Assembly (NCBI GenBank): GCA_937873155.1
Contig: CALMVZ010000010.1
Span: 248,001-312,000, forward strand
Direction of reading: 5' to 3'
Length of the DNA stretch: 64,000 nucleotides
Origin: an uncultured Bacteroidota bacterium
Lineage (GTDB): Bacteria > Bacteroidota > Bacteroidia > B-17B0 > Aurantibacillaceae
A program made the translations under genes and the position numbers. The notes below the pieces were generated by a model. It ran no database searches. It was not told where the DNA came from and saw nothing but the letters and a program-made list of their open reading frames with translations. Within the stretch, counting starts at the first letter, position 1. The number at the start of each line of letters is the position of its first letter. Shown here in pieces: positions 1 to 64,000 of the stretch.

Positions 1-127
1 CCTGGATCTCACCATCACTGAACTTGTAATGCTGAACTTTACCCAATGGCTGCCCATAAGCTTTAGCTATTTTTTCAGCCAAAACATTTGATGCACTTCC
101 ACTGAATAAACGTACTTGTGTTTCCAT
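1..127 (-). CDS. prs: Ribose-phosphate pyrophosphokinase, N-terminal fragment
   Basis: This is the first 42 codons of PRPP synthetase, cut by the window edge. The enzyme makes 5-phosphoribosyl 1-diphosphate from ribose 5-phosphate and ATP for nucleotide, His and Trp synthesis in the cytoplasm. The visible N-terminus carries the family pattern LFSGSAS..LAEKIA followed by PLGKVQ and FSDGEI, which is diagnostic for Prs. The ATG at 127 is the only sensible start and lies 18 bp downstream of a good Bacteroidota promoter. It is a core gene and marks the chromosome side of the left end of the accessory region. The rest of the protein cannot be seen. Confidence 0.93.
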   Translation of the reverse strand, partial: METQVRLFSGSASNVLAEKIAKAYGQPLGKVQHYKFSDGEIQ

Positions 128-144
128 AGTTTTTTACGGGGCAC

Positions 145-175
145 CAAAAGTAGTAAAAATTAAGCGGTAAACCAA
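145..175 (-). promoter_or_regulatory. Promoter of prs
   Basis: Read on the minus strand, TTG (175-173), a 20-bp spacer and TACTTTTG (152-145) match the Bacteroidota -33 / -7 pattern (TTG, 19-20 bp, TAnnTTTG). The prs ATG follows 17 bp after the -7 box. Assigned by eye from the published consensus. Confidence 0.65.
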
Positions 176-468
176 TTAAAAATGGCCTTTCTGTCGATAA
201 AAAAGCAGTATAAATCAACCTTTTATGACCTTATTAGAAATTTAGGCCAAAATTACGGTTAATTCTTTTTGAAATGTGGGCAAGAATCACATTTGTTCTT
301 TGGTTTGAAAGCCCCGCAACTGCTAAATAGTAAAATAGAGCCAAGGGATAGAATGAGGAGACGGGATCTGTAATTCACAATAGTACTTATTTGGCGGTAA
401 AACTATTATTAATAATCCTTGTTTGCAGAATTAGATACAAAAGTTTTTAACGGAAGATGTGTATTAAA

Positions 469-496
469 AGAAAAAGCAGGTTTCCCTGCTTTTTCT
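469..496. terminator. Perfect 12-bp hairpin, probable bidirectional terminator
   Basis: AGAAAAAGCAGG (469-480) pairs perfectly with CCTGCTTTTTCT (485-496) around a 4-nt loop. The A/T-rich arm ends give a U-run in both directions. On the minus strand it lies downstream of the Cys-rich protein gene. Confidence 0.7.
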
Positions 497-590
497 GTAC
501 CCCCTTCCAGACCAAATATGAACGAACTCCTTGAAGATACAAGGGATCTTGCTCGGATTTGGGACTTGTATGGTCACCTGATAAAAGAGG

Positions 591-620
591 CGTAGAATCG
601 GCTTGTTAGCCGTTTCTACG
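591..620 (-). terminator. Hairpin downstream of the Cys-rich protein gene
   Basis: CGTAGAATCGGC (591-602) pairs with GCCGTTTCTACG (609-620) with one mismatch and a 6-nt loop. On the minus strand it is followed by CCTCTTTTAT, giving a moderate U-run just after the stop of the gene at 640-1029. Confidence 0.6.
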
Positions 621-639
621 AAATTATAATTTCGGTGGC

Positions 640-1029
640 TTAATTTGTTCCTGCTTTCTTTTTCTTGCAACAAGAAGGCAAATCTTCATCCTTTGTTACT
701 GAAGCCGTACCAGTAGTTTTATTGGCGGTGGCATAAGGACAATCGGCTGTTCCTTTTTTAGGGCAATTTTTGATTAAAGGGCACTCAGGAGTACCTGCCA
801 ATGGGCAATTTGCCAATTCCTTTGATGCAGTTGTATTATCCGATTTAACGTAAGGGCAATCAGCCGTACCTTTTTTCGGACAGTCCTTAATTAAAGGACA
901 ATCAGCCGTTCCCTTTTTAGGACAATCAGCCATTTTCTTAGAGCAACAGTTTTGAGCATTTCCAAAGCCATAAACAAGCATTGCAATAAATAGAAACGCA
1001 ACTTTTAAAATTGATTGATTAGTTTTCAT
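640..1029 (-). CDS. Secreted Cys-rich repeat protein
   Basis: A 129-aa protein with an N-terminal signal peptide (residues 1-25, hydrophobic FLFIAMLVYGFGNA) followed by five or so repeats of the form CPKKGTADCP / CPLAGTPECP, and a basic Cys-rich end (SCCKKKK). About sixteen cysteines in 104 mature residues suggest metal or metalloid binding outside the cytoplasm. I know no named family for it. It is last in the minus-strand metal cluster, 80 bp after the thioredoxin-like gene, and is followed by two hairpins. Binding of soft metals is inferred from composition and neighbours only. Confidence 0.75.
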   Translation of the reverse strand: MKTNQSILKVAFLFIAMLVYGFGNAQNCCSKKMADCPKKGTADCPLIKDCPKKGTADCPYVKSDNTTASKELANCPLAGTPECPLIKNCPKKGTADCPYATANKTTGTASVTKDEDLPSCCKKKKAGTN

Positions 1030-1109
1030 GTTTTTTACTTTTGATTTTGTACTACTTTGTACGAAGCAGTTATGTTTAAAATAGCAATCCGTACCATTGC
1101 TCTAATTTA

Positions 1110-1379
1110 CTAATTTTTTAAGACTCCGGCTTTAACAAGTTCTTCCTTACTAATACCGTTGTTTTGGCAGCAACTTAACAGTTTTCCGTCAACTGCAATT
1201 GCCGGAATCGATTTTATTCCATACTCAACTGCTTTTGATAAACACTCCTTGCTTTCGCATTGTTCAACAAGATTATAAATGATGATCTCGCAGGAATCCG
1301 AAGCATTGTTTTTAATCAAATCAACTATTGGTATGCAAACCGAACAACCAGCAGTAAATATTTCAACCTTCTTTTTCAT
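1110..1379 (-). CDS. Thioredoxin-like (glutaredoxin-like) protein, 89 aa
   Basis: A small cytoplasmic thioredoxin-fold protein: beta strand KKVEIFTAG, then a CSVC redox pair at residues 12-15, the cis-Pro segment KSIPAIAVDG, and an extra vicinal Cys pair near the C-terminus (LSCCQNNG). A further CESKEC pair lies in the middle. Proteins of this shape occur in metal or metalloid resistance clusters and may pass metal or reducing equivalents; the substrate here is unknown. Its own promoter region carries a run of eight C that is shared with the csoR-like gene upstream, so it is probably controlled by that repressor. Confidence 0.8.
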   Translation of the reverse strand: MKKKVEIFTAGCSVCIPIVDLIKNNASDSCEIIIYNLVEQCESKECLSKAVEYGIKSIPAIAVDGKLLSCCQNNGISKEELVKAGVLKN

Positions 1380-1399
1380 TGTTTATATTTTAGTACAAC

Positions 1400-1434
1400 A
1401 CAAAGGTCTTACATGAAGGGGGGGGTCTGCCAAA
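1400..1434 (-). promoter_or_regulatory. Candidate promoter with C-tract operator for the thioredoxin-like gene
   Basis: On the minus strand TTTG (1434-1431) is followed by a C8 tract (1425-1418) and GACCTTTGT (1408-1400), a near match to the TAnnTTTGY -7 box. C/G tracts of this kind are the known operators of CsoR/RcnR-family repressors. The same TTTGG..CCCCCC layout precedes the csoR-like gene at 1825-1856. Confidence 0.5.
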
Positions 1435-1435
1435 T

Positions 1436-1804
1436 TTATTCCTCCTTTTTTTGATTTATTTTCATCCGCTCATTAATTCCATCAACTTCCTTAATCTTTA
1501 CCGCAAGTTCATCAAGGGTGAGGTCAGGAAATTTCTTTTTCAAAAACTCTATCTTTTCTGCTTCTTGGCAATTGCCAGGACAAGCGTTCATTACCTCAAC
1601 TAATTTTAAAGCCAAGCCTTTTCTAAATACTTCATCTAATAATAAAAAATGAGCTTTACTCAAGCCCTCTTCCGATGCTTTAAATTGAACAATGATTTTT
1701 TCGGGATCTTTGCCTTCTTTAATCATTTTTTCAATTCCATCTAATTGTCCTTTTACGTAATGTAAACGGTTAATAATATCTCCTGTAAGTTCACTTGGCA
1801 TCAT
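1436..1804 (-). CDS. CsoR/RcnR-family (DUF156) metal-sensing repressor
   Basis: A 122-aa all-alpha DNA-binding repressor. The family core is seen in INRLHYVKGQLDGIEKMI and the following helices. The start is put at 1804 (ATGATG, so 1801 is equally possible) because the longer frame to 1825 would overlap the promoter. By eye alignment the classical CsoR copper ligands (Cys-His-Cys) fall on Pro, Val and Gly; a separate NACPGNC pair near residue 80 could be the sensor site. Neighbours are thiol-rich metal proteins. The inducer (Hg, As, Cu, persulfide or another) cannot be told. Confidence 0.82.
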   Translation of the reverse strand: MMPSELTGDIINRLHYVKGQLDGIEKMIKEGKDPEKIIVQFKASEEGLSKAHFLLLDEVFRKGLALKLVEVMNACPGNCQEAEKIEFLKKKFPDLTLDELAVKIKEVDGINERMKINQKKEE

Positions 1805-1824
1805 AATACATCTGTTAAAAAGCA

Positions 1825-1856
1825 ATTATATATTTCAATGGGGGGTGTTCACCAAA
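1825..1856 (-). promoter_or_regulatory. Candidate promoter and C-tract operator of the csoR-like gene
   Basis: Minus strand: TTTG (1856-1853), then a 20-bp spacer that contains C6 (1845-1840), then TATATAAT (1832-1825). The C tract sits inside the promoter spacer, as at 1400-1434, which is the position expected for repression by a CsoR-type tetramer. Autoregulation is inferred. Confidence 0.5.
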
Positions 1857-1921
1857 TAAATTTCAAATTTTATTGAAATTAACATCGCTTTTCCTATCCC
1901 ACAGTCACTTTTGTCATTTTT

Positions 1922-2143
1922 TTATTTGCAACAATTACCTTTACCGTCTTCTTGAATAGGAGGACATGGCACAGAACCATAGGAGCAGTAAACGCAGCAA
2001 TCTCCCTCCTTAGCCTTTAGTAGTTTTTTGCAATTCTCACATTCATAGAAAAATTGACACGCATCGGTGGGCATTGTTTCTTCTTTCTTATGCCCACACT
2101 CCGGACAAGTAATAACTGATTTTAATTCTATCGTTTTCGCCAT
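1922..2143 (-). CDS. GDCCVxC-domain zinc-ribbon-like protein, 73 aa
   Basis: A small Cys-rich protein with an N-terminal CPECGHKK and CENCKK zinc-ribbon-like half (residues 13-43), then the signature GDCCVYCSYG and PCPPIQ, and a CC near the end. This is the GDCCVxC (seleno)protein family, often found beside mercury and other metal-resistance genes; the biochemical role is not established. It starts 3 bp after the lipoprotein gene and is the last gene of the arsR-merTP operon. Confidence 0.85.
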   Translation of the reverse strand: MAKTIELKSVITCPECGHKKEETMPTDACQFFYECENCKKLLKAKEGDCCVYCSYGSVPCPPIQEDGKGNCCK

Positions 2144-2145
2144 AA

Positions 2146-2919
2146 TTATTTCTTTTCAGAGCAATCTTTCTTGTCCTTATCACAACAAGATTTTTTGCCC
2201 TCTTTTTCACATTTTTCTTTTTTCAATGTTTGATATTCTGCAAAAAAACCTGCTACGCTATCCGCCCGTTCTTTTCCTATATGATTAACATAAATTTGAT
2301 ACCCATCTTTTCTCCACTTTTCATTGGTTTCTTCTGATTTTAATTCATCACAGGTTCTTACAATAACTAATTCTTTTTTGAAATATGCCTCTAAATCACT
2401 TTTAATTGCATCCTTTTCAGTTTGGTTAATAAGACCTTTGTCCTGTGCAAATTTAGTAAGGTCTTCAGCAATCACACCTGCCTCTTCAAGACTTAGATTA
2501 TCTACATCCATTCCTTTATACCACTTATCCTGTTTCATGCTTGTCATGTATTCAGCGATATGTTTTTCGTCTGAGATCAGTTTAGCATCAATTGCATTTT
2601 TTTTGAAAAGAGGTTGAATTAAATTTTCTCTTACACTACCATCTGTTGCAGAGGCATCCCAAACAATTGCAATTATTGTTCCCGGTCTGTTTGACCATGA
2701 TTCTTTTATCTGCTTTTCCTTTTCGGTTTCCATGAATAAAGGTTTGATACGGCTGCCGCAACCAATCTCAGGGGCAGCTCCACACACTAATGGAACTTCG
2801 TAAAAGCTGATGATATTTCCTTCGGCTGTAGTTGTGTTTTTAGTTCCGCATCCAGAAAGCGCTATTGTTGCGACACTCACAGCAATAATAATTAGAAAGT
2901 TTAGAATTGTTTTTTTCAT
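2146..2919 (-). CDS. Lipoprotein of the mer-like operon with Cys-rich tail
   Basis: A 257-aa protein with a lipoprotein signal (IIIAVSVATIALSGC, Cys24) and a mature part I do not recognise as a named family. Visible features: VPLVCGAAPEIGCGSR near residues 43-58, a helical acidic middle, and a metal-binding-like end with SCC and KDC among lysines. It lies between merTP (3 bp) and the GDCCVxC gene (2 bp), so it is made with a mercuric transporter and is probably a cell-envelope metal-binding protein. That function is inferred from context. Confidence 0.75.
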   Translation of the reverse strand: MKKTILNFLIIIAVSVATIALSGCGTKNTTTAEGNIISFYEVPLVCGAAPEIGCGSRIKPLFMETEKEKQIKESWSNRPGTIIAIVWDASATDGSVRENLIQPLFKKNAIDAKLISDEKHIAEYMTSMKQDKWYKGMDVDNLSLEEAGVIAEDLTKFAQDKGLINQTEKDAIKSDLEAYFKKELVIVRTCDELKSEETNEKWRKDGYQIYVNHIGKERADSVAGFFAEYQTLKKEKCEKEGKKSCCDKDKKDCSEKK

Positions 2920-2922
2920 GGT

Positions 2923-3522
2923 TTATGGTTTTACTTTATATCCTGTTTCTCTTTCTGTTGCTGAAACAAGTTGCTCTATTGTAACTTTTGTTTTATCGTA
3001 TTTTACCTCCGCTAATCCTTTCTCGTAATCTGATGTAGCATCAATAACGCCTTCCTGTTTTAACAAAGCATTATTTACATGCTCTTCACAAGCTTTACAA
3101 TTCATTCCCTCTATATGAATAGTTGATTCCTGAAGATTGGTTTTATCTACTATAATATTCTTCTTTTCAGATTTTGAAAGGAAAGCACTGGAATAATAGG
3201 GGAAGGACATCAGTAGTGCGGAAACAATTGTAATTACCCATAAGAAATTTTTGGAAACCATAAAGCCTTTCTTCTCTTCAGCAGCACATCCACAATCATC
3301 TGCCCTCTTTGGTTTATATGCCTGATAAAAAGCAAACCCTAAAATTAAAACTGTAGCGATGATTAAATATGGTCGCAAAGGTTCTACCCAGCGTAATGAA
3401 CTTGCTAATCCACCAATTGCACCAAAAATGCTAAGTATTGGCAGGATGCAACAAAGCGATGAAGTGATGGCAAGCAGAATGCCTGTACCCATTAAAGCCT
3501 TATTTGATTTCGGATCACTCAT
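2923..3522 (-). CDS. merTP: Mercuric transport protein MerTP (MerT fused to an HMA domain)
   Basis: A 199-aa inner-membrane protein. Residues 8-60 form two membrane helices with the MerT vicinal cysteines (SSLCCILP), followed by DDCGC, a third helix (NFLWVITIVSALLMSFPYY), and a C-terminal heavy-metal-associated domain with GMNCKAC at about 138-144. It would carry Hg(II) from the periplasmic HMA thiols through the membrane to the cytoplasm. It overlaps the arsR stop by ATGA (3519-3522). No merA is seen in the window, so reduction of the imported ion would need a gene elsewhere, or the ion is not mercury. Confidence 0.88.
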   Translation of the reverse strand: MSDPKSNKALMGTGILLAITSSLCCILPILSIFGAIGGLASSLRWVEPLRPYLIIATVLILGFAFYQAYKPKRADDCGCAAEEKKGFMVSKNFLWVITIVSALLMSFPYYSSAFLSKSEKKNIIVDKTNLQESTIHIEGMNCKACEEHVNNALLKQEGVIDATSDYEKGLAEVKYDKTKVTIEQLVSATERETGYKVKP

Positions 3523-3896
3523 GCTTTTTCAGAACTAAGATTCATCTGATTAATATATTTAAAGAACGGTCGTAGTATTTTGATGTGTTCCGCTTTCAAA
3601 GAATAATAAATGGTCTGCCCAACTTTACGAGTCTCAACAACATTCCCATCTTTTAATTTTCGTAGGTGTTGTGAAACAGCAGGTATACTCATTCCGAGAA
3701 TATCACTCATATCACACGGGCAAAGTTCCTTCTCCTCATCCATTAAATAGAGAATTTTCAAACGAACATCGTTTCCGGCAAGAGCAAGAACTCCTGATAG
3801 CTGCTCAAATGACCTTTCATTTGCTTTGATCTTAGCTTTACATTCTTTGATCTGAATTGGATCAGCTAAAACTCTGATACACGTATTGTTTTCCAT
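3519..3896 (-). CDS. ArsR/SmtB-family metalloregulator
   Basis: A 125-aa winged-helix repressor: HTH with MSIPAVSQHLRKLK and wing NVVETRKVGQTIYYSL. The CPC of the ELCPCDMSDIL segment matches the alpha-3 metal/metalloid site of ArsR/CadC relatives, with extra N-terminal Cys6 and Cys19. It is first in the operon, directly behind a promoter whose -33 box is framed by an inverted repeat, so it should autorepress until metal binds. It takes the place of MerR, as reported for MerTP operons in Bacteroidota. Confidence 0.88.
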   Translation of the reverse strand: MENNTCIRVLADPIQIKECKAKIKANERSFEQLSGVLALAGNDVRLKILYLMDEEKELCPCDMSDILGMSIPAVSQHLRKLKDGNVVETRKVGQTIYYSLKAEHIKILRPFFKYINQMNLSSEKA

Positions 3897-3917
3897 AGTT
3901 ATTATATCAAGTATGGA

Positions 3918-3960
3918 ACAAATGTACAGTTGTTTTCTTATTTAAGCAAATACTTAAATA
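3918..3960 (-). promoter_or_regulatory. Promoter and ArsR operator of the mer-like operon
   Basis: Minus strand: TATTTAAG (3960-3953), TATTTG, CTTAAATA (3946-3939) is a perfect 8-6-8 inverted repeat. Its central TTTG (3950-3947) is the -33 box, separated by 20 bp from a perfect -7 box TACATTTGT (3926-3918). A repressor dimer bound there would cover the -33 element. Confidence 0.75.
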
Positions 3961-4084
3961 CAAAAAATCATAATTAATTGATTAAAATCGATGAATTCAT
4001 TTCGCCTTATCAGCAAGAAAATTTACAAAGGGATGGGTGTATTTACTCGGATGATGAAACTTCTCAAGTTAGAGATTTGTAGTA

Positions 4085-4318
4085 CTACCTATAGATGTGT
4101 ATTTCTCCACCTTCGTTTTCTACATTGCCGGAGATTTCTCCGTAAATATATACTGTCGCACCTTTTTTTATAACAACATCAGTTACGCTACCATATAATC
4201 TTACCGTAACATCTTCAGCAACTACAACTTTTTCTGCTTTAATATTATTGTATTGACTGTTTTCTTTTATGATAACATGCCCGGAAACGGTGTCTTGTAT
4301 AAGTTTTAAATCACCCAT
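4085..4318 (-). CDS. Small beta-rich protein with bactofilin-like repeats, 77 aa
   Basis: A short cytoplasmic protein without signal or membrane segment. Residues 25-77 show a six-residue-like alternation (VVVAEDVTVRLYG, VTDVVIKKGATVYIYG, ISGNVENEGGEIHIY) typical of bactofilin or polymer-forming beta-helix proteins, but it is much shorter than a bactofilin. Function unknown. It stands alone between the metal cluster and the virus-like block; a C13 tract lies about 90 bp upstream. Confidence 0.6.
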   Translation of the reverse strand: MGDLKLIQDTVSGHVIIKENSQYNNIKAEKVVVAEDVTVRLYGSVTDVVIKKGATVYIYGEISGNVENEGGEIHIYR

Positions 4319-4753
4319 TTCTCAATGAAGTTTTTAGGTTGGAAATAATTAAAAACGAATGGAAGTGATCCTGAATACCAGAAAAGAGTTTATAAGACGG
4401 GAGTACCCCCCCCCCCCCACACACAAGTAGGCGGAGTGTTTGGCGATAATTCTATGTGGTGTTCTGATATCATATAATGCAAACTGTTACAAAAATAAAA
4501 CATTTATTAAATACATTTACGTCCCTGAGTAAAAAAATCCACAGAGTGGGCATCTAAATCTCTCGACCAACTCTATGCCCCCCTGTAAACAGTTATACTA
4601 ACTGTATTTCTTCTCGTATGCCGAAAAAATCATGCCAATTACAAAAGTATAAATTGAAAGAAAGTGGCCTTTGAAAATTCGTTATAAAAGGTAATTCTAT
4701 CGCTAAAAACGGGAAATTATGGTTTGGGATGCACAGTGTTGGCTAATAAAAAA
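4319..4753. other. Gene-free region between metal cluster and virus-like block
   Basis: No gene is visible. It contains a run of 13 C (4406-4418), a partial hairpin pairing GGGCAT near 4547 with ATGCCC near 4575, and a perfect inverted repeat ACAGTTA-TAC-TAACTGT (4589-4605). These could be regulatory or mark an element boundary; nothing more can be supported. Confidence 0.45.
4406..4418. repeat. C13 homopolymer tract
   Basis: Thirteen consecutive C, preceded by GGGAGTA and followed by ACACACAAGTA. Such tracts vary in length by slippage and are also error-prone in assembly. It could be an operator-like C tract as at 1418 and 1840, but it is much longer. Confidence 0.8.
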
Positions 4754-4788
4754 TAAGGAAAATTCCCGTTTTTCAGGGAATTTCCTTA
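4754..4788 (-). terminator. Terminator at the end of the virus-like operon
   Basis: TAAGGAAAATTCCC (4754-4767) pairs with GGGAATTTCCTTA (4776-4788) with one bulge. On the minus strand it is followed by TTTTTTATT. It sits 48 bp after the stop of the ATPase gene and closes the 17-kb minus-strand block. Confidence 0.85.
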
Positions 4789-4835
4789 CTAAGTATCTTC
4801 AATATGTCAATGAACAATAATGTTAAAGCGAAGCT

Positions 4836-7115
4836 TCAACCTTCAATTCGATGAATTTTTTTCGCTTCATCAAAACCCACCCATTTGCCTTTGCTATCCT
4901 GACCTCGATTCGCCAGTTCCCTGCGAACTAAATAAATGAGATCAAAGTCTCCGTTGATTGCTTCAGCAAGAAGTTTACTGCTTGTAAGACTGAAAATAAA
5001 AGAAGGGTTGTCGTCATCTTTTCTATTCGCATACAATCGTGGATCAAATTTTTCTCTTGATTTCTCTTCGGACTTTCCAGACTTCTCATCCCAAATTTTT
5101 ATTGCGTTATGCATCTGCGTTAAAAACGCAGTAAGGTTGGTGTGAATTTCATTTACGACTTCATCAAAATTAACGCTTCGCTCTTGAGCGATATCCAAAA
5201 TTTCAATATAGTCGCCATCAGTTAACTCGCGATCCCATTCACGTTCAATAACACCCTTCAATGCACGAACTGTCATATTAAATACGATAGTCGGCTTTTT
5301 CTTTTTCCCTTCAGCAACTTTAGGAGAGGATTTGCCTTGTGCGGCTTTCAGTTTTTCTTCTCCCGTTTTGGTTAATTCACCGCCCATCTTTTTCCAAATA
5401 TCACCGGGAATTTCTTCACGAATTACGGTATCGCAATCCATCGCATGATTCATTGCTTCTTTATACTTTCTTTGATCCACATACTTTTTAATAATTTTTA
5501 AATTACTCCAGTCGGCTTTATCCAACCATTCAGGTTCAGTCCAGTCCTTCGCTTTAGCAGGTTTCTTTTTCACGTTTGATTTTTTTGCAGACTTTGAAGA
5601 ACTATTCTTTTTTGTACCGCTGACACCCTCATGCCAGTCATAATACAAATCGCTGTCCTTATTTGCCACCTTTCTGAGTTCATTCTCTAATCCTGATATT
5701 CTCAAATCGTAATACGACAAACCCTCTGACTCTTCATCCGCTTCATCATCGTTAGACAAAAAATAAACATTCTCAACTTTTACTTTTGCTTCTGCCTTTT
5801 TAATTTCTGCTTCGACAAGTTTTTTCACCCACTTTTCTGCCTCAGATTTATTGGCTCTGATTGCCTCCTGAACTGACTCGCCTCTTTGAATAAGAAAATC
5901 AAATTCTTCCAATGCTACACTAAAGGTTGGTTTAATAAGCATCGTTTGTGCAATACCCGATAAACTTGCTTGTTCATCCTCAAAGATATTCATCTCGCCA
6001 CCGGCATTGAATCTGCCGAACTGTGTTGCCTTTCCTTTTTCAGGAATCTCAATAACAACATCCACATCGTGCTGATAAGAGTTCGTTCCTTTGAAATTTC
6101 CATCTTTAGTTGTTTGAAAAATAAAGATGAAAGACTTCCCCGGATTTTTTCTTTTAAGATTGTCTAAGTCTTTAGGATTTAATCCAAGTTTATTTACGCT
6201 GTCTAAAATGATGAATTGGTATTTGCTTAAATTTTCAGGCAAATAATCACTCACAAAAAGATTTTCGTGTTTCACATCTTTGTCATTGAGTTTCATTTGC
6301 AGAGTCGCATCTAACTTCTCTTCATTGGCAACGTAAAGAACCGTCCCGTGATTACGAGCCAAGTATCCTGCGAAGTCAACGCATAAATAAGACTTACCCA
6401 TTTTCGGTTTTCCGAAGACCATAGCTGTGAACCCTGGACTCGGATCTCCAATCAGGTCTAACCATTTTCCTGTGAAGCCAATCGAATTAAAATGAAGATT
6501 AGCAAACTCAATACTGCTCATCAAATTTTGCTTCGGTTTTGTTTCCGTTTCTCCAACACCATTCAACCCTTTCTTTTTCGGCTTCGCTTTCAGTTTATTT
6601 AAAGCTGATTGCAACTGCTTCTTTGTTGCAGGAGATAGTTCAACCTTAATGCTTTTGCCCATTGAGTTTACCAACGACAAAAGTTTATTCTGAATCAGCA
6701 GAACCTCCTTTGACAAAGCATCCGCTTTAACGACTTCTTTTTCCTTAATAGCTTCTTGCACATCATTTAGAAATCCCTCAATTTCTTTTTTCTGATGTGT
6801 TTTGCCACTAAGCAATAAAAATCGTTTAACGAATTTCATCGCCAAGGTTGATTCCGACTTTATTGTTTCCTTATTCTCCATAGGCAATTCACTCGTTCCT
6901 GAAAGTCCGTCTTTTTCATCAATGAATTCAAATAGCTTTTCAAAAGCTAAATCAAATACACGTTTTACATCGGCATCGTTGTCGTAAATACTCCAGTCCT
7001 TTCCTTCATCCGTTTTAGTCATTATTACCAAGTGAGATTTTTTCAGCACTTCCGGTAAATTTTCAAAACCAACATCCTTAATGGCTTTAAAATAATTCTT
7101 GGTTGTAATCTTCAT
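4836..7115 (-). CDS. Large RadA/RecA-like ATPase of the element
   Basis: A 759-aa protein with a RecA-fold ATPase in residues about 205-385: Walker A FGKPKMGKS, ANEEK acidic position, Walker B FIILDSVN, then FQTTKDGN and an FGR..GGEMNIFE segment that parallel the RadA/Sms core. The N-terminal 200 residues are helical. The C-terminal half is charged with Lys-rich linkers and a segment MDCDTVIREEIPGDIWKKMGG that I cannot place. It could act in element DNA replication, recombination or genome packaging; no separate packaging ATPase or terminase exists in the block, so it is the best candidate motor. It is the last gene before the terminator, 4 bp after the dam-like gene. Confidence 0.75.
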   Translation of the reverse strand: MKITTKNYFKAIKDVGFENLPEVLKKSHLVIMTKTDEGKDWSIYDNDADVKRVFDLAFEKLFEFIDEKDGLSGTSELPMENKETIKSESTLAMKFVKRFLLLSGKTHQKKEIEGFLNDVQEAIKEKEVVKADALSKEVLLIQNKLLSLVNSMGKSIKVELSPATKKQLQSALNKLKAKPKKKGLNGVGETETKPKQNLMSSIEFANLHFNSIGFTGKWLDLIGDPSPGFTAMVFGKPKMGKSYLCVDFAGYLARNHGTVLYVANEEKLDATLQMKLNDKDVKHENLFVSDYLPENLSKYQFIILDSVNKLGLNPKDLDNLKRKNPGKSFIFIFQTTKDGNFKGTNSYQHDVDVVIEIPEKGKATQFGRFNAGGEMNIFEDEQASLSGIAQTMLIKPTFSVALEEFDFLIQRGESVQEAIRANKSEAEKWVKKLVEAEIKKAEAKVKVENVYFLSNDDEADEESEGLSYYDLRISGLENELRKVANKDSDLYYDWHEGVSGTKKNSSSKSAKKSNVKKKPAKAKDWTEPEWLDKADWSNLKIIKKYVDQRKYKEAMNHAMDCDTVIREEIPGDIWKKMGGELTKTGEEKLKAAQGKSSPKVAEGKKKKPTIVFNMTVRALKGVIEREWDRELTDGDYIEILDIAQERSVNFDEVVNEIHTNLTAFLTQMHNAIKIWDEKSGKSEEKSREKFDPRLYANRKDDDNPSFIFSLTSSKLLAEAINGDFDLIYLVRRELANRGQDSKGKWVGFDEAKKIHRIEG

Positions 7116-7119
7116 TCTT

Positions 7120-7983
7120 TTAAAATTTTAATCGGGTTAATTGTTTTGATAAACTTTGTAGTTCTTTCTTATCCTGTGTATTCATAGTGTGTTTAAAGGC
7201 TTTCACTTTTGCAGGATCGTAATTCATTACAATCATTTCCGTTTTTACTTTATCGGTATGCTTTGTAACTGCCACGCTTTTTGTCACCTTCTGAACTTTC
7301 CATTTGTGTTTTTTGATGTAGGTGCTTAGAATTTTTGAAGGATAAGAACTCAACAAAAATTTCCCTTTCACCTTGACCAACGTGTCGAGTAATTCTCTGT
7401 AATCACTTTCCGAATAGCCTTTATAATGTCCTTGATCCGAACCGATATACGGAGGATCAGCGTAGATAAATGTTTCTTTGTCATCGCATCTGTTTATTAC
7501 TTTGATTGCATTATTATTTTCGACTTGCACTTTTGTTAGTCGGTCTTCGTATTCTTTTGTAAACAAGTTTCTTTTAGTGGCGAGTGCTGCTTCTTTTGAA
7601 TCATCTTTTCCAAATCCCCATGAGCCAATCATTCCGGCAAAGCCCTGATTGGTTAATACCCATAATGCCCATGCACGTTTTACGTCTGTAAATAAATCAG
7701 GATGTGCGTACACGACCATTGCCTTTTTGTAAAGTTCCCTGCTGTGTAATGTTGCTTTGATTTCGGTTTGCAATTCAGGAAACTTAGTTTTAATCACTTT
7801 AAAAAAGTTCACGATCTCTCCGTTGATATCATTAATTACTTCCACCTCTGATTTAGGCTTGGCAAAGAATACAGCACCACCACCAAAAAATGGTTCGCAG
7901 TACATTTTGTGCTGCGGAATCAAGGGGAGTAAGTATTTTAGAAGAGTTTGTTTCCCTCCGTAGTATGTAATTGGTGTTTTCAT
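7120..7983 (-). CDS. D12-class DNA adenine N6-methyltransferase
   Basis: A 287-aa Dam-like (MethyltransfD12) enzyme. The N-terminus MKTPITYYGGKQTLLKYLL and CEPFFGGGAVFF form the SAM-binding motifs; ADPPYIG at residues 176-182 is catalytic motif IV. No nuclease partner lies beside it, so it is probably an orphan modification enzyme of the element protecting its own DNA. Its start codon overlaps the stop of the upstream m5C fragment by one base (TAATG), which points to translational coupling. The target site cannot be read from the sequence. Confidence 0.9.
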   Translation of the reverse strand: MKTPITYYGGKQTLLKYLLPLIPQHKMYCEPFFGGGAVFFAKPKSEVEVINDINGEIVNFFKVIKTKFPELQTEIKATLHSRELYKKAMVVYAHPDLFTDVKRAWALWVLTNQGFAGMIGSWGFGKDDSKEAALATKRNLFTKEYEDRLTKVQVENNNAIKVINRCDDKETFIYADPPYIGSDQGHYKGYSESDYRELLDTLVKVKGKFLLSSYPSKILSTYIKKHKWKVQKVTKSVAVTKHTDKVKTEMIVMNYDPAKVKAFKHTMNTQDKKELQSLSKQLTRLKF

Positions 7984-8423
7984 TAAGCTGCTTGTTTTAA
8001 ATTCATTAATTCGAGTTCCATTTCAAGAATCCAAAGCGGAGACTCTTTTCCATTTGATTGTTTGCCAATCATTTTATCGCCAATCGCTGAAACAACTGCA
8101 ACACTTACGGCATTGCCTAACATTTTGTATCGTTGCGAATCAGAGATTTCTTTTTTCTCACCGTCAAACATTCCCCATTTTGTCCAGTCATCGGGAAAGC
8201 CTTGTAATCTTTCACATTCAATCGGAGTTAATCTTCTGAGTGAACCTTCACCCAATGTGTATTGTTGAACCCCTGTATCTATTGTGTTGGCTATTCCTTT
8301 ACCGACCCTTCCTCTCCTTTTGTTTGCTTCAAGAAATGCTAAGTTGATGCTGTCGCCTTCTATTGCGACCGCATATCCTTTCTTTGTTGCTTCAGGAACA
8401 TGAAATGTTGTTTGTCTTTTCAT
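7983..8423 (-). CDS. Stand-alone target-recognition plus motif IX-X fragment of an m5C methyltransferase
   Basis: A 146-aa ORF that corresponds only to the C-terminal third of a C5 methyltransferase. It has a TRD-like segment (HVPEATKKGYAVAI...KRRGRVGKG), motif IX (RRLTPIECERLQGFP) and motif X (GNAVSV). The last 90 residues are about 80% identical to the end of the upstream full enzyme, but the TRD part differs, so it is not a simple recent duplication. SAM-binding and PCQ motifs are missing. It keeps an intact frame and a TAATG overlap on both sides. It may be a swappable specificity subunit, as in the split enzyme M.AquI, or a decaying remnant. Confidence 0.75.
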   Translation of the reverse strand: MKRQTTFHVPEATKKGYAVAIEGDSINLAFLEANKRRGRVGKGIANTIDTGVQQYTLGEGSLRRLTPIECERLQGFPDDWTKWGMFDGEKKEISDSQRYKMLGNAVSVAVVSAIGDKMIGKQSNGKESPLWILEMELELMNLKQAA

Positions 8424-9676
8424 TATGCCGCCTGTTTTAAATCCATTAGTTCGAGTTCCATTTCAAGAATCCACAATGGTGATTCTTGTTGTGATTGTTC
8501 ACCGATCATTCTTTTTCCGATTGCAGAAACAACAGGAACACTTACTGCATTACCTAACATTTTGAATCGTTGTGAATCGGAAATTTCTTTTTTCTCTCCA
8601 TCAAAAATTCCAAGGCGAGTCCAGTTATCCGGAAAGCCTTGTAATCTTTCACACTCTATTGGCGTTAATCCACGAATGCCCAAATCGGTTTTATATAATC
8701 CTGTTTTTGCACCCATACCACCGCCCATTGATTTCAATGTTCGAGAGATGCCATTTTTACTTTCGTATAATCGCATTCCCTCCGATTGATTTTTAGTGAT
8801 CTCCCTGAGAAGTACCATGCTGTCCTTTTGAACGGTGGTTAATTGATTGGCGATTTTATCTTTTCTAACTTCAAATTTTCCTCCCTCACCTTTATAGTTT
8901 CTTGTTCGGTACGCGACACCACTTACAATTAAAGGTTGTCTTGTATAATCGCTCTGCGTTTTTATTGCAGGGCTTTTTTCAAGTTTTTCATTAACCCATT
9001 TATCGGTGGAGTTCTTCCAATGTAAAACGTAAGGTGAGCGATGAGAACTTTCTCCAACTTTAGTATCAATTGTCGGACTTATTTTTTCCCCTTGAGGTGT
9101 TTTTTGATGGATCGCATTACTCCCTTCACCGATTTCTCCGAAAGGAAATATTTGTTGTCGGGCTGTTCCTCTAAGATATCCGACAAGGTATATCCGCTCT
9201 CTATTTTGGGGTAAAAACCAGCAAGTATTAAGCAATTGCCATTGACACTCATAAAGCCCAAGGTCGGCAATCGTTTGAAGTACGATTTCAAAGTCTTTGC
9301 CTTTGTTACTGGAGAAAAGCCCTTTGACATTTTCAAAGACAAAAACTCTGGGTCTGCATTCGTTAATGATTCTAATTGCTTCAAAAAATAGTCCGCTTCT
9401 TTTCCCTTTGAGCCCTTTGAATTTTCCAGCAATGGAAATATCCTGACAGGGTGAACCAAATGTGATGATGTCGGGTTTTTGTATTTGCTTTCCTTTGATT
9501 TTGGTGATGTCACCGAGGTTTTTCGCATTTTTAAAATTGTATTGGTAGTTTGCAATAGAGTATTTATCAATCTCGGAGAACTGATGGTTCTTAATAATAA
9601 ATCCAGAGGCAAGGAGGCCTCTTGCGAAGCCTCCTGTACCGCTGAATAAATCTAATAGAGAGATTTCCTTTTTCAT
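8423..9676 (-). CDS. DNA (cytosine-5-)-methyltransferase
   Basis: A complete 417-aa m5C methyltransferase. Motif I LLDLFSGTGGFARG is at residues 6-19, motif IV GSPCQDISIAG has the catalytic Cys, motif VI is FENVKG, motif VIII QNRERIYLVGY, motif IX RGLTPIECERLQGFP and motif X GNAVSVPVV. The start is set at 9676 because the frame upstream is only an extension over the preceding gene and the enzyme begins right before motif I. No restriction partner is adjacent; probably an orphan element-encoded modification enzyme used against host restriction. Confidence 0.93.
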   Translation of the reverse strand: MKKEISLLDLFSGTGGFARGLLASGFIIKNHQFSEIDKYSIANYQYNFKNAKNLGDITKIKGKQIQKPDIITFGSPCQDISIAGKFKGLKGKRSGLFFEAIRIINECRPRVFVFENVKGLFSSNKGKDFEIVLQTIADLGLYECQWQLLNTCWFLPQNRERIYLVGYLRGTARQQIFPFGEIGEGSNAIHQKTPQGEKISPTIDTKVGESSHRSPYVLHWKNSTDKWVNEKLEKSPAIKTQSDYTRQPLIVSGVAYRTRNYKGEGGKFEVRKDKIANQLTTVQKDSMVLLREITKNQSEGMRLYESKNGISRTLKSMGGGMGAKTGLYKTDLGIRGLTPIECERLQGFPDNWTRLGIFDGEKKEISDSQRFKMLGNAVSVPVVSAIGKRMIGEQSQQESPLWILEMELELMDLKQAA

Positions 9677-9677
9677 T

Positions 9678-10235
9678 TTAACTGTAAACAAGTGATGTTC
9701 TGTTGTTCCAAATTTTATCAAAGGTTTTAGTTCCTCCTGCCCACTTATAAGAGTAGACACCGTTTGACTTCGACACTTTTTGGATCGCCCATACAGCCGA
9801 ACCGACTGCTGCACCCGGAACAGCAAATCCATTATAAACAACATTCCCATTGCTCTCATCAACCAATGAAGGCTGAAAAGGAGTTTTGTCTTCGATTGAA
9901 TTTATTTTGGTTTGTAAAGCACTCACCGCAGTTTGCAGATTAGCGATTGCCGCGATCTCTTCCGTTTGTTTGGCTTCGGTTGCAGAGCCGGTGACATTGG
10001 TTTGAAGCATCCCCATAATTAAATCACGGAGGATTACCACCGATGCTGATGCCGGAACTGTAACGTCTAACTGATCAACATAAATATTATTCAAAGCTCC
10101 TTGGCCGATATCAATCTTGATGATGGTATCTCTTACGATCTCCACTTCACGAATTTGATATTTCAATACATAGCGAGTCGAACCGTCTTCGGTGATTTTT
10201 AAACTCGCACCATTATTTTCAATTGTAACTACCAT
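9678..10235 (-). CDS. Candidate virion or spike protein, 185 aa
   Basis: I do not recognise the family. The start at 10235 is fixed by the stop of the small membrane gene two bases away. Residues 1-75 are beta-rich (MVVTIENNGASLKITEDG..), 95-130 form a short helical coiled-coil (EIAAIANLQTAVSALQTKI), and the end VYSYKWAGGTKTFDKIWNNR.. looks like the terminal domain of surface-fibre type proteins. No signal peptide. It sits between the methyltransferases and the membrane/lysis genes of the virus-like block, so a structural role is possible but unproven. Confidence 0.55.
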   Translation of the reverse strand: MVVTIENNGASLKITEDGSTRYVLKYQIREVEIVRDTIIKIDIGQGALNNIYVDQLDVTVPASASVVILRDLIMGMLQTNVTGSATEAKQTEEIAAIANLQTAVSALQTKINSIEDKTPFQPSLVDESNGNVVYNGFAVPGAAVGSAVWAIQKVSKSNGVYSYKWAGGTKTFDKIWNNRTSLVYS

Positions 10236-10236
10236 T

Positions 10237-10410
10237 TTATTGTTTTTTGTTTTTGTTAAAATATTCACAGATACTCTCGCCAATGATTGCTCCCATGAAA
10301 CCGCCAATCATTACATGGGGAATAGCATCCTTCTCAGCACTCTTTGCATAAAAATACATTAGTAGAGAAGCTACAAGGGTGGCGGTTGAAATGATTGTTT
10401 TCTCTTTCAT
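10237..10410 (-). CDS. Small two-helix membrane protein, 57 aa
   Basis: A short gene: MKEKTIISTATLVASLLMYF, a charged turn (KSAEKDA), then HVMIGGFMGAIIGESI and a basic end NKNKKQ. Two membrane helices with a polar hinge and a basic tail are holin-like. It starts 2 bp after the lipoprotein-like gene (stop at 10413) and ends 1 bp before the next ATG, which supports it as a real gene of the operon. Confidence 0.7.
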   Translation of the reverse strand: MKEKTIISTATLVASLLMYFYAKSAEKDAIPHVMIGGFMGAIIGESICEYFNKNKKQ

Positions 10411-10412
10411 TG

Positions 10413-11018
10413 TTACTTTTGTGATTTAATTAATAATGTTGTTGTAATTCCTGCCATAATCATAAGACCACAGGAAAGCATTTTATTCTCAAAACGCTTT
10501 TTTCTGTTTTGCTTGTACGCTGTATTCAACTCATCGGCTAATAGTTGTTGTCTTTGCAAATTCTCTTTTTGTAAATCATACATGGAGAGATAGCTCCTGT
10601 TGCACATTACAATTTGTGAATCCCTGATCGCAACTGACCGATTGAGTGAATTAATGGAAAGACCGCATAAACTATCCTGCTCATTGCATAATTGGTTTAG
10701 AACAAGTACTTCCTTTCTTAAAGTGTCACACGGAATATCGCTGACTACAACTGTTTGCTGCCTTTTTAATAATGCTCTTGCTACTTGCAGTTTCACACTC
10801 AGCTTTTCATTTTCAGTTTTCAAAGAATCGGTAACCTTGGTGAATTCCTTTTGCTCCTTTTGATAGTTTTGCTGAATTGCTACCGCTTGGTTGCCGGAGG
10901 ATTTAATCTCCTTTTTGATTTCTTTTACATTTACCTGCTTGGGCTTGTCGCTACAGCTATTGACTGCAACAAGGCAAACCATGATGCCTATCAGAAAGGC
11001 AGAAATTATTTGTTTCAT
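10413..11018 (-). CDS. Envelope protein with N-terminal lipobox, coiled coil and C-terminal helix
   Basis: A 201-aa protein. Residues 1-22 form a signal/lipobox-like segment (IGIMVCLVAVNSC). Residues 30-165 are largely helical coiled coil with a central stretch of cysteines (PCDTL, QLCNEQDSLCG). Residues 177-198 form a second hydrophobic helix (MLSCGLMIMAGITTTLLI). A coiled coil anchored at both ends could span the periplasm like a phage spanin, which would fit the adjacent amidase and holin-like genes. The spanin idea is inference. Confidence 0.6.
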   Translation of the reverse strand: MKQIISAFLIGIMVCLVAVNSCSDKPKQVNVKEIKKEIKSSGNQAVAIQQNYQKEQKEFTKVTDSLKTENEKLSVKLQVARALLKRQQTVVVSDIPCDTLRKEVLVLNQLCNEQDSLCGLSINSLNRSVAIRDSQIVMCNRSYLSMYDLQKENLQRQQLLADELNTAYKQNRKKRFENKMLSCGLMIMAGITTTLLIKSQK

Positions 11019-11035
11019 TTTTATAGTTTTAAAAT

Positions 11036-11260
11036 TTATACTTGCTTTTTTTCAATACTGTATCCGAAACACCCTGCACCAACTAAGCTGACAAAGGCGT
11101 AAAACATATACTCAGGCATTTTCATTTCAAAGAACTGCTCTGCGATCCAACTCACAAGCAGTACCAACACGAAGATGGCTGTCGCTACTTCTCGCAGACT
11201 GTTGTTTCCGTTTTTGTCTTTTAGCAATTGTGCTAACGCTGTTATGAATCGATTTTTCAT
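11036..11260 (-). CDS. Holin-like small membrane protein, 74 aa
   Basis: The start at 11260 forms an ATGA overlap with the stop of the YkuD-like gene. After a polar N-terminus (MKNRFITALAQLLKDKNG) there are two hydrophobic helices (VATAIFVLVLLVSWIAEQFF and YMFYAFVSLVGAGCFGYSI), then a basic end. Size, topology and position between a lipoprotein coiled-coil gene and two cell-wall enzymes suggest a holin. No sequence family was recognised. Confidence 0.6.
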   Translation of the reverse strand: MKNRFITALAQLLKDKNGNNSLREVATAIFVLVLLVSWIAEQFFEMKMPEYMFYAFVSLVGAGCFGYSIEKKQV

Positions 11261-11940
11261 TTTTGTTTTTTCTTTTTCCTTGTTAGAATTCCCCACATGG
11301 CGGTTAAACCCAATGCTACTGTTACCGTTCCGATTGTCCACCGCTTAAAGGATAATCGTTTCACCGCTCTGAAATCAATCAGGGTATAAGTAAAAATGTT
11401 ACCATACAAAGTCACGTGCTTATCACACAAACTCAAGAATTCCTTGAAGTCATTGATGTTTGCAAACACCTGACATCCGGCTGAGTATTTATCTACCTGC
11501 TTTGTGATCCCATTTAAACTTGCACGGTGAATATTAATCCCGAACAACCCTTTGCTCTTTGTGCCATTTCTAAAATCAAGTTTTGCATCTCTGTCGTAAT
11601 CTCTTATTACAGTTACTGGTTTTACCTGAACCAACGCTTTGTACTTTCCCTGATGCAAACCGATTCTATACGCACCCTTATATTGCCCTTGAGCTAAGAT
11701 TGCTGTGCCTTGAGGTTGCATAGGATTACGCAACCAAAAAGTACCCGGATCAGTCGTGACCTTGTAGACATGGTAATGCCACTTTAATGGGGCTACTTTG
11801 TAAAAGACATGAATCTCATCATCAAATCTGTTTGGGATGGTACTTGTTGACCTAATCCCGACTATATTTAATTGATTCGGTTTTGTGTAGAGTTCATATC
11901 CTTTGCTTCGCAGAATTCCCTTGATCTTCGAGAGAAACAT
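11257..11940 (-). CDS. L,D-transpeptidase-like (YkuD-type) cell-wall enzyme with C-terminal membrane anchor
   Basis: A 227-aa protein whose residues about 135-160 carry INIHRAS and, about 20 residues on, YSAGCQVF, the H..S / SxGC catalytic arrangement of YkuD-like proteins, here close to the variant seen in Bacteroidota phage genomes. The N-terminal half is beta-rich (HVFYKVAPLKWHYHVYKV). Residues 200-220 form a membrane helix (GTVTVALGLTAMWGIL) with a Lys-rich end. Likely acts on peptidoglycan in lysis or in virion entry. Overlaps the amidase start by one base (TAATG). Confidence 0.7.
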   Translation of the reverse strand: MFLSKIKGILRSKGYELYTKPNQLNIVGIRSTSTIPNRFDDEIHVFYKVAPLKWHYHVYKVTTDPGTFWLRNPMQPQGTAILAQGQYKGAYRIGLHQGKYKALVQVKPVTVIRDYDRDAKLDFRNGTKSKGLFGINIHRASLNGITKQVDKYSAGCQVFANINDFKEFLSLCDKHVTLYGNIFTYTLIDFRAVKRLSFKRWTIGTVTVALGLTAMWGILTRKKKKQK

Positions 11941-12386
11941 TATGCAGCGTTTCCTAAATCGGGTTCGTACTCACCGAGCCACTTCTTTACATCAAAGCTT
12001 GGACAGGCTTTTTTTACTCCTGCAAAATCACGATGTCCCAACACTTGTGCCTGCGGATACTTCTCGGTAAGAGAAACAATCAAATCAAACATAGCGTGTT
12101 TTTGTGCATCGCTTCTGTTGTCAAGCGGTTTGCCCTCTTTATCGATGCCACCGATGTACGCCAAACTGATGCAATTGGAATTGTGTGCATATACTCCGTA
12201 ACTGTTTTTACTCTCATCCAAGAGTTGCACAATGTTTCCGTGGCGTTGGATCAAGTAATGATACCCCGGAGTGTCACCCCAACCACGTTGTTCTTTCCAA
12301 TAGCGTTTAATGGATTCAACAGTTGTTGTTGGAGGTGTTGCGGTGCAATGCACCACGATGTATTTAATGTTTCTAAGATTTTTCAT
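11940..12386 (-). CDS. N-acetylmuramoyl-L-alanine amidase (T7 lysozyme type)
   Basis: A 148-aa Amidase_2 domain. Seen are IVVHCTATPP (first zinc His), GYHYLI (fold motif), AYIGGID and LGHRDFAGVKKACPSFD with the second zinc His and Cys/Asp ligand region. It lacks a signal peptide, so it needs a holin or delivery with a particle. It overlaps the upstream peptidoglycan-binding gene by 14 bp and the downstream YkuD-like gene by one base. It cuts the bond between muramic acid and L-Ala; endolysin is the most likely role. Confidence 0.92.
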   Translation of the reverse strand: MKNLRNIKYIVVHCTATPPTTTVESIKRYWKEQRGWGDTPGYHYLIQRHGNIVQLLDESKNSYGVYAHNSNCISLAYIGGIDKEGKPLDNRSDAQKHAMFDLIVSLTEKYPQAQVLGHRDFAGVKKACPSFDVKKWLGEYEPDLGNAA

Positions 12387-12990
12387 TTTTAAATTCTTTT
12401 AAGGATTTTACATTTTCTTTTCTCACCCTGAATAGTTCGGTGCTTTTTTTAGGAATGAAATAAATCCAACCTTGATGAGTAAACTCCTTCTCGCCAAGAA
12501 CCATGTGCTTTGGCATTTTCAACTTAGCATTGTTCTTGGATTTGAATATTTCACAATCCTGAATGGTTATGATTTCATCTCCATGTTTTATTATTCCGGC
12601 AAATCCACTCGCTCCAACAAATGTGTTGTAGGTCGTTTCGTTAATTGATGTTGGCAGTTTAGCCCTCACTAAAGCCGCTTCCACTTCTTTTCCGAACATT
12701 CCATCCACTCCATATTTTGGAAGTATGCTTGCACCGAATTTTTTTACTAAGGCGTTTTGAAGTTGTGTTACTTTGTTTCCTTTGCTTCCTCTTTTCAAAG
12801 GGAAGCTGTCGTTTTTCACAGGCGTTGTATTCACGCTTGGAGTTTCCGGAAAGGAGGTTGTGTCTTCTTCCTGATTCGCTTTTTTCTTTTTCCAATAGTT
12901 CCATCCCAAGAAACCAGCGACTCCTGTTCCTAATACACCCAGTCCTATCAGGATCACTTTTCTTTTTTTATTTGGTGTTGCTTTTTCCAT
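12373..12990 (-). CDS. Membrane-anchored peptidoglycan-binding protein
   Basis: A 205-aa protein starting at 12990 (TAATG with the stop of the annexin-like gene). Residues 9-30 are a membrane helix (VILIGLGVLGTGVAGFLGW). A linker rich in Thr/Pro follows, then a PG_binding_1-type domain at about 62-110 (PLKRGSKGNKVTQLQNAL..KYGVDGMFG). The C-terminal 80 residues are a beta-rich domain of unknown kind (GIIKHGDEIITIQDCEIF..GWIYFI). It would be tethered to a membrane with its wall-binding domain outside. One of several proteins in this block with a single N-terminal helix. Confidence 0.75.
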   Translation of the reverse strand: MEKATPNKKRKVILIGLGVLGTGVAGFLGWNYWKKKKANQEEDTTSFPETPSVNTTPVKNDSFPLKRGSKGNKVTQLQNALVKKFGASILPKYGVDGMFGKEVEAALVRAKLPTSINETTYNTFVGASGFAGIIKHGDEIITIQDCEIFKSKNNAKLKMPKHMVLGEKEFTHQGWIYFIPKKSTELFRVRKENVKSLKEFKNEKS

Positions 12991-13667
12991 TATCCCTTTG
13001 GTTTTGATAGTATTATTTTCATGTAATCGTTGTATTCCCACATCTCCAACTCACCTTTTAAATCAGTAATAATATTCGATGCGTATAATTTGTTGTAAAC
13101 TATTCCTGTCATTATGAATGCTTTTTGCGTTGGCATTTCGTTAAAGACTGCTTTGATCGCTTCTTCATCTGTTCCCGGTAAAAAACCGTATTCTTTATCA
13201 AAGGCTGCTTTCAAACGCTTTGCCCATCCGTCATAACTTAAAATCGGATTTGTCGGTTTGCCACCTGTTTTATCCGGTTTTTGTGCGATGATTTGTAGCA
13301 TCTCATTGTACTCGGTTGCTTGTAACTCATCACTCATATCGGTAATCATATTTGAGTTGTAGAGTTTTTTGTATGATGCCTGGACTTGAAGGAAAACTTG
13401 TTTGCTTGGAATTTCTCTCAGCGTGGTTCTCAGTTTTTCGGTATCCGTTCCCCACCAACCATCGTTTTCAAATGCCATTTTTATTTGCTTGGCCAAGGTT
13501 GCAGGAGTACCCTCATCAAAGGATTTTTTCTCTTCACGATTAGCGACTCCTTTTAAAACAAGTTTTCTCCCAAAGAAAACACCACCGCCTACAATCCCAA
13601 TTCCGATAAGGGAATAGAGAAGTTTCTCTTTCAAGGTCAAATCATTATTGGCGGTATTCTTTTTCAT
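12990..13667 (-). CDS. Membrane-anchored protein with two annexin-like repeats
   Basis: A 225-aa protein: membrane helix at residues 14-33 (LLYSLIGIGIVGGGVFFGR), then two related 65-residue repeats (about 57-125 and 147-220). Each shows the annexin layout: A..K.AF...GTD.E.....F.E.P....F......Y..LY.SN.ITD...EL...EYN.....I. GTDEEAI in repeat 2 and GTDTEKL in repeat 1 match the annexin GxGTDE calcium/lipid-binding loop. Annexin repeats bind acidic membranes with Ca2+; here they would lie beside a membrane. Assignment is by pattern only. Confidence 0.6.
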   Translation of the reverse strand: MKKNTANNDLTLKEKLLYSLIGIGIVGGGVFFGRKLVLKGVANREEKKSFDEGTPATLAKQIKMAFENDGWWGTDTEKLRTTLREIPSKQVFLQVQASYKKLYNSNMITDMSDELQATEYNEMLQIIAQKPDKTGGKPTNPILSYDGWAKRLKAAFDKEYGFLPGTDEEAIKAVFNEMPTQKAFIMTGIVYNKLYASNIITDLKGELEMWEYNDYMKIILSKPKG

Positions 13668-13668
13668 C

Positions 13669-13851
13669 TTAAACTCCTAATGCTTTTTTTGCTAATGCAG
13701 TTTTTACAGGATCGTTTTGCACGATGTCGGCAAGTTTTATTAACTCCCTTGTCGATAATTTTTTAATTAAAGTGCCTATGGCACTCATTTTAGAATCGGC
13801 TTCTGCTTCAGTAGCCGCTTCGATTGTTAGGTCGTAACTAAACTTTTTCAT
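13669..13851 (-). CDS. Small helical protein, 60 aa
   Basis: No family recognised. Residues 1-20 look like a strand and helix with many Ala/Glu (TIEAATEAEADSKM), residues 25-58 are two amphipathic helices (STRELIKLADIVQND..KTALAKKAL). It overlaps the end of the upstream coiled-coil gene by 14 bp and precedes the annexin-like gene by 1 bp, so it belongs to the same operon. Similar tiny proteins sit next to structural genes in Bacteroidota phages, but no function is known. Confidence 0.6.
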   Translation of the reverse strand: MKKFSYDLTIEAATEAEADSKMSAIGTLIKKLSTRELIKLADIVQNDPVKTALAKKALGV

Positions 13852-14710
13852 TTTCTTTTTTTATTTCTAAAAGGTCAAATACTGTTTCGATGTTTTTCGG
13901 CTCTTCTACAAAGGATTGAAGGATGAGCATTATTTTATCAAGCTGTTCCTGACTGAAGTGCGACTCCAGTTGTTTTAAGAACCCAAGCTGTGCTTTCATC
14001 TCTTCGGACATTCCTTCATCTGATGGTGTTTTCTTTTTAAACACCACTTCGCTTTCAATCACTTCTGCTGTTCCGTTTTCGGTAGCTTCTTTTGCAATCA
14101 ATCCGGCAAGGGCATCTCCACCCGGTAATTTGGCAACCCAATGCGGATTACGTTTTACCATGCCTTCAACAATCACCGAGGCTACATCGCCAAGGTTCAC
14201 ATCGCCCCAATGAAGTTTTTTGCTTTTGAATTGGCTGAGTTGTTTTTCTAAATCCTCGATGTACTCTTCGGCATCTGCCAGTTCTTTTTTACAAGTATCA
14301 AAATCTCGTTTCATCAGATCGGTTTGCCAACGCTCTCTTTCCTGTGCTAAACTTTGAGTTACTCGGTCATTAATTCTGTTTTCAAGTTCGATTCCGGACA
14401 AACCCTGCGATTGCTGAGTTTGAATTTGCACGGGAATTTCATTTGGCTTTTTCTTTTCAAGAACAAAAGTGAACTGCTGATAGCGGTTGGAGTTTTCAGT
14501 ATTGTAGATAAATACTTTTATCGTTTCGGTCGTCTCCTCAAGGTAAACCTTATGGTCATCAAGGGCTTCAATCCTGTTGGTGCGTGGAACAACTTTTACA
14601 TCGTCTACATATACCTCCAAGTATTTTCCCTCACCTTTGTCAGCCATGTCGTGAAGCCACATTTTAAATTGTGACAGCTTCACATCATTATATGGATTGG
14701 TATGTTGCAT
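13838..14710 (-). CDS. Structural-type protein with central coiled coil, 290 aa
   Basis: Unrecognised family. Residues 1-95 are beta-rich (YLEVYVDDVKVV, KVYLEETTETIKVFIYN). Residues 105-165 form a coiled coil (IELENRINDRVTQSLAQERE..ELADAEEYIEDLEKQL). The C-terminus is helical and ends with a highly charged tail. No signal or membrane segment. It overlaps the genes on both sides (TAATG at 14710; 14 bp at 13838), so it is co-translated with the virus-like set. A virion assembly or scaffold role is possible. Confidence 0.55.
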   Translation of the reverse strand: MQHTNPYNDVKLSQFKMWLHDMADKGEGKYLEVYVDDVKVVPRTNRIEALDDHKVYLEETTETIKVFIYNTENSNRYQQFTFVLEKKKPNEIPVQIQTQQSQGLSGIELENRINDRVTQSLAQERERWQTDLMKRDFDTCKKELADAEEYIEDLEKQLSQFKSKKLHWGDVNLGDVASVIVEGMVKRNPHWVAKLPGGDALAGLIAKEATENGTAEVIESEVVFKKKTPSDEGMSEEMKAQLGFLKQLESHFSQEQLDKIMLILQSFVEEPKNIETVFDLLEIKKENEKV

Positions 14711-15048
14711 TATTTTTCGTTTTTAATTATTGTTTTGTGTTTTGGTATTACTTGTATGAACCGTAAGTGATTAATACTCGATGCGTAATTTTTGATTTGT
14801 ATTTTACTTTGATGTTCGTACTGCATTTCATTGGTCGTGCTTTCGCTCAAGTCGAATATTCCAGTTTCACTTTCCACTCTCACATTTTGTGCTTCTTCAA
14901 CCAAATAATAGAATTGATTGTAAGCATCAATGGATTGTTCTTCATTCGCTTGTAACACTAAGTGTCGGAATCGGATATAGTAATTGCCTTTGTATCCTAA
15001 TTCTTGCATCCTGCGTGGGATGTATTCTAAAGCAAGGTTGATCGTCAT
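14710..15048 (-). CDS. Conserved-looking protein of the virus-like operon, 112 aa
   Basis: Unrecognised. The first half has helix MTINLALEYIPRRMQELGY and a strand YYIRFRHLVLQ; the second half alternates strands (VRVESETGIFDL, KIQIKNY, LRFIQVIPKH). Small, soluble, mixed alpha/beta. It is coupled by TAATG to the following coiled-coil gene and lies 3 bp after the gene at 15052-15540. With its two upstream neighbours it forms a set of three beta-rich genes next to the candidate coat gene. Confidence 0.55.
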   Translation of the reverse strand: MTINLALEYIPRRMQELGYKGNYYIRFRHLVLQANEEQSIDAYNQFYYLVEEAQNVRVESETGIFDLSESTTNEMQYEHQSKIQIKNYASSINHLRFIQVIPKHKTIIKNEK

Positions 15049-15051
15049 TTT

Positions 15052-15540
15052 TTATTCCTCCACATTAATCCATACATAAACTTTCACTTCGTACTTGATG
15101 TCTCTATTTTTTGTTTTGCCCAACACATCCAAGTACCAACCCTGAATAATGGTTGACTCGGCATCAATCTTCACTATCTCTTCGGTTCTTTTATTACCGT
15201 GAGAGAAATCATTTACCGGAAACCCACTTTGAGAAAAATCTCCAAGACCAAGGTTCACATCGTTTGCTAATACATCGGCAGAGTAAAACCAATTCGCTTC
15301 TTCACAACTTTGCAATTTCAATTCACCGATCAGTTCGTTTCTTTTAAAAAAAGGAGTGAAATGTCCTTCATCTCTTGGTCTTGGCTCAATCACAACCATT
15401 TCAGGTCGGTCAATCAATCTGCCACCGTACTCAACACCAATGATGAACTTAGTATCTTTTGGAAGCTTTATTTGAAAGTGCTTCCGCTCACCTTTTTGTT
15501 TAATACCAATCTTGGTAATTATCACTCCCTCCTTCATCAT
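15052..15540 (-). CDS. Beta-rich protein of the virus-like operon, 162 aa
   Basis: Unrecognised. Nearly all predicted strands (VIITKIGIKQKG, HFQIKLPKDTKFIIGVEYG, PEMVVIEPRPRD, YEVKVYVWINVEE) with few helices and no signal, as expected of a jelly-roll or penton-like particle protein. The start at 15540 (ATGATG) overlaps the upstream stop. Position between the candidate coat gene and coiled-coil proteins suggests a minor capsid role; this is inference from composition and location. Confidence 0.55.
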   Translation of the reverse strand: MMKEGVIITKIGIKQKGERKHFQIKLPKDTKFIIGVEYGGRLIDRPEMVVIEPRPRDEGHFTPFFKRNELIGELKLQSCEEANWFYSADVLANDVNLGLGDFSQSGFPVNDFSHGNKRTEEIVKIDAESTIIQGWYLDVLGKTKNRDIKYEVKVYVWINVEE

Positions 15541-15920
15541 AACTCATCCTCCATTTCGCAGTCCAGGTACAAACTCACTCGGTAAGGTGTAAACACGGTT
15601 CTGCCATCATCCAAATCTTTGTACTCGATCTGTACTCTGCCATTTCCGGGTGCAACACCGCCTAAATCATAATAGCGTTGTTTTGGTGATACATTTATTC
15701 CCGACATTAATAATTTACTTTCGTAATTGTCAGGAAAGAACTCTTCTTTGTTTATTTCAATTTTTTGAGTGCCTCTGTAATAGAGCAAATCGTCCTTATC
15801 CGATGTAACCAACACGCCATGTACCTTCACAATGTTCTTCTCCAATTCAAAGGTTTCGCTCACCTTGGAGTTAGCCTGAGTAATTTTTATATCAAATCTT
15901 TTTTTCGTTGCTTTTAACAT
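15537..15920 (-). CDS. Beta-rich protein of the virus-like operon, 127 aa
   Basis: Unrecognised. Strand-rich throughout: RFDIKITQANSKVS, NIVKVHGVLVTSD, QKIEINKEEFFPDNYESKLL, RVQIEYKDLDDGR, YRVSLYLDCEMEDE. No signal or membrane segment. It is the first gene after the terminator that follows the candidate coat gene and overlaps the next gene by 4 bp. The size and all-beta look would fit a vertex or single jelly-roll minor capsid protein, but no motif proves it. Confidence 0.55.
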   Translation of the reverse strand: MLKATKKRFDIKITQANSKVSETFELEKNIVKVHGVLVTSDKDDLLYYRGTQKIEINKEEFFPDNYESKLLMSGINVSPKQRYYDLGGVAPGNGRVQIEYKDLDDGRTVFTPYRVSLYLDCEMEDEL

Positions 15921-15935
15921 GGTATTGTTTTTTAA

Positions 15936-15961
15936 AAGTCGGGAGATTGCTCTCCCGACTT
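15936..15961 (-). terminator. Strong intra-operon terminator after the candidate coat gene
   Basis: AAGTCGGGAGA (15936-15946) pairs perfectly with TCTCCCGACTT (15951-15961) around TTGC. On the minus strand TTTTAAAAAA follows. It starts 14 bp after the stop of 15975-16694 and lies within the block, so it would let that gene be made in excess over the genes behind it. Confidence 0.85.
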
Positions 15962-15974
15962 ATTTGGTTAATGA

Positions 15975-16694
15975 TTATGGAGTGGTGATTGTTCCATGTA
16001 ATCCAACATATAGTTGGGTTTTAGGATCAAGTCCTTCCATCGAACCTAACTCCACGGTAAACTCAATTAAAATGTCATCGTGAATTAAGCGTGGGTTCGC
16101 CAACTTGTAATATCCCAATGGAACAGCGTGCATATTTGTTGTTTTAAATGCGGCAACACTTGTTTCAGGAACGATTATTTTTTTGTTGGCCTTCAAACTG
16201 AATTCTCCGTTTGCAATTGCAGGGAAATCTTCCAGTTGAATGAATTTTGAACCGAGGATTTTATCGGTGGTATTGTCAGCAGGAATTGAAGCCAACAGTA
16301 CGATTCCACTTACCAACAAGGCTTGGTTCTTTTGCAATTTTGCATTGCTGATGTTACGCAAACCAACTTCTTTCACATCCTGAGTTTCAAACAACTTAAT
16401 TGTTTTTGAATTCACAGGCTTGATGGAATACACGATGGTATCTGCCAAACGCAATTCACCTTTTGCCAATGCTGATTTGATGTGAGCAGGTAACTCACCG
16501 AAGTGTTTTTCCATTTCTGCTCTTGAGCCTTTGCTCACTACTCCCGGACTTGCCAACTTGTTAATGGTGCGTTGACGAGCGATGGGATTCATTCTGCGAA
16601 GTGCGCCCAATAACTCTTCTGTTTCTGCACCTTCTAATCCAAGTAATGCTCCGGCATTGTTGTACTGTTCTGTACCGTCTAAAATTTCTAACAT
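15975..16694 (-). CDS. Candidate major coat protein, 239 aa
   Basis: No family recognised. Residues 1-85 are helical with short polar motifs (ALRRMNPIARQRTINKL, GELPAHIKSAL). From about 85 on the chain is all strands and turns (DTIVYSIKPVN, ALLVSGIVLLASIP, GEFSLKANKKIIVPETS, ILIEFTVELGS, QLYVGLHGTITTP), the look of a beta-barrel shell protein. A strong terminator directly behind it and its central place in the operon suggest it is the most abundant product. It has no HK97-type signs. Coat function is an inference to be tested, not a motif-based call. Confidence 0.5.
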   Translation of the reverse strand: MLEILDGTEQYNNAGALLGLEGAETEELLGALRRMNPIARQRTINKLASPGVVSKGSRAEMEKHFGELPAHIKSALAKGELRLADTIVYSIKPVNSKTIKLFETQDVKEVGLRNISNAKLQKNQALLVSGIVLLASIPADNTTDKILGSKFIQLEDFPAIANGEFSLKANKKIIVPETSVAAFKTTNMHAVPLGYYKLANPRLIHDDILIEFTVELGSMEGLDPKTQLYVGLHGTITTP

Positions 16695-16756
16695 AATTTT
16701 TGTTTTTTAAAGTTTAACTTTTGTTTATTTTTTGTGTGATGGATGTTCTTTTTTGT

Positions 16757-17383
16757 TTAGTAGTTTTTTTCTGATGGGTCTACTTCGCCCACTTCTTCAC
16801 CGCTCAATAGATCAACCTCCGTTCCGTTCACTTGGTTGTACTTCATTCCGCTTTCCTGAATTTGTTTTTGGATTGCATCCAACTGACTCATTTCAACTTC
16901 TCCCATTGACTCCTCGGAGTTGGGATGAACGAAATACTGTACCTGACCGAGACCGTTTGTTCCCTCATCGGTTTTTTCTTCCTTCTTTTCCTTTGCTTTT
17001 AAAACTTTGTCAAGAAAGATTCTTTTTTTCATGTCGTCTTTTAAAGTGAGTAACCTTTCTTTTACTCCGTTCAATCCTGATGCGGGTTTTCCGTTCATGC
17101 CCGAAATACTTTGATAAGTACCTGAAGCCATCATTCCTAAACCGAGTGCCGATGCGATCCTGCTTTTAGCATAGTGACCAACTCCGGTTACTGCTGCTCC
17201 AACAACAAAAGACAATCTTCCCAACACAGCTCCTGCAACTCCGCCTCCGATAACGCCAACCACAAGGTCTTTGCCTAACTCGGTCGCTGCATCTTTCACT
17301 TTCGCTCCGGTACTTGCATCTGCTGTACCGCTAAGTGATTTTTTGAGTGCTGCTTTTTCGTAACTGTTTTTATTTTTTCCCAT
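16757..17383 (-). CDS. Glycine-rich membrane protein of the virus-like operon, 208 aa
   Basis: Unrecognised. After a polar Lys-rich N-terminus, residues 38-100 form two or three Gly/Ala-rich membrane helices (VVGVIGGGVAGAVLGRLSFVVGAAV, IASALGLGMMASGT), similar to channel or fusion segments. The C-terminal half is charged and ends in an acidic tail (GEEVGEVDPSEKNY). It lies between the candidate coat gene and the transglutaminase-like gene. In a membrane-containing particle this would be an internal membrane protein; this is inference. Confidence 0.6.
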   Translation of the reverse strand: MGKNKNSYEKAALKKSLSGTADASTGAKVKDAATELGKDLVVGVIGGGVAGAVLGRLSFVVGAAVTGVGHYAKSRIASALGLGMMASGTYQSISGMNGKPASGLNGVKERLLTLKDDMKKRIFLDKVLKAKEKKEEKTDEGTNGLGQVQYFVHPNSEESMGEVEMSQLDAIQKQIQESGMKYNQVNGTEVDLLSGEEVGEVDPSEKNY

Positions 17384-17413
17384 TTTATTTTTTGTTTTAT
17401 CGTTTTTCTTTTT

Positions 17414-19150
17414 TTACACGTATGCTACTGCCTGTTTCTTTTTGCCTTTGTCTCCTCCTTTCCCTTTATTTTTCTTTTTTGATTTCATTCCTGATAATTG
17501 TGGACTCGGAGCCGGTACTTTGGGTTTGTTCATCATTTTGTAACCGAGAAACAGTAATCCCACACCCGTTAATCCAATTGCGGTTGGTTTAAGCCACTTT
17601 TTGTTTTTATCCCAAAATCCTTGTGGTTTATCGCCTCCCGAAGTATCTGTATTTGAACTATCGCCACCATCCGATGAATTTGTATTCGAAGTTTTAGCTA
17701 CTGATTTGGAATTGTCACCGCCACCATCTCCGCCTGAATTACTTGAAGAAGAATCGTTACTGCTTGAGCTTGTGTTTGAACCTCCTTCATCGCTGTTGGA
17801 GATTTTTACATTCGATGCTCCTTGAGAAACTTCCTCTGCCGATGTTCCGTCACCTTCTTTTGATTCGGTGTTTTCAAAATCTTTTCCTTCTTTCTTTTTC
17901 TTAGGAAAAATGTTTCCGATCCCTTTAAGTAATCCTGCAATCGCACCGATAATTCCTGTTGCCGCTGTAATCGAGGCAGCACTTGCTGTTGCAGAACCGA
18001 GTTCACCTAATCCGTTAAAACTTTCATCGTAGTACATTTCGTTTCCAAGTAACATTTCAAGTGAAGAGGTTTCATCAAGACCACTCATATCATCAAGGAT
18101 GTAACCTAATCCGCTTACTTCATGATTCTTGTTTCCCTTTCCGGTAAGGATCGCTTTTTTAAGATTTTCAGGTTTTCCGCCCGCATCGTAAAAAATCTTC
18201 TCCAACTTTTCTCTCACTTTTTTTAATCGCTCGAACTTTCCCATGTCCACTTCCTTTTGTTTCGCTTGCTCCTCTGTCAGGTAAGCAAACTTTAAGCGCT
18301 GTGCTACTTTGAAAAGATTAAGTTTCATGCTGATTAAAACTCCCGATCTTATTAAAGCGGTTGCAGGGTTTGCTCTGTTGGTAACATGAAGTGCTTTAGA
18401 AATAAAATTTTTCAGCTTACCGCCTTTTTTACCGCCATCACTTCCCGGAGGCTGAGTGAATTTTTTGAAAATTCCCTTTTTTTCACCGCCACCGTCTCCG
18501 CCCGATGCTGCATTTTTCTTGAAGAGTTTTCCTAAGTCGCCTCCATCTAACTCTTCCCAACCCATCAGGTCTTGCACATCTACATTGTTTGTGCTGGGTA
18601 TGCCATTTAAATATTCTAATTCCATGTTTGTGTCTTTTTTTTCTGTGTATGGTTCTTCATAATTGAATCGGTCTACCACACAATCGACCGTGATGTAATT
18701 TTCTCCTGTTGTTGGCACTATCGGATAGATATGCTGAAAGTGATCCTCTTTGTATTTAGTGATTCGCAGTTTGTGCCTTATTTTTAAGTTGCTCAATATG
18801 CTGCTGATAAACACCGTGTAACAATCACAATCGATCCCATGAAACCTGTCGTACCAGCCCCTTGCAGGACTTCTGATTTGTTCTTTGCCTTCTTCATCTT
18901 TTTTGTAAGCGATGTGGGTATAAACAAAATCCCAAATGTTCCGGCACGTTTCGTAAACAGTTTTTCCTTTTAGTAGTGGTGCTAACTTTACAGTTTGAAA
19001 CAATGTTTCTTGCACTACTTGTGGAATAAATCTTACCGTGTCATTAACCGTTGCTCCTTTTTTAATTGTTGGATCAAGGAACAGAGGCTTTGGAAACAAA
19101 TGGTCGAACTCTTCTCCGCTTTTAATCTTCCGTTTTCTTGTTGCTTCCAT
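17414..19150 (-). CDS. Transglutaminase-like protein with low-complexity region and C-terminal membrane helix
   Basis: A 578-aa protein. Residues about 50-165 form a transglutaminase/papain-fold domain: GIDCDCYTVFISSIL (Cys109 nucleophile region), FQHIYPIV (His) and YITVDCVVD (Asp). Then come Gly/Lys-rich linkers, a helical middle, a hydrophobic Gly/Ala stretch (about 395-420), a Ser/Asn/Gly/Asp low-complexity region (about 435-520), a membrane helix (AIGLTGVGLLFLGYKM) and a basic Lys-rich end. It may process or cross-link particle proteins, or act as a protease. It overlaps the LEA-like gene by 29 bp. Confidence 0.7.
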   Translation of the reverse strand: MEATRKRKIKSGEEFDHLFPKPLFLDPTIKKGATVNDTVRFIPQVVQETLFQTVKLAPLLKGKTVYETCRNIWDFVYTHIAYKKDEEGKEQIRSPARGWYDRFHGIDCDCYTVFISSILSNLKIRHKLRITKYKEDHFQHIYPIVPTTGENYITVDCVVDRFNYEEPYTEKKDTNMELEYLNGIPSTNNVDVQDLMGWEELDGGDLGKLFKKNAASGGDGGGEKKGIFKKFTQPPGSDGGKKGGKLKNFISKALHVTNRANPATALIRSGVLISMKLNLFKVAQRLKFAYLTEEQAKQKEVDMGKFERLKKVREKLEKIFYDAGGKPENLKKAILTGKGNKNHEVSGLGYILDDMSGLDETSSLEMLLGNEMYYDESFNGLGELGSATASAASITAATGIIGAIAGLLKGIGNIFPKKKKEGKDFENTESKEGDGTSAEEVSQGASNVKISNSDEGGSNTSSSSNDSSSSNSGGDGGGDNSKSVAKTSNTNSSDGGDSSNTDTSGGDKPQGFWDKNKKWLKPTAIGLTGVGLLFLGYKMMNKPKVPAPSPQLSGMKSKKKNKGKGGDKGKKKQAVAYV

Positions 19151-19637
19151 TTTGCCCTGCGATTAATTGTACTTCATCTGTTTTTTCATAGGGAAGTTTC
19201 TTCGGTCCTAAATCAATTGTTGTAATCGTGGTTACTCCGATCTTAAATGCTTCGCCTTGTTGTACCGCTTGTAATAAGCCTTTGGCAGTAGAGAGGAGGC
19301 TGAACATTGGAATGCGTATCATTATCGCTTCGAATTTTGCCTCACCGAATGCAGGCAATGCGATGTCTTGATTGACCGCTTGCGAACTTCCGATGCTACT
19401 TCCCTTAATCATTAATCTGATAAAAGGAAACTTGAGTTTTAAACCCGTGCGAGTTGGATTCTTCAACTGCACATCAACTCTCAGCACCAATCCTTGCAAA
19501 TCCAACTTGTGCAGCTTAACCGATGGAACAATCTCCAGGTTCACCGAGGTCTTATTCAATCTCCACAGATACATTCCTCCTGCAAAAACGCCTCCTCCTA
19601 TGCCTAAGCCTAACAGTATTTTTTTAATGCTTGCCAT
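19122..19637 (-). CDS. Membrane-anchored LEA14/WHy-domain protein, 171 aa
   Basis: Residues 5-24 form an N-terminal membrane helix (ILLGLGIGGGVFAGGMYLW). The rest resembles a LEA type 2 (WHy) beta domain: VNLEIVPSVKLHKLDLQG, LRVDVQLKNPTRTGLKLKFPFIRLMIKG, then IALPAFGEAKFEAIMIRIP. These domains are small Ig-like folds that bind or protect membranes and proteins; in bacteria their jobs are mostly unknown. The helix is of the same Gly-rich type as in the annexin-like and peptidoglycan-binding proteins of the block, which suggests the same membrane. Confidence 0.65.
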   Translation of the reverse strand: MASIKKILLGLGIGGGVFAGGMYLWRLNKTSVNLEIVPSVKLHKLDLQGLVLRVDVQLKNPTRTGLKLKFPFIRLMIKGSSIGSSQAVNQDIALPAFGEAKFEAIMIRIPMFSLLSTAKGLLQAVQQGEAFKIGVTTITTIDLGPKKLPYEKTDEVQLIAGQNGSNKKTED

Positions 19638-19829
19638 TTATTTTTTTCTGATTTTGTCGCTGAAATAATCTCCACCTACTTTAAAGGCCATCCAAATTGC
19701 CCCACCAACAAGTGCTTTAATTGCATAGTCCATCAAACTTGAGTAGTCTATGTTTGCGAACAGGATGCTTGCGGTGAGAAGCATATTTCCTGTTCCGTCT
19801 GTTGTTCCTGTTTGTTTAATTTCTGACAT
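19638..19829 (-). CDS. Small membrane protein opening the structural operon, 63 aa
   Basis: The start is placed at 19829 (MSEIKQTGTTDG..) because the promoter -7 box at 19877-19869 makes the longer frame start (19865) lie at or before the transcription start. Residues 20-50 are hydrophobic (MLLTASILFANIDYSSLMDYAIKALVGGAIWMAF) and the end is basic. Unrecognised family. It is the first gene behind the bipartite promoter and is directly followed (1 bp) by the LEA-like gene. Confidence 0.6.
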   Translation of the reverse strand: MSEIKQTGTTDGTGNMLLTASILFANIDYSSLMDYAIKALVGGAIWMAFKVGGDYFSDKIRKK

Positions 19830-19868
19830 CGTTTTTTTGTTTTTTAAAAGTTTCACATCCATCACGGG

Positions 19869-19910
19869 ACAAAGGTGTAACTGTTGTCCGGCACGCTTTC
19901 TCGGTTTAGG
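19869..19910 (-). promoter_or_regulatory. Bipartite element promoter 1
   Basis: Minus strand: CCTAAACCGAGAAA (19910-19897), 19 bp, CACCTTTGT (19877-19869). The second part is one change from the TAnnTTTGY -7 box; the first replaces the usual -33 TTG. The same arrangement with the same spacing occurs at 20769-20810. It precedes the structural gene set. Confidence 0.65.
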
Positions 19911-19961
19911 GCTACACTTCCCATTTTTACCGAGTATGGCATAACATGGCGTGAAGCGGTT

Positions 19962-20159
19962 TTACATTTCAATTGTTTTTGGTGTTCCCAACTCTGCAAA
20001 AATTATTTCCACTTGCTTTATGTTGTAATATCTTCCGCAGCGTTTGCCCAATTTATCAGCGAATGCGGTGAGCCAACATCTAAATGTTTTATCGCTCACC
20101 TGATAATACTTCGCCAACTCACTTATCATGTAGGGTTTTACTTTTATTGTATTTGCCAT
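19962..20159 (-). CDS. Small HTH-like protein, 65 aa
   Basis: A likely DNA-binding protein: MISELAKYYQVSDKTFRCWLTAF is an HTH-type segment, followed by GKRCGRYYNIKQVEIIFAELGTP. It is clearly related to the 67-aa protein at 21158-21361 (shared ELA..Y.VS.KTF..WL..F and GRYY...QV.II...LG.P). The pair could be activators acting on the element promoters. It lies 11 bp downstream of the 182-aa gene and 52 bp upstream of bipartite promoter 1. Confidence 0.7.
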   Translation of the reverse strand: MANTIKVKPYMISELAKYYQVSDKTFRCWLTAFADKLGKRCGRYYNIKQVEIIFAELGTPKTIEM

Positions 20160-20170
20160 TGCGATTAGTA

Positions 20171-20719
20171 TTAATTGTTGATTTGAAAATTGATGATTGC
20201 GTTGTTGAAGATTTGTAAAAGGTCAAACTGTTTTTCTGCAATTAGTTTTTTGCGATAGGTCTCAATCGTTTTGATTGTCGGCTCTTGCAGATATTTAGTG
20301 ATCGCTTTTGCAAGAAGTGTTATTCCGTAGTTGTAATCAGGAACAGTTATGCGTTGCAAACACACTTCCTGATACCATCCTTCAGTTCCGGTTAATCCTG
20401 CGTAATAATTAATGTTTAACCAATCCATCGGTTTTGCGATGTAGCGTCCACGTTTTCTTGTTATAAAGCGTTTTGCTAAACACACACGCTCAATAATTTC
20501 TTCAAATACTTTTTCGGGATTTTTAAGTGTGTTGTAATGTTCCGCAATCAAGTTTTGGAATTGAGTTTTCTCCTTATAAGAGAACTCAGTATTGTTCCAT
20601 AATGCTGCGTGAATAAAATTCCAAGTGTTCTCAATGATGTTGTTTTTTGGATTTGATTTACCACCTTTTATCACTCTTAAATGTGGTACTGCTGTTTTTG
20701 TTTTTCTAACTGCTGTCAT
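20171..20719 (-). CDS. Unrecognised element protein, 182 aa
   Basis: No family recognised. A basic N-terminus (MTAVRKTKTAVPHLRVIKGGK) is followed by an all-helical body with many aromatic residues (ENTWNFIHAALW, RGRYIAKPMDWLNINYY, WYQEVCLQRITV) and a final amphipathic helix. No signal or membrane segment. Nucleic-acid binding, such as replication or control, is possible from the basic start. It is driven by bipartite promoter 2 (5' UTR of about 45 nt) and followed by an HTH gene. Confidence 0.6.
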   Translation of the reverse strand: MTAVRKTKTAVPHLRVIKGGKSNPKNNIIENTWNFIHAALWNNTEFSYKEKTQFQNLIAEHYNTLKNPEKVFEEIIERVCLAKRFITRKRGRYIAKPMDWLNINYYAGLTGTEGWYQEVCLQRITVPDYNYGITLLAKAITKYLQEPTIKTIETYRKKLIAEKQFDLLQIFNNAIINFQINN

Positions 20720-20768
20720 TTTATTTTAGTTTTTATGATTACGTTTTTTGGTTTGTCGCTTTGACGAT

Positions 20769-20810
20769 ACAAAGGTGCAGCAGTAGGTTTCAGCACTTTC
20801 TCGGTTTGGG
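20769..20810 (-). promoter_or_regulatory. Bipartite element promoter 2
   Basis: Minus strand: CCCAAACCGAGAAA (20810-20797), 19 bp, CACCTTTGT (20777-20769). This matches promoter 1 at 19869-19910 in both boxes and in spacing while the spacer differs. Drives the 182-aa gene. Confidence 0.65.
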
Positions 20811-21077
20811 TTGCATGAGAAAAAATTTGACTGCATGAGCGAAATTTTGCACCAAAGAGAATTTTTTGGAACGCATGAGAAGAAAACGGAACGGATCGTA
20901 ACCGAAGAGAAAGTTTTGGAAGATTTGGGAGCGTTTGGGCAGTTTTGGGCTAAGAAAATTTCCGGGGATGATTACGGATTTATTCGGGGGGAATCGGGGG
21001 AGATTACGGGATGATTCCGTTTGTGCCGAAAAATATCGGGGGTTACCGGAAAATTATTCGGGGGGAACTTCGGGGAG
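20811..21077. other. Gene-free G-rich region with direct and inverted repeats
   Basis: On the plus strand this stretch is purine-rich with many G3-G6 runs, unlike the rest of the window. TTATTCGGGGGGAA occurs at 20980-20993 and again at 21054-21067, each followed by a further G-run and AGATT. GGAATC and GATTCC frame 20989-21018, and AATTTCCGG near 20959 pairs with CCGGAAAATT near 21046. It lies between two promoters/terminators of the block. Candidate origin, packaging or control site. A 67-codon plus-strand frame crosses it but looks non-coding. Confidence 0.5.
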
Positions 21078-21115
21078 ATTTAAATAAAAAATAAAAGGCG
21101 ACCATTCAGGCCACC
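21078..21115 (-). terminator. Terminator behind the repressor operon
   Basis: On the minus strand GGTGGCC (21115-21109) pairs with GGTCGCC (21103-21097) around a 5-nt loop with two G-U pairs, followed by TTTTATTTTTTATTT. It ends the xre/HTH transcription unit. Confidence 0.7.
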
Positions 21116-21157
21116 CATCCAATAAAATTTCAAGAAAATAAAACGTGTAAACTAAAC

Positions 21158-21361
21158 TTATTGCATTACACCCGGCAGACCTAACACCTCTACGATGATT
21201 ATAACTTGGTTCACCGTATAATAGCGACCTCTTTTTGCTCCAACCTTTTCGTTAAAAGGTTCTAACCACTTGTTGAAGGTCTTTACTGACACTTCGTACT
21301 TCTCTGCTAACTCTTTTTTTGAGTAAGCCTTTAAATCGAACTTTTCTGTCGTGATGCTCAT
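21158..21361 (-). CDS. Small HTH-like protein, 67 aa (paralogue of 19962-20159)
   Basis: A likely DNA-binding protein with YSKKELAEKYEVSVKTFNKWLEPF as HTH and a C-terminal GAKRGRYYTVNQVIIIVEVLGLP. Similar along its length to the 65-aa protein at 19962-20159. It follows the XRE-ImmA gene by 29 bp and precedes a terminator, so it is made with the repressor. It may be an early regulator, while its paralogue belongs to the next transcription unit. Confidence 0.7.
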   Translation of the reverse strand: MSITTEKFDLKAYSKKELAEKYEVSVKTFNKWLEPFNEKVGAKRGRYYTVNQVIIIVEVLGLPGVMQ

Positions 21362-21390
21362 CTTTCTTTCCCTCTCTATATATGTTTTTA

Positions 21391-22425
21391 CTACGAATAC
21401 TTACTTAAAAACTCATCTTCGCTCGAATTAAAAAACAAAGCGAGTTGTTTTACATTTAATTTTTGTTTGTTTTTGTAGTTGGTAATCATATCTCTCAACT
21501 TCATTGGGTTTTCCCTTGGTACATCCAACTCCGCAGGTTCTCTTCTGCGGATATTCATTGAGTTAAATTGATTTATCAAATATCTTTTTTGATTATCGGT
21601 TATAACACCGATATCGTTTGCTCTATATAATAACGCTTGCATGGAAAGTTTCCACTTGCGTTTTAAATCTCCTAATACGTTTAATGTAACACCATCCTTG
21701 AAATCTCCCTTGATATCTTTTTCCGGCATTAAAAATTCGGCAGCAAACTCATTTGCTTCGTGACTTATATCTCTTGTAAAAGAAGGATTAGTATAAAGGT
21801 GCATTACCAAATGCCCTAACTCATAAGCTAAAGTGAATCGTTGACGATCCCCTAAACTTCTTTTATTGGAAAACACTATCGGAAATTTACCATTTGCCAA
21901 AATGCTCATCCCATCCACACGCTCTGTATTAAAATCAAAGTTGATTAACAACAATCCGTTCTCCTCTAATACTTGCGTGAGATTATTAATCGCTCCTTTT
22001 TCAATCTTCCAAAGTTTACGAAGTTTTCGGGCGGCCTCGGTAGGCGATCCCACCTTCTCAATATCCAAAATCGGAAGATTGATTTCAGGAAGCCCGATTG
22101 CGTTTAATAGTTTCTCTACGTGTAGGCGATTAATGTTTACTTCGGCTTCAACCGGAAGGAGAATTTTTTGTGCTACAATATTGCGTTTGCGTAAAGCAAG
22201 TGCGGGAGGTAGCGTTTCGCCTTCCTGATAAAAGAATCCTTCGGGATAGTTTAAAACGGTGCAAATCTCCTTTAAATGATGCTGACCAACCTCGACAAAG
22301 TCCTTTTCTAATCGTGACATATGCGAAGGGGAAAGATGCAATTTATCCGCTAATTCAAGCTGAGATAAGCCTCTCGACTCTCTTGCCAATGCTATCATTT
22401 TAGGATTTAATTTGTTAGGGCTCAT
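21391..22425 (-). CDS. XRE-family repressor with ImmA/IrrE-like domain
   Basis: A 344-aa protein. Residues 9-65 form an XRE HTH (ARESRGLSQLELADKLHLSPSHMSRLEK). Residues about 170-260 form an ImmA/IrrE (DUF955) domain: RFTLAYELGHLVMH and ANEFAAEFLMPE. The usual HELGH zinc motif reads YELGH, so the first metal ligand is Tyr instead of His; the glutamate, second His and the EFAAEFLMP segment are present. Such fusions act as phage or element repressors that respond to damage. Its promoter carries a palindrome in the spacer, suggesting autoregulation. It is divergent from the defence island. Confidence 0.85.
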   Translation of the reverse strand: MSPNKLNPKMIALARESRGLSQLELADKLHLSPSHMSRLEKDFVEVGQHHLKEICTVLNYPEGFFYQEGETLPPALALRKRNIVAQKILLPVEAEVNINRLHVEKLLNAIGLPEINLPILDIEKVGSPTEAARKLRKLWKIEKGAINNLTQVLEENGLLLINFDFNTERVDGMSILANGKFPIVFSNKRSLGDRQRFTLAYELGHLVMHLYTNPSFTRDISHEANEFAAEFLMPEKDIKGDFKDGVTLNVLGDLKRKWKLSMQALLYRANDIGVITDNQKRYLINQFNSMNIRRREPAELDVPRENPMKLRDMITNYKNKQKLNVKQLALFFNSSEDEFLSKYS

Positions 22426-22453
22426 TCGCTATAGTTTTTCTTTAACTGCATAT

Positions 22454-22485
22454 CAAAAGTATAAATGTTCTGCAATATTGCCAAA
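22454..22485 (-). promoter_or_regulatory. Promoter and palindromic operator of the XRE-ImmA gene
   Basis: Minus strand: TTTG (22485-22482), a 20-bp spacer, TACTTTTG (22461-22454), a perfect Bacteroidota promoter. The spacer begins with the palindrome GCAATATTGC (22481-22472), a fitting site for the HTH dimer. Confidence 0.7.
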
Positions 22486-22671
22486 TTAATTACCCTATTT
22501 ATTTCCATTAATCGTTCAAGATATTGATTAACAACCATTTAATAATTTTTGCTTGTACTCCCGACCATTATTTCGTCCAAAAAAGATAAAGAATTGATTT
22601 TGTTGCAGTTGATGTTTTTCATTGACAATTTAATCTCCTTTTTCACAGAAACTTATGTTAATTTTAACTAT

Positions 22672-22704
22672 TTTGGAGACTTATTACCGAATTCATAATT
22701 TTTG
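22672..22704 (+). promoter_or_regulatory. Promoter of the defence island
   Basis: TTTG (22672-22675), 20 bp, TAATTTTTG (22696-22704; one T longer than TAnnTTTG). The ATG at 22721 follows after 16 bp. As all seven large genes behind it are 33 bp or less apart, it may drive the whole set. Confidence 0.55.
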
Positions 22705-22720
22705 CGTTGCTAAATACTAA

Positions 22721-25700
22721 ATGGGGACTAAATTTTTCACAAATGAAGGTCAAAACACTTTGCTTCAAAAATTCAAAGGTGTTTTTGAGAACAATAAAGA
22801 CATTGAGTTTTTCGATGCACTAATTGGTTATTTCAGAGCTTCCGGATATTTTAGGATCAGACAATTTTTACATGATGTTCCTCAAATCAGAATTTTAATC
22901 GGTATTAATGTCGACAAGATTATTGAGAAGTACCATTCAAAAGGTCTTTTGTTTCAAGGCGATGCCAATCAGACCTTGGTCGAGTTTCTAAACGAAGCCA
23001 AAGAAGATATCCAACAATCAGATTACAATCGTGAAGTTGAAGAAGGCATTTTGCAATTCATAAAAGACATTGCTTCTAAAAAAATTCTGATTAAAGCACA
23101 CCCAAGCAAAAAGCTTCATGCAAAAATTTATATTTTCCGCCCCGACAAATGGAACGAACATCGTTCAGGTAGTGTAATTACAGGCTCTTCAAATCTTACC
23201 GATGCAGGACTTGGTGCAGGAGATAATTTTAATTATGAGTTTAATGTTGTTCTAAATGATTATGATGATGTGAAGTTTGCTTCTGATGAGTTTGAAAAAC
23301 TTTGGTTGGAAGGGATTGCAATCTTGCCTGTAGAAATAGAAAGAGTAAAACAAGAGACTTATTTAAATGAAAACTTCTCTCCTTTTGAAGTTTATATAAA
23401 ATTCCTAATTGAATATTTTGGCAAGAGCGTTGAGTTTGATCCTAACTCGGTAAGTGATTTGCCTAAAGGATTCAAAAGACTTTCTTATCAAATTGATGCG
23501 GTTAACGAGGGATTTAAGTTGTTACAAAAGCATAATGGTTTTTTCCTTGCCGATGTTGTTGGTTTGGGAAAAACAATTGTCGGAACATTAATTGCGAAAA
23601 AGTTTTTCTATTCAAACGACTTCCCTTCGCACGTTTCTAATATTTTAATTGTTGTACCTCCTGCAATTAAAGAAAACTGGATTGAAACATTAGAGAAATT
23701 CCAATTGCATAATTACACTATCATTACTAATGGAAGTTTGCATAAAATTAGTGATCCTGAAAAGTATGACTTGATTTTAATTGATGAGGCACACAAATTC
23801 CGAAACGATACAGCAGAAGCGTATAACGAGTTACAGAAACTCTGCAAAACAAAAACAAAACGCATTTTAAAAGATGGTTCTAAAGCGGAAAAAAAAGTAA
23901 TTCTTATATCTGCAACGCCATTAAATAACCGCCCTGAAGACATAGCCAATCAAGTTTATTTATTTCAGGATGCAAAAGATTCTACGCTTGAAATTTCCAA
24001 TCTTCAACATTTCTTCAGAAAAAGAATTGATGAGTATAAAAAACTGAAAGACAATCCGAGTATTTCAGAAGTACAGGAAGGCGTTAAAAAAATCTATCAG
24101 GAAATAAGAGATAAAGTAATTGCCCCTCTTACAGTTCGCAGAACAAGAAGCGATTTGAAAGCTCATGAACAGTACACTTCCGATTTGGGAAGCCAGGGTA
24201 TTGTTTTTCCTGATATTGAAAAGCCAAGAAAAATATTTTATCAATTAGGTGAAAGTCTCGATGACTTGTATGACAAAACAATGTATTTGCTAAGTCACGA
24301 AATTGATGGTGTAAAATATTATCGTTATCAGGCAATCAAATTTTTATTAGCAAGTAAAAAATCAAAATATAAAAATGCTGACGTTGCATCTGCTGCGTTG
24401 GCCAAGATTATGAAAACCCTTCTTGTGAAGAGGATTGATAGTAGCTTCTTTGCATTCAAAGCGTCCCTAAACAGATTTGCTGAAGCAACAGGAGCAATGA
24501 TTAAAATGTTTGAGGCAGGAACGGTGTTCATTGCTCCGAACTTAAACGTAACAGAATATATTGTTGAAGAGCGCGAGGACGAGTTAATGCAACGAATTTT
24601 AGATTTAAAAGAAACCGATCCAACAATAGAAATTTGTACACCGGATGATTTTCAGCAAGAATTTTTTGAAGGTCTTAAACGTGACTACGCAATTTTAGTT
24701 GATTTAAATAACCGATGGAAGAATGTTACAGAAGATCCAAAATTGGATGAGTTTGTAAACAGGATAAATAATGAGTTGCTTAACAAGGAAATTAATCCAC
24801 AATCAAAGTTGGTAGTTTTTTCTGAGTCGAGGGAAACTACCAACTACTTAGTTGAGCATTTAAAAAGTTTAGGCAGAACAGATGTTTTAGAGGTTCATGC
24901 CGGAAACAGAAATAATTTAAGAGAAACTGTAAGAAATAATTTCGATGCTAATATTCCCCGTGAATCCTATCGTTCAGATTATAACATTGTTATTTCTACA
25001 GAAGTATTGGCAGAAGGTGTAAATCTCCACCGTGCCAACGTGATTGTAAATTATGACACTCCTTGGAACTCAACAAAATTAATGCAACGGATTGGTCGGG
25101 TTAATAGGATTGGATCAATCGCACCAAAAGTTTATATCTATAATTTTTATCCGACTTCAAAAGTTAACGATGACATTGAGTTGGAGAAAAAAGCAATAAT
25201 GAAATTACAAGCCTTCCACTCCGCATTAGGTGAGGATAGCGAGATATATTCTCCTGATGAGGAAACACAATCTTTCGGATTGTTTGATAAAAATGTTGAG
25301 GAAGAGAAAGATGAGAAGTTGGCTTTTTTAATGGAACTAAGGAAGTTTAAAGAAGAAAATCCTGAATTATTCCGGAGAATAAAAAATATGCCTTTAAGGG
25401 CTCGTGTTGGGCGGAAGGAAAGAACTAAGCGAGATACAACTATTTGTTTTATTCGAAACAATAGAAGAGATGCTTTCTATTGGATGCGTTCCGATGGTTC
25501 TTTGGAGGAAATGACTTTTGTTGAAGTGTCGAGAGAATTCAGGGCAGACACACCCGAAAAGGGAATTGAACTTCATGATGAGCATCATACTCACGTTAAC
25601 AAAGCACTTCTTGATTTCCACACTAAGTTACAAGAAGAGATGGCAAGTGGTCAAGTTGTAGATACTACACAGGGGCCAAATGAAAAACGTGCTTTATCAT

Positions 25701-26008
25701 ATTTGGATGGATTTTTATCTCTTCCATTTATTGGTGAAGTTGAAAAGGATAAAATAAAAGCCGCGAAACAAGCGATAAAACTCGGTAGGTTTCAAAAACT
25801 ACAACGTGATGTTAATGCACTTAAGAAAAACGTAAAGAAAACCCCAATGAAAGCGGTAGATTTATTAGATGCTATCATTAAGATAATTGATAAGTATCCA
25901 ATAGAGCATGGCGACAATGGTGATTCAAGACCAACTGTAACAATCAAATCATTTGAGAAATTTAAACCTGAAATTATTATTTCAGAGTCTTTTTCTTTCA
26001 CTAAATAA
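22721..26008 (+). CDS. PLD-nuclease / SNF2-type helicase-translocase
   Basis: A 1095-aa defence protein. Residues 1-210 form a phospholipase D-like nuclease domain with LHAKIYIF (HxK, about 132) and GSSNLTDAG (about 163). Then comes a SNF2-like SF2 motor: Walker A DVVGLGKT near 277, LILIDEAH near 354, SATPLNNRPEDI, and in lobe 2 STEVLAEGVNLHRAN and QRIGRVNRIG near 790. It is likely to move on DNA and cut with the PLD domain. The methylase gene starts 5 bp downstream, so the two look like the restriction and modification parts of an ATP-dependent R-M system, comparable to PLD-type enzymes such as NgoAVII or CglI. Confidence 0.85.
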   Translation: MGTKFFTNEGQNTLLQKFKGVFENNKDIEFFDALIGYFRASGYFRIRQFLHDVPQIRILIGINVDKIIEKYHSKGLLFQGDANQTLVEFLNEAKEDIQQSDYNREVEEGILQFIKDIASKKILIKAHPSKKLHAKIYIFRPDKWNEHRSGSVITGSSNLTDAGLGAGDNFNYEFNVVLNDYDDVKFASDEFEKLWLEGIAILPVEIERVKQETYLNENFSPFEVYIKFLIEYFGKSVEFDPNSVSDLPKGFKRLSYQIDAVNEGFKLLQKHNGFFLADVVGLGKTIVGTLIAKKFFYSNDFPSHVSNILIVVPPAIKENWIETLEKFQLHNYTIITNGSLHKISDPEKYDLILIDEAHKFRNDTAEAYNELQKLCKTKTKRILKDGSKAEKKVILISATPLNNRPEDIANQVYLFQDAKDSTLEISNLQHFFRKRIDEYKKLKDNPSISEVQEGVKKIYQEIRDKVIAPLTVRRTRSDLKAHEQYTSDLGSQGIVFPDIEKPRKIFYQLGESLDDLYDKTMYLLSHEIDGVKYYRYQAIKFLLASKKSKYKNADVASAALAKIMKTLLVKRIDSSFFAFKASLNRFAEATGAMIKMFEAGTVFIAPNLNVTEYIVEEREDELMQRILDLKETDPTIEICTPDDFQQEFFEGLKRDYAILVDLNNRWKNVTEDPKLDEFVNRINNELLNKEINPQSKLVVFSESRETTNYLVEHLKSLGRTDVLEVHAGNRNNLRETVRNNFDANIPRESYRSDYNIVISTEVLAEGVNLHRANVIVNYDTPWNSTKLMQRIGRVNRIGSIAPKVYIYNFYPTSKVNDDIELEKKAIMKLQAFHSALGEDSEIYSPDEETQSFGLFDKNVEEEKDEKLAFLMELRKFKEENPELFRRIKNMPLRARVGRKERTKRDTTICFIRNNRRDAFYWMRSDGSLEEMTFVEVSREFRADTPEKGIELHDEHHTHVNKALLDFHTKLQEEMASGQVVDTTQGPNEKRALSYLDGFLSLPFIGEVEKDKIKAAKQAIKLGRFQKLQRDVNALKKNVKKTPMKAVDLLDAIIKIIDKYPIEHGDNGDSRPTVTIKSFEKFKPEIIISESFSFTK

Positions 26009-26013
26009 TAATC

Positions 26014-29000
26014 ATGGTAAAAGACGAATTAAGAAAATTATTGAATCAGCCGTACAAATCGGACAACTGGAAAAAAGTAACTGAGTTTGTTTTTCCTAAT
26101 GTTTCTTATTTACAGAAACCGCAGGACATTCCATTTGTTAACGAAAAAATAGAGAGCTTCAAACAAATTGGTAATGTGAAACTTGCTGATGGAAAAAACT
26201 TAGCAATGTTTGAAGTTCATGTCGCTGAAAATATAAACTTAGCCAGTAATAGAGTTGAATTAAGAAAATTAGTTGCCCCCCTTATAGATCAGGAGCGAAA
26301 TCATGGCGTTCTTGTTATATATGAACAAGGGAAGGATGATTATAGATTTACCTTCACCGCAAAGAGTACAGAGTTTGATGAGAATGAAGGTGATTTTAAA
26401 AATTTAGAAACTGATGCTAAACGTTTCACTTATATATTAGGGAAAAACGAAAGTTGCAAAACCGCTGCAAATCGTTTTTGGGAGTTAAGTTCTAATAAAG
26501 AAAAAGCTACTATCAAGGATGTAGAGCAAGCCTTTTCGGTGGAGCGGTTGAATAAAGAATTCTTTGAAAAATATAAAAATTTTTATGAGGATTTTGTTCA
26601 GCACATTACAGGGAAGCGTTTTGAAAAGGAAAAAGGTAAGTGGGTTGAAAAGACAAAAGGAAAACCAATTCCTGAACACAAAACAGTTTTTGGTGGTGAT
26701 GATAAAGTAACTCGAAATTTTGTTAAACTTTTATTGGGTCGTTTAGTTTTTATTCAGTTTCTCCAAAAGAAAGGTTGGATGGGTGTTCCGGCTTCGAATA
26801 AAAAATGGAAAGATGGTGAAAAGGATTTTTTAGCAAAGCTTTTTGATTCCTGTAAAAGCAAGGATAAATTTCACACTAACAGCCTTTACAAGTTATTTTA
26901 TAATGCATTTAATACTCCGAATAGGGCAAATGATATTTTTGATCTGACCGGGAGTCGAGTTCCTTACTTGAATGGCGGGTTATTTGAAAATGAATACCCG
27001 AATACCGATAAGATTAATTTTCCGGCAGAGTATTTTCAACAACTCTTAGATTTTTTCGGACAGTACAATTTTACGATTGACGAAAATGATCCGTTGGATC
27101 ACGAAGTTGGAATTGACCCCGAAATGCTCGGTCACATCTTCGAAAATTTATTGGAGGACAATAAAGATAAGGGAGCTTATTATACGCCCAAAGTTATTGT
27201 GCAGCATATGTGTCAAGAGAGTTTAATTCAGTATTTGAAAGCACATTTAATAAAAGATAAGCGGTGGCCTAAAAACAAGAAGGATGAGATTCGATTTACG
27301 GAGAAATTAGAGGATTTTGTTCGAAAAAAAACTGCATCCTCAATTATTGATTTTGACCAAGAGATTGCTTTCGCACTTAGAAATGTGAAGATATGTGATC
27401 CTGCAATTGGTTCTGGTGCATTCCCAATGGGATTACTTAATGAAATATTTTATTGTATGCAGGTGCTTTATGATGCAAGTCCTGATGTTGTCGGTGAAGT
27501 TTGGGAAATGCAAAATTGGCAAGCAGATGTTGTTAAGAAGAACATAATCCAACATAGTATTTATGGGGTTGACTTAGAAAAGGGTGCAGTTGATATTGCT
27601 CGATTGCGCTTTTGGTTAAGTCTTATTGTTGACGAAAAGGAACCTTATCCATTACCGAATCTTGATTTCAAGATTATGCAGGGAAACAGCTTATTTGAAA
27701 GCTATGAAGGTGTTGATCTTAGTAAAATTGCATCAAACAAGACAGTTTTAACGGAGGTCTCGCATGATCTATTTGGTAATCCGACAAACAGTCAACTTAG
27801 CATAACAGACTCGGAAATTATTGAAACGAGTAACATTCATGAACTTATTGAACAGTACTTTAACGCTCAACAACCTGAAAAGAAACAAAAATTAAAAAAG
27901 GAAATCGATGATATTATTCATCGGCACATCGATTATAATCTTGAGTTTGAGGAAAATCGAATTCATATTGCTTTAGCTAATGTAAGGAAGAAATTATCTT
28001 TTGTTAATCTTGATAAAAAGCAACCCAAAGGGACTTACGAAAAGAACTTAAAGATTAAAGAAATTCTCGATAAGGAGTTAAAAACAAAAGAAAGCGAGCT
28101 AAAATCTCTTCAAAAGAAAAGAAAAGAATTGCATGATTTGCAGGTAAAAGCTGAAAAGCCTTATTTCCTGTGGCATTTATTCTTTAAGGATGTATTTGAA
28201 GAAAATGGTTTTGATATTGTGATTGGAAATCCACCTTGGGGTAGTGGATTAGACAACGATTTAGTTTATTTAAAAAAACTATATCCTGATACTACAACTG
28301 AACATACTGACAGCTTCAAAATATTCATTGATGCTGGGTTGCGACTTATTAAGGAGAATGGTTGTCTTTCAATGATAATTCCAAATACCTTGTTGCGCCA
28401 AAGCCGATTGAAAGATGTTAGGAAGCTGCTATTACAGAAAGAAGTTGTTTCCGTTATTAATTTAGGAGAAAATATCTTCGAAGAAGTTGTTACACCTTCG
28501 TGCATTGTTTTTTGCAAGAATTCAGCGTATAATGATGAACTAACGGTTTCTTATTATGATATTTCAAATTTGAACCTTTCAAAACGAAATGTAGAGTTAC
28601 GAAATACAAAAAAATATAGTAAGATCTTGCAGTCAGTGTTTTTAGAAAATCCGGAATTTTCTTTTACACCTCCCATTCTACTTCACTCTGTTCCAACCAT
28701 CCTGTTAGGTAACTTTAACGATTTCCAATGTAAGGATGTCGGTATACAATGTCAAAGAAATAATGTTGGCAAAGAAAAACGAGCAAAAAGTGATTTAGCT
28801 AAAAAGATATTTCTTGATCATAAGTTTAATGCGAAGTCTATCATGTATTGGAAAGGGCGTGACATTGATAGATATAAAGCTAAAAAAGAAACTGGAAGAT
28901 TTTTCAGAAATGATTATGCAACACTCGTGAAAGAGAACGAGACTGTTTATCTGAACGAATCAGTATATAATTCAAATCCTAAAATTATATTCAGACAAAC

Positions 29001-29445
29001 TGCCGACCACATAATTGCTGTTTTAGATGAAGACAAAAGATGGTTTGATGGGAGTGCAATTGGCCTCATAAAAAGTCAAGAGTCTAACTATGATATTTTG
29101 TATCTCCTGGGTATCCTTAATTCTAAATATTCTAAATGGTATTACCACAAATTGGTTAACGAAGAAGGCAGGGTTTTTGCACAAGTCAAATTATCTAAGG
29201 CAAAACAAATTCCAATTAGGGTAATCGATTTTTCGGAAAAGGAACAGAAGAAATTACATGACTCTTTGGTTGAATTGGTTAAAAGGATGATAGAACTGAA
29301 TAGCGATTTTGATAGTAAGGCCAATGAGTTGTCTGATTCTGTTGACAAAGCAATTGATAAGCTCGTTTATGAATTGTACGATTTAAAGCCGGAGCAAATT
29401 AAAGTAATTGAGGAAGCGTATCAAACAAACGAACTTAAAGTTTAA
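26014..29445 (+). CDS. Eco57I-type DNA N6-adenine methyltransferase with target-recognition domain
   Basis: A 1143-aa class I SAM enzyme. SAM motif I is CDPAIGSGAFPMGL near residue 462, with DLEKGAVDIARLRFWLS (motif II/III) behind, and catalytic motif IV IGNPPWGSG near 739. Residues 985-1080 (NPKIIFRQTADHIIAV, GILNSKYSKWYYHKLV) resemble the TaqI-type C-terminal recognition domain. The N-terminal 400 residues contain ELRKLVAPLID and a GAYYTPKVIVQHM segment before motif I. No nuclease motif was seen in it. It should protect host DNA from the PLD-SNF2 partner upstream; target unknown. Confidence 0.88.
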   Translation: MVKDELRKLLNQPYKSDNWKKVTEFVFPNVSYLQKPQDIPFVNEKIESFKQIGNVKLADGKNLAMFEVHVAENINLASNRVELRKLVAPLIDQERNHGVLVIYEQGKDDYRFTFTAKSTEFDENEGDFKNLETDAKRFTYILGKNESCKTAANRFWELSSNKEKATIKDVEQAFSVERLNKEFFEKYKNFYEDFVQHITGKRFEKEKGKWVEKTKGKPIPEHKTVFGGDDKVTRNFVKLLLGRLVFIQFLQKKGWMGVPASNKKWKDGEKDFLAKLFDSCKSKDKFHTNSLYKLFYNAFNTPNRANDIFDLTGSRVPYLNGGLFENEYPNTDKINFPAEYFQQLLDFFGQYNFTIDENDPLDHEVGIDPEMLGHIFENLLEDNKDKGAYYTPKVIVQHMCQESLIQYLKAHLIKDKRWPKNKKDEIRFTEKLEDFVRKKTASSIIDFDQEIAFALRNVKICDPAIGSGAFPMGLLNEIFYCMQVLYDASPDVVGEVWEMQNWQADVVKKNIIQHSIYGVDLEKGAVDIARLRFWLSLIVDEKEPYPLPNLDFKIMQGNSLFESYEGVDLSKIASNKTVLTEVSHDLFGNPTNSQLSITDSEIIETSNIHELIEQYFNAQQPEKKQKLKKEIDDIIHRHIDYNLEFEENRIHIALANVRKKLSFVNLDKKQPKGTYEKNLKIKEILDKELKTKESELKSLQKKRKELHDLQVKAEKPYFLWHLFFKDVFEENGFDIVIGNPPWGSGLDNDLVYLKKLYPDTTTEHTDSFKIFIDAGLRLIKENGCLSMIIPNTLLRQSRLKDVRKLLLQKEVVSVINLGENIFEEVVTPSCIVFCKNSAYNDELTVSYYDISNLNLSKRNVELRNTKKYSKILQSVFLENPEFSFTPPILLHSVPTILLGNFNDFQCKDVGIQCQRNNVGKEKRAKSDLAKKIFLDHKFNAKSIMYWKGRDIDRYKAKKETGRFFRNDYATLVKENETVYLNESVYNSNPKIIFRQTADHIIAVLDEDKRWFDGSAIGLIKSQESNYDILYLLGILNSKYSKWYYHKLVNEEGRVFAQVKLSKAKQIPIRVIDFSEKEQKKLHDSLVELVKRMIELNSDFDSKANELSDSVDKAIDKLVYELYDLKPEQIKVIEEAYQTNELKV

Positions 29446-29453
29446 AGAGTATT

Positions 29454-32400
29454 ATGGCGTGGAAGTTAGACCCAAATACGGAAAAACAATGGAAGCCTAT
29501 CATAAGTGGGTTATATGAATTATTATATAACAACAAAGAGAAAGTTAAATCATTACCGGGTTTTGAGTATGTAAAAGATTTAGGCGTTCTTGATTTTCCC
29601 AGTATAGGTGAGGCGCGAAAATTCGAAGTTTCTTACAAAGGAACAGGCTATGCTTTATACATTCATTTTTATAATAGAGATAATGGGAATTGTCTTGCTA
29701 TCACTAACGAATTAAATGGAAGAAATTTATTACATCTTGTTTTAGATAGTTATTTAGAGGGAACTCCATCAGGAACTCGGATATGGCATGATGGTAAAAT
29801 AACAGGCATAGCAAATCTTACATCTGAAAAATTAATTACTTATGTTAAAAGGAAAGAACCAAGTTTAATTAAAACCGAACCTGATTATGGTGACTATGTT
29901 GAATTTGGTATAGTTGATGAGAAAGAGAAGTTATCCTTTTCAAATCCAAAGATTTTAAAATTATTTTCCAATCTTATATTGTTTGGTATTCTCCGCCACG
30001 AAATAAAAAAGGATTTTAAAGCAGAAGATTTTGAAGAAGACGATATCAACGCTGAATCCGATAAAAAATTTCTATTAGTAAATATTACATGGAACAGCAA
30101 GGACTGGCAAGAGACAAGCGAGGATAAAAGTAACCACAGACACGTTGTTGGTGGTGGTGTTCCCCATGAGAGTTGGAATTTCGATTTTAACAACCCAAGA
30201 AATACCGAGGATTTTATTTATGGGTATGCTCAATTTACCAATACACCAACAAGAGTTAAAGGAGATAATAACTTACTGATTTTCTATTCTCAAAATAAAA
30301 TAGTTGGTTTCTACGGCAAGGCCAAAATCATATCCGAAGCCGTTGAAGTAAACGAAGTTGAAAGTTACAACCTAATAGGATCAAGGCCATTGTGCGTGTT
30401 GCTGAATAATAAAATTGATGACGCTAAGGAAAAAGGTTATTTAGAAGATAAACAAAGAGTTGGTCAGACTGGGTTTACTTATTTAGAGAAGGAATCTACT
30501 ATTGAAAAAATATTGAACGAGGCGATCAACCTTAACCCTGATAAAAAGAAAATCTTAGAGTCGATCAAGGATTGGGCATTTAATAATTCAAGGAGATATA
30601 CTCCTGAAGAGATTAAAGAAATGTTTACTTCCTATTTAAATGAACGTGGGCCACAAAGCAGCGACAAATATATTAGTAGCATTGAAGGAAAAGTAAGTGA
30701 ATGGTGTCGCAAACACAAATTTGTCGGAGAAACGGTCTATGAAAAATACCTCCCAACCGAAGTTGATGAAATGTTCAACAAATTAGGTGATCTTGAAGAT
30801 ATACGAATAAACAAAAACACATTCTTTACCCCTATGAATTGGTATAGGGATTTTTGTGATGATTTAGCAGCAAAAGGAACGAATGTTTCCTACTGGATTT
30901 TTCAAGCTAACCCAACCAAAGTTTATCGAATTGTTGATGCATTAAAAGCAGGTGTACTTAATAGTTGGATGGTTAATCAATATAGCAAGGAAATTAAAAA
31001 GGGAGACAAAGTTATTCTTTGGGTTACCGGGGAGATTGCAGGGGTTTATGCGTTGGCAACCATTACTTCTGATATTTCAATTTTTAATAATGAAGAGGAA
31101 CGAGAATACTATATTGATAAATCACAAATTACTCCAAGTGAAAGAGTAAGTCTTCGAATGGATCACAATCTTGTTGCAAGGCCAATATTCAAAGAAGAAG
31201 TTTTAAATAATTCAAATTTATCTGATTTAAATCAAGGAAGAGCAGGAACAAATTTCCCTGCTACAAAATTACAGTACGAAACAATTTTGCATTTAATAAA
31301 CTCCAAACCTATGGATTCAAATAATCACAACCCGCTTAATCAAATTCTTTTTGGCCCTCCTGGGACTGGGAAAACCTATCATACAATTTCAGAAGCAATA
31401 AAAATTGTTGACTCGAAATATTATGAAGCTAATTCGCAAAATCGTGAAAAATTACAGGAGCGATTTAACGAACTTTTAATAAAGGATTGGGTTAACCCAA
31501 GTGGGCAGATAGCGTTCTGTACTTTTCATCAATCCTTCAGTTACGAGGATTTTGTTGAAGGCATAAAGCCTAAAACTACAAAAACGCAACAAGTTTACTA
31601 CGAAATTGAAGATGGGATTTTTAAAAGTATTTGTCGCCACGCAGATGCAATAAATAATGCCAAGTCATTAGTGAAGGATAATTTAATTTCTTTTTCACAA
31701 GCTGAATTTAATACGGCAATATTTTATAAAGTTTCTTTGGGAGATAGTACAAAGGCGGAAGACAAAGAAATTTATAATTATTGTATTAATAATAACTGCA
31801 TCGCAATAGGCTTTGGTGACGGTATTGATTTTTCAGGTAAGGACGAAACAGAGGTAAATGAGATTGTAGCGGAAAATAAACTTGATGCGTACACAGCATC
31901 CCAAATTAATTACTTCAAAAATTATTTGAAGGTTGGCGATTACGTTGTTATTTCTAATGGAAATAGCTATATCCGTGCTTTAGGCAAAGTAACAGGGGAA
32001 TATGAGTTTAAGGAAAATGGAGAAATCAGGTACGATCATTTCCGTAATGTTGAATGGCTATTTAGTGATCGCGACATTCCTGTCAATGAATTTTACAGCA
32101 AAGGATTACAACAAAAAACAATTTATAAGTTAAAAAGCGAGTTCATTATTCCTGAGTTTTTTGTTCGTGAAACAAAAAGGGCTGAAGTAAAAGACGAGCA
32201 AAAAAACTTTGTAATAATTATTGATGAAATAAATCGTGGCAATGTCTCTTCAATTTTTGGAGAGTTGATCACTCTTATTGAACCAACTAAAAGAGCAACT
32301 TGTCCGGAAGAATTATCTGTAGTATTACCGTACTCCAAAACCCAATTTAAAGTTCCGTCAAATGTTTTTGTTGTAGGAACAATGAATACAGCGGATAGAA

Positions 32401-32870
32401 GCATTGAGTCGCTTGATACCGCTTTGAGGCGTAGATTTTCATTCAAGGAGATGTCTCCGAAATCGGAAATAATTAAAACGGAAGGTATATCCAAGGGTGT
32501 TGTTGAGGGTATAAATCTCGTAAGCCTTCTTGATAGAATAAACGAACGAATTGAAAAGCTAATCGACAAAGACCATAAAATTGGACATTCATATTTTATC
32601 AGTGTGAATTCATTGCCACAGTTAAAATTGGCGTTTAATGATAAAGTGATTCCTCTTTTAGAAGAGTATTTTTTTGGTGATTTTGGGAAAATAGGATTGG
32701 TATTAGGAAGTAGTTTCGTGAAAAAGGAAGTTAACGATTTCGACTTTGCTACGTTTACTGATTATGATTCACAAACCGAACAAGACCTGAAGCAACGAGC
32801 AGTTTACAAGATTAAACCTCATGCAGAATGGGATTTTAAAAGAATTTACGAAGCAAAACCAAAACAATAG
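29454..32870 (+). CDS. mcrB: McrB-like GTPase with EVE-type modified-base reader domains
   Basis: An 1138-aa AAA+ protein. Walker A FGPPGTGKTYHTISEA is near residue 634, IIDEINRGNVSSIFGELI is the Walker B/signature, and MNTADRSIESLDTALRRRF near 977 is the McrB hallmark. Residues about 460-620 form an EVE (PUA-like) domain (SYWIFQANPTKVYRIVDAL, KKGDKVILWVTGEIAGVYALA). A further PUA-like insert lies in the AAA domain (GDYVVISNGNSYIRALGKV), and residues 200-300 may hold a third. The EVE part replaces the standard McrB recognition domain and should bind modified cytosine or another base. Partner of McrC, with which it overlaps by one base. Confidence 0.87.
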   Translation: MAWKLDPNTEKQWKPIISGLYELLYNNKEKVKSLPGFEYVKDLGVLDFPSIGEARKFEVSYKGTGYALYIHFYNRDNGNCLAITNELNGRNLLHLVLDSYLEGTPSGTRIWHDGKITGIANLTSEKLITYVKRKEPSLIKTEPDYGDYVEFGIVDEKEKLSFSNPKILKLFSNLILFGILRHEIKKDFKAEDFEEDDINAESDKKFLLVNITWNSKDWQETSEDKSNHRHVVGGGVPHESWNFDFNNPRNTEDFIYGYAQFTNTPTRVKGDNNLLIFYSQNKIVGFYGKAKIISEAVEVNEVESYNLIGSRPLCVLLNNKIDDAKEKGYLEDKQRVGQTGFTYLEKESTIEKILNEAINLNPDKKKILESIKDWAFNNSRRYTPEEIKEMFTSYLNERGPQSSDKYISSIEGKVSEWCRKHKFVGETVYEKYLPTEVDEMFNKLGDLEDIRINKNTFFTPMNWYRDFCDDLAAKGTNVSYWIFQANPTKVYRIVDALKAGVLNSWMVNQYSKEIKKGDKVILWVTGEIAGVYALATITSDISIFNNEEEREYYIDKSQITPSERVSLRMDHNLVARPIFKEEVLNNSNLSDLNQGRAGTNFPATKLQYETILHLINSKPMDSNNHNPLNQILFGPPGTGKTYHTISEAIKIVDSKYYEANSQNREKLQERFNELLIKDWVNPSGQIAFCTFHQSFSYEDFVEGIKPKTTKTQQVYYEIEDGIFKSICRHADAINNAKSLVKDNLISFSQAEFNTAIFYKVSLGDSTKAEDKEIYNYCINNNCIAIGFGDGIDFSGKDETEVNEIVAENKLDAYTASQINYFKNYLKVGDYVVISNGNSYIRALGKVTGEYEFKENGEIRYDHFRNVEWLFSDRDIPVNEFYSKGLQQKTIYKLKSEFIIPEFFVRETKRAEVKDEQKNFVIIIDEINRGNVSSIFGELITLIEPTKRATCPEELSVVLPYSKTQFKVPSNVFVVGTMNTADRSIESLDTALRRRFSFKEMSPKSEIIKTEGISKGVVEGINLVSLLDRINERIEKLIDKDHKIGHSYFISVNSLPQLKLAFNDKVIPLLEEYFFGDFGKIGLVLGSSFVKKEVNDFDFATFTDYDSQTEQDLKQRAVYKIKPHAEWDFKRIYEAKPKQ

Positions 32871-34114
32871 TGGCAAGATTAATTCAGATATTTGAGCATG
32901 AACGTTTAACTCTTTTAAAAAATGAAAGAGGTGAATGTTTATTCCCTAATGAATTAGCGAAACTCTATGAGTTCAATGACCGAAACGACAACCAATATTT
33001 TACCGGAATAAGAGACGGTATAAAATTCACAAATTATGTAGGAGTCATTCAGATTGGGGGATTAACCATTGAAATATTGCCAAAGGCTGATAAAAAGAAG
33101 TCATCTGATAAAGCGGAATACGAGAAATGGCGTAACGCTTTATTAAGTATGCTTGCCATCTGCCGAAAGATAAAAGTGGATTCTGTTTCTGAAGCAAGTC
33201 TTAACAAAAGATATCATTCCCTTTTGGAAATGTATTTTGAAATTTTCTTGGATGAAGTTTCGGGGTTGCTGAGAAAAGGGCTAATTAAAAAGTATCACAA
33301 CGAGTCTTCTAATACTCCTGCTTTAAAGGGCAGAATAGAATTTGCAAGAAATATTCAGCAAAATCTTATTCATAAAGAGCGTTTTTATACTACTCACCAA
33401 GTTTATGATTACGAACACGTCATTAATCAAATACTATTGAAAGCCTTATCAATCCTGTCAAAAATCGTAACCAATTCCAATTTGAAGGATCGTATCTCTC
33501 GTATTAAATTGGATTTTCCTGAAATTAAAGAGATTCAAATTACCAAAATTCATTTCGATCAGTTGAATGAATCGAGAAAAACTATACCGTACAGCGAAGC
33601 AATTAAAATTGCAAAGATGATTATTCTAAACTATTCTCCTGACATTAAAAACGGTCAGGAAAATATGCTTGCCCTTCTGTTTGATATGAATAAACTGTGG
33701 GAGGAATACGTTTATAGAATGTTACAAAGGAATAAGCCGGATAACGTTTCTGTTGATTTTCAAAACTCTCAAAAATTTTGGGAGGGAAAAACTATTCGAC
33801 CTGATATTGTTGTTACAAAGAGAGGAAATGATAAAACAGAAACATTTGTAATCGATACTAAGTGGAAAGTGATTGACTATCGAAATCCATCCGATGACGA
33901 TTTAAAACAGATGTATGCTTACAATATTTATTGGGACTCAGGCAAAAGTATGCTTTTGTATCCAAAGATTCAGGAGTACCCCGAATCATTCGGAACTTTC
34001 CACAAAGGAAGAGTTGATGGCAATGCGTGTAAGCTGGGCTTCATAAATGTTTTGGACGATGCAGGAAAGCTTGACTACGGAATAGGTAAAGTGATTTTAG
34101 AAAAATTGAATTAA
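32870..34114 (+). CDS. mcrC: McrC-like nuclease subunit
   Basis: A 414-aa protein started by GTG at 32870, overlapping the mcrB stop by one base (TAGTG). The N-terminal part (IQIGGLTIEILPKAD) is the McrC beta domain that docks on the McrB ring. The C-terminal nuclease has RPDIVVTKRG and, after 15 residues, FVIDTKWK, the PD-(D/E)xK core of the DUF2357/McrC family, with LKQMYAYNIYW behind it. It cuts DNA when the McrB hexamer translocates after binding modified bases. Confidence 0.9.
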   Translation: MARLIQIFEHERLTLLKNERGECLFPNELAKLYEFNDRNDNQYFTGIRDGIKFTNYVGVIQIGGLTIEILPKADKKKSSDKAEYEKWRNALLSMLAICRKIKVDSVSEASLNKRYHSLLEMYFEIFLDEVSGLLRKGLIKKYHNESSNTPALKGRIEFARNIQQNLIHKERFYTTHQVYDYEHVINQILLKALSILSKIVTNSNLKDRISRIKLDFPEIKEIQITKIHFDQLNESRKTIPYSEAIKIAKMIILNYSPDIKNGQENMLALLFDMNKLWEEYVYRMLQRNKPDNVSVDFQNSQKFWEGKTIRPDIVVTKRGNDKTETFVIDTKWKVIDYRNPSDDDLKQMYAYNIYWDSGKSMLLYPKIQEYPESFGTFHKGRVDGNACKLGFINVLDDAGKLDYGIGKVILEKLN

Positions 34115-34124
34115 AAATATTAAA

Positions 34125-36170
34125 ATGGGGAAATCAGTAAATATTCAGGTTGCAAAGGATCACCTTGAGAGGTTGACAAAGGCGAATGGCACTACCGCTT
34201 TAATGGAATTGATTTGGAATAGCCTTGATGCTGATTCTAAGAACATACGCATTAAGACTTTTGATGGTTCATTAGGAATTAATCAAATCGTCATTGAAGA
34301 TGATGGTAATGGCATCAATTACAAAGAGGCTGAAAATGTATTCGGCACACTTGGGGGGTCTGCTAAAAAGATTAAAAGAATAAGTCCAGGGGGTAGAAAA
34401 TTGCACGGAGAAGAAGGAAAAGGAAGATTCAAAGGATTGGCTTTAGGCGATTTGGTGAAATTTGAAAGTATATTCAGAGATAACGGCTCTTGCAAATACT
34501 TTGATATTAAAGTTGATGCAAATCATATTCAGGGTGCAGAATTGAGCGATTTAAAAACAGCAAAAGGTGGTGAAACCAAAACTGGCGTTAAAGTAACCAT
34601 TAACAATATTAATCAAGAGAACTCTTCAATTATTTCAACTCAAAAAATAGTTCATCAAATTGAAGAAAAACTTGCAGTATATTATTTAGCATACCCGGAT
34701 TTTAACATTGTTATTAATAATAAAAAGCTTGACTTTGAGCGTTTCATTACAAATAAATTTGAAGACAGTTTTAAAGTCCAACCTGAAGATGGTAGTCCTG
34801 AAATAGAATTTAAAGTAAGAATTCTTGAGTGGTCAATCCAAAATGAAAGAAACATTTTTCTTTGCAATCAAGCTGGAATAAGTTATACCGAAGTTCCTTT
34901 AAGAATTAAAGCTCCATCGTTTAACATTTCAGTTTATTTGCTGAGTGACTATATTGAAGAATTACAGAAGTCCGGCAATATAGCCTTTGGAGAAAATGAA
35001 ATTATCCTGCGACCTGCTCTTGAGGGTGCAAGGGATATGGCAAGAAAATATGTTAGAGAAAGGCTGCATGAAAATGCTCGTGAATTTATTGATGAGGCAA
35101 AAAAGGAAGGTATTTATCCCTATGAAGGAAAGCCAAAAACTGAAGTTGAGACTGTTCAACGTAAAGTGTTTGATATTTTGGCATTGAACATTAACGAATT
35201 TGTCCCAAAGTTTTCTGAACAAGAGAAGGCAAATAAGAAACTAACATTTAGTCTTGTTAAAGAGGCGTTAGAATCCGACAGCAAATCTTTACATAAGATA
35301 ATTGCTGAAGCAATTAACCTTCCAAAGGAAAAGCAGGATGAATTAGCTGAAATTCTTGAAAATACTTCTCTTGCCGATATTACAACTACTATTAAGGAAG
35401 TAACGGATAGGCTTAGAATTTTATATGAATTGAAAATTATTCTTTTCGATCCTAAATTGCGTAAGAAAATTCTTGAAAGAAAACATTTGCATCAAATTGT
35501 CAAGCATAATACATGGATTTTTAGTGATGATTATTCCTTGGGCGCAGAAGATGTTAATTTAAAAAATGTATTAAAAACTCATTTGCAATTCTTAGGAAGA
35601 ACCGATTTTCAAGCTGTAGTAGATGAAGAAAGTAATGACGATCTAAAGGATATCCCGGACATCTGCCTCTATAAACAATTTCCAAGAGGCAAGGCAGGTC
35701 ATTTTGAAAATCTCGTGGTAGAATTGAAAAGGCCAACAAAACACTCTGGTTCGGATGAGTTGGATCAGGTTAAGAAATATGCTCAAGCCATTTCTGCTGA
35801 TGGGAGGTTCGATACAAAAAAGACCGAATGGACAGTTGTATTACTTGTTACAGAAATGGAAGCCTCATTGGAGTTTGAATATGAGCAAGAAGGCAGACCG
35901 CTTGGCCAAATAATTAAGAAAAAGAACATGACTGTTTTGGTCAAGAAATGGATTGATGTAATTACGGACGCAGAAGCGAGGTATCAATACTTAAAGGAAA
36001 AACTTAATTATTCTATCAGCCATGATGAGGCAGGGATAACACTTTTAAAGAAAAAATATTCGGAGTACCTACCTGAAGCAGAAGACTCAAAAAAGAAAAC
36101 AGGAAAAAAGAAAACTGCTTCAACTCCCAAAAAGAAAACAAAGAAAAAAGTGGTTAAAGCAAAAAAGTAA
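34125..36170 (+). CDS. GHKL-type ATPase fused to a PD-(D/E)xK-like nuclease motif
   Basis: A 681-aa protein. The N-terminus is a GHKL/MORC-type ATPase: N-box LMELIWNSLDADS, G1 IEDDGNGI, and GRKLHGEEGKGRFKG as the ATP lid. A helical middle follows. Residues about 505-590 hold IPDICLYKQFP and, about 15 residues on, FENLVVELKRP, then LDQVKKYAQAI, a PD-x-ELK pattern as in type II-like nucleases. The last 30 residues are Lys-rich. GHKL ATPases clamp DNA; with the nuclease motif this would be an ATP-gated nuclease. It starts 10 bp after mcrC and belongs to the same defence set; no named system was matched to it. Confidence 0.75.
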   Translation: MGKSVNIQVAKDHLERLTKANGTTALMELIWNSLDADSKNIRIKTFDGSLGINQIVIEDDGNGINYKEAENVFGTLGGSAKKIKRISPGGRKLHGEEGKGRFKGLALGDLVKFESIFRDNGSCKYFDIKVDANHIQGAELSDLKTAKGGETKTGVKVTINNINQENSSIISTQKIVHQIEEKLAVYYLAYPDFNIVINNKKLDFERFITNKFEDSFKVQPEDGSPEIEFKVRILEWSIQNERNIFLCNQAGISYTEVPLRIKAPSFNISVYLLSDYIEELQKSGNIAFGENEIILRPALEGARDMARKYVRERLHENAREFIDEAKKEGIYPYEGKPKTEVETVQRKVFDILALNINEFVPKFSEQEKANKKLTFSLVKEALESDSKSLHKIIAEAINLPKEKQDELAEILENTSLADITTTIKEVTDRLRILYELKIILFDPKLRKKILERKHLHQIVKHNTWIFSDDYSLGAEDVNLKNVLKTHLQFLGRTDFQAVVDEESNDDLKDIPDICLYKQFPRGKAGHFENLVVELKRPTKHSGSDELDQVKKYAQAISADGRFDTKKTEWTVVLLVTEMEASLEFEYEQEGRPLGQIIKKKNMTVLVKKWIDVITDAEARYQYLKEKLNYSISHDEAGITLLKKKYSEYLPEAEDSKKKTGKKKTASTPKKKTKKKVVKAKK

Positions 36171-36203
36171 TGGATTTTCAACCAACGATTAATATTTGTA
36201 AAA

Positions 36204-39200
36204 TTGAACAAGTCTTTAGATAAAATAGGTGCTTATGATAGGGTTAGCGAAATAACCGAGACTAACAATGCCTATTTATTTGATGTACAAGGACCGGATG
36301 CAAAAGTATATTTCGCAAAGGTTCCGAAAAACTTGGACGCGAGTAGTTCTGCCGCAAGGCAATTTAGTTCTGTTGCCCGTCATTTAAAAAAAATCAATAG
36401 CGAGTATATTAATAAGGTTATCGATTCAGGAGATGAGGAGAGTGCAGGATTCTATTTTATGATTTTAGAAAAAATCGAAGGTGCAAGAACATTAGAACAG
36501 TACGCTAAAGATGAAACAGAAGCAACGGTTAAGCACCTAAAATATATTTTACAGATATGGTACAACTGTTCTGAAGCACTTGATATTGCCGCCTCTAAAA
36601 ACATCTTTCACAAAGACCTTCACCCACGCAATATTCTTATAGATTCCGAAAGCAAACCCGTTATTATTGATTTTGGCATCTCGTTACTTGAGCATACCAT
36701 CTCTAAAAAAAGGTTGGAGAATGAATTTAGTACAAAATTTTCTGCGCCTGAATTTATAAAGAAGGAAGAGTCTCGACTCCAATGTCGTACAGATTTTTAT
36801 TCACTTTCATTGTCCATGATGTACTTGCTACTTGGACACACTCTATTTTATGAGGACGAAAACAACGAAACACGTTTGAATAAAATAGTGGATTTGTACA
36901 AACCATACATTTCTCAGGCAGGTCTCGATGCATTCAAAGAGCTATTCAGAAAATCCTTTCACTCCGATCCCAACCAAAGATATTTTAGATACTCCGAATT
37001 AAGAGACGCAATAAATAACCTCTTTGAAGTTATAAATCATACCCCGGAGAAGCCTTTAGCATTACATTTTGACACAACTGATTCTGTAGAAGAATTTATT
37101 CGTGAAATAAATATAGATGGAGTTTCAATAGCTGTAAACGAACTACGCCATATTCAAACTAAAAATATTGTCGCAAAACTTGCTTCGAAACATTTTTTGG
37201 CAAATTCTTGTTTCTTTTCAAATAGAGGTAATTGTCTTGAAGTTCGTGGTCTAAAGAAAATTGACAGTTTAGAAGAGAATGAAATAAAAAACCATACTTG
37301 GGTTTTGACCAAGGGAACGCAACTCGTTGGAATAAATTTTGTTTCAAAAAAGCCTATTGAGGCTACCATTTCGGACAATTACGATGTTTTTAATCTACTG
37401 GAAAAATTATTTATCGATAAGCGTGATACTACACGGTCTTCATTGCCTAAAAATTCAAGAGAGATTTTAAAGACATATTTGACCTTATTGAATGAAGAAA
37501 TAAATTACTTAAGAAACGATGCCTTTAAGGTGAAGTATTCGGGATTTGAAATCAACGCTTCAAATGAAGGCTGCTTCAAAATTATTCCTGATGAAAAAAC
37601 ATCAACGGAGCAAGTAAATAATTTTCTAAAACGATCTCAAGCATCATTCCGGAAGGGAACTGAAATTGTTTTAAACGCAAGTGAAGATGAGCAAGGATTA
37701 AAATCAAAGCAAAACGTTGGATACAGTACAAAGTACGACCACAAACAGAATTTATTGTTTATAAAAGATTTCCCAATAGCTAAAAAGGAAGAAATAGCTC
37801 AGAAGGGGTATTTAATTGAGGATACTTCTTTAATGGAAATTCAATTTAAGAGACAAATTAATGCAATCAAAAATTTTGAGAATGACAACGTCACAAATTC
37901 AGAGCTAAGGAAATACCTTTTTCAACCTGAAAATCTCCATAAATTAGCAAATGATGTCGGGGATTTGATTGCTGAACTTAAGGTAATTTCAACTGATAAA
38001 AATGGGGATGAAGTCCAATTTCAGGATGCACAAAAGTTTGCGATTCTAAAATCTTTATACCGTCCACCTATTACTTTAATTCAAGGGCCTCCTGGGACTG
38101 GTAAAACAACAGTAATAACTGAAATCATTCGGCAGATTTTAGCGAAAGATAGGCAAGCCAAAATATTAATTACTTCTCAAACTAATTTAGCAGTTGACAA
38201 TGTCCTCTCTAAAATGGTTAATGTTGATGGTATCAGTTTTATTCGTTTAGGCAGAAATATTGACGATGATATTATTGATAAACATTCTTTTGGCAAGAAA
38301 TTAAATCTATGGGCGAGAAAAACAAAAGGGAATTGCGAAAGGAATTTTATAGAGCAAAAACAAAAAACAACTTCTAAAGAAACTAACTTATCTCCTTTTT
38401 TGAATGCAATTTTACAGGAGATAAACAAAAAGCAAAGTTGGGATGTCACCAAAAAATATTTAAAGCAAGTTTTGACCGGAGCATTCGCAAAGGGGTTTGA
38501 GAGCCTTTCTGATTTCACTGAAAGCAAAGCCCTCTTTGAGAAAGAGTTGGCAAAATATCTCGGAGAACAGCACATCTATTTGAATAAGTTGGATCTACTT
38601 AAAAGAAAATGGATTTCAATTTTATCAAATATTGAAAACAAAGACGAACTTAAATCCAAATTCATCTCAAGTATAAATATTGTAGGAGCGACAGCTAATC
38701 ACATTGCAGCAGGAATGTATCGCGATTTCAAATTTGAATTTGACTATGTCATAATGGACGAGGCAGCTAAAGCTACCCCTGCGGAAACATTAGTGCCAAT
38801 TAACATGGCACATAATTTAATTTTAGTAGGAGACCATGAACAACTGCCCCCATTAGTTACAGCAACCGAAGCTGTAAAAAAGCAGGTGGAAGCCAAACTT
38901 AACAATGAGGGCGAAATGGTCGATTTTGACAAGGTTTACTACGATCAACCAAGTCTATTTCAAATAATGTACGATGGCTCTCCTGAAGAGTATAAGGAAA
39001 TGTTGAATTTGCAATTTCGTATGCCGAAACAGATTGGAGATATAATTTCAGCTTACGTTTATAATAATAGATTAAAATCAGGAGAAAAAAGTGGTCGACC
39101 ACACAACATAAAACTTAAGGCTACCACCTCTATGTTTATGTGTGATATAAATAAATTCCCTGATAGGTTTCATAAAATAGATGCCATTGGAAAGTCCTCC

Positions 39201-39710
39201 TATAATCCTGTAAGTGCAAAAGTGATTATTCAGATACTTACAAAGCTCGATAGTCTTACGGAACTATTTGTGGATAAGGAAAAAGAAAAGGGATATGAAA
39301 TTGGCGTTATTACTGGGTACGGGAAGCAGGCGGAATATTTGTCAAATGAAATTGAAAGCGCCTACTTCAAAAATATTTCATTAAATCATAACCTTACAAT
39401 TGCTACAGTAGATAGTTTTCAGGGTTCTGAAAAGGATATAATCATATACGACATTGTTAGAAGTGCAAAGACTAAAGACAATACAGGTTTGGGATTTCTG
39501 GAAATGCCAAACCGAATCAATGTTGCTCTAACGAGGGTAAGAAGACTGCAAATTATTGTTGGGGATGCAGATTATATTTTAAATGTTAGCCCAAGTATTA
39601 GGTGGATAAATAATAATCCACAAAAACCATTATTATTGAAAGAGGTTGTTTCACATCTTCATAAAGCGGGTTTTATTTATGACAACTTAAACGATATCTT
39701 TTATGAATAA
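36204..39710 (+). CDS. Ser/Thr kinase - SF1 helicase fusion (Mokosh MkoA-like)
   Basis: A 1168-aa protein with a TTG start (36204). Residues 1-280 form a eukaryotic-type protein kinase: VYFAKVPK (beta-3 Lys), HKDLHPRNILI near 136 (catalytic loop) and IIDFGIS (DFG). Residues about 620-1130 form a UPF1-like (COG1112) SF1 helicase: Walker A IQGPPGTGKTT near 628, VIMDEAAKATPAETL near 850, VGDHEQLPP, TVDSFQGSEKDIIIYD and RINVALTRVRR. A kinase joined to a COG1112 helicase and followed by a PLD gene is the known layout of Mokosh type I anti-phage systems. It overlaps the PLD gene by 8 bp. Confidence 0.83.
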   Translation: MNKSLDKIGAYDRVSEITETNNAYLFDVQGPDAKVYFAKVPKNLDASSSAARQFSSVARHLKKINSEYINKVIDSGDEESAGFYFMILEKIEGARTLEQYAKDETEATVKHLKYILQIWYNCSEALDIAASKNIFHKDLHPRNILIDSESKPVIIDFGISLLEHTISKKRLENEFSTKFSAPEFIKKEESRLQCRTDFYSLSLSMMYLLLGHTLFYEDENNETRLNKIVDLYKPYISQAGLDAFKELFRKSFHSDPNQRYFRYSELRDAINNLFEVINHTPEKPLALHFDTTDSVEEFIREINIDGVSIAVNELRHIQTKNIVAKLASKHFLANSCFFSNRGNCLEVRGLKKIDSLEENEIKNHTWVLTKGTQLVGINFVSKKPIEATISDNYDVFNLLEKLFIDKRDTTRSSLPKNSREILKTYLTLLNEEINYLRNDAFKVKYSGFEINASNEGCFKIIPDEKTSTEQVNNFLKRSQASFRKGTEIVLNASEDEQGLKSKQNVGYSTKYDHKQNLLFIKDFPIAKKEEIAQKGYLIEDTSLMEIQFKRQINAIKNFENDNVTNSELRKYLFQPENLHKLANDVGDLIAELKVISTDKNGDEVQFQDAQKFAILKSLYRPPITLIQGPPGTGKTTVITEIIRQILAKDRQAKILITSQTNLAVDNVLSKMVNVDGISFIRLGRNIDDDIIDKHSFGKKLNLWARKTKGNCERNFIEQKQKTTSKETNLSPFLNAILQEINKKQSWDVTKKYLKQVLTGAFAKGFESLSDFTESKALFEKELAKYLGEQHIYLNKLDLLKRKWISILSNIENKDELKSKFISSINIVGATANHIAAGMYRDFKFEFDYVIMDEAAKATPAETLVPINMAHNLILVGDHEQLPPLVTATEAVKKQVEAKLNNEGEMVDFDKVYYDQPSLFQIMYDGSPEEYKEMLNLQFRMPKQIGDIISAYVYNNRLKSGEKSGRPHNIKLKATTSMFMCDINKFPDRFHKIDAIGKSSYNPVSAKVIIQILTKLDSLTELFVDKEKEKGYEIGVITGYGKQAEYLSNEIESAYFKNISLNHNLTIATVDSFQGSEKDIIIYDIVRSAKTKDNTGLGFLEMPNRINVALTRVRRLQIIVGDADYILNVSPSIRWINNNPQKPLLLKEVVSHLHKAGFIYDNLNDIFYE

Positions 39711-41151
39711 GTGGCATAATAATAAACATAATAAGAAAAAGGATTCCGGAAAGAAGCCCTTCCAAGCCTCTCGTAACCCTAAAGTGGTTTTTAAAAAGCA
39801 AAAGGATCAGTCTAAATCTTCTCAACTTTTTGAAAAATATAAGGATGATTTTGGGGACGAATATTCTCTAAATGATATTATCGAGATTGGCTATCCCTTA
39901 ATCGAAACAAATATTGATATAATCTCGTCCGGCAAACCAAGTGATATACTTCAGGAAATTCATATTCTATTAATTGAATTAGTTAATACTGGATTAGACT
40001 CTAAAGAATCTCTATCTCATTTTCTTGGAGTAACCGAGAATGATTTTGTTATTGACGAATTGTACGCTTTGTTGGAAAATGGGATTCTTGCTATTTCAGA
40101 GGATCAGAAGTACAGGGTCACTACAAAAGGAGAAGTATTTTTGCAAGAGAAGAAATTTATTCCTGTTACAACACAAGAAGATTTCACTTTTTATATAGAC
40201 GGTTTTACAAAGGAGATTCTGGCAGAAGCTCCTTCGACAACATCAAATACTGCTAATAGATTGCTTTCAACAATAAAGGTAGATTTTGACTTTATTCAAG
40301 AGGAATGGATGCACATTAATCTCTGTTTTACAAAGATTAATTCGGGAGATAAGGAAATTGTTGATTTAGCAAATTATAAGAGGAGTATGAATTACAGAAA
40401 AGAATTGTTTCAAAAATTCTTTGTGCTTATTTATTACCCTAAAGATAATTCCGGCAAAAAAATTCAATTGAAAGTTTACAACAACGATTTTAAATTACTT
40501 AAAAAACAAACGGACACCATCAGTAATTTATTTGCTTCAAACAAATTCTTATTTGACTTCTCAAGCGAATTAGGAGAGGCAGAAGTATATAAAAAGCAGT
40601 TTCTTGATACATCTACGGAAATAAAAGACGACAAACTCTCCGGAAAGTATCAGGATATTTCAACATTTGAACATAAAGCACTTATTAAGGATGCATTAAT
40701 GACTGCTGAGTTAGCAGTATATATTGAAAGTCCTTGGATCAGAAGAGCGACAATGGAATACATTCCTGCAATGGATTTCTTTTTGAGAAAGAAAGGAACA
40801 AAACTTTTCATTTCGTATGGTATCGATTCACGTTCGCAAAATGCTCCGCACCCTGAGACTTTTGCTGAGATTGAAAAATTGAAAATAAAATACCCTAACC
40901 GAATAGTAATGATTAGCCTTCCTGACCATTTTAAATCAAAATTTCCAAACCGAAACGGAAGTCATAGAAAACTATTAATTAAAGACTTTGACTACTACAT
41001 AAAAGGAAGTTATAATTGGCTTTCTTATGGCGGTAATGAAACAGCGAATTATGCTGTTGAGGAGGGCACGCAGTTTTTTAGCAATGTAAAAGAGTTTTGG
41101 AAAAAAGTGTTTGAAGATTACAAGTTCGATTTGGAACTACTCGACTTTTAA
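39703..41151 (+). CDS. PLD-family nuclease (Mokosh MkoB-like)
   Basis: A 482-aa protein. A basic N-terminus (NKHNKKKDSGKK) is followed by a winged-helix-like middle (SLSHFLGVTENDFVIDELYALLENGILA). Residues about 330-470 form a PLD-like domain: HKALIKDALMTAELAVYIES, then GSHRKLLIKDFDYYIKGSYNWLSYG with an HxK motif near 420. It is the likely nuclease of the kinase-helicase upstream, with which its start overlaps by 8 bp. Only one clear HxK copy is seen, so it would act as a dimer. Confidence 0.8.
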   Translation: MNKWHNNKHNKKKDSGKKPFQASRNPKVVFKKQKDQSKSSQLFEKYKDDFGDEYSLNDIIEIGYPLIETNIDIISSGKPSDILQEIHILLIELVNTGLDSKESLSHFLGVTENDFVIDELYALLENGILAISEDQKYRVTTKGEVFLQEKKFIPVTTQEDFTFYIDGFTKEILAEAPSTTSNTANRLLSTIKVDFDFIQEEWMHINLCFTKINSGDKEIVDLANYKRSMNYRKELFQKFFVLIYYPKDNSGKKIQLKVYNNDFKLLKKQTDTISNLFASNKFLFDFSSELGEAEVYKKQFLDTSTEIKDDKLSGKYQDISTFEHKALIKDALMTAELAVYIESPWIRRATMEYIPAMDFFLRKKGTKLFISYGIDSRSQNAPHPETFAEIEKLKIKYPNRIVMISLPDHFKSKFPNRNGSHRKLLIKDFDYYIKGSYNWLSYGGNETANYAVEEGTQFFSNVKEFWKKVFEDYKFDLELLDF

Positions 41152-41182
41152 TAATATAGCAAAAGCATTAAAGACAATTTTT

Positions 41183-41350
41183 ATGAGTGATTTAAAAACC
41201 GAAGTAGTTAATTCAGCAAAACTCACTATTACCTACGATACATCCCGAAACAAAGGATCAAATGATTTTTCCAACTTACAGGATTTAAAAAAGTGGTTAG
41301 ATAAAAATCCTCTTGTTGCGGAGAAGTTAGGATATACCAAAAAGAAATAA
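41183..41350 (+). CDS. Small protein at the end of the defence island, 55 aa
   Basis: Unrecognised. Starts at the ATG at 41183 (MSDLKTEVVNSAKLTITYD); the frame continues upstream but only over the PLD gene. Residues 1-20 look like strands, 30-45 a helix (SNLQDLKKWLDKNPLVAEKLG), and the end is KKK. It lies 31 bp after the PLD gene. Could be an accessory or regulatory partner of the last two genes, or belong to the element. Confidence 0.5.
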   Translation: MSDLKTEVVNSAKLTITYDTSRNKGSNDFSNLQDLKKWLDKNPLVAEKLGYTKKK

Positions 41351-41708
41351 CCGTTTCGTTCCCTTTCAGTCCCAAACCAAACCATCCGTTCCATTTTCTG
41401 CTAAACTCATTTTTCAATGAGGAGCATTTCCCTAAACAAAGAAAGCAAGTTTAAGCATCGGCATAGTTTTGCCCTGTGTGTTGTAGAACCCCATATCCCC
41501 GTAGAATAGACGATTCTTAGCTGTATTTGCCATTCAGTATGGCACTTATATTTTGAACGTGCAAGTTTATTCCCTTGATTTTTTCCCCTCAAAAAAAGAT
41601 AGTCGAATTCGCTACCACGTTCCGAAACGTGTATCGAACTTGTCGTTAGTTCCCTCAATTAGCGACAGCGGTGGATTAGTAATAGTTGGATAAAAGAAGG
41701 AATGCGAA
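41351..41708. other. Gene-free region between defence island and recombinase
   Basis: No gene is visible. It contains the perfect inverted repeat at 41616-41631 in a longer imperfect one (about 41608-41638) and shortly before the small ORF a promoter-like AT-rich tract. The stretch is a candidate for an attachment or control site of the recombinase. Confidence 0.45.
41616..41631. repeat. Inverted repeat upstream of the recombinase genes
   Basis: CACGTT-CCGA-AACGTG is a perfect 6-4-6 inverted repeat. The flanks TTCG..TAC on the left and TAT-CGAA on the right extend it imperfectly to about 31 bp. Candidate binding site for the serine recombinase or a regulator. Confidence 0.6.
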
Positions 41709-41930
41709 ATGGAAAAAGTAGTTGAGAAAATAAGTTTAAGTAAATGCAAATCAGTTCTTGAAAAAGATGGTTCTAAATATTCTAACGAAGAGATTTTAGA
41801 AATAAGAGAATTTTTATACAAGATGGCTGATCTGGATTACGAAGTGTTTTTAAAACAAAAAATTCGGGATAAGGAATTTGAAGAAGCAAAGCAAAAACCT
41901 GAAGACGAGGATTTGAAACAAGCAGCATAA
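41709..41930 (+). CDS. Small helical protein before the recombinase, 73 aa
   Basis: Unrecognised family, but small helical genes of this kind are common directly in front of serine recombinases in Bacteroidota elements. Residues 1-15 (MEKVVEKISLSKCK) and 25-50 (SNEEILEIREFLYKMADLDY) are helices, the end is acidic (EDEDLKQAA). It lies 11 bp before the recombinase start and is probably co-transcribed. It could be a recombination directionality factor or simply a conserved companion. Confidence 0.6.
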   Translation: MEKVVEKISLSKCKSVLEKDGSKYSNEEILEIREFLYKMADLDYEVFLKQKIRDKEFEEAKQKPEDEDLKQAA

Positions 41931-41941
41931 AAATAAAAAAT

Positions 41942-43489
41942 ATGAAAAGAGCAATTCTATACATTCGAGTTTCAACAGATGAACAGGCGGACAAAGGATA
42001 TTCTTTGAGACATCAAGAAGAATTTTTGAGAAAGTATTGTGAAATGAATTCCATTCAAATGGTGGAAGTCATAAAAGAAGATTACTCAGCAAAAACATTT
42101 TTAAGACCTGCGTTCAATATTCTTTTGATGAAACTGAAGAATAGAAAATTAAAAGCTGATTTTTTAATTTTCACAAAATGGGATCGGTTTTCAAGAAACG
42201 CTCCCGATGCTTATGCAATGATAAGCACTTTGAATAAAATAGGAATTGAACCACAGGCAATCGAGCAACCTTTGGATTTGTGCATTCCGGAAAATAAAAT
42301 CATGCTTGCCTTTTATTTATCTGCACCTGAAGTTGAAAACGACAGAAGGGCATTAAATACTTTGGTTGGGATGCGGAGGGCAAGAAAAGAAGGGCGATGG
42401 ATTTCATCAGCACCGAAAGGCTACGTTAATAAAATGGATGATAACGGTAAAAAAGTTATCGTCCCAAATGAGTATGCTCCAATTTTAAGATGGGCATTTG
42501 AAACTTTAGCAACAGGGCAATACGGAGTTGAAGAAGTTAGGAAGATGTGTGCTGAAAAGGGATTTGAATTTAAGAAAAGTCAATTCTACGAGTATTTTAA
42601 GAACCCTGCTTATTGCGGAAGAATAATTATTCCTGCATATAAACAGGAGGAAGAACAAATTGTAAAAGGAAATCACGAACCGTTAATTTCGGAAGCGTTA
42701 TTTGACCAAGTGCAATTAGCACTTTCAGGAAGGCGATTCAAAACCACTTATAAAATTTGTGTTCGGGATGAGTTACCACTTCGGGGATATATCAACTGCC
42801 CACAATGTGGCAGGAAATTATGCGGAAGTGCTTCAACGGGAGGTAGCGGAATTAAGCACAATTATTACCATTGTAAATACCCCTGCAAGGAAAGGGTAAA
42901 AGCCCCTGTGGTGAATGATGCCTTCTCTGATTATATCGCCACATTTCAGTTTAAAGCAGGGGTTCAGGAAATGTACGACATAATCCTTCAGGACGTATTT
43001 AAGAGCAAGAGTGGGGAGAAAAACGCCACTAAACAGGCTTTGCAAGTAGAGATCGATAAGAACAAGGAACGCCTGAATAAAGCTCAACAAATGATGCTCG
43101 ATGGCGAAATGGAAATGTCGGATTACAAGGAAATAAAACGCAACATCGAACCGAAAATTGAAGCGATGTTAAGCCAACAATTAGGCTTCAACCAGATTGA
43201 AGTCGAATACCGAAGCTATTTGAAAAAAGGATTGACCGCAATTCAGAATTTAGGTCATCTCTTTGATAACACGCCCATTAACGGGAAACAAGAAATTATC
43301 CGTTCGACTTGGAAGGAAAATGGGGTAATTTCAGAAGGGAAAGTTCGAACGGGAAAATTAAATAGTTTGATTTTGCTGACTACCTACGGGGACGGGCAAT
43401 ACAGAGGGGATAAAAAAGCGAAAGGGAGCAAAAATTGCTCCCTTTCCGCTATCGTACCCGGAGCCGGGCTCGAACCGGCATGTCAGTAA
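41942..43489 (+). CDS. Large serine recombinase (element integrase)
   Basis: A 515-aa recombinase. The resolvase domain (residues 1-150) has LYIRVSTDEQADKGYSL with catalytic Ser11 and KWDRFSRNAPDAY. Then follow the recombinase domain (about 160-270, PKGYVNK..IVPNEYAPILRWAFE), a zinc ribbon (CPQCGRKLCG..YYHCKYPCKE, about 282-318) and a coiled coil. The last 25 residues (..IVPGAGLEPACQ) are read from the antisense of the tRNA-Leu terminator and 3' half, so the natural C-terminus of this protein in the unintegrated form is probably different. It is the only integrase in the window and should mobilise the region to its left. Confidence 0.9.
   Translation: MKRAILYIRVSTDEQADKGYSLRHQEEFLRKYCEMNSIQMVEVIKEDYSAKTFLRPAFNILLMKLKNRKLKADFLIFTKWDRFSRNAPDAYAMISTLNKIGIEPQAIEQPLDLCIPENKIMLAFYLSAPEVENDRRALNTLVGMRRARKEGRWISSAPKGYVNKMDDNGKKVIVPNEYAPILRWAFETLATGQYGVEEVRKMCAEKGFEFKKSQFYEYFKNPAYCGRIIIPAYKQEEEQIVKGNHEPLISEALFDQVQLALSGRRFKTTYKICVRDELPLRGYINCPQCGRKLCGSASTGGSGIKHNYYHCKYPCKERVKAPVVNDAFSDYIATFQFKAGVQEMYDIILQDVFKSKSGEKNATKQALQVEIDKNKERLNKAQQMMLDGEMEMSDYKEIKRNIEPKIEAMLSQQLGFNQIEVEYRSYLKKGLTAIQNLGHLFDNTPINGKQEIIRSTWKENGVISEGKVRTGKLNSLILLTTYGDGQYRGDKKAKGSKNCSLSAIVPGAGLEPACQ
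43412..43445 (-). terminator. Terminator of tRNA-Leu, inside the recombinase 3' end
   Basis: AAAGGGAGCA (43421-43430) pairs perfectly with TGCTCCCTTT (43436-43445). On the minus strand the T6 run at 43417-43412 follows. This is a classic terminator for the tRNA gene and lies within the last 26 codons of the recombinase frame. Confidence 0.75.
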
Positions 43490-43538
43490 AGACACTGGTG
43501 TTTGAGACCAGCGCGTCTACCAATTCCGCCATCCGGGC
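43455..43538 (-). tRNA. tRNA-Leu (anticodon CAA)
   Basis: The minus strand folds into an 84-nt class II tRNA: acceptor GCCCGGA / TCCGGGT with a G-U first pair and discriminator A, D-arm with GGTAGAC, anticodon stem CTGGT / ACCAG around CTCAAAC (anticodon CAA), a variable arm, and T-arm CCGG-TTCGAGC-CCGG. CCA is not encoded. The 3' half overlaps the end of the recombinase frame, so this gene borders the accessory region. Confidence 0.95.
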
Positions 43539-43618
43539 ATTGCCGTTTAAGCGGGCTGCAAATCTAGTTGTTGTTTTGAAATAATGCAAAGAAAATAGCA
43601 CATGAAGGCATTCACCAT

Positions 43619-44032
43619 CTATAACTTTTGAAAATCAAGATATTCGGTCCCACCATCACTTAAATTCATGATATTGGTATCGATCTTCTTTATGCGCCAA
43701 TCGAAATTTAACTCTTTTAGTGGATAAGAATCAAAACTGATATTCAATTTTTGTTCATTGTTCTCTGTTCTTGTCGACCAATAACCTTTAGTAGTTATTC
43801 CTTCCTTAACTGCTGTCACAACACCATTAACACCGAATTGAAATTCATACCCGGTGAAATGCGATTCGTTAGTACCATTGTGATTGAAATTGGTAATTTT
43901 CCATTTTCCTTGCATCATCACAAGTGAACTAGTAGTAGTTGGTTTTACCGAGGTTTCTTTCTTATTGCAGCCGGTCAAAGCCCCAAAGAGCATCAAAGCA
44001 GTGATCATTAAAATTGATAGTAGCTTTTTCAT
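43619..44032 (-). CDS. Small lipoprotein (lipocalin-like), 137 aa
   Basis: Signal peptide with lipobox (LMLFGALTGC, Cys22), a Thr/Ser linker, then a beta-rich domain beginning MMQGKWKITNFNHNG and including GYEFQFGVNGVVTAVKEG and TKGYWSTRTEN. This WxI..F / G.W pattern is that of lipocalin-like lipoproteins of Bacteroidota. Envelope location; ligand unknown. It is a close relative of the next gene upstream (44086-44526), with the same TTKGYWS.RTEN segment, so the two come from a tandem duplication. Confidence 0.75.
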   Translation of the reverse strand: MKKLLSILMITALMLFGALTGCNKKETSVKPTTTSSLVMMQGKWKITNFNHNGTNESHFTGYEFQFGVNGVVTAVKEGITTKGYWSTRTENNEQKLNISFDSYPLKELNFDWRIKKIDTNIMNLSDGGTEYLDFQKL

Positions 44033-44057
44033 GGTTTCATTCCTTTAAGTAATTAAA

Positions 44058-44087
44058 AAATAAGAGCAGATATACCTGCTCTTATTT
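44058..44087 (-). terminator. Terminator behind the second lipoprotein gene
   Basis: AAATAAGAGCAG (44058-44069) pairs perfectly with CTGCTCTTATTT (44076-44087). On the minus strand TTTTTAATT follows. The arm overlaps the stop codon of the gene at 44086. Confidence 0.8.
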
Positions 44088-44526
44088 AATTTATCTTCAC
44101 AAATTCCAATGTTTCAGGCATACCCTTGCTTCTGAATTCAAGCTTTATAACGCTAACATGGCGTTCTTTAACATTCCAATTGTTGTTCATTTCCATTAAC
44201 GGCCCTGAATCAAAGTTGATGTTCAGTTTTTGCTGGTCATTTTCTGTCCGGTTCGACCAATATCCCTTGGTAGTGATGCCTTTTTTAGTTGCTGTCAGGA
44301 TTCCATCGGCGTGAAAACGGAATGAATAACCGGTAAATTTTGAAGTAACATCATTACCTTCATTCACTAGCAATCCAATACGCCAGGAAGGTTGGTCCAT
44401 AGGATCCGAAGGCGTAGTTACAGTGGGTGAAGCAGATCCGGAACCCATAGGCCGGAGCGAGAATTCGTCTTTTTTGCATGCAGTAAATCCAACTGCAACG
44501 ATCAAAATTAAAATTAGTTTTTTCAT
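44086..44526 (-). CDS. Small lipoprotein (lipocalin-like), 146 aa
   Basis: Signal peptide with lipobox (ILIVAVGFTAC, Cys17), a linker rich in Ser/Pro/Thr, then a beta domain with SWRIGLLVNEGNDVTSKFTGYSF and KKGITTKGYWSNRTEN. Paralogue of the gene at 43619-44032. The two genes are separated by a terminator, so they are probably transcribed independently. Role unknown. Confidence 0.75.
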   Translation of the reverse strand: MKKLILILIVAVGFTACKKDEFSLRPMGSGSASPTVTTPSDPMDQPSWRIGLLVNEGNDVTSKFTGYSFRFHADGILTATKKGITTKGYWSNRTENDQQKLNINFDSGPLMEMNNNWNVKERHVSVIKLEFRSKGMPETLEFVKIN

Positions 44527-44710
44527 GGCACGTATTTTTATTTGATATAAAATTACAACGGAAGAAGTGGTTTTGTCGCGGTATTAGATTAATGCAACTA
44601 ATTCATAAACGGATTTATTTTTCAAGCAACCATTCTCTTAGTTCGAGAATACAATTGAGGTACTTAACGATTAATGCAGTTTTTTGCGCGTTCCTATGTT
44701 AATTTTAATA

Positions 44711-45364
44711 ATGATGGAACATTCAAAAAAGTCGTTAAAAAAATTCCTTAAATTCTTTAAGAAAGGTTTTTACGACCAAAAATATCTCGATTGGGAAAGG
44801 GATTACAAGTGGAACGCCCATCTTGAATGGAAAGAACAACTAAATAAAAAAACGTTTTCCGGATTACTTGAACATAAAAAATATAAAGAGATCGCTAATA
44901 GGGCAGTGCGAATAGAATCCAGAACGAATTTACTTTTTTCCTTTGAAAAAATGGCTCTGCGTGATGCTGTAAAATCCGATGAAGGGGCCATGCTCTTCGC
45001 GAAAGGTTTGTTCGATTATGTTTACAGGAAAGGACCTTTACAAAAGCGATTCGAAAATTTTGCAAATGTATTAAGTAAACTCCCGCGGAAACAAACCCGG
45101 GTGTTAACGTGGCCTTTACAAACTGTTTTTGGTTTTATAGCAAACCCGGAAGAACATATTTTTCTTAAACCGCTTGTCACTAAAAAAGCAGCTCATAATT
45201 ATAATTATGAATTTGAGTATAAGTCCCGTCCAAACTGGAAGACATACAACAGCATTCTGAATTTTGCAAAACAGATAAAAAAGGACCTGCCTTTGTTAAA
45301 ACCAAGAGATTATATGGATTTGCAATCTTTTATTTGGGTGATGGGTTCGGAAGAATATGATTGA
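44711..45364 (+). CDS. Unrecognised basic protein, 217 aa
   Basis: No family recognised. The start is placed at 44711 (MMEHSKKSLKKFLKFFKK); the longer frame from 44684 has no better context. The protein is Lys/Arg/aromatic-rich and helical (DWERDYKWNAHLEWKEQL, FENFANVLSKLPRKQTRVL), with a middle FGFIANPEEHIFLKP segment and an acidic end. No signal or membrane segment, so it is cytoplasmic. It stands alone, convergent with the DUF4142 gene. The segment AMLFAKGLFDYVYRKGP might help a profile search. Confidence 0.65.
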   Translation: MMEHSKKSLKKFLKFFKKGFYDQKYLDWERDYKWNAHLEWKEQLNKKTFSGLLEHKKYKEIANRAVRIESRTNLLFSFEKMALRDAVKSDEGAMLFAKGLFDYVYRKGPLQKRFENFANVLSKLPRKQTRVLTWPLQTVFGFIANPEEHIFLKPLVTKKAAHNYNYEFEYKSRPNWKTYNSILNFAKQIKKDLPLLKPRDYMDLQSFIWVMGSEEYD

Positions 45365-45454
45365 TCTTTGAGTTTTTTTCTAAGAAAAAGGAAACAATCC
45401 GCAAACAGAACGAACTATATTAAATATAATCACAGATCCATTGTAAGAAGGGTT

Positions 45455-45949
45455 CTAGCTTTTCTTCATAGATCTACACGCTTCTTTCGACATCTCTTTA
45501 TGGTGTTCTAATGTTGGAATTGTAGTGGAAGCCCACGATCTTAATTCTGCATCCTCACCTTTTTTGGCCTGCTTTTTAAATTTGCAAATTTCCTTTTTAT
45601 GGTCTTTTACCATCATACGCGTATAGCACTTGTCAAATTTCTTTCCCTCTTTCTTCGATAGTTTTTCGTAAGTCTTTTGTCCTTTATCACTTAATGCAGT
45701 TGGCAATGGAATATTTTTTTTAATAGCCAGTGATCTTAATTCATTGTTAGCTTTAGTATGATCTGTGATCATATGGCTTCCTAAAGTTTTTACTTCAGCG
45801 ATAGTTCCCTTACTTTGCGCTAACTCTCCTAATTTAATTTCCATTAATCCGTCTTCCGCAACTTCCCTGGCAAATTTCCTATCCCTGTCTGATTGTGATT
45901 GAATGTAACAGGTGCTGAAGATCGCTATAGTTAAAAATATTTTTTTCAT
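45455..45949 (-). CDS. DUF4142-family exported protein
   Basis: A 164-aa protein started at 45949 (MKKIFLTIAIFSTCYIQSQ, signal peptide). The mature part is a four-helix ferritin-like bundle of the DUF4142 type: DRKFAREVAEDGLMEIKLGELAQSKG, VKTLGSHMITDHTKANNELRSLA, then MVKDHKKEICKFKKQAKKGED. The conserved DH pairs are there. These proteins are found in the periplasm and are often stress-induced; a biochemical role is not settled. It neighbours other stress-type genes (46183-47747). Confidence 0.88.
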   Translation of the reverse strand: MKKIFLTIAIFSTCYIQSQSDRDRKFAREVAEDGLMEIKLGELAQSKGTIAEVKTLGSHMITDHTKANNELRSLAIKKNIPLPTALSDKGQKTYEKLSKKEGKKFDKCYTRMMVKDHKKEICKFKKQAKKGEDAELRSWASTTIPTLEHHKEMSKEACRSMKKS

Positions 45950-46182
45950 GTTCAATGGTTTAATTGTTACAACCACAAAGTTGAGTCAGCATGTATATAA
46001 AAGCATTACACCCATTTTGAAATATATTGCACAAATACTACAGAGTATTTGTATAAATCCGGTTACATGTTTGTTATAAATGTTAAAAGATAAATCATAT
46101 AAATAATTTTAAAATAAATGTAATGTGATCGGATTATCACTACATCATATTTGTAAAATAAAAAAAATTAAAACTTTAAACT

Positions 46183-47070
46183 ATGAGAACAACTAATTCA
46201 CAGAACAGAAGATCTCGTTCAGAAGAAAGGGATTCTTACGGACGTAACAGCCGTAGCAACAATCGCGATAATCAATCATCGCGATACAGTAACTATAACA
46301 ATGAAAGTGATGTAGATTTTGAAGATGATGATCGTGATGATTTTGAGAGTTATGAAGATTCAGAATATCATTCCGGCCGTTCGAATGGTTTTGGCGGATC
46401 AGGTAACCGCCGTAGTTCAAATAACGATCGTAATTTTAACAGCAGTTACGAATTCCAGGGTGGAGGAAATAACCGCGGAGGTTATGATGAAGAAGAGTTT
46501 GATGATTACGATAATAATAACAACCGTTACGAAGACAATGAAGAGGAAGACAATTGGCACGGATCTAATTCGTACAGCAGGAATAACAGCAATGATTACG
46601 CGATGAGTGATGATGAGGATTACGATCGCAATTCATCTTACTCAGGTGAAGGTGAAGGAAGTAATTGGGGTGGATCACGCCGCGGGGGTAGTGGAAATGG
46701 TTCATCACGTCGTTCAGGAAGAAGTCAGAATAGTTATAATGAGTCGCAAAATTTCGGCAATTATAATTCTGGAGGAAACAATTCTAATTGGCAGGGTGGA
46801 AGCAACCGTGACCGTAATGAAAATTGGGGTAGCCAGAACGGAGGTTACCGTAGGGGAAATTCAGGAAGCAGCAATTCTGGTAATGAAAGAGGTTATGGTA
46901 ACAGCGGAAGCAATTCTTCAGGCCGCCGTAATTCGCAGTACTTTAACGAATCATCAAACACCAACTCCCGCAGGAGCGGTGGGAACAATAGCAACAACAG
47001 TGGTAATAACAGTTGGGGCGGTTCACAAAATAATTCTTCCCGTTCATCTTCGCGCAGAAGAAGAGGATAA
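46183..47070 (+). CDS. Disordered Ser/Asn/Gly/Arg-rich protein, 295 aa
   Basis: A low-complexity protein: N-terminal RSRS-rich part, an acidic patch (DVDFEDDDRDDFESYED and DEEEFDDYDNNN), then repeats rich in Gly, Ser, Asn, Tyr and Arg (SSRRSGRSQNSYN, GSSNSGNERGYG) and a basic end RSSSRRRRG. No signal peptide. It looks like the Arg/Gly-rich tails of RNA- or DNA-binding proteins and might phase-separate or bind nucleic acid under stress. Followed by its own terminator and by a DUF892 gene. Two other frames are long here because of base composition. Confidence 0.8.
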   Translation: MRTTNSQNRRSRSEERDSYGRNSRSNNRDNQSSRYSNYNNESDVDFEDDDRDDFESYEDSEYHSGRSNGFGGSGNRRSSNNDRNFNSSYEFQGGGNNRGGYDEEEFDDYDNNNNRYEDNEEEDNWHGSNSYSRNNSNDYAMSDDEDYDRNSSYSGEGEGSNWGGSRRGGSGNGSSRRSGRSQNSYNESQNFGNYNSGGNNSNWQGGSNRDRNENWGSQNGGYRRGNSGSSNSGNERGYGNSGSNSSGRRNSQYFNESSNTNSRRSGGNNSNNSGNNSWGGSQNNSSRSSSRRRRG

Positions 47071-47079
47071 GATCATAAG

Positions 47080-47111
47080 AAGATCAGCAGGTCGTTTTGC
47101 CTGCTGATCTT
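47080..47111 (+). terminator. Terminator behind the low-complexity gene
   Basis: AAGATCAGCAGG (47080-47091) pairs perfectly with CCTGCTGATCTT (47100-47111), followed by TAATTTATTTT. It starts 9 bp after the stop. Confidence 0.85.
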
Positions 47112-47147
47112 TAATTTATTTTAAGTATTCATCATTCAAAAAAAAAT

Positions 47148-47747
47148 ATGGGAGCAGCAGATAAAAATTCAAAAAAACCGGAAACCCAGTATTCGGCCTC
47201 AACAGGCGAAACAAAAAATAAGGGTTCCCGACAAAAAACATTAAATGATCTGTTCGGGAACGGATTAAAAAGCATTTACAGCGGCGAATCGCAATTGCTT
47301 GACGCCTTACCTAAAGTAGCAAAGGCTGTTTATTCTGAAGAATTACAGGATGCCATTCAAAAACACCTGCAGGAAACTAAACGCCAGGTTGAACGTTTGG
47401 AAAAAATATTCAACCGCTTGGGAATTGATAAGTCATCAGGAGAAAAATGCAAGGTTATGGAAATGCTGATCGAAGATGGGAATAAGATAATTGAAGAATA
47501 TGAAGAAGGCCATGTCCGCGATTCTGCACTTATCATTGCTGCTCAGAAAATTGAGCATCATGAGATAGCTGTATATGGATCGTTAGTAGAGTTAGCAGAT
47601 GTGTTAGGTAAAAAGCAAGTCATGGATCTGTTGGACCGTTCATTACAGGAAGAGGAAACAACAGACCGAATTCTTACTGATATCGCAATGGATGTGAATG
47701 ATGATGCATGCGAAATGAGTGAAGAAGAAGTTTACGAAGACGCGTAA
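47148..47747 (+). CDS. DUF892 (YciE/YciF-type) ferritin-like protein
   Basis: A 199-aa protein. A 45-residue polar N-terminus leads to the DUF892 core: LFGNGLKSIYSGESQLLDALPKVAKA, KHLQETKRQVERLEKIF, IIAAQKIEHHEIAVYGSLVELA and LLDRSLQEEETTD. The E..H/EH pairs are the di-metal ligands typical of the ferritin-like fold. Members are general stress proteins. The end is acidic. Lies behind the low-complexity gene with a separate terminator on each side. Confidence 0.9.
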   Translation: MGAADKNSKKPETQYSASTGETKNKGSRQKTLNDLFGNGLKSIYSGESQLLDALPKVAKAVYSEELQDAIQKHLQETKRQVERLEKIFNRLGIDKSSGEKCKVMEMLIEDGNKIIEEYEEGHVRDSALIIAAQKIEHHEIAVYGSLVELADVLGKKQVMDLLDRSLQEEETTDRILTDIAMDVNDDACEMSEEEVYEDA

Positions 47748-47777
47748 AATAATTTAATTATTAGTTTGTATGAAAGA

Positions 47778-47805
47778 GGTCGGGACAGTGCCCGGCCTTT
47801 TGTTT
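47778..47805 (+). terminator. Terminator behind the DUF892 gene
   Basis: GGTCGGG (47778-47784) pairs with CCCGGCC (47791-47797) with one T-G pair and a 6-nt loop, followed by TTTTGTTT. Confidence 0.8.
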
Positions 47806-47886
47806 AACAGAACGGTGTCAGGAACAATTATTTTTTACGGGTAAATATAATTTTGCAGAAGAAATAGTATAGCTTTGTGCAGGATT

Positions 47887-48339
47887 ATGAAGAAACCCAG
47901 TTTTGATGAGATATATATGGAACTTGCTGAGAAATTAGCCATGCGTTCTCATTGCGTAAAAGCGCAGGTAGGGGCAGTTCTCACAAAAGATACCCGAATT
48001 ATTTCTCTTGGATATAACGGTCCGCCGGCAGGCACCCATAATTGTGATCAGGAATGGCCGGAAGTTGGTTGTCCGCGTGATAGCAAAGGAAGTTGTTCAT
48101 TAGCACTGCATGCTGAACAGAATGCGATCTTGTATGCAGCGAAAAACAATTTTTCGATCGACGGTTCAACTTTGTACGTCACATTATCGCCTTGCATTTC
48201 ATGTGCGCGGGTGATTTTTTCAGTGGGGATCCGGAAAGTTTTTTATAAGCACAGTTACGCCGAATATAAAGGAATACCGAATGACGAAGGAGTTGATTTC
48301 TTAAGAAAATTCGGAGTAGAAGTTTTACGGCACCCTTAA
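47887..48339 (+). CDS. dCMP deaminase family protein
   Basis: A 150-aa cytidine-deaminase-like enzyme, started at 47887 (MKKPSFDEIYMELAEKLA). Zinc motifs: LHAEQNAILYA (HAE, about residues 80-82) and LSPCISCARVIF (PCxxC). The N-terminal S.C.K.QVGAVLTKD and GYNGPPAGTHNCD segments match the dCMP deaminase / ComEB group. It converts dCMP to dUMP for dTTP synthesis. No operon partner is evident. Confidence 0.92.
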   Translation: MKKPSFDEIYMELAEKLAMRSHCVKAQVGAVLTKDTRIISLGYNGPPAGTHNCDQEWPEVGCPRDSKGSCSLALHAEQNAILYAAKNNFSIDGSTLYVTLSPCISCARVIFSVGIRKVFYKHSYAEYKGIPNDEGVDFLRKFGVEVLRHP

Positions 48340-48358
48340 AAATTCATGAAATAAGGAT

Positions 48359-48688
48359 TTGAAGCAGGAAAAAATAAAATATCTGTTGTTTTTTTTTCTC
48401 GTCTTCTCTTTCATTTCTTATTCTCAAAAACCGCCCGAGCCAAAAGCTCCTACCAAACAAGCCGAACAAAACAAAAGAGCTATCCGGAAAGCTGAACGGA
48501 AAGAAGCAAAAGCGCGTAGAAAAGCTGAAAAAGAAGAACGGAAAGCGATCAAGGCTTATCATAAGCGCTTACAAACAAAACAAGTAAGGAAGCGGATGAA
48601 AAAAAGCCGCAAAAAAGCGATCATGAACAACACGAACAAGCGCGAACCCTGGATCAAAAGATTATTCAAAAAGAAGAAAAAGGTTTAG
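48359..48688 (+). CDS. Exported basic Lys/Arg-rich protein, 109 aa
   Basis: The frame starts at TTG (48359), giving MKQEKIKYLLFFFLVFSFISYSQ, a good signal peptide with a cleavage-like SYSQK end. No in-frame ATG would give the signal. The mature part is Lys/Arg/Ala-rich, helical (ERKEAKARRKAEKEERKAIKAY) with a basic end FKKKKKV. Unrecognised; such proteins are common in Bacteroidota and may bind the wall or acidic polymers. The TTG start is assigned because the signal needs it. Confidence 0.65.
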   Translation: MKQEKIKYLLFFFLVFSFISYSQKPPEPKAPTKQAEQNKRAIRKAERKEAKARRKAEKEERKAIKAYHKRLQTKQVRKRMKKSRKKAIMNNTNKREPWIKRLFKKKKKV

Positions 48689-49045
48689 CTGTTTATAACT
48701 GTTTGCTGAGTTGTCTCTGTCGAGAGACCATATTATCTGATATCTAAAATCGATCAAAGTGTTTATTCGCGGTTTAGCCAAATAAACCTCCAAAACGTCC
48801 ACTTATACAATTCGCATTACCACATTTAAAATGGCGGGTATTAATCGAAAATAAGGTTGTAATATTGTGTTAAAGTATGTTAAGCTATCCCGTATATTCA
48901 GTTTCAGAGAAGATTCAGCGAAAAAACGATTATTGTTTGAGAATCAATCCATTAGAAATTGTACATAAAAATATTTGCACATTAGGACAGCCGTTCATAT
49001 TTTTAGGCTTTTTAACAAAAGTAGTATTTAAGTTAATTTAACAAT
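48689..49045. other. Gene-free upstream region of the TonB receptor locus
   Basis: No gene is visible. It holds a likely promoter: TTTG (48974-48977), 20 bp, TATTTTTA (48998-49005), 40 bp before the ATG at 49046. The rest is AT-rich without clear structure. Confidence 0.5.
48974..49005 (+). promoter_or_regulatory. Promoter of the TonB receptor locus
   Basis: TTTG (48974-48977), 20-bp spacer, TATTTTTA (48998-49005). The -33 box is exact; the -7 box lacks the final G. It may drive all three genes up to the terminator at 58291. Confidence 0.5.
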
Positions 49046-52000
49046 ATGCTGAGAAAAATTTACCTTTTCGTAGTTGGCTTGCTTGTATGCAGTTTAAACT
49101 CATTCGCCCAAAATGCCAGCGGGGGAATTAAAGTTACCTTGAAGGATAAAGGAAACAATGAAGCGATTCCGTTTGCTAACGTGGTTGCCTACCAGAATGG
49201 AGTTCAGGTCGGTGTTGGTACAACTGACATGGAAGGTGAGTGTATCATCAAACCTTTAGCCCCGGGAAAATATGATGTGAAAGGTGTATACGTTGGCTAC
49301 CAGGCCCAGGAGTACAAAGGTGTGCTTGTAGGTGAAGGTAAAACAGCGTATGTTACTATCGCATTATCGAACGGCGAAGGTGTGAAATTAGATGAGGTTG
49401 AAATTGTTACTTACCAGGTCCCGTTAATTGATCCGGATATGAAACAAGGACAAACTGTAGACCGCGAACAATATCAGAACATGGCTACCAAGGATGTGAA
49501 TTCAGTAGCAGCAACTACAGCCGGTGTATTCCAGGCTGATGAAGGTGGAGCAGTACAGGTACGTGGTGGTCGTGACGGAGCAACTACTTATTTCATCGAT
49601 GGTATTAAAGTTGTCGGAGGACTTTCAGGTTTACCTCAACAATCTATCGAACAGATCAACGTTATCACAGGTGGTTTGCCTGCACAATACGGTGATGCTA
49701 CATCAGGTGTGATCTCGGTTACAACCCGTGGTCCTCAAAGTAAATTTGGTGGTGGGGTTGAGTTGATCTCTTCCCAGTTAACTGATGCTTACGGTTATAA
49801 CTCTTTAGGTTTTAGCTTAGGCGGACCGATCTTAACTAAAACAGATTCTAATGGTGTAAAGAATACTATGTTAGGTTTCTTTATTTCCGGCCAGGGTACA
49901 TATCAAAAAGATCCGGACCCATCTTATATTCCAATTCATAAGATGAACGATGAAAAATTAAAAGAGATCCAGGAAACACCTCTGGTTGCAGCCCAGGCAG
50001 GTGATGGTTTCAACTACCAGTTGGGATATGTTACAAAAGATGACTTTACAACGCAAAAAGCCCGCCAGAATGTTGCAGATAGAAATATCAGCGTTAATGG
50101 TAAGATCGATTGGAAAGCTGCAAAGAACACTAATGTGACTATAGGCGGTGCCTATGATTACAATAACAAACATGAATACACCTATGTTTATTCATTATTT
50201 AATGCTGAGAACAATCCCCAGGTGATCGGAAATAAATGGAGAACCTATTTGAGGATCACTCAAAAATTCGGAACTTCTTCTGCTAACTCAACTGATAAAG
50301 AAAAAGATCAGGCTATTGTGAAGAATGCGTTCTTCAGCTTCCTTGCAAGTTACGATAAGACATCTCACTTGCGTCAGGATGATACACATAAGGACAGGTA
50401 TTTTGATTATGGTTATATTGGTAAATTCAACCGTACTTTCTCTGAAAGAGAGAATATCTTTAATTACCAATTCAATCCGAAATTAGTTGTAGGAAATGAT
50501 ACAGTAAAAGCCTGGGAATATTTTGGCAGAACAGAAAATCTGACAACTTTTGAAGCATCTGACCTTAATTATAATATGGCAAGATATACTTCTTATTTAC
50601 AGGATTATTATGGTGGTGTGCTTCCTCCTTTCTTATTTATCAGCGGTACCGGTGGTTTAGTTAACGGTGATCGTCCACTTTCTATTTACAACCTTTTTGC
50701 TGCAACAGGAAGACAGTATGGCGGATCTGATAAGAACAATACTTCACAATTCCGTATAGCTACAAGTTTTAACGCTGACGTTAAAGATCATGCATTAACA
50801 GTTGGTATGGAGTTTGACCAGAGAGAAGAAAGAGGATGGAATGTCAGCACCCAACCTATATGGGGAAGAGCACGTCAGTTAGCCAATAACCATACTCAAA
50901 ACTTAGATAAAGATAATCCTATCCTGGTTCCTGAATTAAGCGGTACTTATCCTGCTTATTTTTACAACTATCAGTATGACGCTGAAAACCAGTCTAAGTT
51001 CTCTGTGAAATTATTAGAGAAATTAGGTCTGCCGAAGGATAACACCTCCTTCATTAATATTGATGAGATGGATCCTTCAATGTTCACCCTGGATATGTTC
51101 AGTGCTGAAGATTTCTTAGGACAAGGCGCCGGTTCAACTTTAGGAGATTATTATGGTTATGACCATACAGGTAAAAAGACCACCAGCTCAACTAACCTGA
51201 ATGAGTTCCTGAACAAAAAAGATGAATTAGGTTATAATATGTTCCCGGTAGGTGCATACAAACCGATCTATATGGCAGGATATATCCAGGATAAATTTGA
51301 CCTGAAGGATATTAAATTTAACGTTGGTTTACGTGTAGACCGTTTTGACGCTAATCAAAAAACATTAAAAGATCCTTACTCAATTTATACCACCAGAACT
51401 GCCGGTGAAACTACTGATGAGTTCGATCATCCGGGTAACATTGGGTCAGATTATGTAGTTTATACCAGTGCTTATGACGGCGGAAGTATTGTTGGGTACA
51501 GGGATGGGGATCAATGGTACAATTCAAAAGGTGAAGAGGTATCTGACCCTGGATCATTAGTATCTACCGGCGGTACCGGAAAAGTAACTCCTTATTTAAC
51601 AGAAGAAAGTATCCGTTTATATAATGATGGAACTCCTTTTAACGTAAATGCATTCCAGAACTATAAAGCGCAGGTTAATTTCATGCCGCGTATTGCATTC
51701 TCTTTCCCTATCTCTGACGTTGCTAACTTCTTTGCTCACTATGATGTTCTTACAAGAAGACCGCCTTCAGGAGGTTTTAACCGTTTCGATCCTAAAGATT
51801 ATTACTTCTTAGAAACTCAAAGTAGTGCGCCTTTCTTGGCTAACTCTGCTTTAAAACCTGAAAGAACGGTTGATTATGAATTAGGATTTAACCAGATCCT
51901 GAATGAAAGGAAAAATGCAGCACTTAAGTTCTCGGCATTCTATCGTGAAATGCGTGATATGTTAACTTTGAAACAAGTTACTTCAGCATTCCCGCGTACA

Positions 52001-52765
52001 TATAATACTTATGTGAACCAGGATTTCGGAACCGTAAAAGGTATGTCGATCGAATTCGACATGAGAAGAACAGGTGGTTCAAGGATAAATGCAAACTATA
52101 CATTACAATTTGCTGAAGGTTCAGGATCTAATGCTAACTCAGGTGTAAACCTTGCCTTGTCGGGTCAGCCTAACTTGCGTATCACCCAGCCGTTAGATTA
52201 TGATCAGCGCCACGCATTTGTATTAACATACGATTACCGTTTCGGTACAGGAAAAGATTACAAAGGTCCTAAAATGAAACGCAAAAAAGATGGTAATGAT
52301 ATTCAATTATTACAGGATGTAGGATTCAATTTACAATTCCTTATCGGATCAGGAACACCTTATACACGTAATAATGCTCCGGTTGGTATTGGTAGTTTCG
52401 GACAACGTTCAACTATCTTAGGTTCTGTTAATGGTTCAAACAAACCATGGAACTTCAGATCTAACTTAAGAATTGATAAAACTGTTGAATTGACCTGGGG
52501 TAAAGATGATAACAAAAAGAAAGCTAACCTGAACATCTATTTACAGATATTGAACCTGTTCAATACAATGAATATTGCAGATGTTTATGCTTATACGGGT
52601 AACCCTAATGACGATGGATTCCTAAGTTCACCTTTAGCTCAATCTACTTTACAAGGAGCTTTAAGTGCACAAGCCTATACCGATCAGTATACAATTTACA
52701 TGAATAATCCCGCAAATTATAACAGACCGCGCGTTATAAGAATTGGTTTACAATTAGACTTTTAA
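49046..52765 (+). CDS. TonB-dependent receptor with carboxypeptidase-like regulatory domain
   Basis: A 1239-aa outer-membrane protein. Signal peptide at 1-23 (FVVGLLVCSLNSFAQ); a CarboxypepD_reg-like Ig domain at about 27-110 (IPFANVVAYQNGVQVGVGTTDMEG); a plug domain at about 130-230 (VRGGRDGATTYFIDGIKV, GGLPAQYGDATSGVISV); the rest is a beta barrel ending in IRIGLQLDF with a terminal Phe. It is followed after 11 bp by a huge secreted protein and then a PorV-family protein. The cargo is unknown; no SusD partner is present, so it is not a standard sugar uptake pair. Confidence 0.92.
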   Translation: MLRKIYLFVVGLLVCSLNSFAQNASGGIKVTLKDKGNNEAIPFANVVAYQNGVQVGVGTTDMEGECIIKPLAPGKYDVKGVYVGYQAQEYKGVLVGEGKTAYVTIALSNGEGVKLDEVEIVTYQVPLIDPDMKQGQTVDREQYQNMATKDVNSVAATTAGVFQADEGGAVQVRGGRDGATTYFIDGIKVVGGLSGLPQQSIEQINVITGGLPAQYGDATSGVISVTTRGPQSKFGGGVELISSQLTDAYGYNSLGFSLGGPILTKTDSNGVKNTMLGFFISGQGTYQKDPDPSYIPIHKMNDEKLKEIQETPLVAAQAGDGFNYQLGYVTKDDFTTQKARQNVADRNISVNGKIDWKAAKNTNVTIGGAYDYNNKHEYTYVYSLFNAENNPQVIGNKWRTYLRITQKFGTSSANSTDKEKDQAIVKNAFFSFLASYDKTSHLRQDDTHKDRYFDYGYIGKFNRTFSERENIFNYQFNPKLVVGNDTVKAWEYFGRTENLTTFEASDLNYNMARYTSYLQDYYGGVLPPFLFISGTGGLVNGDRPLSIYNLFAATGRQYGGSDKNNTSQFRIATSFNADVKDHALTVGMEFDQREERGWNVSTQPIWGRARQLANNHTQNLDKDNPILVPELSGTYPAYFYNYQYDAENQSKFSVKLLEKLGLPKDNTSFINIDEMDPSMFTLDMFSAEDFLGQGAGSTLGDYYGYDHTGKKTTSSTNLNEFLNKKDELGYNMFPVGAYKPIYMAGYIQDKFDLKDIKFNVGLRVDRFDANQKTLKDPYSIYTTRTAGETTDEFDHPGNIGSDYVVYTSAYDGGSIVGYRDGDQWYNSKGEEVSDPGSLVSTGGTGKVTPYLTEESIRLYNDGTPFNVNAFQNYKAQVNFMPRIAFSFPISDVANFFAHYDVLTRRPPSGGFNRFDPKDYYFLETQSSAPFLANSALKPERTVDYELGFNQILNERKNAALKFSAFYREMRDMLTLKQVTSAFPRTYNTYVNQDFGTVKGMSIEFDMRRTGGSRINANYTLQFAEGSGSNANSGVNLALSGQPNLRITQPLDYDQRHAFVLTYDYRFGTGKDYKGPKMKRKKDGNDIQLLQDVGFNLQFLIGSGTPYTRNNAPVGIGSFGQRSTILGSVNGSNKPWNFRSNLRIDKTVELTWGKDDNKKKANLNIYLQILNLFNTMNIADVYAYTGNPNDDGFLSSPLAQSTLQGALSAQAYTDQYTIYMNNPANYNRPRVIRIGLQLDF

Positions 52766-52776
52766 AAACATTTATT

Positions 52777-55700
52777 ATGAAAAAGTGTAGCAATATGATA
52801 AAACAAATACTGACAGCAATTATTTTAGTTGCGTTCGTATCAGCGCAGGCCCGCGAAAAGCAGGGAACTGAACCCGGTGGTTTTGCTGAAAAAGGATCAA
52901 CAAGCGAAAAAGTTATGGCCGCTTGTTCCGGTCCTAAATCCAGCCGTGAGCTTTGGGTTAATAATGTCAGAACCATTATTTTCACCGGGGGTGATATGTG
53001 GTGGGATCTGTTCGGAGCCGGTAATGCTTTTTATGGCGTACCCGGAGTTCAGGATAAGGCATTAATGGCGAGCTCAAACTTTGCAGGCTCTATCTGGATC
53101 GGTGGTTTAGATGCTGGAGGACAGTTAAAAATTGCTGCAATGACCTACCGTCAGTCAGGCTTCGATTTCTGGCCTGGCCCGTTAAATATCACAACCGCTT
53201 CAACTTCTGATGATGTTTGTAACGAGTATGATAAGATCTATCATATGTCCCGTAAAGACGTGGATAATTTCTACTTTAATAAAGTAATGACCGACGAGAT
53301 CAGAGATTGGCCGGGAAATCCTTTAGATGCAACAAAGAACCACGATACCCGTTTAGCTCCTTTCTTCGATTTTGGCGGCGATAATTTATATGATCCGAAT
53401 GCAGGTGATTATCCGTATTATGATGTGGAGAACAAAGCTGAAAAAGATAATCTTGGTGTTTGTAAAGCAAAATTATTTGGTGATGAAACTATGTGGTGGG
53501 TATTCAATGATAAAGGTGACATCCACACTGAAACAGGTGGTCAGGCAATCGGGTTAGAGATCCGTGCGCAGGCATTCGGTTTCAAAACCAATGATGATAT
53601 CAATAATATGACTTTCTATAACTATGAGGTTATCAATAGATCTTCATTTACTTTAAATAAAACTTATTTCACAGTTTGGACCGACGCCGATCTTGGAAAC
53701 TATGGTGACGATTATGTAGGTTGTGATATTCAAAAAGGTTTAGGATTCATTTATAACAGTGATGGTGTTGATGAGTCATTGGCTGGAACACCGGGCTATG
53801 GTGATTTTCCTACAGCTTTAGGCTGCGACTTTTTCAAAGGTCCTTTGGCGGATCCGGATGGTATCGATAACGATTTCGATGGTTTGACTGATGAAGTTGG
53901 TGAAACGATCGGTATGTCGAAATTCCTTTATTATAATAACGGTGGTACTAACCCTGCGATCAGTGACCCTCGTTTAGCTTCTCATTTTTATGGTTACATG
54001 ACCGGTATCTGGAAAGATGGTTCACCTGTAACTGAAGGTGGAAACGGGCATGGCGGAACTACACCAACCAACTATGTGTATCCCGGAGAATTATATCCTG
54101 TTCGTACAGGCTGGAATGAATTTGATGCAGGTAACGTACCTGCAGACCGTCGTTTCTTGCAATCAGCGGGTCCGTTCACATTATTACCCGGTGCTGTTAA
54201 CAACGTAACTTTTGGTTTACCTTGGGCCAGAACCCCGGTTAAGAATAACAACCTGCTTGCGGTGGCATTATTAAAAGACGCCGATCTTAAAGCACAAGGT
54301 TTATTTGACAATTGCTTTAAATTATTAGATGGGCCTGAAGCCCCGGACTTAACCGTTCAGGAAGGCAACAACGAATTAATGATCTATCTTACTAACAAAC
54401 CGGTTAGTAATAATTACCTGAACAGTTACAGGGAACCGGACGTAACTATTTTAGCTGCGGCAGGCCAATCAGCAACTTGTCTGTCTAATCCTGATAAGTA
54501 TTACAATTTCGAAGGTTATAAAGTTTATCAATTGTTGAACAACCAGGTTTCTCAAACTGATCTTGAAGATGAGACCAAAGCTAAATTGGTATTCCAATGT
54601 GACGTGAAGAATGGTGTTAGCCGTTTGATCAATTATAATTTCGACGGAACAATCGGTGCCGATGTGCCTAAGGTGAAAGTTGAGGGTTCTGACGGAGGAA
54701 TTCAGACTACTTTCAAAGTAACTGAAGATGCTTTCGCAACCGGTAATAAAAAACTGATCAATAATAAAACCTATTATTTCATGTCGGTTGCTTATGCTTA
54801 TAATAACTTTGCGCCTTACAAGCCTGATACTGATCCTTCCGGTGACCCTTGTGTAACAGGAAGCTATTTAGGACAAAAGAAACCTTATCTTGAAGGCAGG
54901 AAAGTAAAAAGAGGAGCAGGTATCCCTCATATGTTCGATACTGAAAAAGATGGTACTATCATTCAGGCAAATTATGGTTACGGCCCTAAGATCACACGTA
55001 TCGAAGGTCAGGGTAATGGTGGAAATTCCATGGATCTTACTCCTGAATCTGAAAGTCAGATCGTAAGTACTTTCTTCATGAAAAATCCGACTTACCAGAA
55101 CGGTCGTGGTCCGATCAAGGTTAAAGTTGTTGACCCTTTAAATGTTCCTAATAGTACATTTACGGTGAAATTCTTAAAATTACCATCAGCTCCTCCAACC
55201 ACAACACCTATTCCGCAGGAATGGCTAAATGGTTCAGCATTATATACCAGTACAACAGCTGCAACCGCTACAATTAACGCCATTCGTTCGCAGCAATATG
55301 GTTATAAATATGTAAACAATGGTTCAATGCTTCTTGGTGATTCAATTACATGGGCTCTTAAAAATGAGTCAGATGGTAAAATGTATTATCCGTATAAATC
55401 AATAAAAGTTGGTGAAGAGAACTATTTCCCTGAATTAGGATTGTCGATCGGTGTTGAGCAGGTTGTTGATCCGAGTGGAACTACTGTTACAGGAAGCTTT
55501 ACGCTTCAGCCAGTTCCCGGAGATTTCATTGAAGGTACGATGACTTTCGCCAATCCGTCAACTCAATGGCTGACCGGATTAGTGGATACTGATGAACCAA
55601 GTGGAACTAACTGGATCCGTTCCGGTGCAAAAGACGATCAAATACCCGCTGATTTTAACGATTACGCTACAGATCCGGAAAAGGTATTTGCAAAAATATT

Positions 55701-57138
55701 AGGTGGAACATGGGCTCCTTATTCCCAGGTTGCTGCAACAACAAAAGGTACAAATGGCCTTGTTGTTCCTGCAGGTCCCGGTTATCAGGGTAATTATTTC
55801 GCTTCTGCTGATCAAGGTAAACCGACTGATGTAGATCTGCGTTTATTAAGCAGCGTTGATGTGGTCTTTACTCCGGATAAATCAAAATGGACCCGTTGTG
55901 TTGTTGTTGAAATGCAGGACGATTCGTTATTGTCAGAAGGTGTGACCCGTCACTACTCATTACGTGATCATGCATCTGTTGATAAAAACGGTAAGACCGG
56001 TGATGGAGTAGTTTCTATGACAGACCCTAATGATGCTGATTTTATTGCAGCAAAAGGTATGGGTTGGTTCCCCGGTTACGCGATCAATATCGAAACCGGT
56101 GAGCGTTTAAATATGATGTTTGGTGAAGACAGCTACAACTACGCTGATAACGGAAATGACATGATATGGAACCCAACATCAACTGTTAGCCGCGCAACAT
56201 ATGATAACGCATTCGGCGGACGCCACTACATTTATGTATTCGGTCATAATAAAGATGCTGTTTACGGTGGTCCGTTCACAGGAGGATTTGCAGGTATCTC
56301 GTCTTTAACAAATACACCGATCGGTGCAGGCAGATATGATCATGGTAAGTTGATCTACGATCAGATGAAAGCTGCAAATTCATTAACTACTACATCTATT
56401 GTATCCCAGGTTACAAGTTACCAGTGGGCTCACAGGAACGTAATGCGTGATGCAATGTGGTGCAATGTTCCTTTAATGGACAATGGATTCGCATTTAAAG
56501 ATCCTGCAAATATGCCTTGTGAAGTAAGGGTAAGATTAAGGGTACGTAAGCCTTACAGATATGGGTATTGTACAGAATGGTCTAACCGCTTACCGGTTAC
56601 CGGAAATTATGTTGCGAATACAGTTGCACAAGGATATATGACAACTACTGCATATTCAAATCTTCCGAAAGACACATCATCGACCCCGCAAAATAACAAT
56701 TTGCCGATGTACAGGTTCGCTACAGATGATATCTATGCTATGTTTGGTGATGCTAATACAGCTAAGAATGCTTTGGATTATATCCGCATAGTCCCAAATC
56801 CTTATTATGCATATTCTAAATATGAAACAGGAAGGATTGATAACAGGATAAGAATCACTAATCTTCCGTCTGTATGTACGATCAAGATCTTTACTATGAA
56901 CGGCACTCTAGTAAGAACATTTAAACGTGATGTTTCAGGTCAGGAAGATGAATACGTAACAACTAACGAGATCAAACAATCTAAACGTTCACCTTACCTG
57001 GATTGGGATCTGAAAAATCAATTCGGTATTCCTGTCGCCAGTGGTTTATACATCTTCCATATTGATGCTCCCGGTGTTGGTGAAAAAATATTGAAGTGGT
57101 TTGGTGTGATGAGACCTTTAGACTTACAAAACTATTAA
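52777..57138 (+). CDS. Very large secreted protein with FlgD/T9SS-like C-terminus, 1453 aa
   Basis: Signal peptide at 1-26 (MIKQILTAIILVAFVSAQA). The body is Gly/Asp/Asn/Tyr-rich with no clear enzyme motif; DPDGIDNDFDGLTDE looks like a calcium-binding Asp loop (about 365-380). The last 110 residues (VPNPYYAYSKYE.., IRITNLPSVCTIKIFTMNGTLVRTF, GIPVASGLYIFHIDAPG) are the FlgD-like / T9SS C-terminal domain used for type IX secretion and surface anchoring. It is co-transcribed with the receptor and PorV-like genes, so it may be a surface partner. Substrate unknown. Confidence 0.85.
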   Translation: MKKCSNMIKQILTAIILVAFVSAQAREKQGTEPGGFAEKGSTSEKVMAACSGPKSSRELWVNNVRTIIFTGGDMWWDLFGAGNAFYGVPGVQDKALMASSNFAGSIWIGGLDAGGQLKIAAMTYRQSGFDFWPGPLNITTASTSDDVCNEYDKIYHMSRKDVDNFYFNKVMTDEIRDWPGNPLDATKNHDTRLAPFFDFGGDNLYDPNAGDYPYYDVENKAEKDNLGVCKAKLFGDETMWWVFNDKGDIHTETGGQAIGLEIRAQAFGFKTNDDINNMTFYNYEVINRSSFTLNKTYFTVWTDADLGNYGDDYVGCDIQKGLGFIYNSDGVDESLAGTPGYGDFPTALGCDFFKGPLADPDGIDNDFDGLTDEVGETIGMSKFLYYNNGGTNPAISDPRLASHFYGYMTGIWKDGSPVTEGGNGHGGTTPTNYVYPGELYPVRTGWNEFDAGNVPADRRFLQSAGPFTLLPGAVNNVTFGLPWARTPVKNNNLLAVALLKDADLKAQGLFDNCFKLLDGPEAPDLTVQEGNNELMIYLTNKPVSNNYLNSYREPDVTILAAAGQSATCLSNPDKYYNFEGYKVYQLLNNQVSQTDLEDETKAKLVFQCDVKNGVSRLINYNFDGTIGADVPKVKVEGSDGGIQTTFKVTEDAFATGNKKLINNKTYYFMSVAYAYNNFAPYKPDTDPSGDPCVTGSYLGQKKPYLEGRKVKRGAGIPHMFDTEKDGTIIQANYGYGPKITRIEGQGNGGNSMDLTPESESQIVSTFFMKNPTYQNGRGPIKVKVVDPLNVPNSTFTVKFLKLPSAPPTTTPIPQEWLNGSALYTSTTAATATINAIRSQQYGYKYVNNGSMLLGDSITWALKNESDGKMYYPYKSIKVGEENYFPELGLSIGVEQVVDPSGTTVTGSFTLQPVPGDFIEGTMTFANPSTQWLTGLVDTDEPSGTNWIRSGAKDDQIPADFNDYATDPEKVFAKILGGTWAPYSQVAATTKGTNGLVVPAGPGYQGNYFASADQGKPTDVDLRLLSSVDVVFTPDKSKWTRCVVVEMQDDSLLSEGVTRHYSLRDHASVDKNGKTGDGVVSMTDPNDADFIAAKGMGWFPGYAINIETGERLNMMFGEDSYNYADNGNDMIWNPTSTVSRATYDNAFGGRHYIYVFGHNKDAVYGGPFTGGFAGISSLTNTPIGAGRYDHGKLIYDQMKAANSLTTTSIVSQVTSYQWAHRNVMRDAMWCNVPLMDNGFAFKDPANMPCEVRVRLRVRKPYRYGYCTEWSNRLPVTGNYVANTVAQGYMTTTAYSNLPKDTSSTPQNNNLPMYRFATDDIYAMFGDANTAKNALDYIRIVPNPYYAYSKYETGRIDNRIRITNLPSVCTIKIFTMNGTLVRTFKRDVSGQEDEYVTTNEIKQSKRSPYLDWDLKNQFGIPVASGLYIFHIDAPGVGEKILKWFGVMRPLDLQNY

Positions 57139-57157
57139 TGTTAAAGACGCAGAAATT

Positions 57158-58261
57158 ATGAGTAGAAATTTAAATAAAGTAAAACTGTTAGTTTTAACAA
57201 CAGCATTAACCGGGTCGGTTTTTGCAGGTAACCCTGAACGTGCAGGTCAGGCGGGAGCGTCACAATTGCTTATGAACCCTTACGGCAGAAGCGCCGGCTG
57301 GGCAGGAGCAGGGCAAGCCCGTGCAAGAGGTATTGAAGCACAATTCCTTAATATTGCTGGTACAGCTTTCACTAAAAAGACTGAAGTGAATTTTTCACGT
57401 AACAATTGGTTGGTTGGTTCAGGTATCTACATGAATGCATTTGGATTGACCCAACATGTGGGTGAAACCGGTGCTATTGGTTTTGGTGTTGTTGCCATCA
57501 ATGCGGGGAAAATTGAGAGAACAACTGAAGAGCAACCTGAAGGCGGTATCGGTACTTTCAGCCCTTCTTTCTATAATATTAGTTTGTCTTACGCAAAAGG
57601 ATTCTCTGATAATATTTACGGTGGTATCAATGTGAAGATCATTTCTGAACAAATTGCGGACGTATCTGCACGTGGTGTGGCGATCGATGCAGGTATTCAA
57701 TATCACACCGGTAAAATGGATCAAATTCACTTTGGTATCTCACTTAAGAATGTTGGCCCTAAAATGTTTTACAGGGGTGATGGTTTAACACAACAGGCAA
57801 GTGTTAAAGCTACTTCTAACTTTACAGGACTTGAGTACGAATATACTATAAGTAACCGTTCTGCAGGATTTGAATTACCTGCTTTAATTAACATCGGTGG
57901 TGCTTATGATCTGTATCTTACAAAAGATTCAACAGGTAAATTGAAAACTCACCGTGTAACTTTAGCAGCTAACTTTACCTCTAATTCTTTTACTTACGAT
58001 AACTACCTGTTCGGTTTAGAATATTCATGGAAAGATATCTTAATGCTCAGAGGTGGTTTCTATTCTGAAAAATACATTTTAAGAAAAGGAAACGAAGATC
58101 TTAAAGCACAACGTATGACGGCTTTCACAGGCCCGACACTTGGTGCTACAGTTGAGATCCCGTTAGGTGAGAAAAAATCTACCTTTGGTGTTGATTACGC
58201 TTACAGATTTACAAACCCGTTTGGTGGCGTTCATACTTTTGGTTTCAGGATAAACTTATAG
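57158..58261 (+). CDS. PorV/PorQ-family outer-membrane protein
   Basis: A 367-aa protein with signal peptide (LLVLTTALTGSVFAG). It follows the PorV/PorQ pattern: GAGQARARGIEAQFLNIAGTAF, FGLTQHVGETGAIGFGVVAINAG, SFYNISLSYAKGFSDNIYGGINVKII, then repeated beta strands and an end FGFRINL. PorV carries T9SS cargo to the surface after the translocon; this paralogue probably serves the 1453-aa protein upstream (19 bp apart). A strong terminator follows. Confidence 0.88.
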   Translation: MSRNLNKVKLLVLTTALTGSVFAGNPERAGQAGASQLLMNPYGRSAGWAGAGQARARGIEAQFLNIAGTAFTKKTEVNFSRNNWLVGSGIYMNAFGLTQHVGETGAIGFGVVAINAGKIERTTEEQPEGGIGTFSPSFYNISLSYAKGFSDNIYGGINVKIISEQIADVSARGVAIDAGIQYHTGKMDQIHFGISLKNVGPKMFYRGDGLTQQASVKATSNFTGLEYEYTISNRSAGFELPALINIGGAYDLYLTKDSTGKLKTHRVTLAANFTSNSFTYDNYLFGLEYSWKDILMLRGGFYSEKYILRKGNEDLKAQRMTAFTGPTLGATVEIPLGEKKSTFGVDYAYRFTNPFGGVHTFGFRINL

Positions 58262-58290
58262 TATAAATTTTATTTTACAATTTTTAAGCA

Positions 58291-58321
58291 GAGTCCCGAG
58301 TGATCGGGATTCTTCTTTTTT
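58291..58321 (+). terminator. Terminator of the TonB receptor - PorV locus
   Basis: GAGTCCCGA (58291-58299) pairs with TCGGGATTC (58304-58312) with one G-T pair, followed by TTCTTTTTTT. Confidence 0.85.
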
Positions 58322-58336
58322 TAGAAAGGTTGAGTT

Positions 58337-58810
58337 ATGGCTAATATCGGATATTACACAGTTGAAGGTTTACAAAAACTGAAAGATGAATTACATCAGT
58401 TGGAAACCGTTGAGAGAAAAAAATGTACCGCTGCAGTGGCGGAAGCACGCGAGAAAGGCGATCTGAGTGAAAATGCTGAGTACGATGCAGCACGCGAAGC
58501 ACAGGCCTTGCTTGAGGTTAAGATCGGAAAATTAAAAGAACTGATGGTAAATGCGCGCCTGGTTGATGAGACGCAATTGGATCTTAACAAAGTAAGTATC
58601 CTCACTACAGTTAAAATAAAGAACCTTAAGAACAATGCTACAATGTCGTACACTCTGGTCGCAGAACAGGAAGCGGATCTTAAATCAGGTAAGATCTCAG
58701 TTGATTCGCCGATTGGCCGCGGCTTACTCGGAAAAAAAGTAGGAGATAAAGTTGATATTGCTGTTCCTGCCGGCGTTATTCCTTTCCAGGTTGTAAGTAT
58801 TTCTATTTAA
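58337..58810 (+). CDS. greA: Transcription elongation factor GreA
   Basis: A 157-aa protein: N-terminal coiled coil (GLQKLKDELHQLETVERKKC, ...SENAEYDAAREAQALLE with the acidic tip residues) and C-terminal FKBP-like domain (SYTLVAEQEADLKSGKISVDSPIGRGLLGKKVGD). GreA lets stalled RNA polymerase cut back its transcript. It is followed directly by the HIT gene (58810, one-base overlap TAATG). Confidence 0.96.
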   Translation: MANIGYYTVEGLQKLKDELHQLETVERKKCTAAVAEAREKGDLSENAEYDAAREAQALLEVKIGKLKELMVNARLVDETQLDLNKVSILTTVKIKNLKNNATMSYTLVAEQEADLKSGKISVDSPIGRGLLGKKVGDKVDIAVPAGVIPFQVVSISI

Positions 58811-59202
58811 TGGCAAGTATCTTTACTAAGATCATCAATGGCGATATTCCCTGCTATAAAGTAGCGGAAAATGACAAATGCATCGCTTTTCTTGATATTT
58901 CCCCTCTTACAAAAGGCCACACTTTAGTTATCCCGAAAAAAGAGATAGATTATATCCTCGACCTTGATGATGAAACCTATCTGGCTTTAATGGAATTCGC
59001 CAAAAAAGTCGGCGTCGCAATTAAAAAAGCGATTCCATGTAACAGGTTATCAATACAGGTCATTGGACTCGAAGTTCCACACGCCCACATTCATCTGATC
59101 CCAATGAACACTATGAGTGATTGTAATTTTGCTAATCCGAAATTGAAATTGAACAAAGAAGAATTTGAAACAATAGCTCAAAAGATCAAAGCTGCTTTTT
59201 AA
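58810..59202 (+). CDS. HIT family protein (histidine triad hydrolase)
   Basis: A 130-aa protein. IFTKIINGDIPCYKVAENDKCIAFLDISPL is the HIT N-terminal core, and VPHAHIHLIP is the His triad. Members hydrolyse nucleotide-P-N or P-S bonds (AMP-lysine or AMP-linked substrates). It overlaps greA by one base. Confidence 0.95.
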   Translation: MASIFTKIINGDIPCYKVAENDKCIAFLDISPLTKGHTLVIPKKEIDYILDLDDETYLALMEFAKKVGVAIKKAIPCNRLSIQVIGLEVPHAHIHLIPMNTMSDCNFANPKLKLNKEEFETIAQKIKAAF

Positions 59203-59412
59203 TCACTCTCAAGGTTCTCGGAGCGATAAAAGTAATCCGGTAGCATAACCCATCAGAATAAAAGACAGGTAAACACTCACTGTAAACTGTCTTGGTTTGC
59301 GTTAGCCTTTCAATTACATTATTTGCATAGCGGAATGGGAAAAATGTCCAGTACAATTAGCCTGGTTTGGTAGTTGGTCAGGATTAGCGGAATAATAATG
59401 CCGAAAGCTAAT

Positions 59413-60036
59413 TTATTTAGCTTTTCCAATCAGCTGAATATCACTAACAGCGACCTGGTTGAATTTGTTCCCTTTATAAGTATCAACAATTCTGAAACGA
59501 ATGCGGCAACGGCGTGTTCTGTCGATCTTAAATTTTTCGAGATCGATACTTTGCTGCTTGTAAGTATCTTCAAATTTTATTTCACCGTAAGGAAGATCAT
59601 TCACCGTCATAGTCACTTTTTTTATCCGGTTATAATCTTTCCAGGTATGATAATCTTTCCTGTCGCCATTGAAAAAATAAATATCACTTATTACAGCTGC
59701 ATTTATCCCTTCAACTTCTTCAAGATCGATAACTATTTCAATATCTTCGTTTTTACCATCGCCTGAACTCACCCAACAGGTTTTCATGTTACCGTCAAGG
59801 ATATTCTTCGCTTCGAAATTATCCCCGCCGGAAGGCTCAGCTTTTGTCGTTGTTTTTACTTCAGTTTTTACTTTTACAGTTATATCTTCTTTAATACGGT
59901 TATTCTTTTCATAAGAATCTTCACCGATCACATCAAAATCGTTAACAGCAGCATCGAATAAAATAATTTCAAATTCACGTTGGGAGAACGAAACCGAAGA
60001 AATACATATCAGAATGGAAACTATTACTTTTTTCAT
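59413..60036 (-). CDS. Exported protein with discoidin/NADase-type carbohydrate-binding domain
   Basis: A 207-aa protein: signal peptide (VIVSILICISSVSFSQ), then a short region with many Lys/Thr (KVKTEVKTTTKAEPSGG), then a beta-jelly-roll domain from about 70 (AKNILDGNMKTCWVSSGDGKNEDIEIVIDLEE, with YNRIKKVTMTVND and QVAVSDIQL). NILDG..KT.W and the DIEL-like end match the NADase-type glycan-binding / discoidin-like fold. Periplasmic or surface; ligand unknown. 2 bp downstream of maf. Confidence 0.75.
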   Translation of the reverse strand: MKKVIVSILICISSVSFSQREFEIILFDAAVNDFDVIGEDSYEKNNRIKEDITVKVKTEVKTTTKAEPSGGDNFEAKNILDGNMKTCWVSSGDGKNEDIEIVIDLEEVEGINAAVISDIYFFNGDRKDYHTWKDYNRIKKVTMTVNDLPYGEIKFEDTYKQQSIDLEKFKIDRTRRCRIRFRIVDTYKGNKFNQVAVSDIQLIGKAK

Positions 60037-60038
60037 TA

Positions 60039-60632
60039 TTAAAATTTTATTAATTCTTCGTATAATTTTTTTACGGGCAATCCCATCACATTATAAAAAC
60101 TGCCTTCTATCTTTTCTATCCCAATATAACCGATCCAATCCTGGACACCATAACCACCTGCTTTATCATAAGGACTGTAATTTGTGAGGTAATACTCGAT
60201 CTCTTCATTAGTTAAGTTCTTAAAATAAACTTTAGCGACATCAAAAAAAGAGACTTGTTTATCAGCGCTTTTTAAACAAACTGCTGTAAAAACATCGTGC
60301 ATTTTACCGCTTAGCTTATTGAGCATTTCTTTTCCTTCATTAAAATCAGCGGGTTTATTCAATACCTGTCCTTCACACCATACAATAGTATCGGAGGTTA
60401 TCAAAAGTTGTTTATGAGTCAATTTGTTTGGATAAGCATTCGCCTTCTTTTCTGCTAAGTAAAGGGGGATCCGCTCGGCTTTCAAATTATCAGCAAAAGA
60501 TTCGTCTGCATTGATAGGCTTAACCTCAAATTCAAAACCAAGGCTTTTTAAGAGTTCTTGTCTGCGCGGAGAACCCGAACCAAGGATCAGCCGGTAAGGA
60601 AGTTCTTTCATTAATTTATCAATGCTGTTCAT
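60039..60632 (-). CDS. maf: Maf family nucleotide pyrophosphatase
   Basis: A 197-aa enzyme. LILGSGSPRRQELLKSLGFEFEVKP (residues 15-39) is the Maf signature, with ITSDTIVWCEGQVLNKP and DKAGGYGVQDWIG downstream. It hydrolyses non-canonical or m5U/m7G-type nucleotides to monophosphates. The start at 60632 overlaps the UbiA stop by 14 bp; an internal ATG (60611) is also possible. Confidence 0.93.
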   Translation of the reverse strand: MNSIDKLMKELPYRLILGSGSPRRQELLKSLGFEFEVKPINADESFADNLKAERIPLYLAEKKANAYPNKLTHKQLLITSDTIVWCEGQVLNKPADFNEGKEMLNKLSGKMHDVFTAVCLKSADKQVSFFDVAKVYFKNLTNEEIEYYLTNYSPYDKAGGYGVQDWIGYIGIEKIEGSFYNVMGLPVKKLYEELIKF

Positions 60633-61587
60633 AGATAAGGCTAATGATAAAAGTGAAAGCGATCCCGAAGAGCATTATGAATTTTAAAAGTAAACTGGCG
60701 ATCTTAAATTGAAATGGTGTTTTAGCTCTTACCACTTGTAAAATCAGGATACACAATGGAACAAATACAGTCATGATCAAATAGAAAGAAGCGGTCTTTT
60801 GATGCCATTGCCACAATTTTATCATTGAGAATCCAAGTACACCAAGTGTGATAATGATCAGGAAGAAAGTAACAGTTTTTGTAGTGATAATTCCCCAGGC
60901 AATCGGCATTGTCTTACAACCGGTTTGAATATCACCTTTAAAATCTTCCATGTCTTTAATGATCTCACGAATGAGAGAAGTTAAAAAAGCGAATCCACTG
61001 AACAATAAAGTTATGCCGAGTAATATTTTTAATTTTTCCGGATCCTGGTCGAAGAATGCTGTATTTACATGTACACCATTCAATACTTCATATGCAAATG
61101 GCATGAATGGAATTATTGCTGTTAAGAATGCGATCACTAAATTGCCTGTCAATAATTGTTTTTTAAAATGAGTAGAGTAGTACCAAAGCAAACTGATCGC
61201 TACGATCTGAAAGAGAACTAAACGCAATGCAAAGCACCTGTAAGCTAACCATGCTCCCAACAATAAACCAATGCCGCTGAAAATTAAATGTAATAACATT
61301 GCCGTACGGCGTTTAATGGTTTTGTCAATGACAACTGTTTCAGGATGATTGATAATATCGGTTTTCACATCGAAATAGTCGTTGATGATATAACCTGCGG
61401 CAGCAATTAAAGTTGTGCTGGTCACCAATAACCAAAACGAAACTTCAGAGAAATATGTGCGGTCTGTGATCGAGTTGATCACAAAATAACGCATAGAACA
61501 CAAAGTAAAAATAAGGATCAACAGATTCTCGAACCTGATCAGTTTTAAAAAAGCGAAGAATTTATTTTGTAATAACCTGTTCGTCAT
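60619..61587 (-). CDS. UbiA-family prenyltransferase
   Basis: A 322-aa membrane protein with about nine helices, started at ATG 61587; the frame extends to a TTG at 61605, which I do not prefer. The first Asp-rich motif INDYFDVKTDIINHPE and the second REIIKDMEDFKGDIQTGCKT are the UbiA metal/diphosphate sites. The family position (between KdsC-like and Maf) matches the Bacteroidota protein called geranylgeranylglycerol-phosphate geranylgeranyltransferase; the real acceptor is uncertain. Confidence 0.9.
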   Translation of the reverse strand: MTNRLLQNKFFAFLKLIRFENLLILIFTLCSMRYFVINSITDRTYFSEVSFWLLVTSTTLIAAAGYIINDYFDVKTDIINHPETVVIDKTIKRRTAMLLHLIFSGIGLLLGAWLAYRCFALRLVLFQIVAISLLWYYSTHFKKQLLTGNLVIAFLTAIIPFMPFAYEVLNGVHVNTAFFDQDPEKLKILLGITLLFSGFAFLTSLIREIIKDMEDFKGDIQTGCKTMPIAWGIITTKTVTFFLIIITLGVLGFSMIKLWQWHQKTASFYLIMTVFVPLCILILQVVRAKTPFQFKIASLLLKFIMLFGIAFTFIISLIYEQH

Positions 61588-61605
61588 TAATACAAATATA
61601 ATCAA

Positions 61606-62118
61606 TTACCAGTTGGCAATGGCCCACGTACTTTGTGCACGCATGACCTGTTCAATAATGTCCCTTACACAGCCTTCACCGCCGTTTTTAGGGGAAATAT
61701 AGATACTTATACTTTTAATCTCCGGAGCTGAATCATTCGGGCAAGCTGCAATACCCACACGGTTCATTACTTCGTAGTCCGGAAGATCATCTCCCATATA
61801 AAGAACTTCTTCGTCATTTAAGCTGTTCTCGTAAATGAAATCTTTATAACATTGAAGTTTATCATGCTGGTTAATGAATAAATGTTGAATGCCTGTTTTT
61901 GCCAATAGATTTTTTACTGCCACATTATTTCCACCTGAAAGAATAACCAGGCGATATCCTTTTTTAACAGCTAACTGTATAGCATACCCGTCCTTCGAAT
62001 GAACATTACGTACAACTTCACCGTTCTCCATAACCAAAACTTTATTGTCGGTAAATACACCGTCAATATCAAAGATCAATGTTGTTATTTTATTTAATTT
62101 CTCTTTAAAGTTTTGCAT
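61606..62118 (-). CDS. KdsC-like HAD phosphatase
   Basis: A 170-aa HAD hydrolase. Motif I is LIFDIDGVFTDNKVLV, then VRNVHSKDGYAIQLA, motif II ILSGGNN, and the later VLYMGDDLPDYEVMNRVG with the second Asp pair. No cap domain, as in KdsC (3-deoxy-manno-octulosonate-8-phosphate phosphatase). It overlaps the DUF2520 gene by 14 bp. KdsC function is likely but not proven by the motif alone. Confidence 0.88.
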   Translation of the reverse strand: MQNFKEKLNKITTLIFDIDGVFTDNKVLVMENGEVVRNVHSKDGYAIQLAVKKGYRLVILSGGNNVAVKNLLAKTGIQHLFINQHDKLQCYKDFIYENSLNDEEVLYMGDDLPDYEVMNRVGIAACPNDSAPEIKSISIYISPKNGGEGCVRDIIEQVMRAQSTWAIANW

Positions 62119-62923
62119 TGCCTTTTTGTTGTTTCTCTATGAGTTTGCTTAGCGATTTATAGATCTTTTTCAGGTCGGGATATTTTTTCAACAATTGTAA
62201 ATGTTGCTTCTGTGTTTTTTTATCGCCTCTTACTGCCGGACCTGTTTGTGCTTTAACAGGAGAAACCGATCTTGTTTTTTTGGCGGTTTTCACAATGAGC
62301 GGGATCAAATATTTAAAATAATCTTTTCCTAATTCTTTATCGGCGAAGTTATTGGCTGCAGAATACATCGCATTGCTGAAATTACCGGCGATAACTGCTG
62401 CTAAATGTAATTTAAGGCGTTGTTCTGAATTTAATTTCACTACAGTATTGGAGAATAGTTTCGCGAAGCTCTCCATGAAATATAAAGCTTGTTTATCACT
62501 GGCCTCAATGAAGATCGGAACTTCCGGCCACAATACACTTTGCCCGAAAGTGAAGGTTTGTAAAGGATAGAATACACCTGTATTTTTTGATGCAGTAGAA
62601 ATGGCTTTTAATGGAACAGTACCTGATGTATGTAAAACAAATCCTTTCGCTTTTGATTTTTTTATTTTTGAAGCGAACGATGGAATGGCTGAGTCAGAAG
62701 TGCAGACAAAAAAAAGATCTGTGTCCTTATCGACTTTACTCCAATCTGTAATGATCGAAGCTTTAAATTCTTTTTGTAGCTGTTTTAAGTTCGGTGTCAG
62801 AGTCCGGTTGTAAACTGTAATTTCAAAGCGTTTAAAGAAAGATAAATGCGATACAATGTGCCAGGCTAGATTTCCACTGCCTATCACCAATACTTTTATT
62901 TTAACGATCTTTTTACGAGTCAT
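62105..62923 (-). CDS. Rossmann-like / DUF2520 protein
   Basis: A 272-aa protein: VLVIGSGNLAWHIVSHLS is a dinucleotide-binding loop (GxGNxAxH form), FFVCTSDSAIPSFA and VLHTSGTVPL follow, and the C-terminal DUF2520 domain includes KLHLAAVIAGNFSNAMYSAAN. It resembles pyrroline-carboxylate or ketopantoate reductases. Substrate unknown. Overlaps ccmF by 11 bp and the KdsC-like gene by 14 bp, a conserved order in Bacteroidota. Confidence 0.88.
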   Translation of the reverse strand: MTRKKIVKIKVLVIGSGNLAWHIVSHLSFFKRFEITVYNRTLTPNLKQLQKEFKASIITDWSKVDKDTDLFFVCTSDSAIPSFASKIKKSKAKGFVLHTSGTVPLKAISTASKNTGVFYPLQTFTFGQSVLWPEVPIFIEASDKQALYFMESFAKLFSNTVVKLNSEQRLKLHLAAVIAGNFSNAMYSAANNFADKELGKDYFKYLIPLIVKTAKKTRSVSPVKAQTGPAVRGDKKTQKQHLQLLKKYPDLKKIYKSLSKLIEKQQKGNAKL

Positions 62924-64000
62924 GATTCGCTTTCGAAATTTTTAATTTCCGGACCCTTTCTATCATAGCAATAAAAGTACCGAACGCCATGGTTATACAA
63001 CCGATCCATAACACATTTATATAAGGGAACATCACTGCTTTCATAACAATGAAATCTTTAGAATTATTTACTTTTTCAGCCATGCTGATCTCAATGCTGC
63101 CTTCTTCAGGATTGATCCTCCAGAAAGAGAATTTTAAACCTAGTGCTTCAATTTTATCCGTTTCCGGGATCACCGTGTTTTTTTTGATGATGTATCTTGG
63201 CCTGGCTTTGAAAATTTCTCCGTTCGAATTATAAACTTTTAAAACCGCGGTCACTTCTAATAAAGAGTCATTCTTTTCATACTCAGCCTGGCTTAAATTT
63301 GATACGATAGAATCAATTACAATTATGGCGTTCGACGCGAATATTGTGTCGCCTAAATGACGGATGTAATTTTCAGGTGTATTGTATTTATTCTTATTGG
63401 TAGAATCAATCACCGTTCTCATATCAGCTGCAGTGATGTGAGTGTAAATATCACGGTTCAAAAAATGTTTCGTATCCGGATCAGCAGCTCTTCCCATTCG
63501 TGGATTATCCTGGATCTTCGGTTGTAATTGAAATGCGAATTCAGGCTTTCCATTGGGGTTCTTTGTAAAATAATTCACCTTGAAGTAAAAATCAATGCCT
63601 TTGACTTCTTTCCCTTCATAGGTAACTAAATAGGGTCCCATTGGTAAAGTATCGCCTTGCTCTAAAAAAATATTTTCCTGCCCGCTGAAACCTTCCCCTA
63701 AACTTTCAACTTGTTTAGCGGCTGTATTCTTAGAAAGTATGGCTTTTTTAGAAGTAGAAACCAGAGCCCCGATAATGATCAAAGCAAAACCAATATGGGC
63801 AATAGAAGCCCCCGACTTTGATATTTTTCCTTTAAGAACTCTCAGCCAATAATCTGCATTGGCAAGAACGGCGAAAATCCCCACTGTAAATAAAATACTA
63901 TAGGAAATGATCTCCCATTTGTGGATACCGCTTGCAGCAGAAAGATTCTTCTGAAAATAAAGTGGAATGGAGCAGGTGATTCCAAATGCAATGGAAATAA
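62913..64000 (-). CDS. CcmF/CcsA-type cytochrome c biogenesis protein, C-terminal part
   Basis: The reading frame is open to the window edge, so the start lies beyond 64000. A GTG at 63884 is not the real start. The visible part has membrane helices (ISYSILFTVGIFAVLANADYWL, AHIGFALIIIGALVST), a large periplasmic domain (about 90 to 300 of the visible residues) and a final helix with INVLWIGCITMAFGTFIAM. This arrangement matches CcmF/CcsA-type heme lyase subunits. It handles heme attachment to apocytochrome c. The conserved WxWD region lies outside the window. Confidence 0.82.
   Translation of the reverse strand, partial: ISIAFGITCSIPLYFQKNLSAASGIHKWEIISYSILFTVGIFAVLANADYWLRVLKGKISKSGASIAHIGFALIIIGALVSTSKKAILSKNTAAKQVESLGEGFSGQENIFLEQGDTLPMGPYLVTYEGKEVKGIDFYFKVNYFTKNPNGKPEFAFQLQPKIQDNPRMGRAADPDTKHFLNRDIYTHITAADMRTVIDSTNKNKYNTPENYIRHLGDTIFASNAIIVIDSIVSNLSQAEYEKNDSLLEVTAVLKVYNSNGEIFKARPRYIIKKNTVIPETDKIEALGLKFSFWRINPEEGSIEISMAEKVNNSKDFIVMKAVMFPYINVLWIGCITMAFGTFIAMIERVRKLKISKANHDS

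What the first reader, a model, noticed from the sequence alone, without database searches (positions are those of the whole stretch)
22672..41350. Seven-gene composite defence island in one operon-like run
PLD-SNF2, Eco57I-type methylase, EVE-McrB, McrC, GHKL-nuclease, kinase-helicase and PLD protein are all on the plus strand with gaps of 33 bp or less or overlaps, behind one clear promoter. Two parts resemble known systems (McrBC, Mokosh type I); the first two look like an ATP-dependent R-M pair; the GHKL protein is unassigned. The whole may be several stacked systems or one integrated system that checks DNA modification and transcripts.
Basis: partly seen in the sequence, partly recalled or inferred. 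Interest (0 to 1): 0.85.

Follow-up and report, generated by a model that had tools for sequence, protein, structure and literature searches.

The report
Four phage-defence systems in one cassette
Seven tightly packed genes turn out to be four separate, mostly known kinds of virus-defence system that ride together as exchangeable cargo of a mobile DNA cassette, rather than one new combined machine.

Summary
In detail: seven large intact genes on one strand, 22721-41151, spaced -8 to +33 bp. The "one integrated system" reading does not. In relatives they come apart into four modules: (1) PLD-SNF2 plus type IIG-like methylase (partner present in 28 of 31 other loci); (2) EVE-McrB plus McrC; (3) the GHKL-nuclease, not unassigned: it has the architecture of paraMORC3 (described 2008) and of the phage-tested Vibrio protein VcSduA, and lacks the other six genes in 75 of 80 loci; (4) a Mokosh type I pair. 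No other locus examined holds more than two of the four.

New here is the vehicle. The block fills a cargo slot between an HTH-ImmA gene (21391-22425) and a serine recombinase (41942-43489) overlapping tRNA-Leu. Relative G035 keeps both sides (84-96% identity) around a different 20 kb cargo with efflux operons; two others carry type I restriction with SIR2-Argonaute, and type I restriction with TmtA and LmuB-like genes. Homology breaks at 22486-22542 and 41352-41460, almost the limits of the finding. This is an ordinary but well-delimited defence cargo block; the least described part is the PLD-SNF2/methylase pair.

The parts
22721..26008 (+). P1: PLD (HKD-type) nuclease fused to SNF2 helicase/translocase, 1095 aa
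   Evidence: Pfam PLDc_2 2.7e-08, SNF2-rel_dom 9.4e-14, Helicase_C 5e-19; HxK and GSxN kept in all 31 aligned relatives (30 from the phylum sample plus L015), Walker A and DE[AS]H kept
26014..29445 (+). P2: type IIG-like adenine methylase with TaqI-type specificity domain, 1143 aa
   Evidence: Pfam Eco57I 1.2e-29, TaqI_C 1.2e-19; PADLOC REase_MTase_IIG 1.1e-75; methylase motifs kept in 26 aligned relatives, N-terminal ExK-like motif not kept
29454..32870 (+). P3: EVE-McrB GTPase, 1138 aa (EVE 479-613; insert in the AAA domain about 770-880)
   Evidence: Pfam EVE 1e-11, AAA_5 2.5e-12; NCBIfam McrB PRK11331 9.7e-33, 113.6 bits, below its cut-off of 637; signature reads NTAD (NxxD) in the translation
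32870..34114 (+). P4: McrC nuclease subunit, 414 aa
   Evidence: Pfam McrBC PF10117 1.5e-65; PD...DxK motif visible in the translation
34125..36170 (+). P5: GHKL (MORC-like) ATPase with C-terminal PD-(D/E)XK nuclease, 681 aa; VcSduA/paraMORC3-like
   Evidence: Pfam HATPase_c_3 3.4e-18; invariant E28, N32, D59, E533, K535 in 30 aligned sequences, own included; model ATPase part like MORC, Z 21.7; nuclease part PD-(D/E)XK with Shedu among the top ties
36204..39710 (+). P6: MkoA, Ser/Thr kinase fused to SF1 helicase, 1168 aa (TTG start as called)
   Evidence: PADLOC MkoA 7.7e-150 over residues 11-1152; Pfam Pkinase 2.7e-21, AAA_11 6.9e-44, AAA_12 6e-39
39703..41151 (+). P7: MkoB, PLD-type nuclease, 482 aa
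   Evidence: PADLOC MkoB 2.1e-22; HxKx4Dx6GSxN in the translation
22672..22704 (+). possible Bacteroidota -33/-7 promoter in front of P1
   Evidence: 9 of 10 consensus matches; background 0.72 per kb
21391..22425 (-). divergent HTH plus ImmA/IrrE-peptidase gene at the left edge of the cargo slot (possible regulator)
   Evidence: Pfam Peptidase_M78 7.3e-18, HTH_3 1.3e-09; best PADLOC match RmrA 1e-57, weaker CapP 1.2e-19; 91% identical copy at the same place of the sister element in G035
41942..43489 (+). large serine recombinase at the right edge of the cargo slot, overlapping tRNA-Leu
   Evidence: Pfam Resolvase 9.4e-23, Recombinase 3.3e-14; 98% identical copy in G035
43454..43538 (-). tRNA-Leu (caa) at the right end of the element
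   Evidence: ARAGORN, Rfam RF00005; the stretch around it matches in 8 of 8 genomes of the genus, own included
22505..41352 (.). exchangeable cargo slot (limits against G035; 22542/41460 against G019, 22486/41460 against G021)
   Evidence: backbone homology stops at these points; no nucleotide similarity of the cargo to the sister stretches compared at E<=1e-3

Best explanation
The run is a cargo block of four independent anti-phage modules carried by a serine-recombinase element at a tRNA-Leu gene. P1-P2: the methylase P2 marks host DNA at a site read by its specificity domain, and the PLD-SNF2 protein P1 uses ATP to move on DNA without the mark and cuts it. P3-P4: EVE-McrB reads modified bases, hydrolyses GTP and drives the nuclease McrC. 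P5: a MORC-like ATPase clamp gates a PD-(D/E)XK nuclease in one protein, acting alone. P6-P7: Mokosh type I, a kinase-helicase with a PLD nuclease, thought to act on phage transcripts. They are probably co-transcribed and inherited together but do not form one machine. Shown here: gene content, intact motifs, separability in relatives, different content of the same slot in related elements. Inferred: co-transcription, control by the HTH-ImmA gene, and all biochemical steps.
For: P1 relatives in 31 other genomes of a 375-genome phylum sample: P2 within the stretch in 28 of 31, McrBC nearby in 2 of 31, P5 and Mokosh in 0 of 31 (the second McrBC case lies in the adjoining stretch L127). P5: of the best 80 loci kept from a capped list, MkoA or MkoB in 0, an McrB-like gene in 1, strong P1-P2 in 1 (L015), weak P1-P2 in 1 (L075), weak P1 alone in 2 (L053, L067). 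In L015 P5 is 77% identical while P1 and P2 are 46% and 40% (best segments), so they did not travel as one unit. P5 in the phylum sample: 5 other genomes, 0 of 5 with another module within the stretch read. MkoA: 3 other genomes, 3 of 3 beside MkoB, 0 of 3 with another module. Plasmids and a phage carry P5 relatives beside genes other than these. Vehicle: window 4800-22505 and 41352-43531 match G035:C68 at 84-92% and 96%, with different cargo between. G019 and G021 have the same two edges with type I R-M plus SIR2-pAgo and type I R-M plus TmtA plus LmuB-like genes. P5 family: PMC2292703 (passages), PMC12137116 (passages).
Against: Spacing (-8 to +33 bp) and the lack of internal promoter-like sites of equal score fit one transcript. 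P1-P2 and McrBC recur together, same strand and order, in two genomes of another family (G348, G186), and the CoCoNuT paper reports McrB branches associated with a DISARM-like system and with methyltransferases (PMC11090510, passages), so some coupling of modules 1 and 2 is possible. P5 sits directly behind P1-P2 and an SMC-like gene in L015. Limits of the search: only 2 or 3 candidates per genome were scored in the phylum sample, so distant copies can be missed; 9 of 31 P1 stretches are shorter than 19 kb, and the full ones reach only about 3.5 kb upstream and 13 kb downstream; 36 of 80 P5 loci are shorter than 19 kb.
Confidence: 0.87

Rival explanations
1. One integrated seven-gene system that checks DNA modification and transcripts, with all parts needed.
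For: Tight same-strand packing and no internal promoter-like site of equal score; I know of no bench test that excludes it.
Against: No other locus examined holds more than two of the four modules; each module recurs without the others. The P5-like protein VcSduA works as a single gene (PMC12137116, passages), and Mokosh I is a two-gene system (recalled; MkoA and MkoB named as its proteins in PMC11291487 passages).
Confidence: 0.03
2. Two coupled halves: P1-P2 (methylase/translocase) and EVE-McrBC form a functional superoperon in which the methylase sets marks that the McrBC reader must tolerate; P5 and Mokosh are passengers.
For: P1-P2 ... McrB-McrC in the same order and strand in G348 (L126/L127) and G186 (L128); McrB branches associated with DISARM-like systems and with methyltransferases (PMC11090510, passages).
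Against: Only 2 of 31 P1 loci, both from one family; their McrB has no Pfam EVE hit at E<=1, and a PifA-like KAP NTPase gene lies in between. McrBC relatives also sit beside type I and type ISP R-M genes on plasmids, so the partner is not specific.
Confidence: 0.1

Closest known systems
Mokosh type I (MkoA/MkoB)
   Same: Kinase-helicase and PLD protein in this order, overlapping genes; PADLOC profiles 7.7e-150 and 2.1e-22
   Different: No difference noticed; placed last in a longer run
EVE-McrB/McrC type IV restriction
   Same: EVE fused to a McrB GTPase, McrC next door; a common architecture, abundant in Bacteroidetes (PMC7641849, passages)
   Different: Long N-terminal part (1-450): the segments 1-196 and 196-346 scanned gave no Pfam hit, and the insert within the AAA domain only weak unrelated ones; not tested further
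VcSduA / paraMORC3 (GHKL-type Shedu, type I-D)
   Same: N-terminal GHKL ATPase, C-terminal PD-(D/E)xK nuclease, standalone gene; both active sites kept
   Different: No Pfam DUF4263 match at E<=1; 11 of 12 members match HSDR_N_2 weakly instead. The VcSduA sequence itself was not available for comparison
Type-2 BREX-related (BR) systems and DISARM
   Same: HKD nuclease fused to SNF2 helicase plus N6-methylase (PMC12839542, passages); P1 resembles DrmD and more weakly DrmA, P2 resembles DrmMI and PglX below its type IIG match
   Different: No DUF499, DUF3780 or DUF1998 domain in the run and no DrmB match among the rows shown; P1 scores 163 bits against a DrmD cut-off of 610
SCC-like cassettes with large serine recombinases (SCCmec ccr; recalled)
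   Same: Large serine recombinase at a chromosomal site with exchangeable cargo that includes restriction systems
   Different: CcrB score 113.7 against a cut-off of 900; target is a tRNA-Leu gene; other host group

Membership tests
Mokosh type I | MkoA: kinase plus SF1 helicase in one protein | tested here: met
   PADLOC MkoA over residues 11-1152, E 7.7e-150; Pfam Pkinase, AAA_11, AAA_12
Mokosh type I | MkoB PLD protein encoded next to MkoA | tested here: met
   PADLOC MkoB E 2.1e-22; HKD motif in translation, though no Pfam PLD hit; pair kept in 3 of 3 other loci
Mokosh type I | anti-phage activity | not testable with these tools
   no assay
McrBC (type IV restriction) | McrB GTPase and McrC PD-(D/E)xK partner | tested here: met
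   PF10117 1.5e-65 and AAA_5 2.5e-12; NTAD and PD...DxK read in translations
McrBC (type IV restriction) | reader domain for modified bases | tested here: met
   Pfam EVE 1e-11 at residues 479-613; what base it reads is untested
CoCoNuT | NxD instead of NxxD GTPase signature (definition from PMC11090510 passages) | tested here: not met
   P3 reads NTAD
VcSduA / paraMORC3 / Shedu type I-D | N-terminal GHKL ATPase with intact motifs | tested here: met
   HATPase_c_3 in 12 of 12 members; E28, N32, D59, G61 invariant in 30 aligned sequences; MORC-like fold Z 21.7, rmsd 3.5, 283 residues
VcSduA / paraMORC3 / Shedu type I-D | C-terminal PD-(D/E)xK nuclease | tested here: met
   D512 nearly invariant, E533 and K535 invariant; model aligns to PD-(D/E)XK nucleases
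VcSduA / paraMORC3 / Shedu type I-D | the nuclease is of the DUF4263 (Shedu) type | tested here: inconclusive
   No DUF4263 match in 12 members at E<=1. Fold: Shedu 8ti9 Z 10.1, rmsd 3.6, 144 residues, tied with Nt.BspD6I 10.3 and EndoMS 10.1
VcSduA / paraMORC3 / Shedu type I-D | standalone gene | tested here: met
   without the other six window genes in 75 of 80 loci at 60 bits or more; 36 of the 80 loci are under 19 kb
DISARM | DrmA and DrmB (DUF1998) core genes | tested here: not met
   no DUF1998 among the seven proteins; P1 matches a DrmA profile at 9.4e-25 but DrmD better, 1.2e-39, and no second helicase of this kind is in the run
Type-2 BR system | HKD-SNF2 fusion helicase | tested here: met
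   P1; family-level identity not tested
Type-2 BR system | DUF499 ATPase and DUF3780 | tested here: not met
   none among the seven proteins
Type IIG restriction enzyme (P2 alone) | active N-terminal nuclease in the methylase chain | tested here: inconclusive
   the ExK-like place reads EVH in P2 and varies among 26 relatives; no structure

The most novel reading that the evidence does not exclude
The PLD-SNF2/methylase pair (P1-P2), often followed by an SMC/RecF-like ATPase gene, is an unnamed ATP-dependent restriction system in which cutting has moved from the methylase chain to a PLD domain on a SNF2 motor; and the HTH-ImmA/serine-recombinase element is a dedicated carrier that swaps whole defence blocks in and out of one fixed slot under a damage-type switch.
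Probability: 0.35. Interest if true: 0.5.

Novelty: new member of a known kind. Interest (0 to 1): 0.35.

Why it matters
It shows with sister copies that a long operon-like run of defence genes can be a changeable cargo list rather than a machine, which is a caution against reading spacing as function. It also delimits a cassette slot in which further defence modules can be looked for: in two relatives it holds SIR2-pAgo, TmtA and LmuB-like genes within or behind type I R-M genes. The P1-P2 pair is a clear candidate for a bench test. The element's own backbone also encodes a cytosine-5 methylase (8423-9862), so the EVE-McrBC in its cargo should not attack that mark if both are active, a testable self-tolerance problem.

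Tried and rejected
Rejected: integrated seven-gene system; DISARM, BR and CoCoNuT membership; P5 as an unassigned family.

Led nowhere: viral-contig scans with P1, P3 and P6 (single-sequence queries, so close relatives only) found no relatives; megablast of the cargo against plasmids and phages, no match; the MkoA search in plasmids at E<=1e-60, no match; a PDB sequence search with the P3 insert gave only matches at E 0.41 or worse; a search for repeats of 13 bases or more of the tRNA-Leu end within the window, none, so the left end of the element is not mapped (the backbone match runs to about 4800, with a further 99-bp match at 496-594). The empty-site attempt with a genus relative showed only that the neighbouring order is rearranged. 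Fold search of the whole P5 model tested only the ATPase part, so the nuclease part was folded alone. Shedu was not ranked above other PD-(D/E)XK nucleases there.

Counter-cases kept: G032:C32 has the HTH-ImmA gene and a recombinase about 15 kb apart but convergent, not divergent. The slot is not always a defence slot: G035:C68 carries efflux operons, and the one G058:C211 cargo protein scanned is a 7TM sensor-like protein. L155 has a P1-like gene with a histidine kinase behind it instead of P2. L150 and L154 end at the contig end just behind P1 and cannot show P2. Two of the SMC-like calls (L132, L135) lie below Pfam's SMC_N cut-off.

Literature: searches, 120 of the held library. None of the passages I read names the P1-P2 pair as a system, but I read passages only and most subscription papers are not held.
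Full report
What is there. Seven large intact ORFs lie on the + strand between 22721 and 41151 with gaps of 5, 8, -1, 10, 33 and -8 bp. Profile searches give PLD-SNF2 (P1), type IIG-like adenine methylase with a TaqI-type specificity domain (P2), EVE-McrB (P3), McrC (P4), GHKL ATPase (P5), MkoA (P6) and MkoB (P7). The active sites look intact in the translations and alignments. A Bacteroidota-type promoter-like pair stands in front of P1 and none of equal score within 300 bp of the other starts, but such pairs are common in this AT-rich window.

Do the genes keep together? In 375 genomes drawn evenly from the phylum (own included), P1 relatives at E<=1e-60 occur in 31 other genomes, McrB relatives at E<=1e-30 in 28 others, P5 at E<=1e-30 in 5 others and MkoA at E<=1e-60 in 3 others. 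I fetched the neighbourhood of all 31 P1, all 5 P5 and all 3 MkoA places and compared them with the seven window proteins; for McrB I compared only coordinates with the P1 places. Full stretches reach about 3.5 kb upstream and 13 kb downstream of P1; 9 of the 31 are cut short by contig ends (under 19 kb). P2 stands with P1 in 28 of 31. Of the three misses, two stretches end with the contig just behind P1 and one has a histidine kinase instead. McrBC follows P1-P2 within about 20 kb in 2 of 31 (G348, G186), with other genes between. P5 and Mokosh genes are near P1 in 0 of 31. MkoB stands beside MkoA in 3 of 3, without the other modules. P5 has none of the others in 5 of 5.

P5 on a wider scale. 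Other window genes at 60 bits or more: P1-like in 4 (L015, L053, L067, L075; strong only in L015), P2-like in 2 (L015, L075), McrB-like in 1 (L022, where one search also shows a weak McrC), MkoA or MkoB in 0; so 75 of 80 have none. In L015 (Pleomorphovibrio marinus) the order is P1, P2, an SMC-like ATPase gene, P5; there P5 is 77% identical but P1 and P2 only 46% and 40% over their best segments, so P5 has its own history. P5 relatives also sit on plasmids beside a type ISP R-M gene, a cytosine methylase with a LlaMI-type nuclease, or conjugation genes, and in the tail-gene region of Pasteurella phage Pmp14.

What P5 is. Iyer et al. 2008 (PMC2292703; passages read) described paraMORC3: GHKL plus S5 domain plus a restriction-endonuclease-fold domain, with a standalone subset mainly in proteobacteria and Bacteroidetes. 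The Vibrio protein VcSduA has this architecture and protects against phage, both active sites being needed; its authors place it in the Shedu family, type I-D (PMC12137116; passages). The P5 model's ATPase part aligns best with MORC proteins (Z 21.7, rmsd 3.5, 283 residues). Its nuclease part is a PD-(D/E)XK fold with Shedu (Z 10.1, rmsd 3.6, 144 residues) tied with Nt.BspD6I and EndoMS. Pfam did not report DUF4263. I therefore call P5 VcSduA/paraMORC3-like and leave strict Shedu membership open.

What P1-P2 is. The pair is closely coupled (28 of 31). The PLD residues HxK and GSxN are kept in all 31 P1 relatives aligned. The methylase motifs are kept in the 26 P2 relatives aligned, whereas the N-terminal ExK-like place is not kept. 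So restriction probably rests on the PLD-SNF2 protein and modification on P2. Several loci add an SMC/RecF-like ATPase gene. Of 12 neighbour proteins that I picked by place and size and scanned, 7 are of this kind (L015, L125, L132, L133, L135, L137, L147; two of them below Pfam's SMC_N cut-off), 2 are PifA-like KAP NTPases, 1 is a YhcG-type nuclease lying between P1 and P2, 1 is a histidine kinase and 1 gave no clear hit. P1 resembles DrmD and a PADLOC 'HKD+Snf2' profile, and more weakly DrmA, but is far below the DrmD cut-off. The architecture parallels type-2 BREX-related systems (PMC12839542, passages), without their DUF499 and DUF3780 partners. I found no name for this pair in my searches, which cover one open library and were read in passages.

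The vehicle. In G035 (same family, other genus) contig C68 carries the same element in reverse. Window 4800-22505 matches at 84-92% and window 41352-43531, with the recombinase, at 96%. Between them lies a different cargo of about 20 kb, with two efflux operons (Pfam). No PADLOC hit at E<=1e-10 was found in the nine G035 cargo proteins scanned. A 34-residue remnant of a P5 relative (85% identical to residues 618-651) remains beside the HTH-ImmA gene there, so that slot probably once held a P5 gene. In the 87 genomes of the order, the recombinase occurs in 26 and the HTH-ImmA gene in 20 at E<=1e-60, own included. They stand divergently with a cargo between them in seven places, own included (G000:C10, G035:C68, G035:C25, G025:C1, G019:C79, G021:C1, G058:C211); G032:C32 is convergent. 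Cargo in G019: type I M and S genes, a further gene not scanned, SIR2-pAgo, then R. Cargo in G021: type I M and S genes, TmtA, R, then further genes and an LmuB-like one. The other three slots (G025:C1, G035:C25, G058:C211) were read for gene layout only, apart from one G058 protein. None of the six other slots holds P1-P7 as far as blastp at E<=1e-6 shows, save the P5 remnant, and the window cargo has no nucleotide match at E<=1e-3 to the slots compared (all but G035:C25).

Mechanism. Shown: separate modules, intact motifs, different content of one slot in related elements. Inferred from the families: P1-P2 restricts DNA lacking its methyl mark; EVE-McrBC restricts DNA with certain modified bases; P5 couples ATP-driven clamp movement to DNA cutting; Mokosh acts on phage transcripts (PMC11291487, passages). 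The HTH-ImmA gene resembles RmrA best and CapP/CapH more weakly and may switch the block; this is a guess from position and domains.

Verdict. A well-delimited defence cargo block made of known kinds of system, with one pair (P1-P2) that deserves a bench test. The integrated-system reading is not supported.

Noticed in passing
window 8423-9862 (-), with methylase-like ORFs 7120-8423 (-): The element backbone encodes a C-5 cytosine methylase (Pfam 2.3e-68) and two further methylase-like ORFs, while the cargo encodes EVE-McrBC; the two must be compatible if both are active.
   Followed up: no
window 21391-22425 (-): HTH-ImmA gene divergent from P1, 91% identical in G035 beside a different cargo; possible switch for whatever the slot holds.
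   Followed up: partly
L187 4951-14807 (G019:C79) and L188 1501-11393 (G021:C1): In both sister slots a second defence gene (SIR2-pAgo; TmtA) sits inside a type I R-M operon between the S and R genes.
   Followed up: partly
L183 15814-15915 (G035:C68, about 216711-216818): Short remnant of a P5 relative beside the HTH-ImmA gene in an element that now carries efflux operons.
   Followed up: partly
G035:C68:238937-240457: A second, 71% identical recombinase gene in the same orientation at the other end of the G035 element, suggesting tandem elements at one site.
   Followed up: no
G035:C25:80063-82012 (L186) and G025:C1:190515-192464: P5 relatives (43%) lie about 20 kb outside the HTH-ImmA gene of two related elements, in G035:C25 next to a stretch matching the window backbone at 68-70%.
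   Followed up: no
L013 7986-9944 (Pasteurella phage Pmp14, OR544131.1): A GHKL-nuclease gene in the tail-gene region of a phage, annotated hypothetical.
   Followed up: no
L015, L125, L132, L133, L135, L137, L147: SMC/RecF-like ATPase gene behind P1-P2 in these relatives but not in the window; possible third part of that system.
   Followed up: partly
window 29454-30800 (P3 residues 1-450): Long N-terminal part of EVE-McrB; the segments 1-196 and 196-346 that I scanned gave no Pfam hit, so further reader domains may hide there.
   Followed up: no
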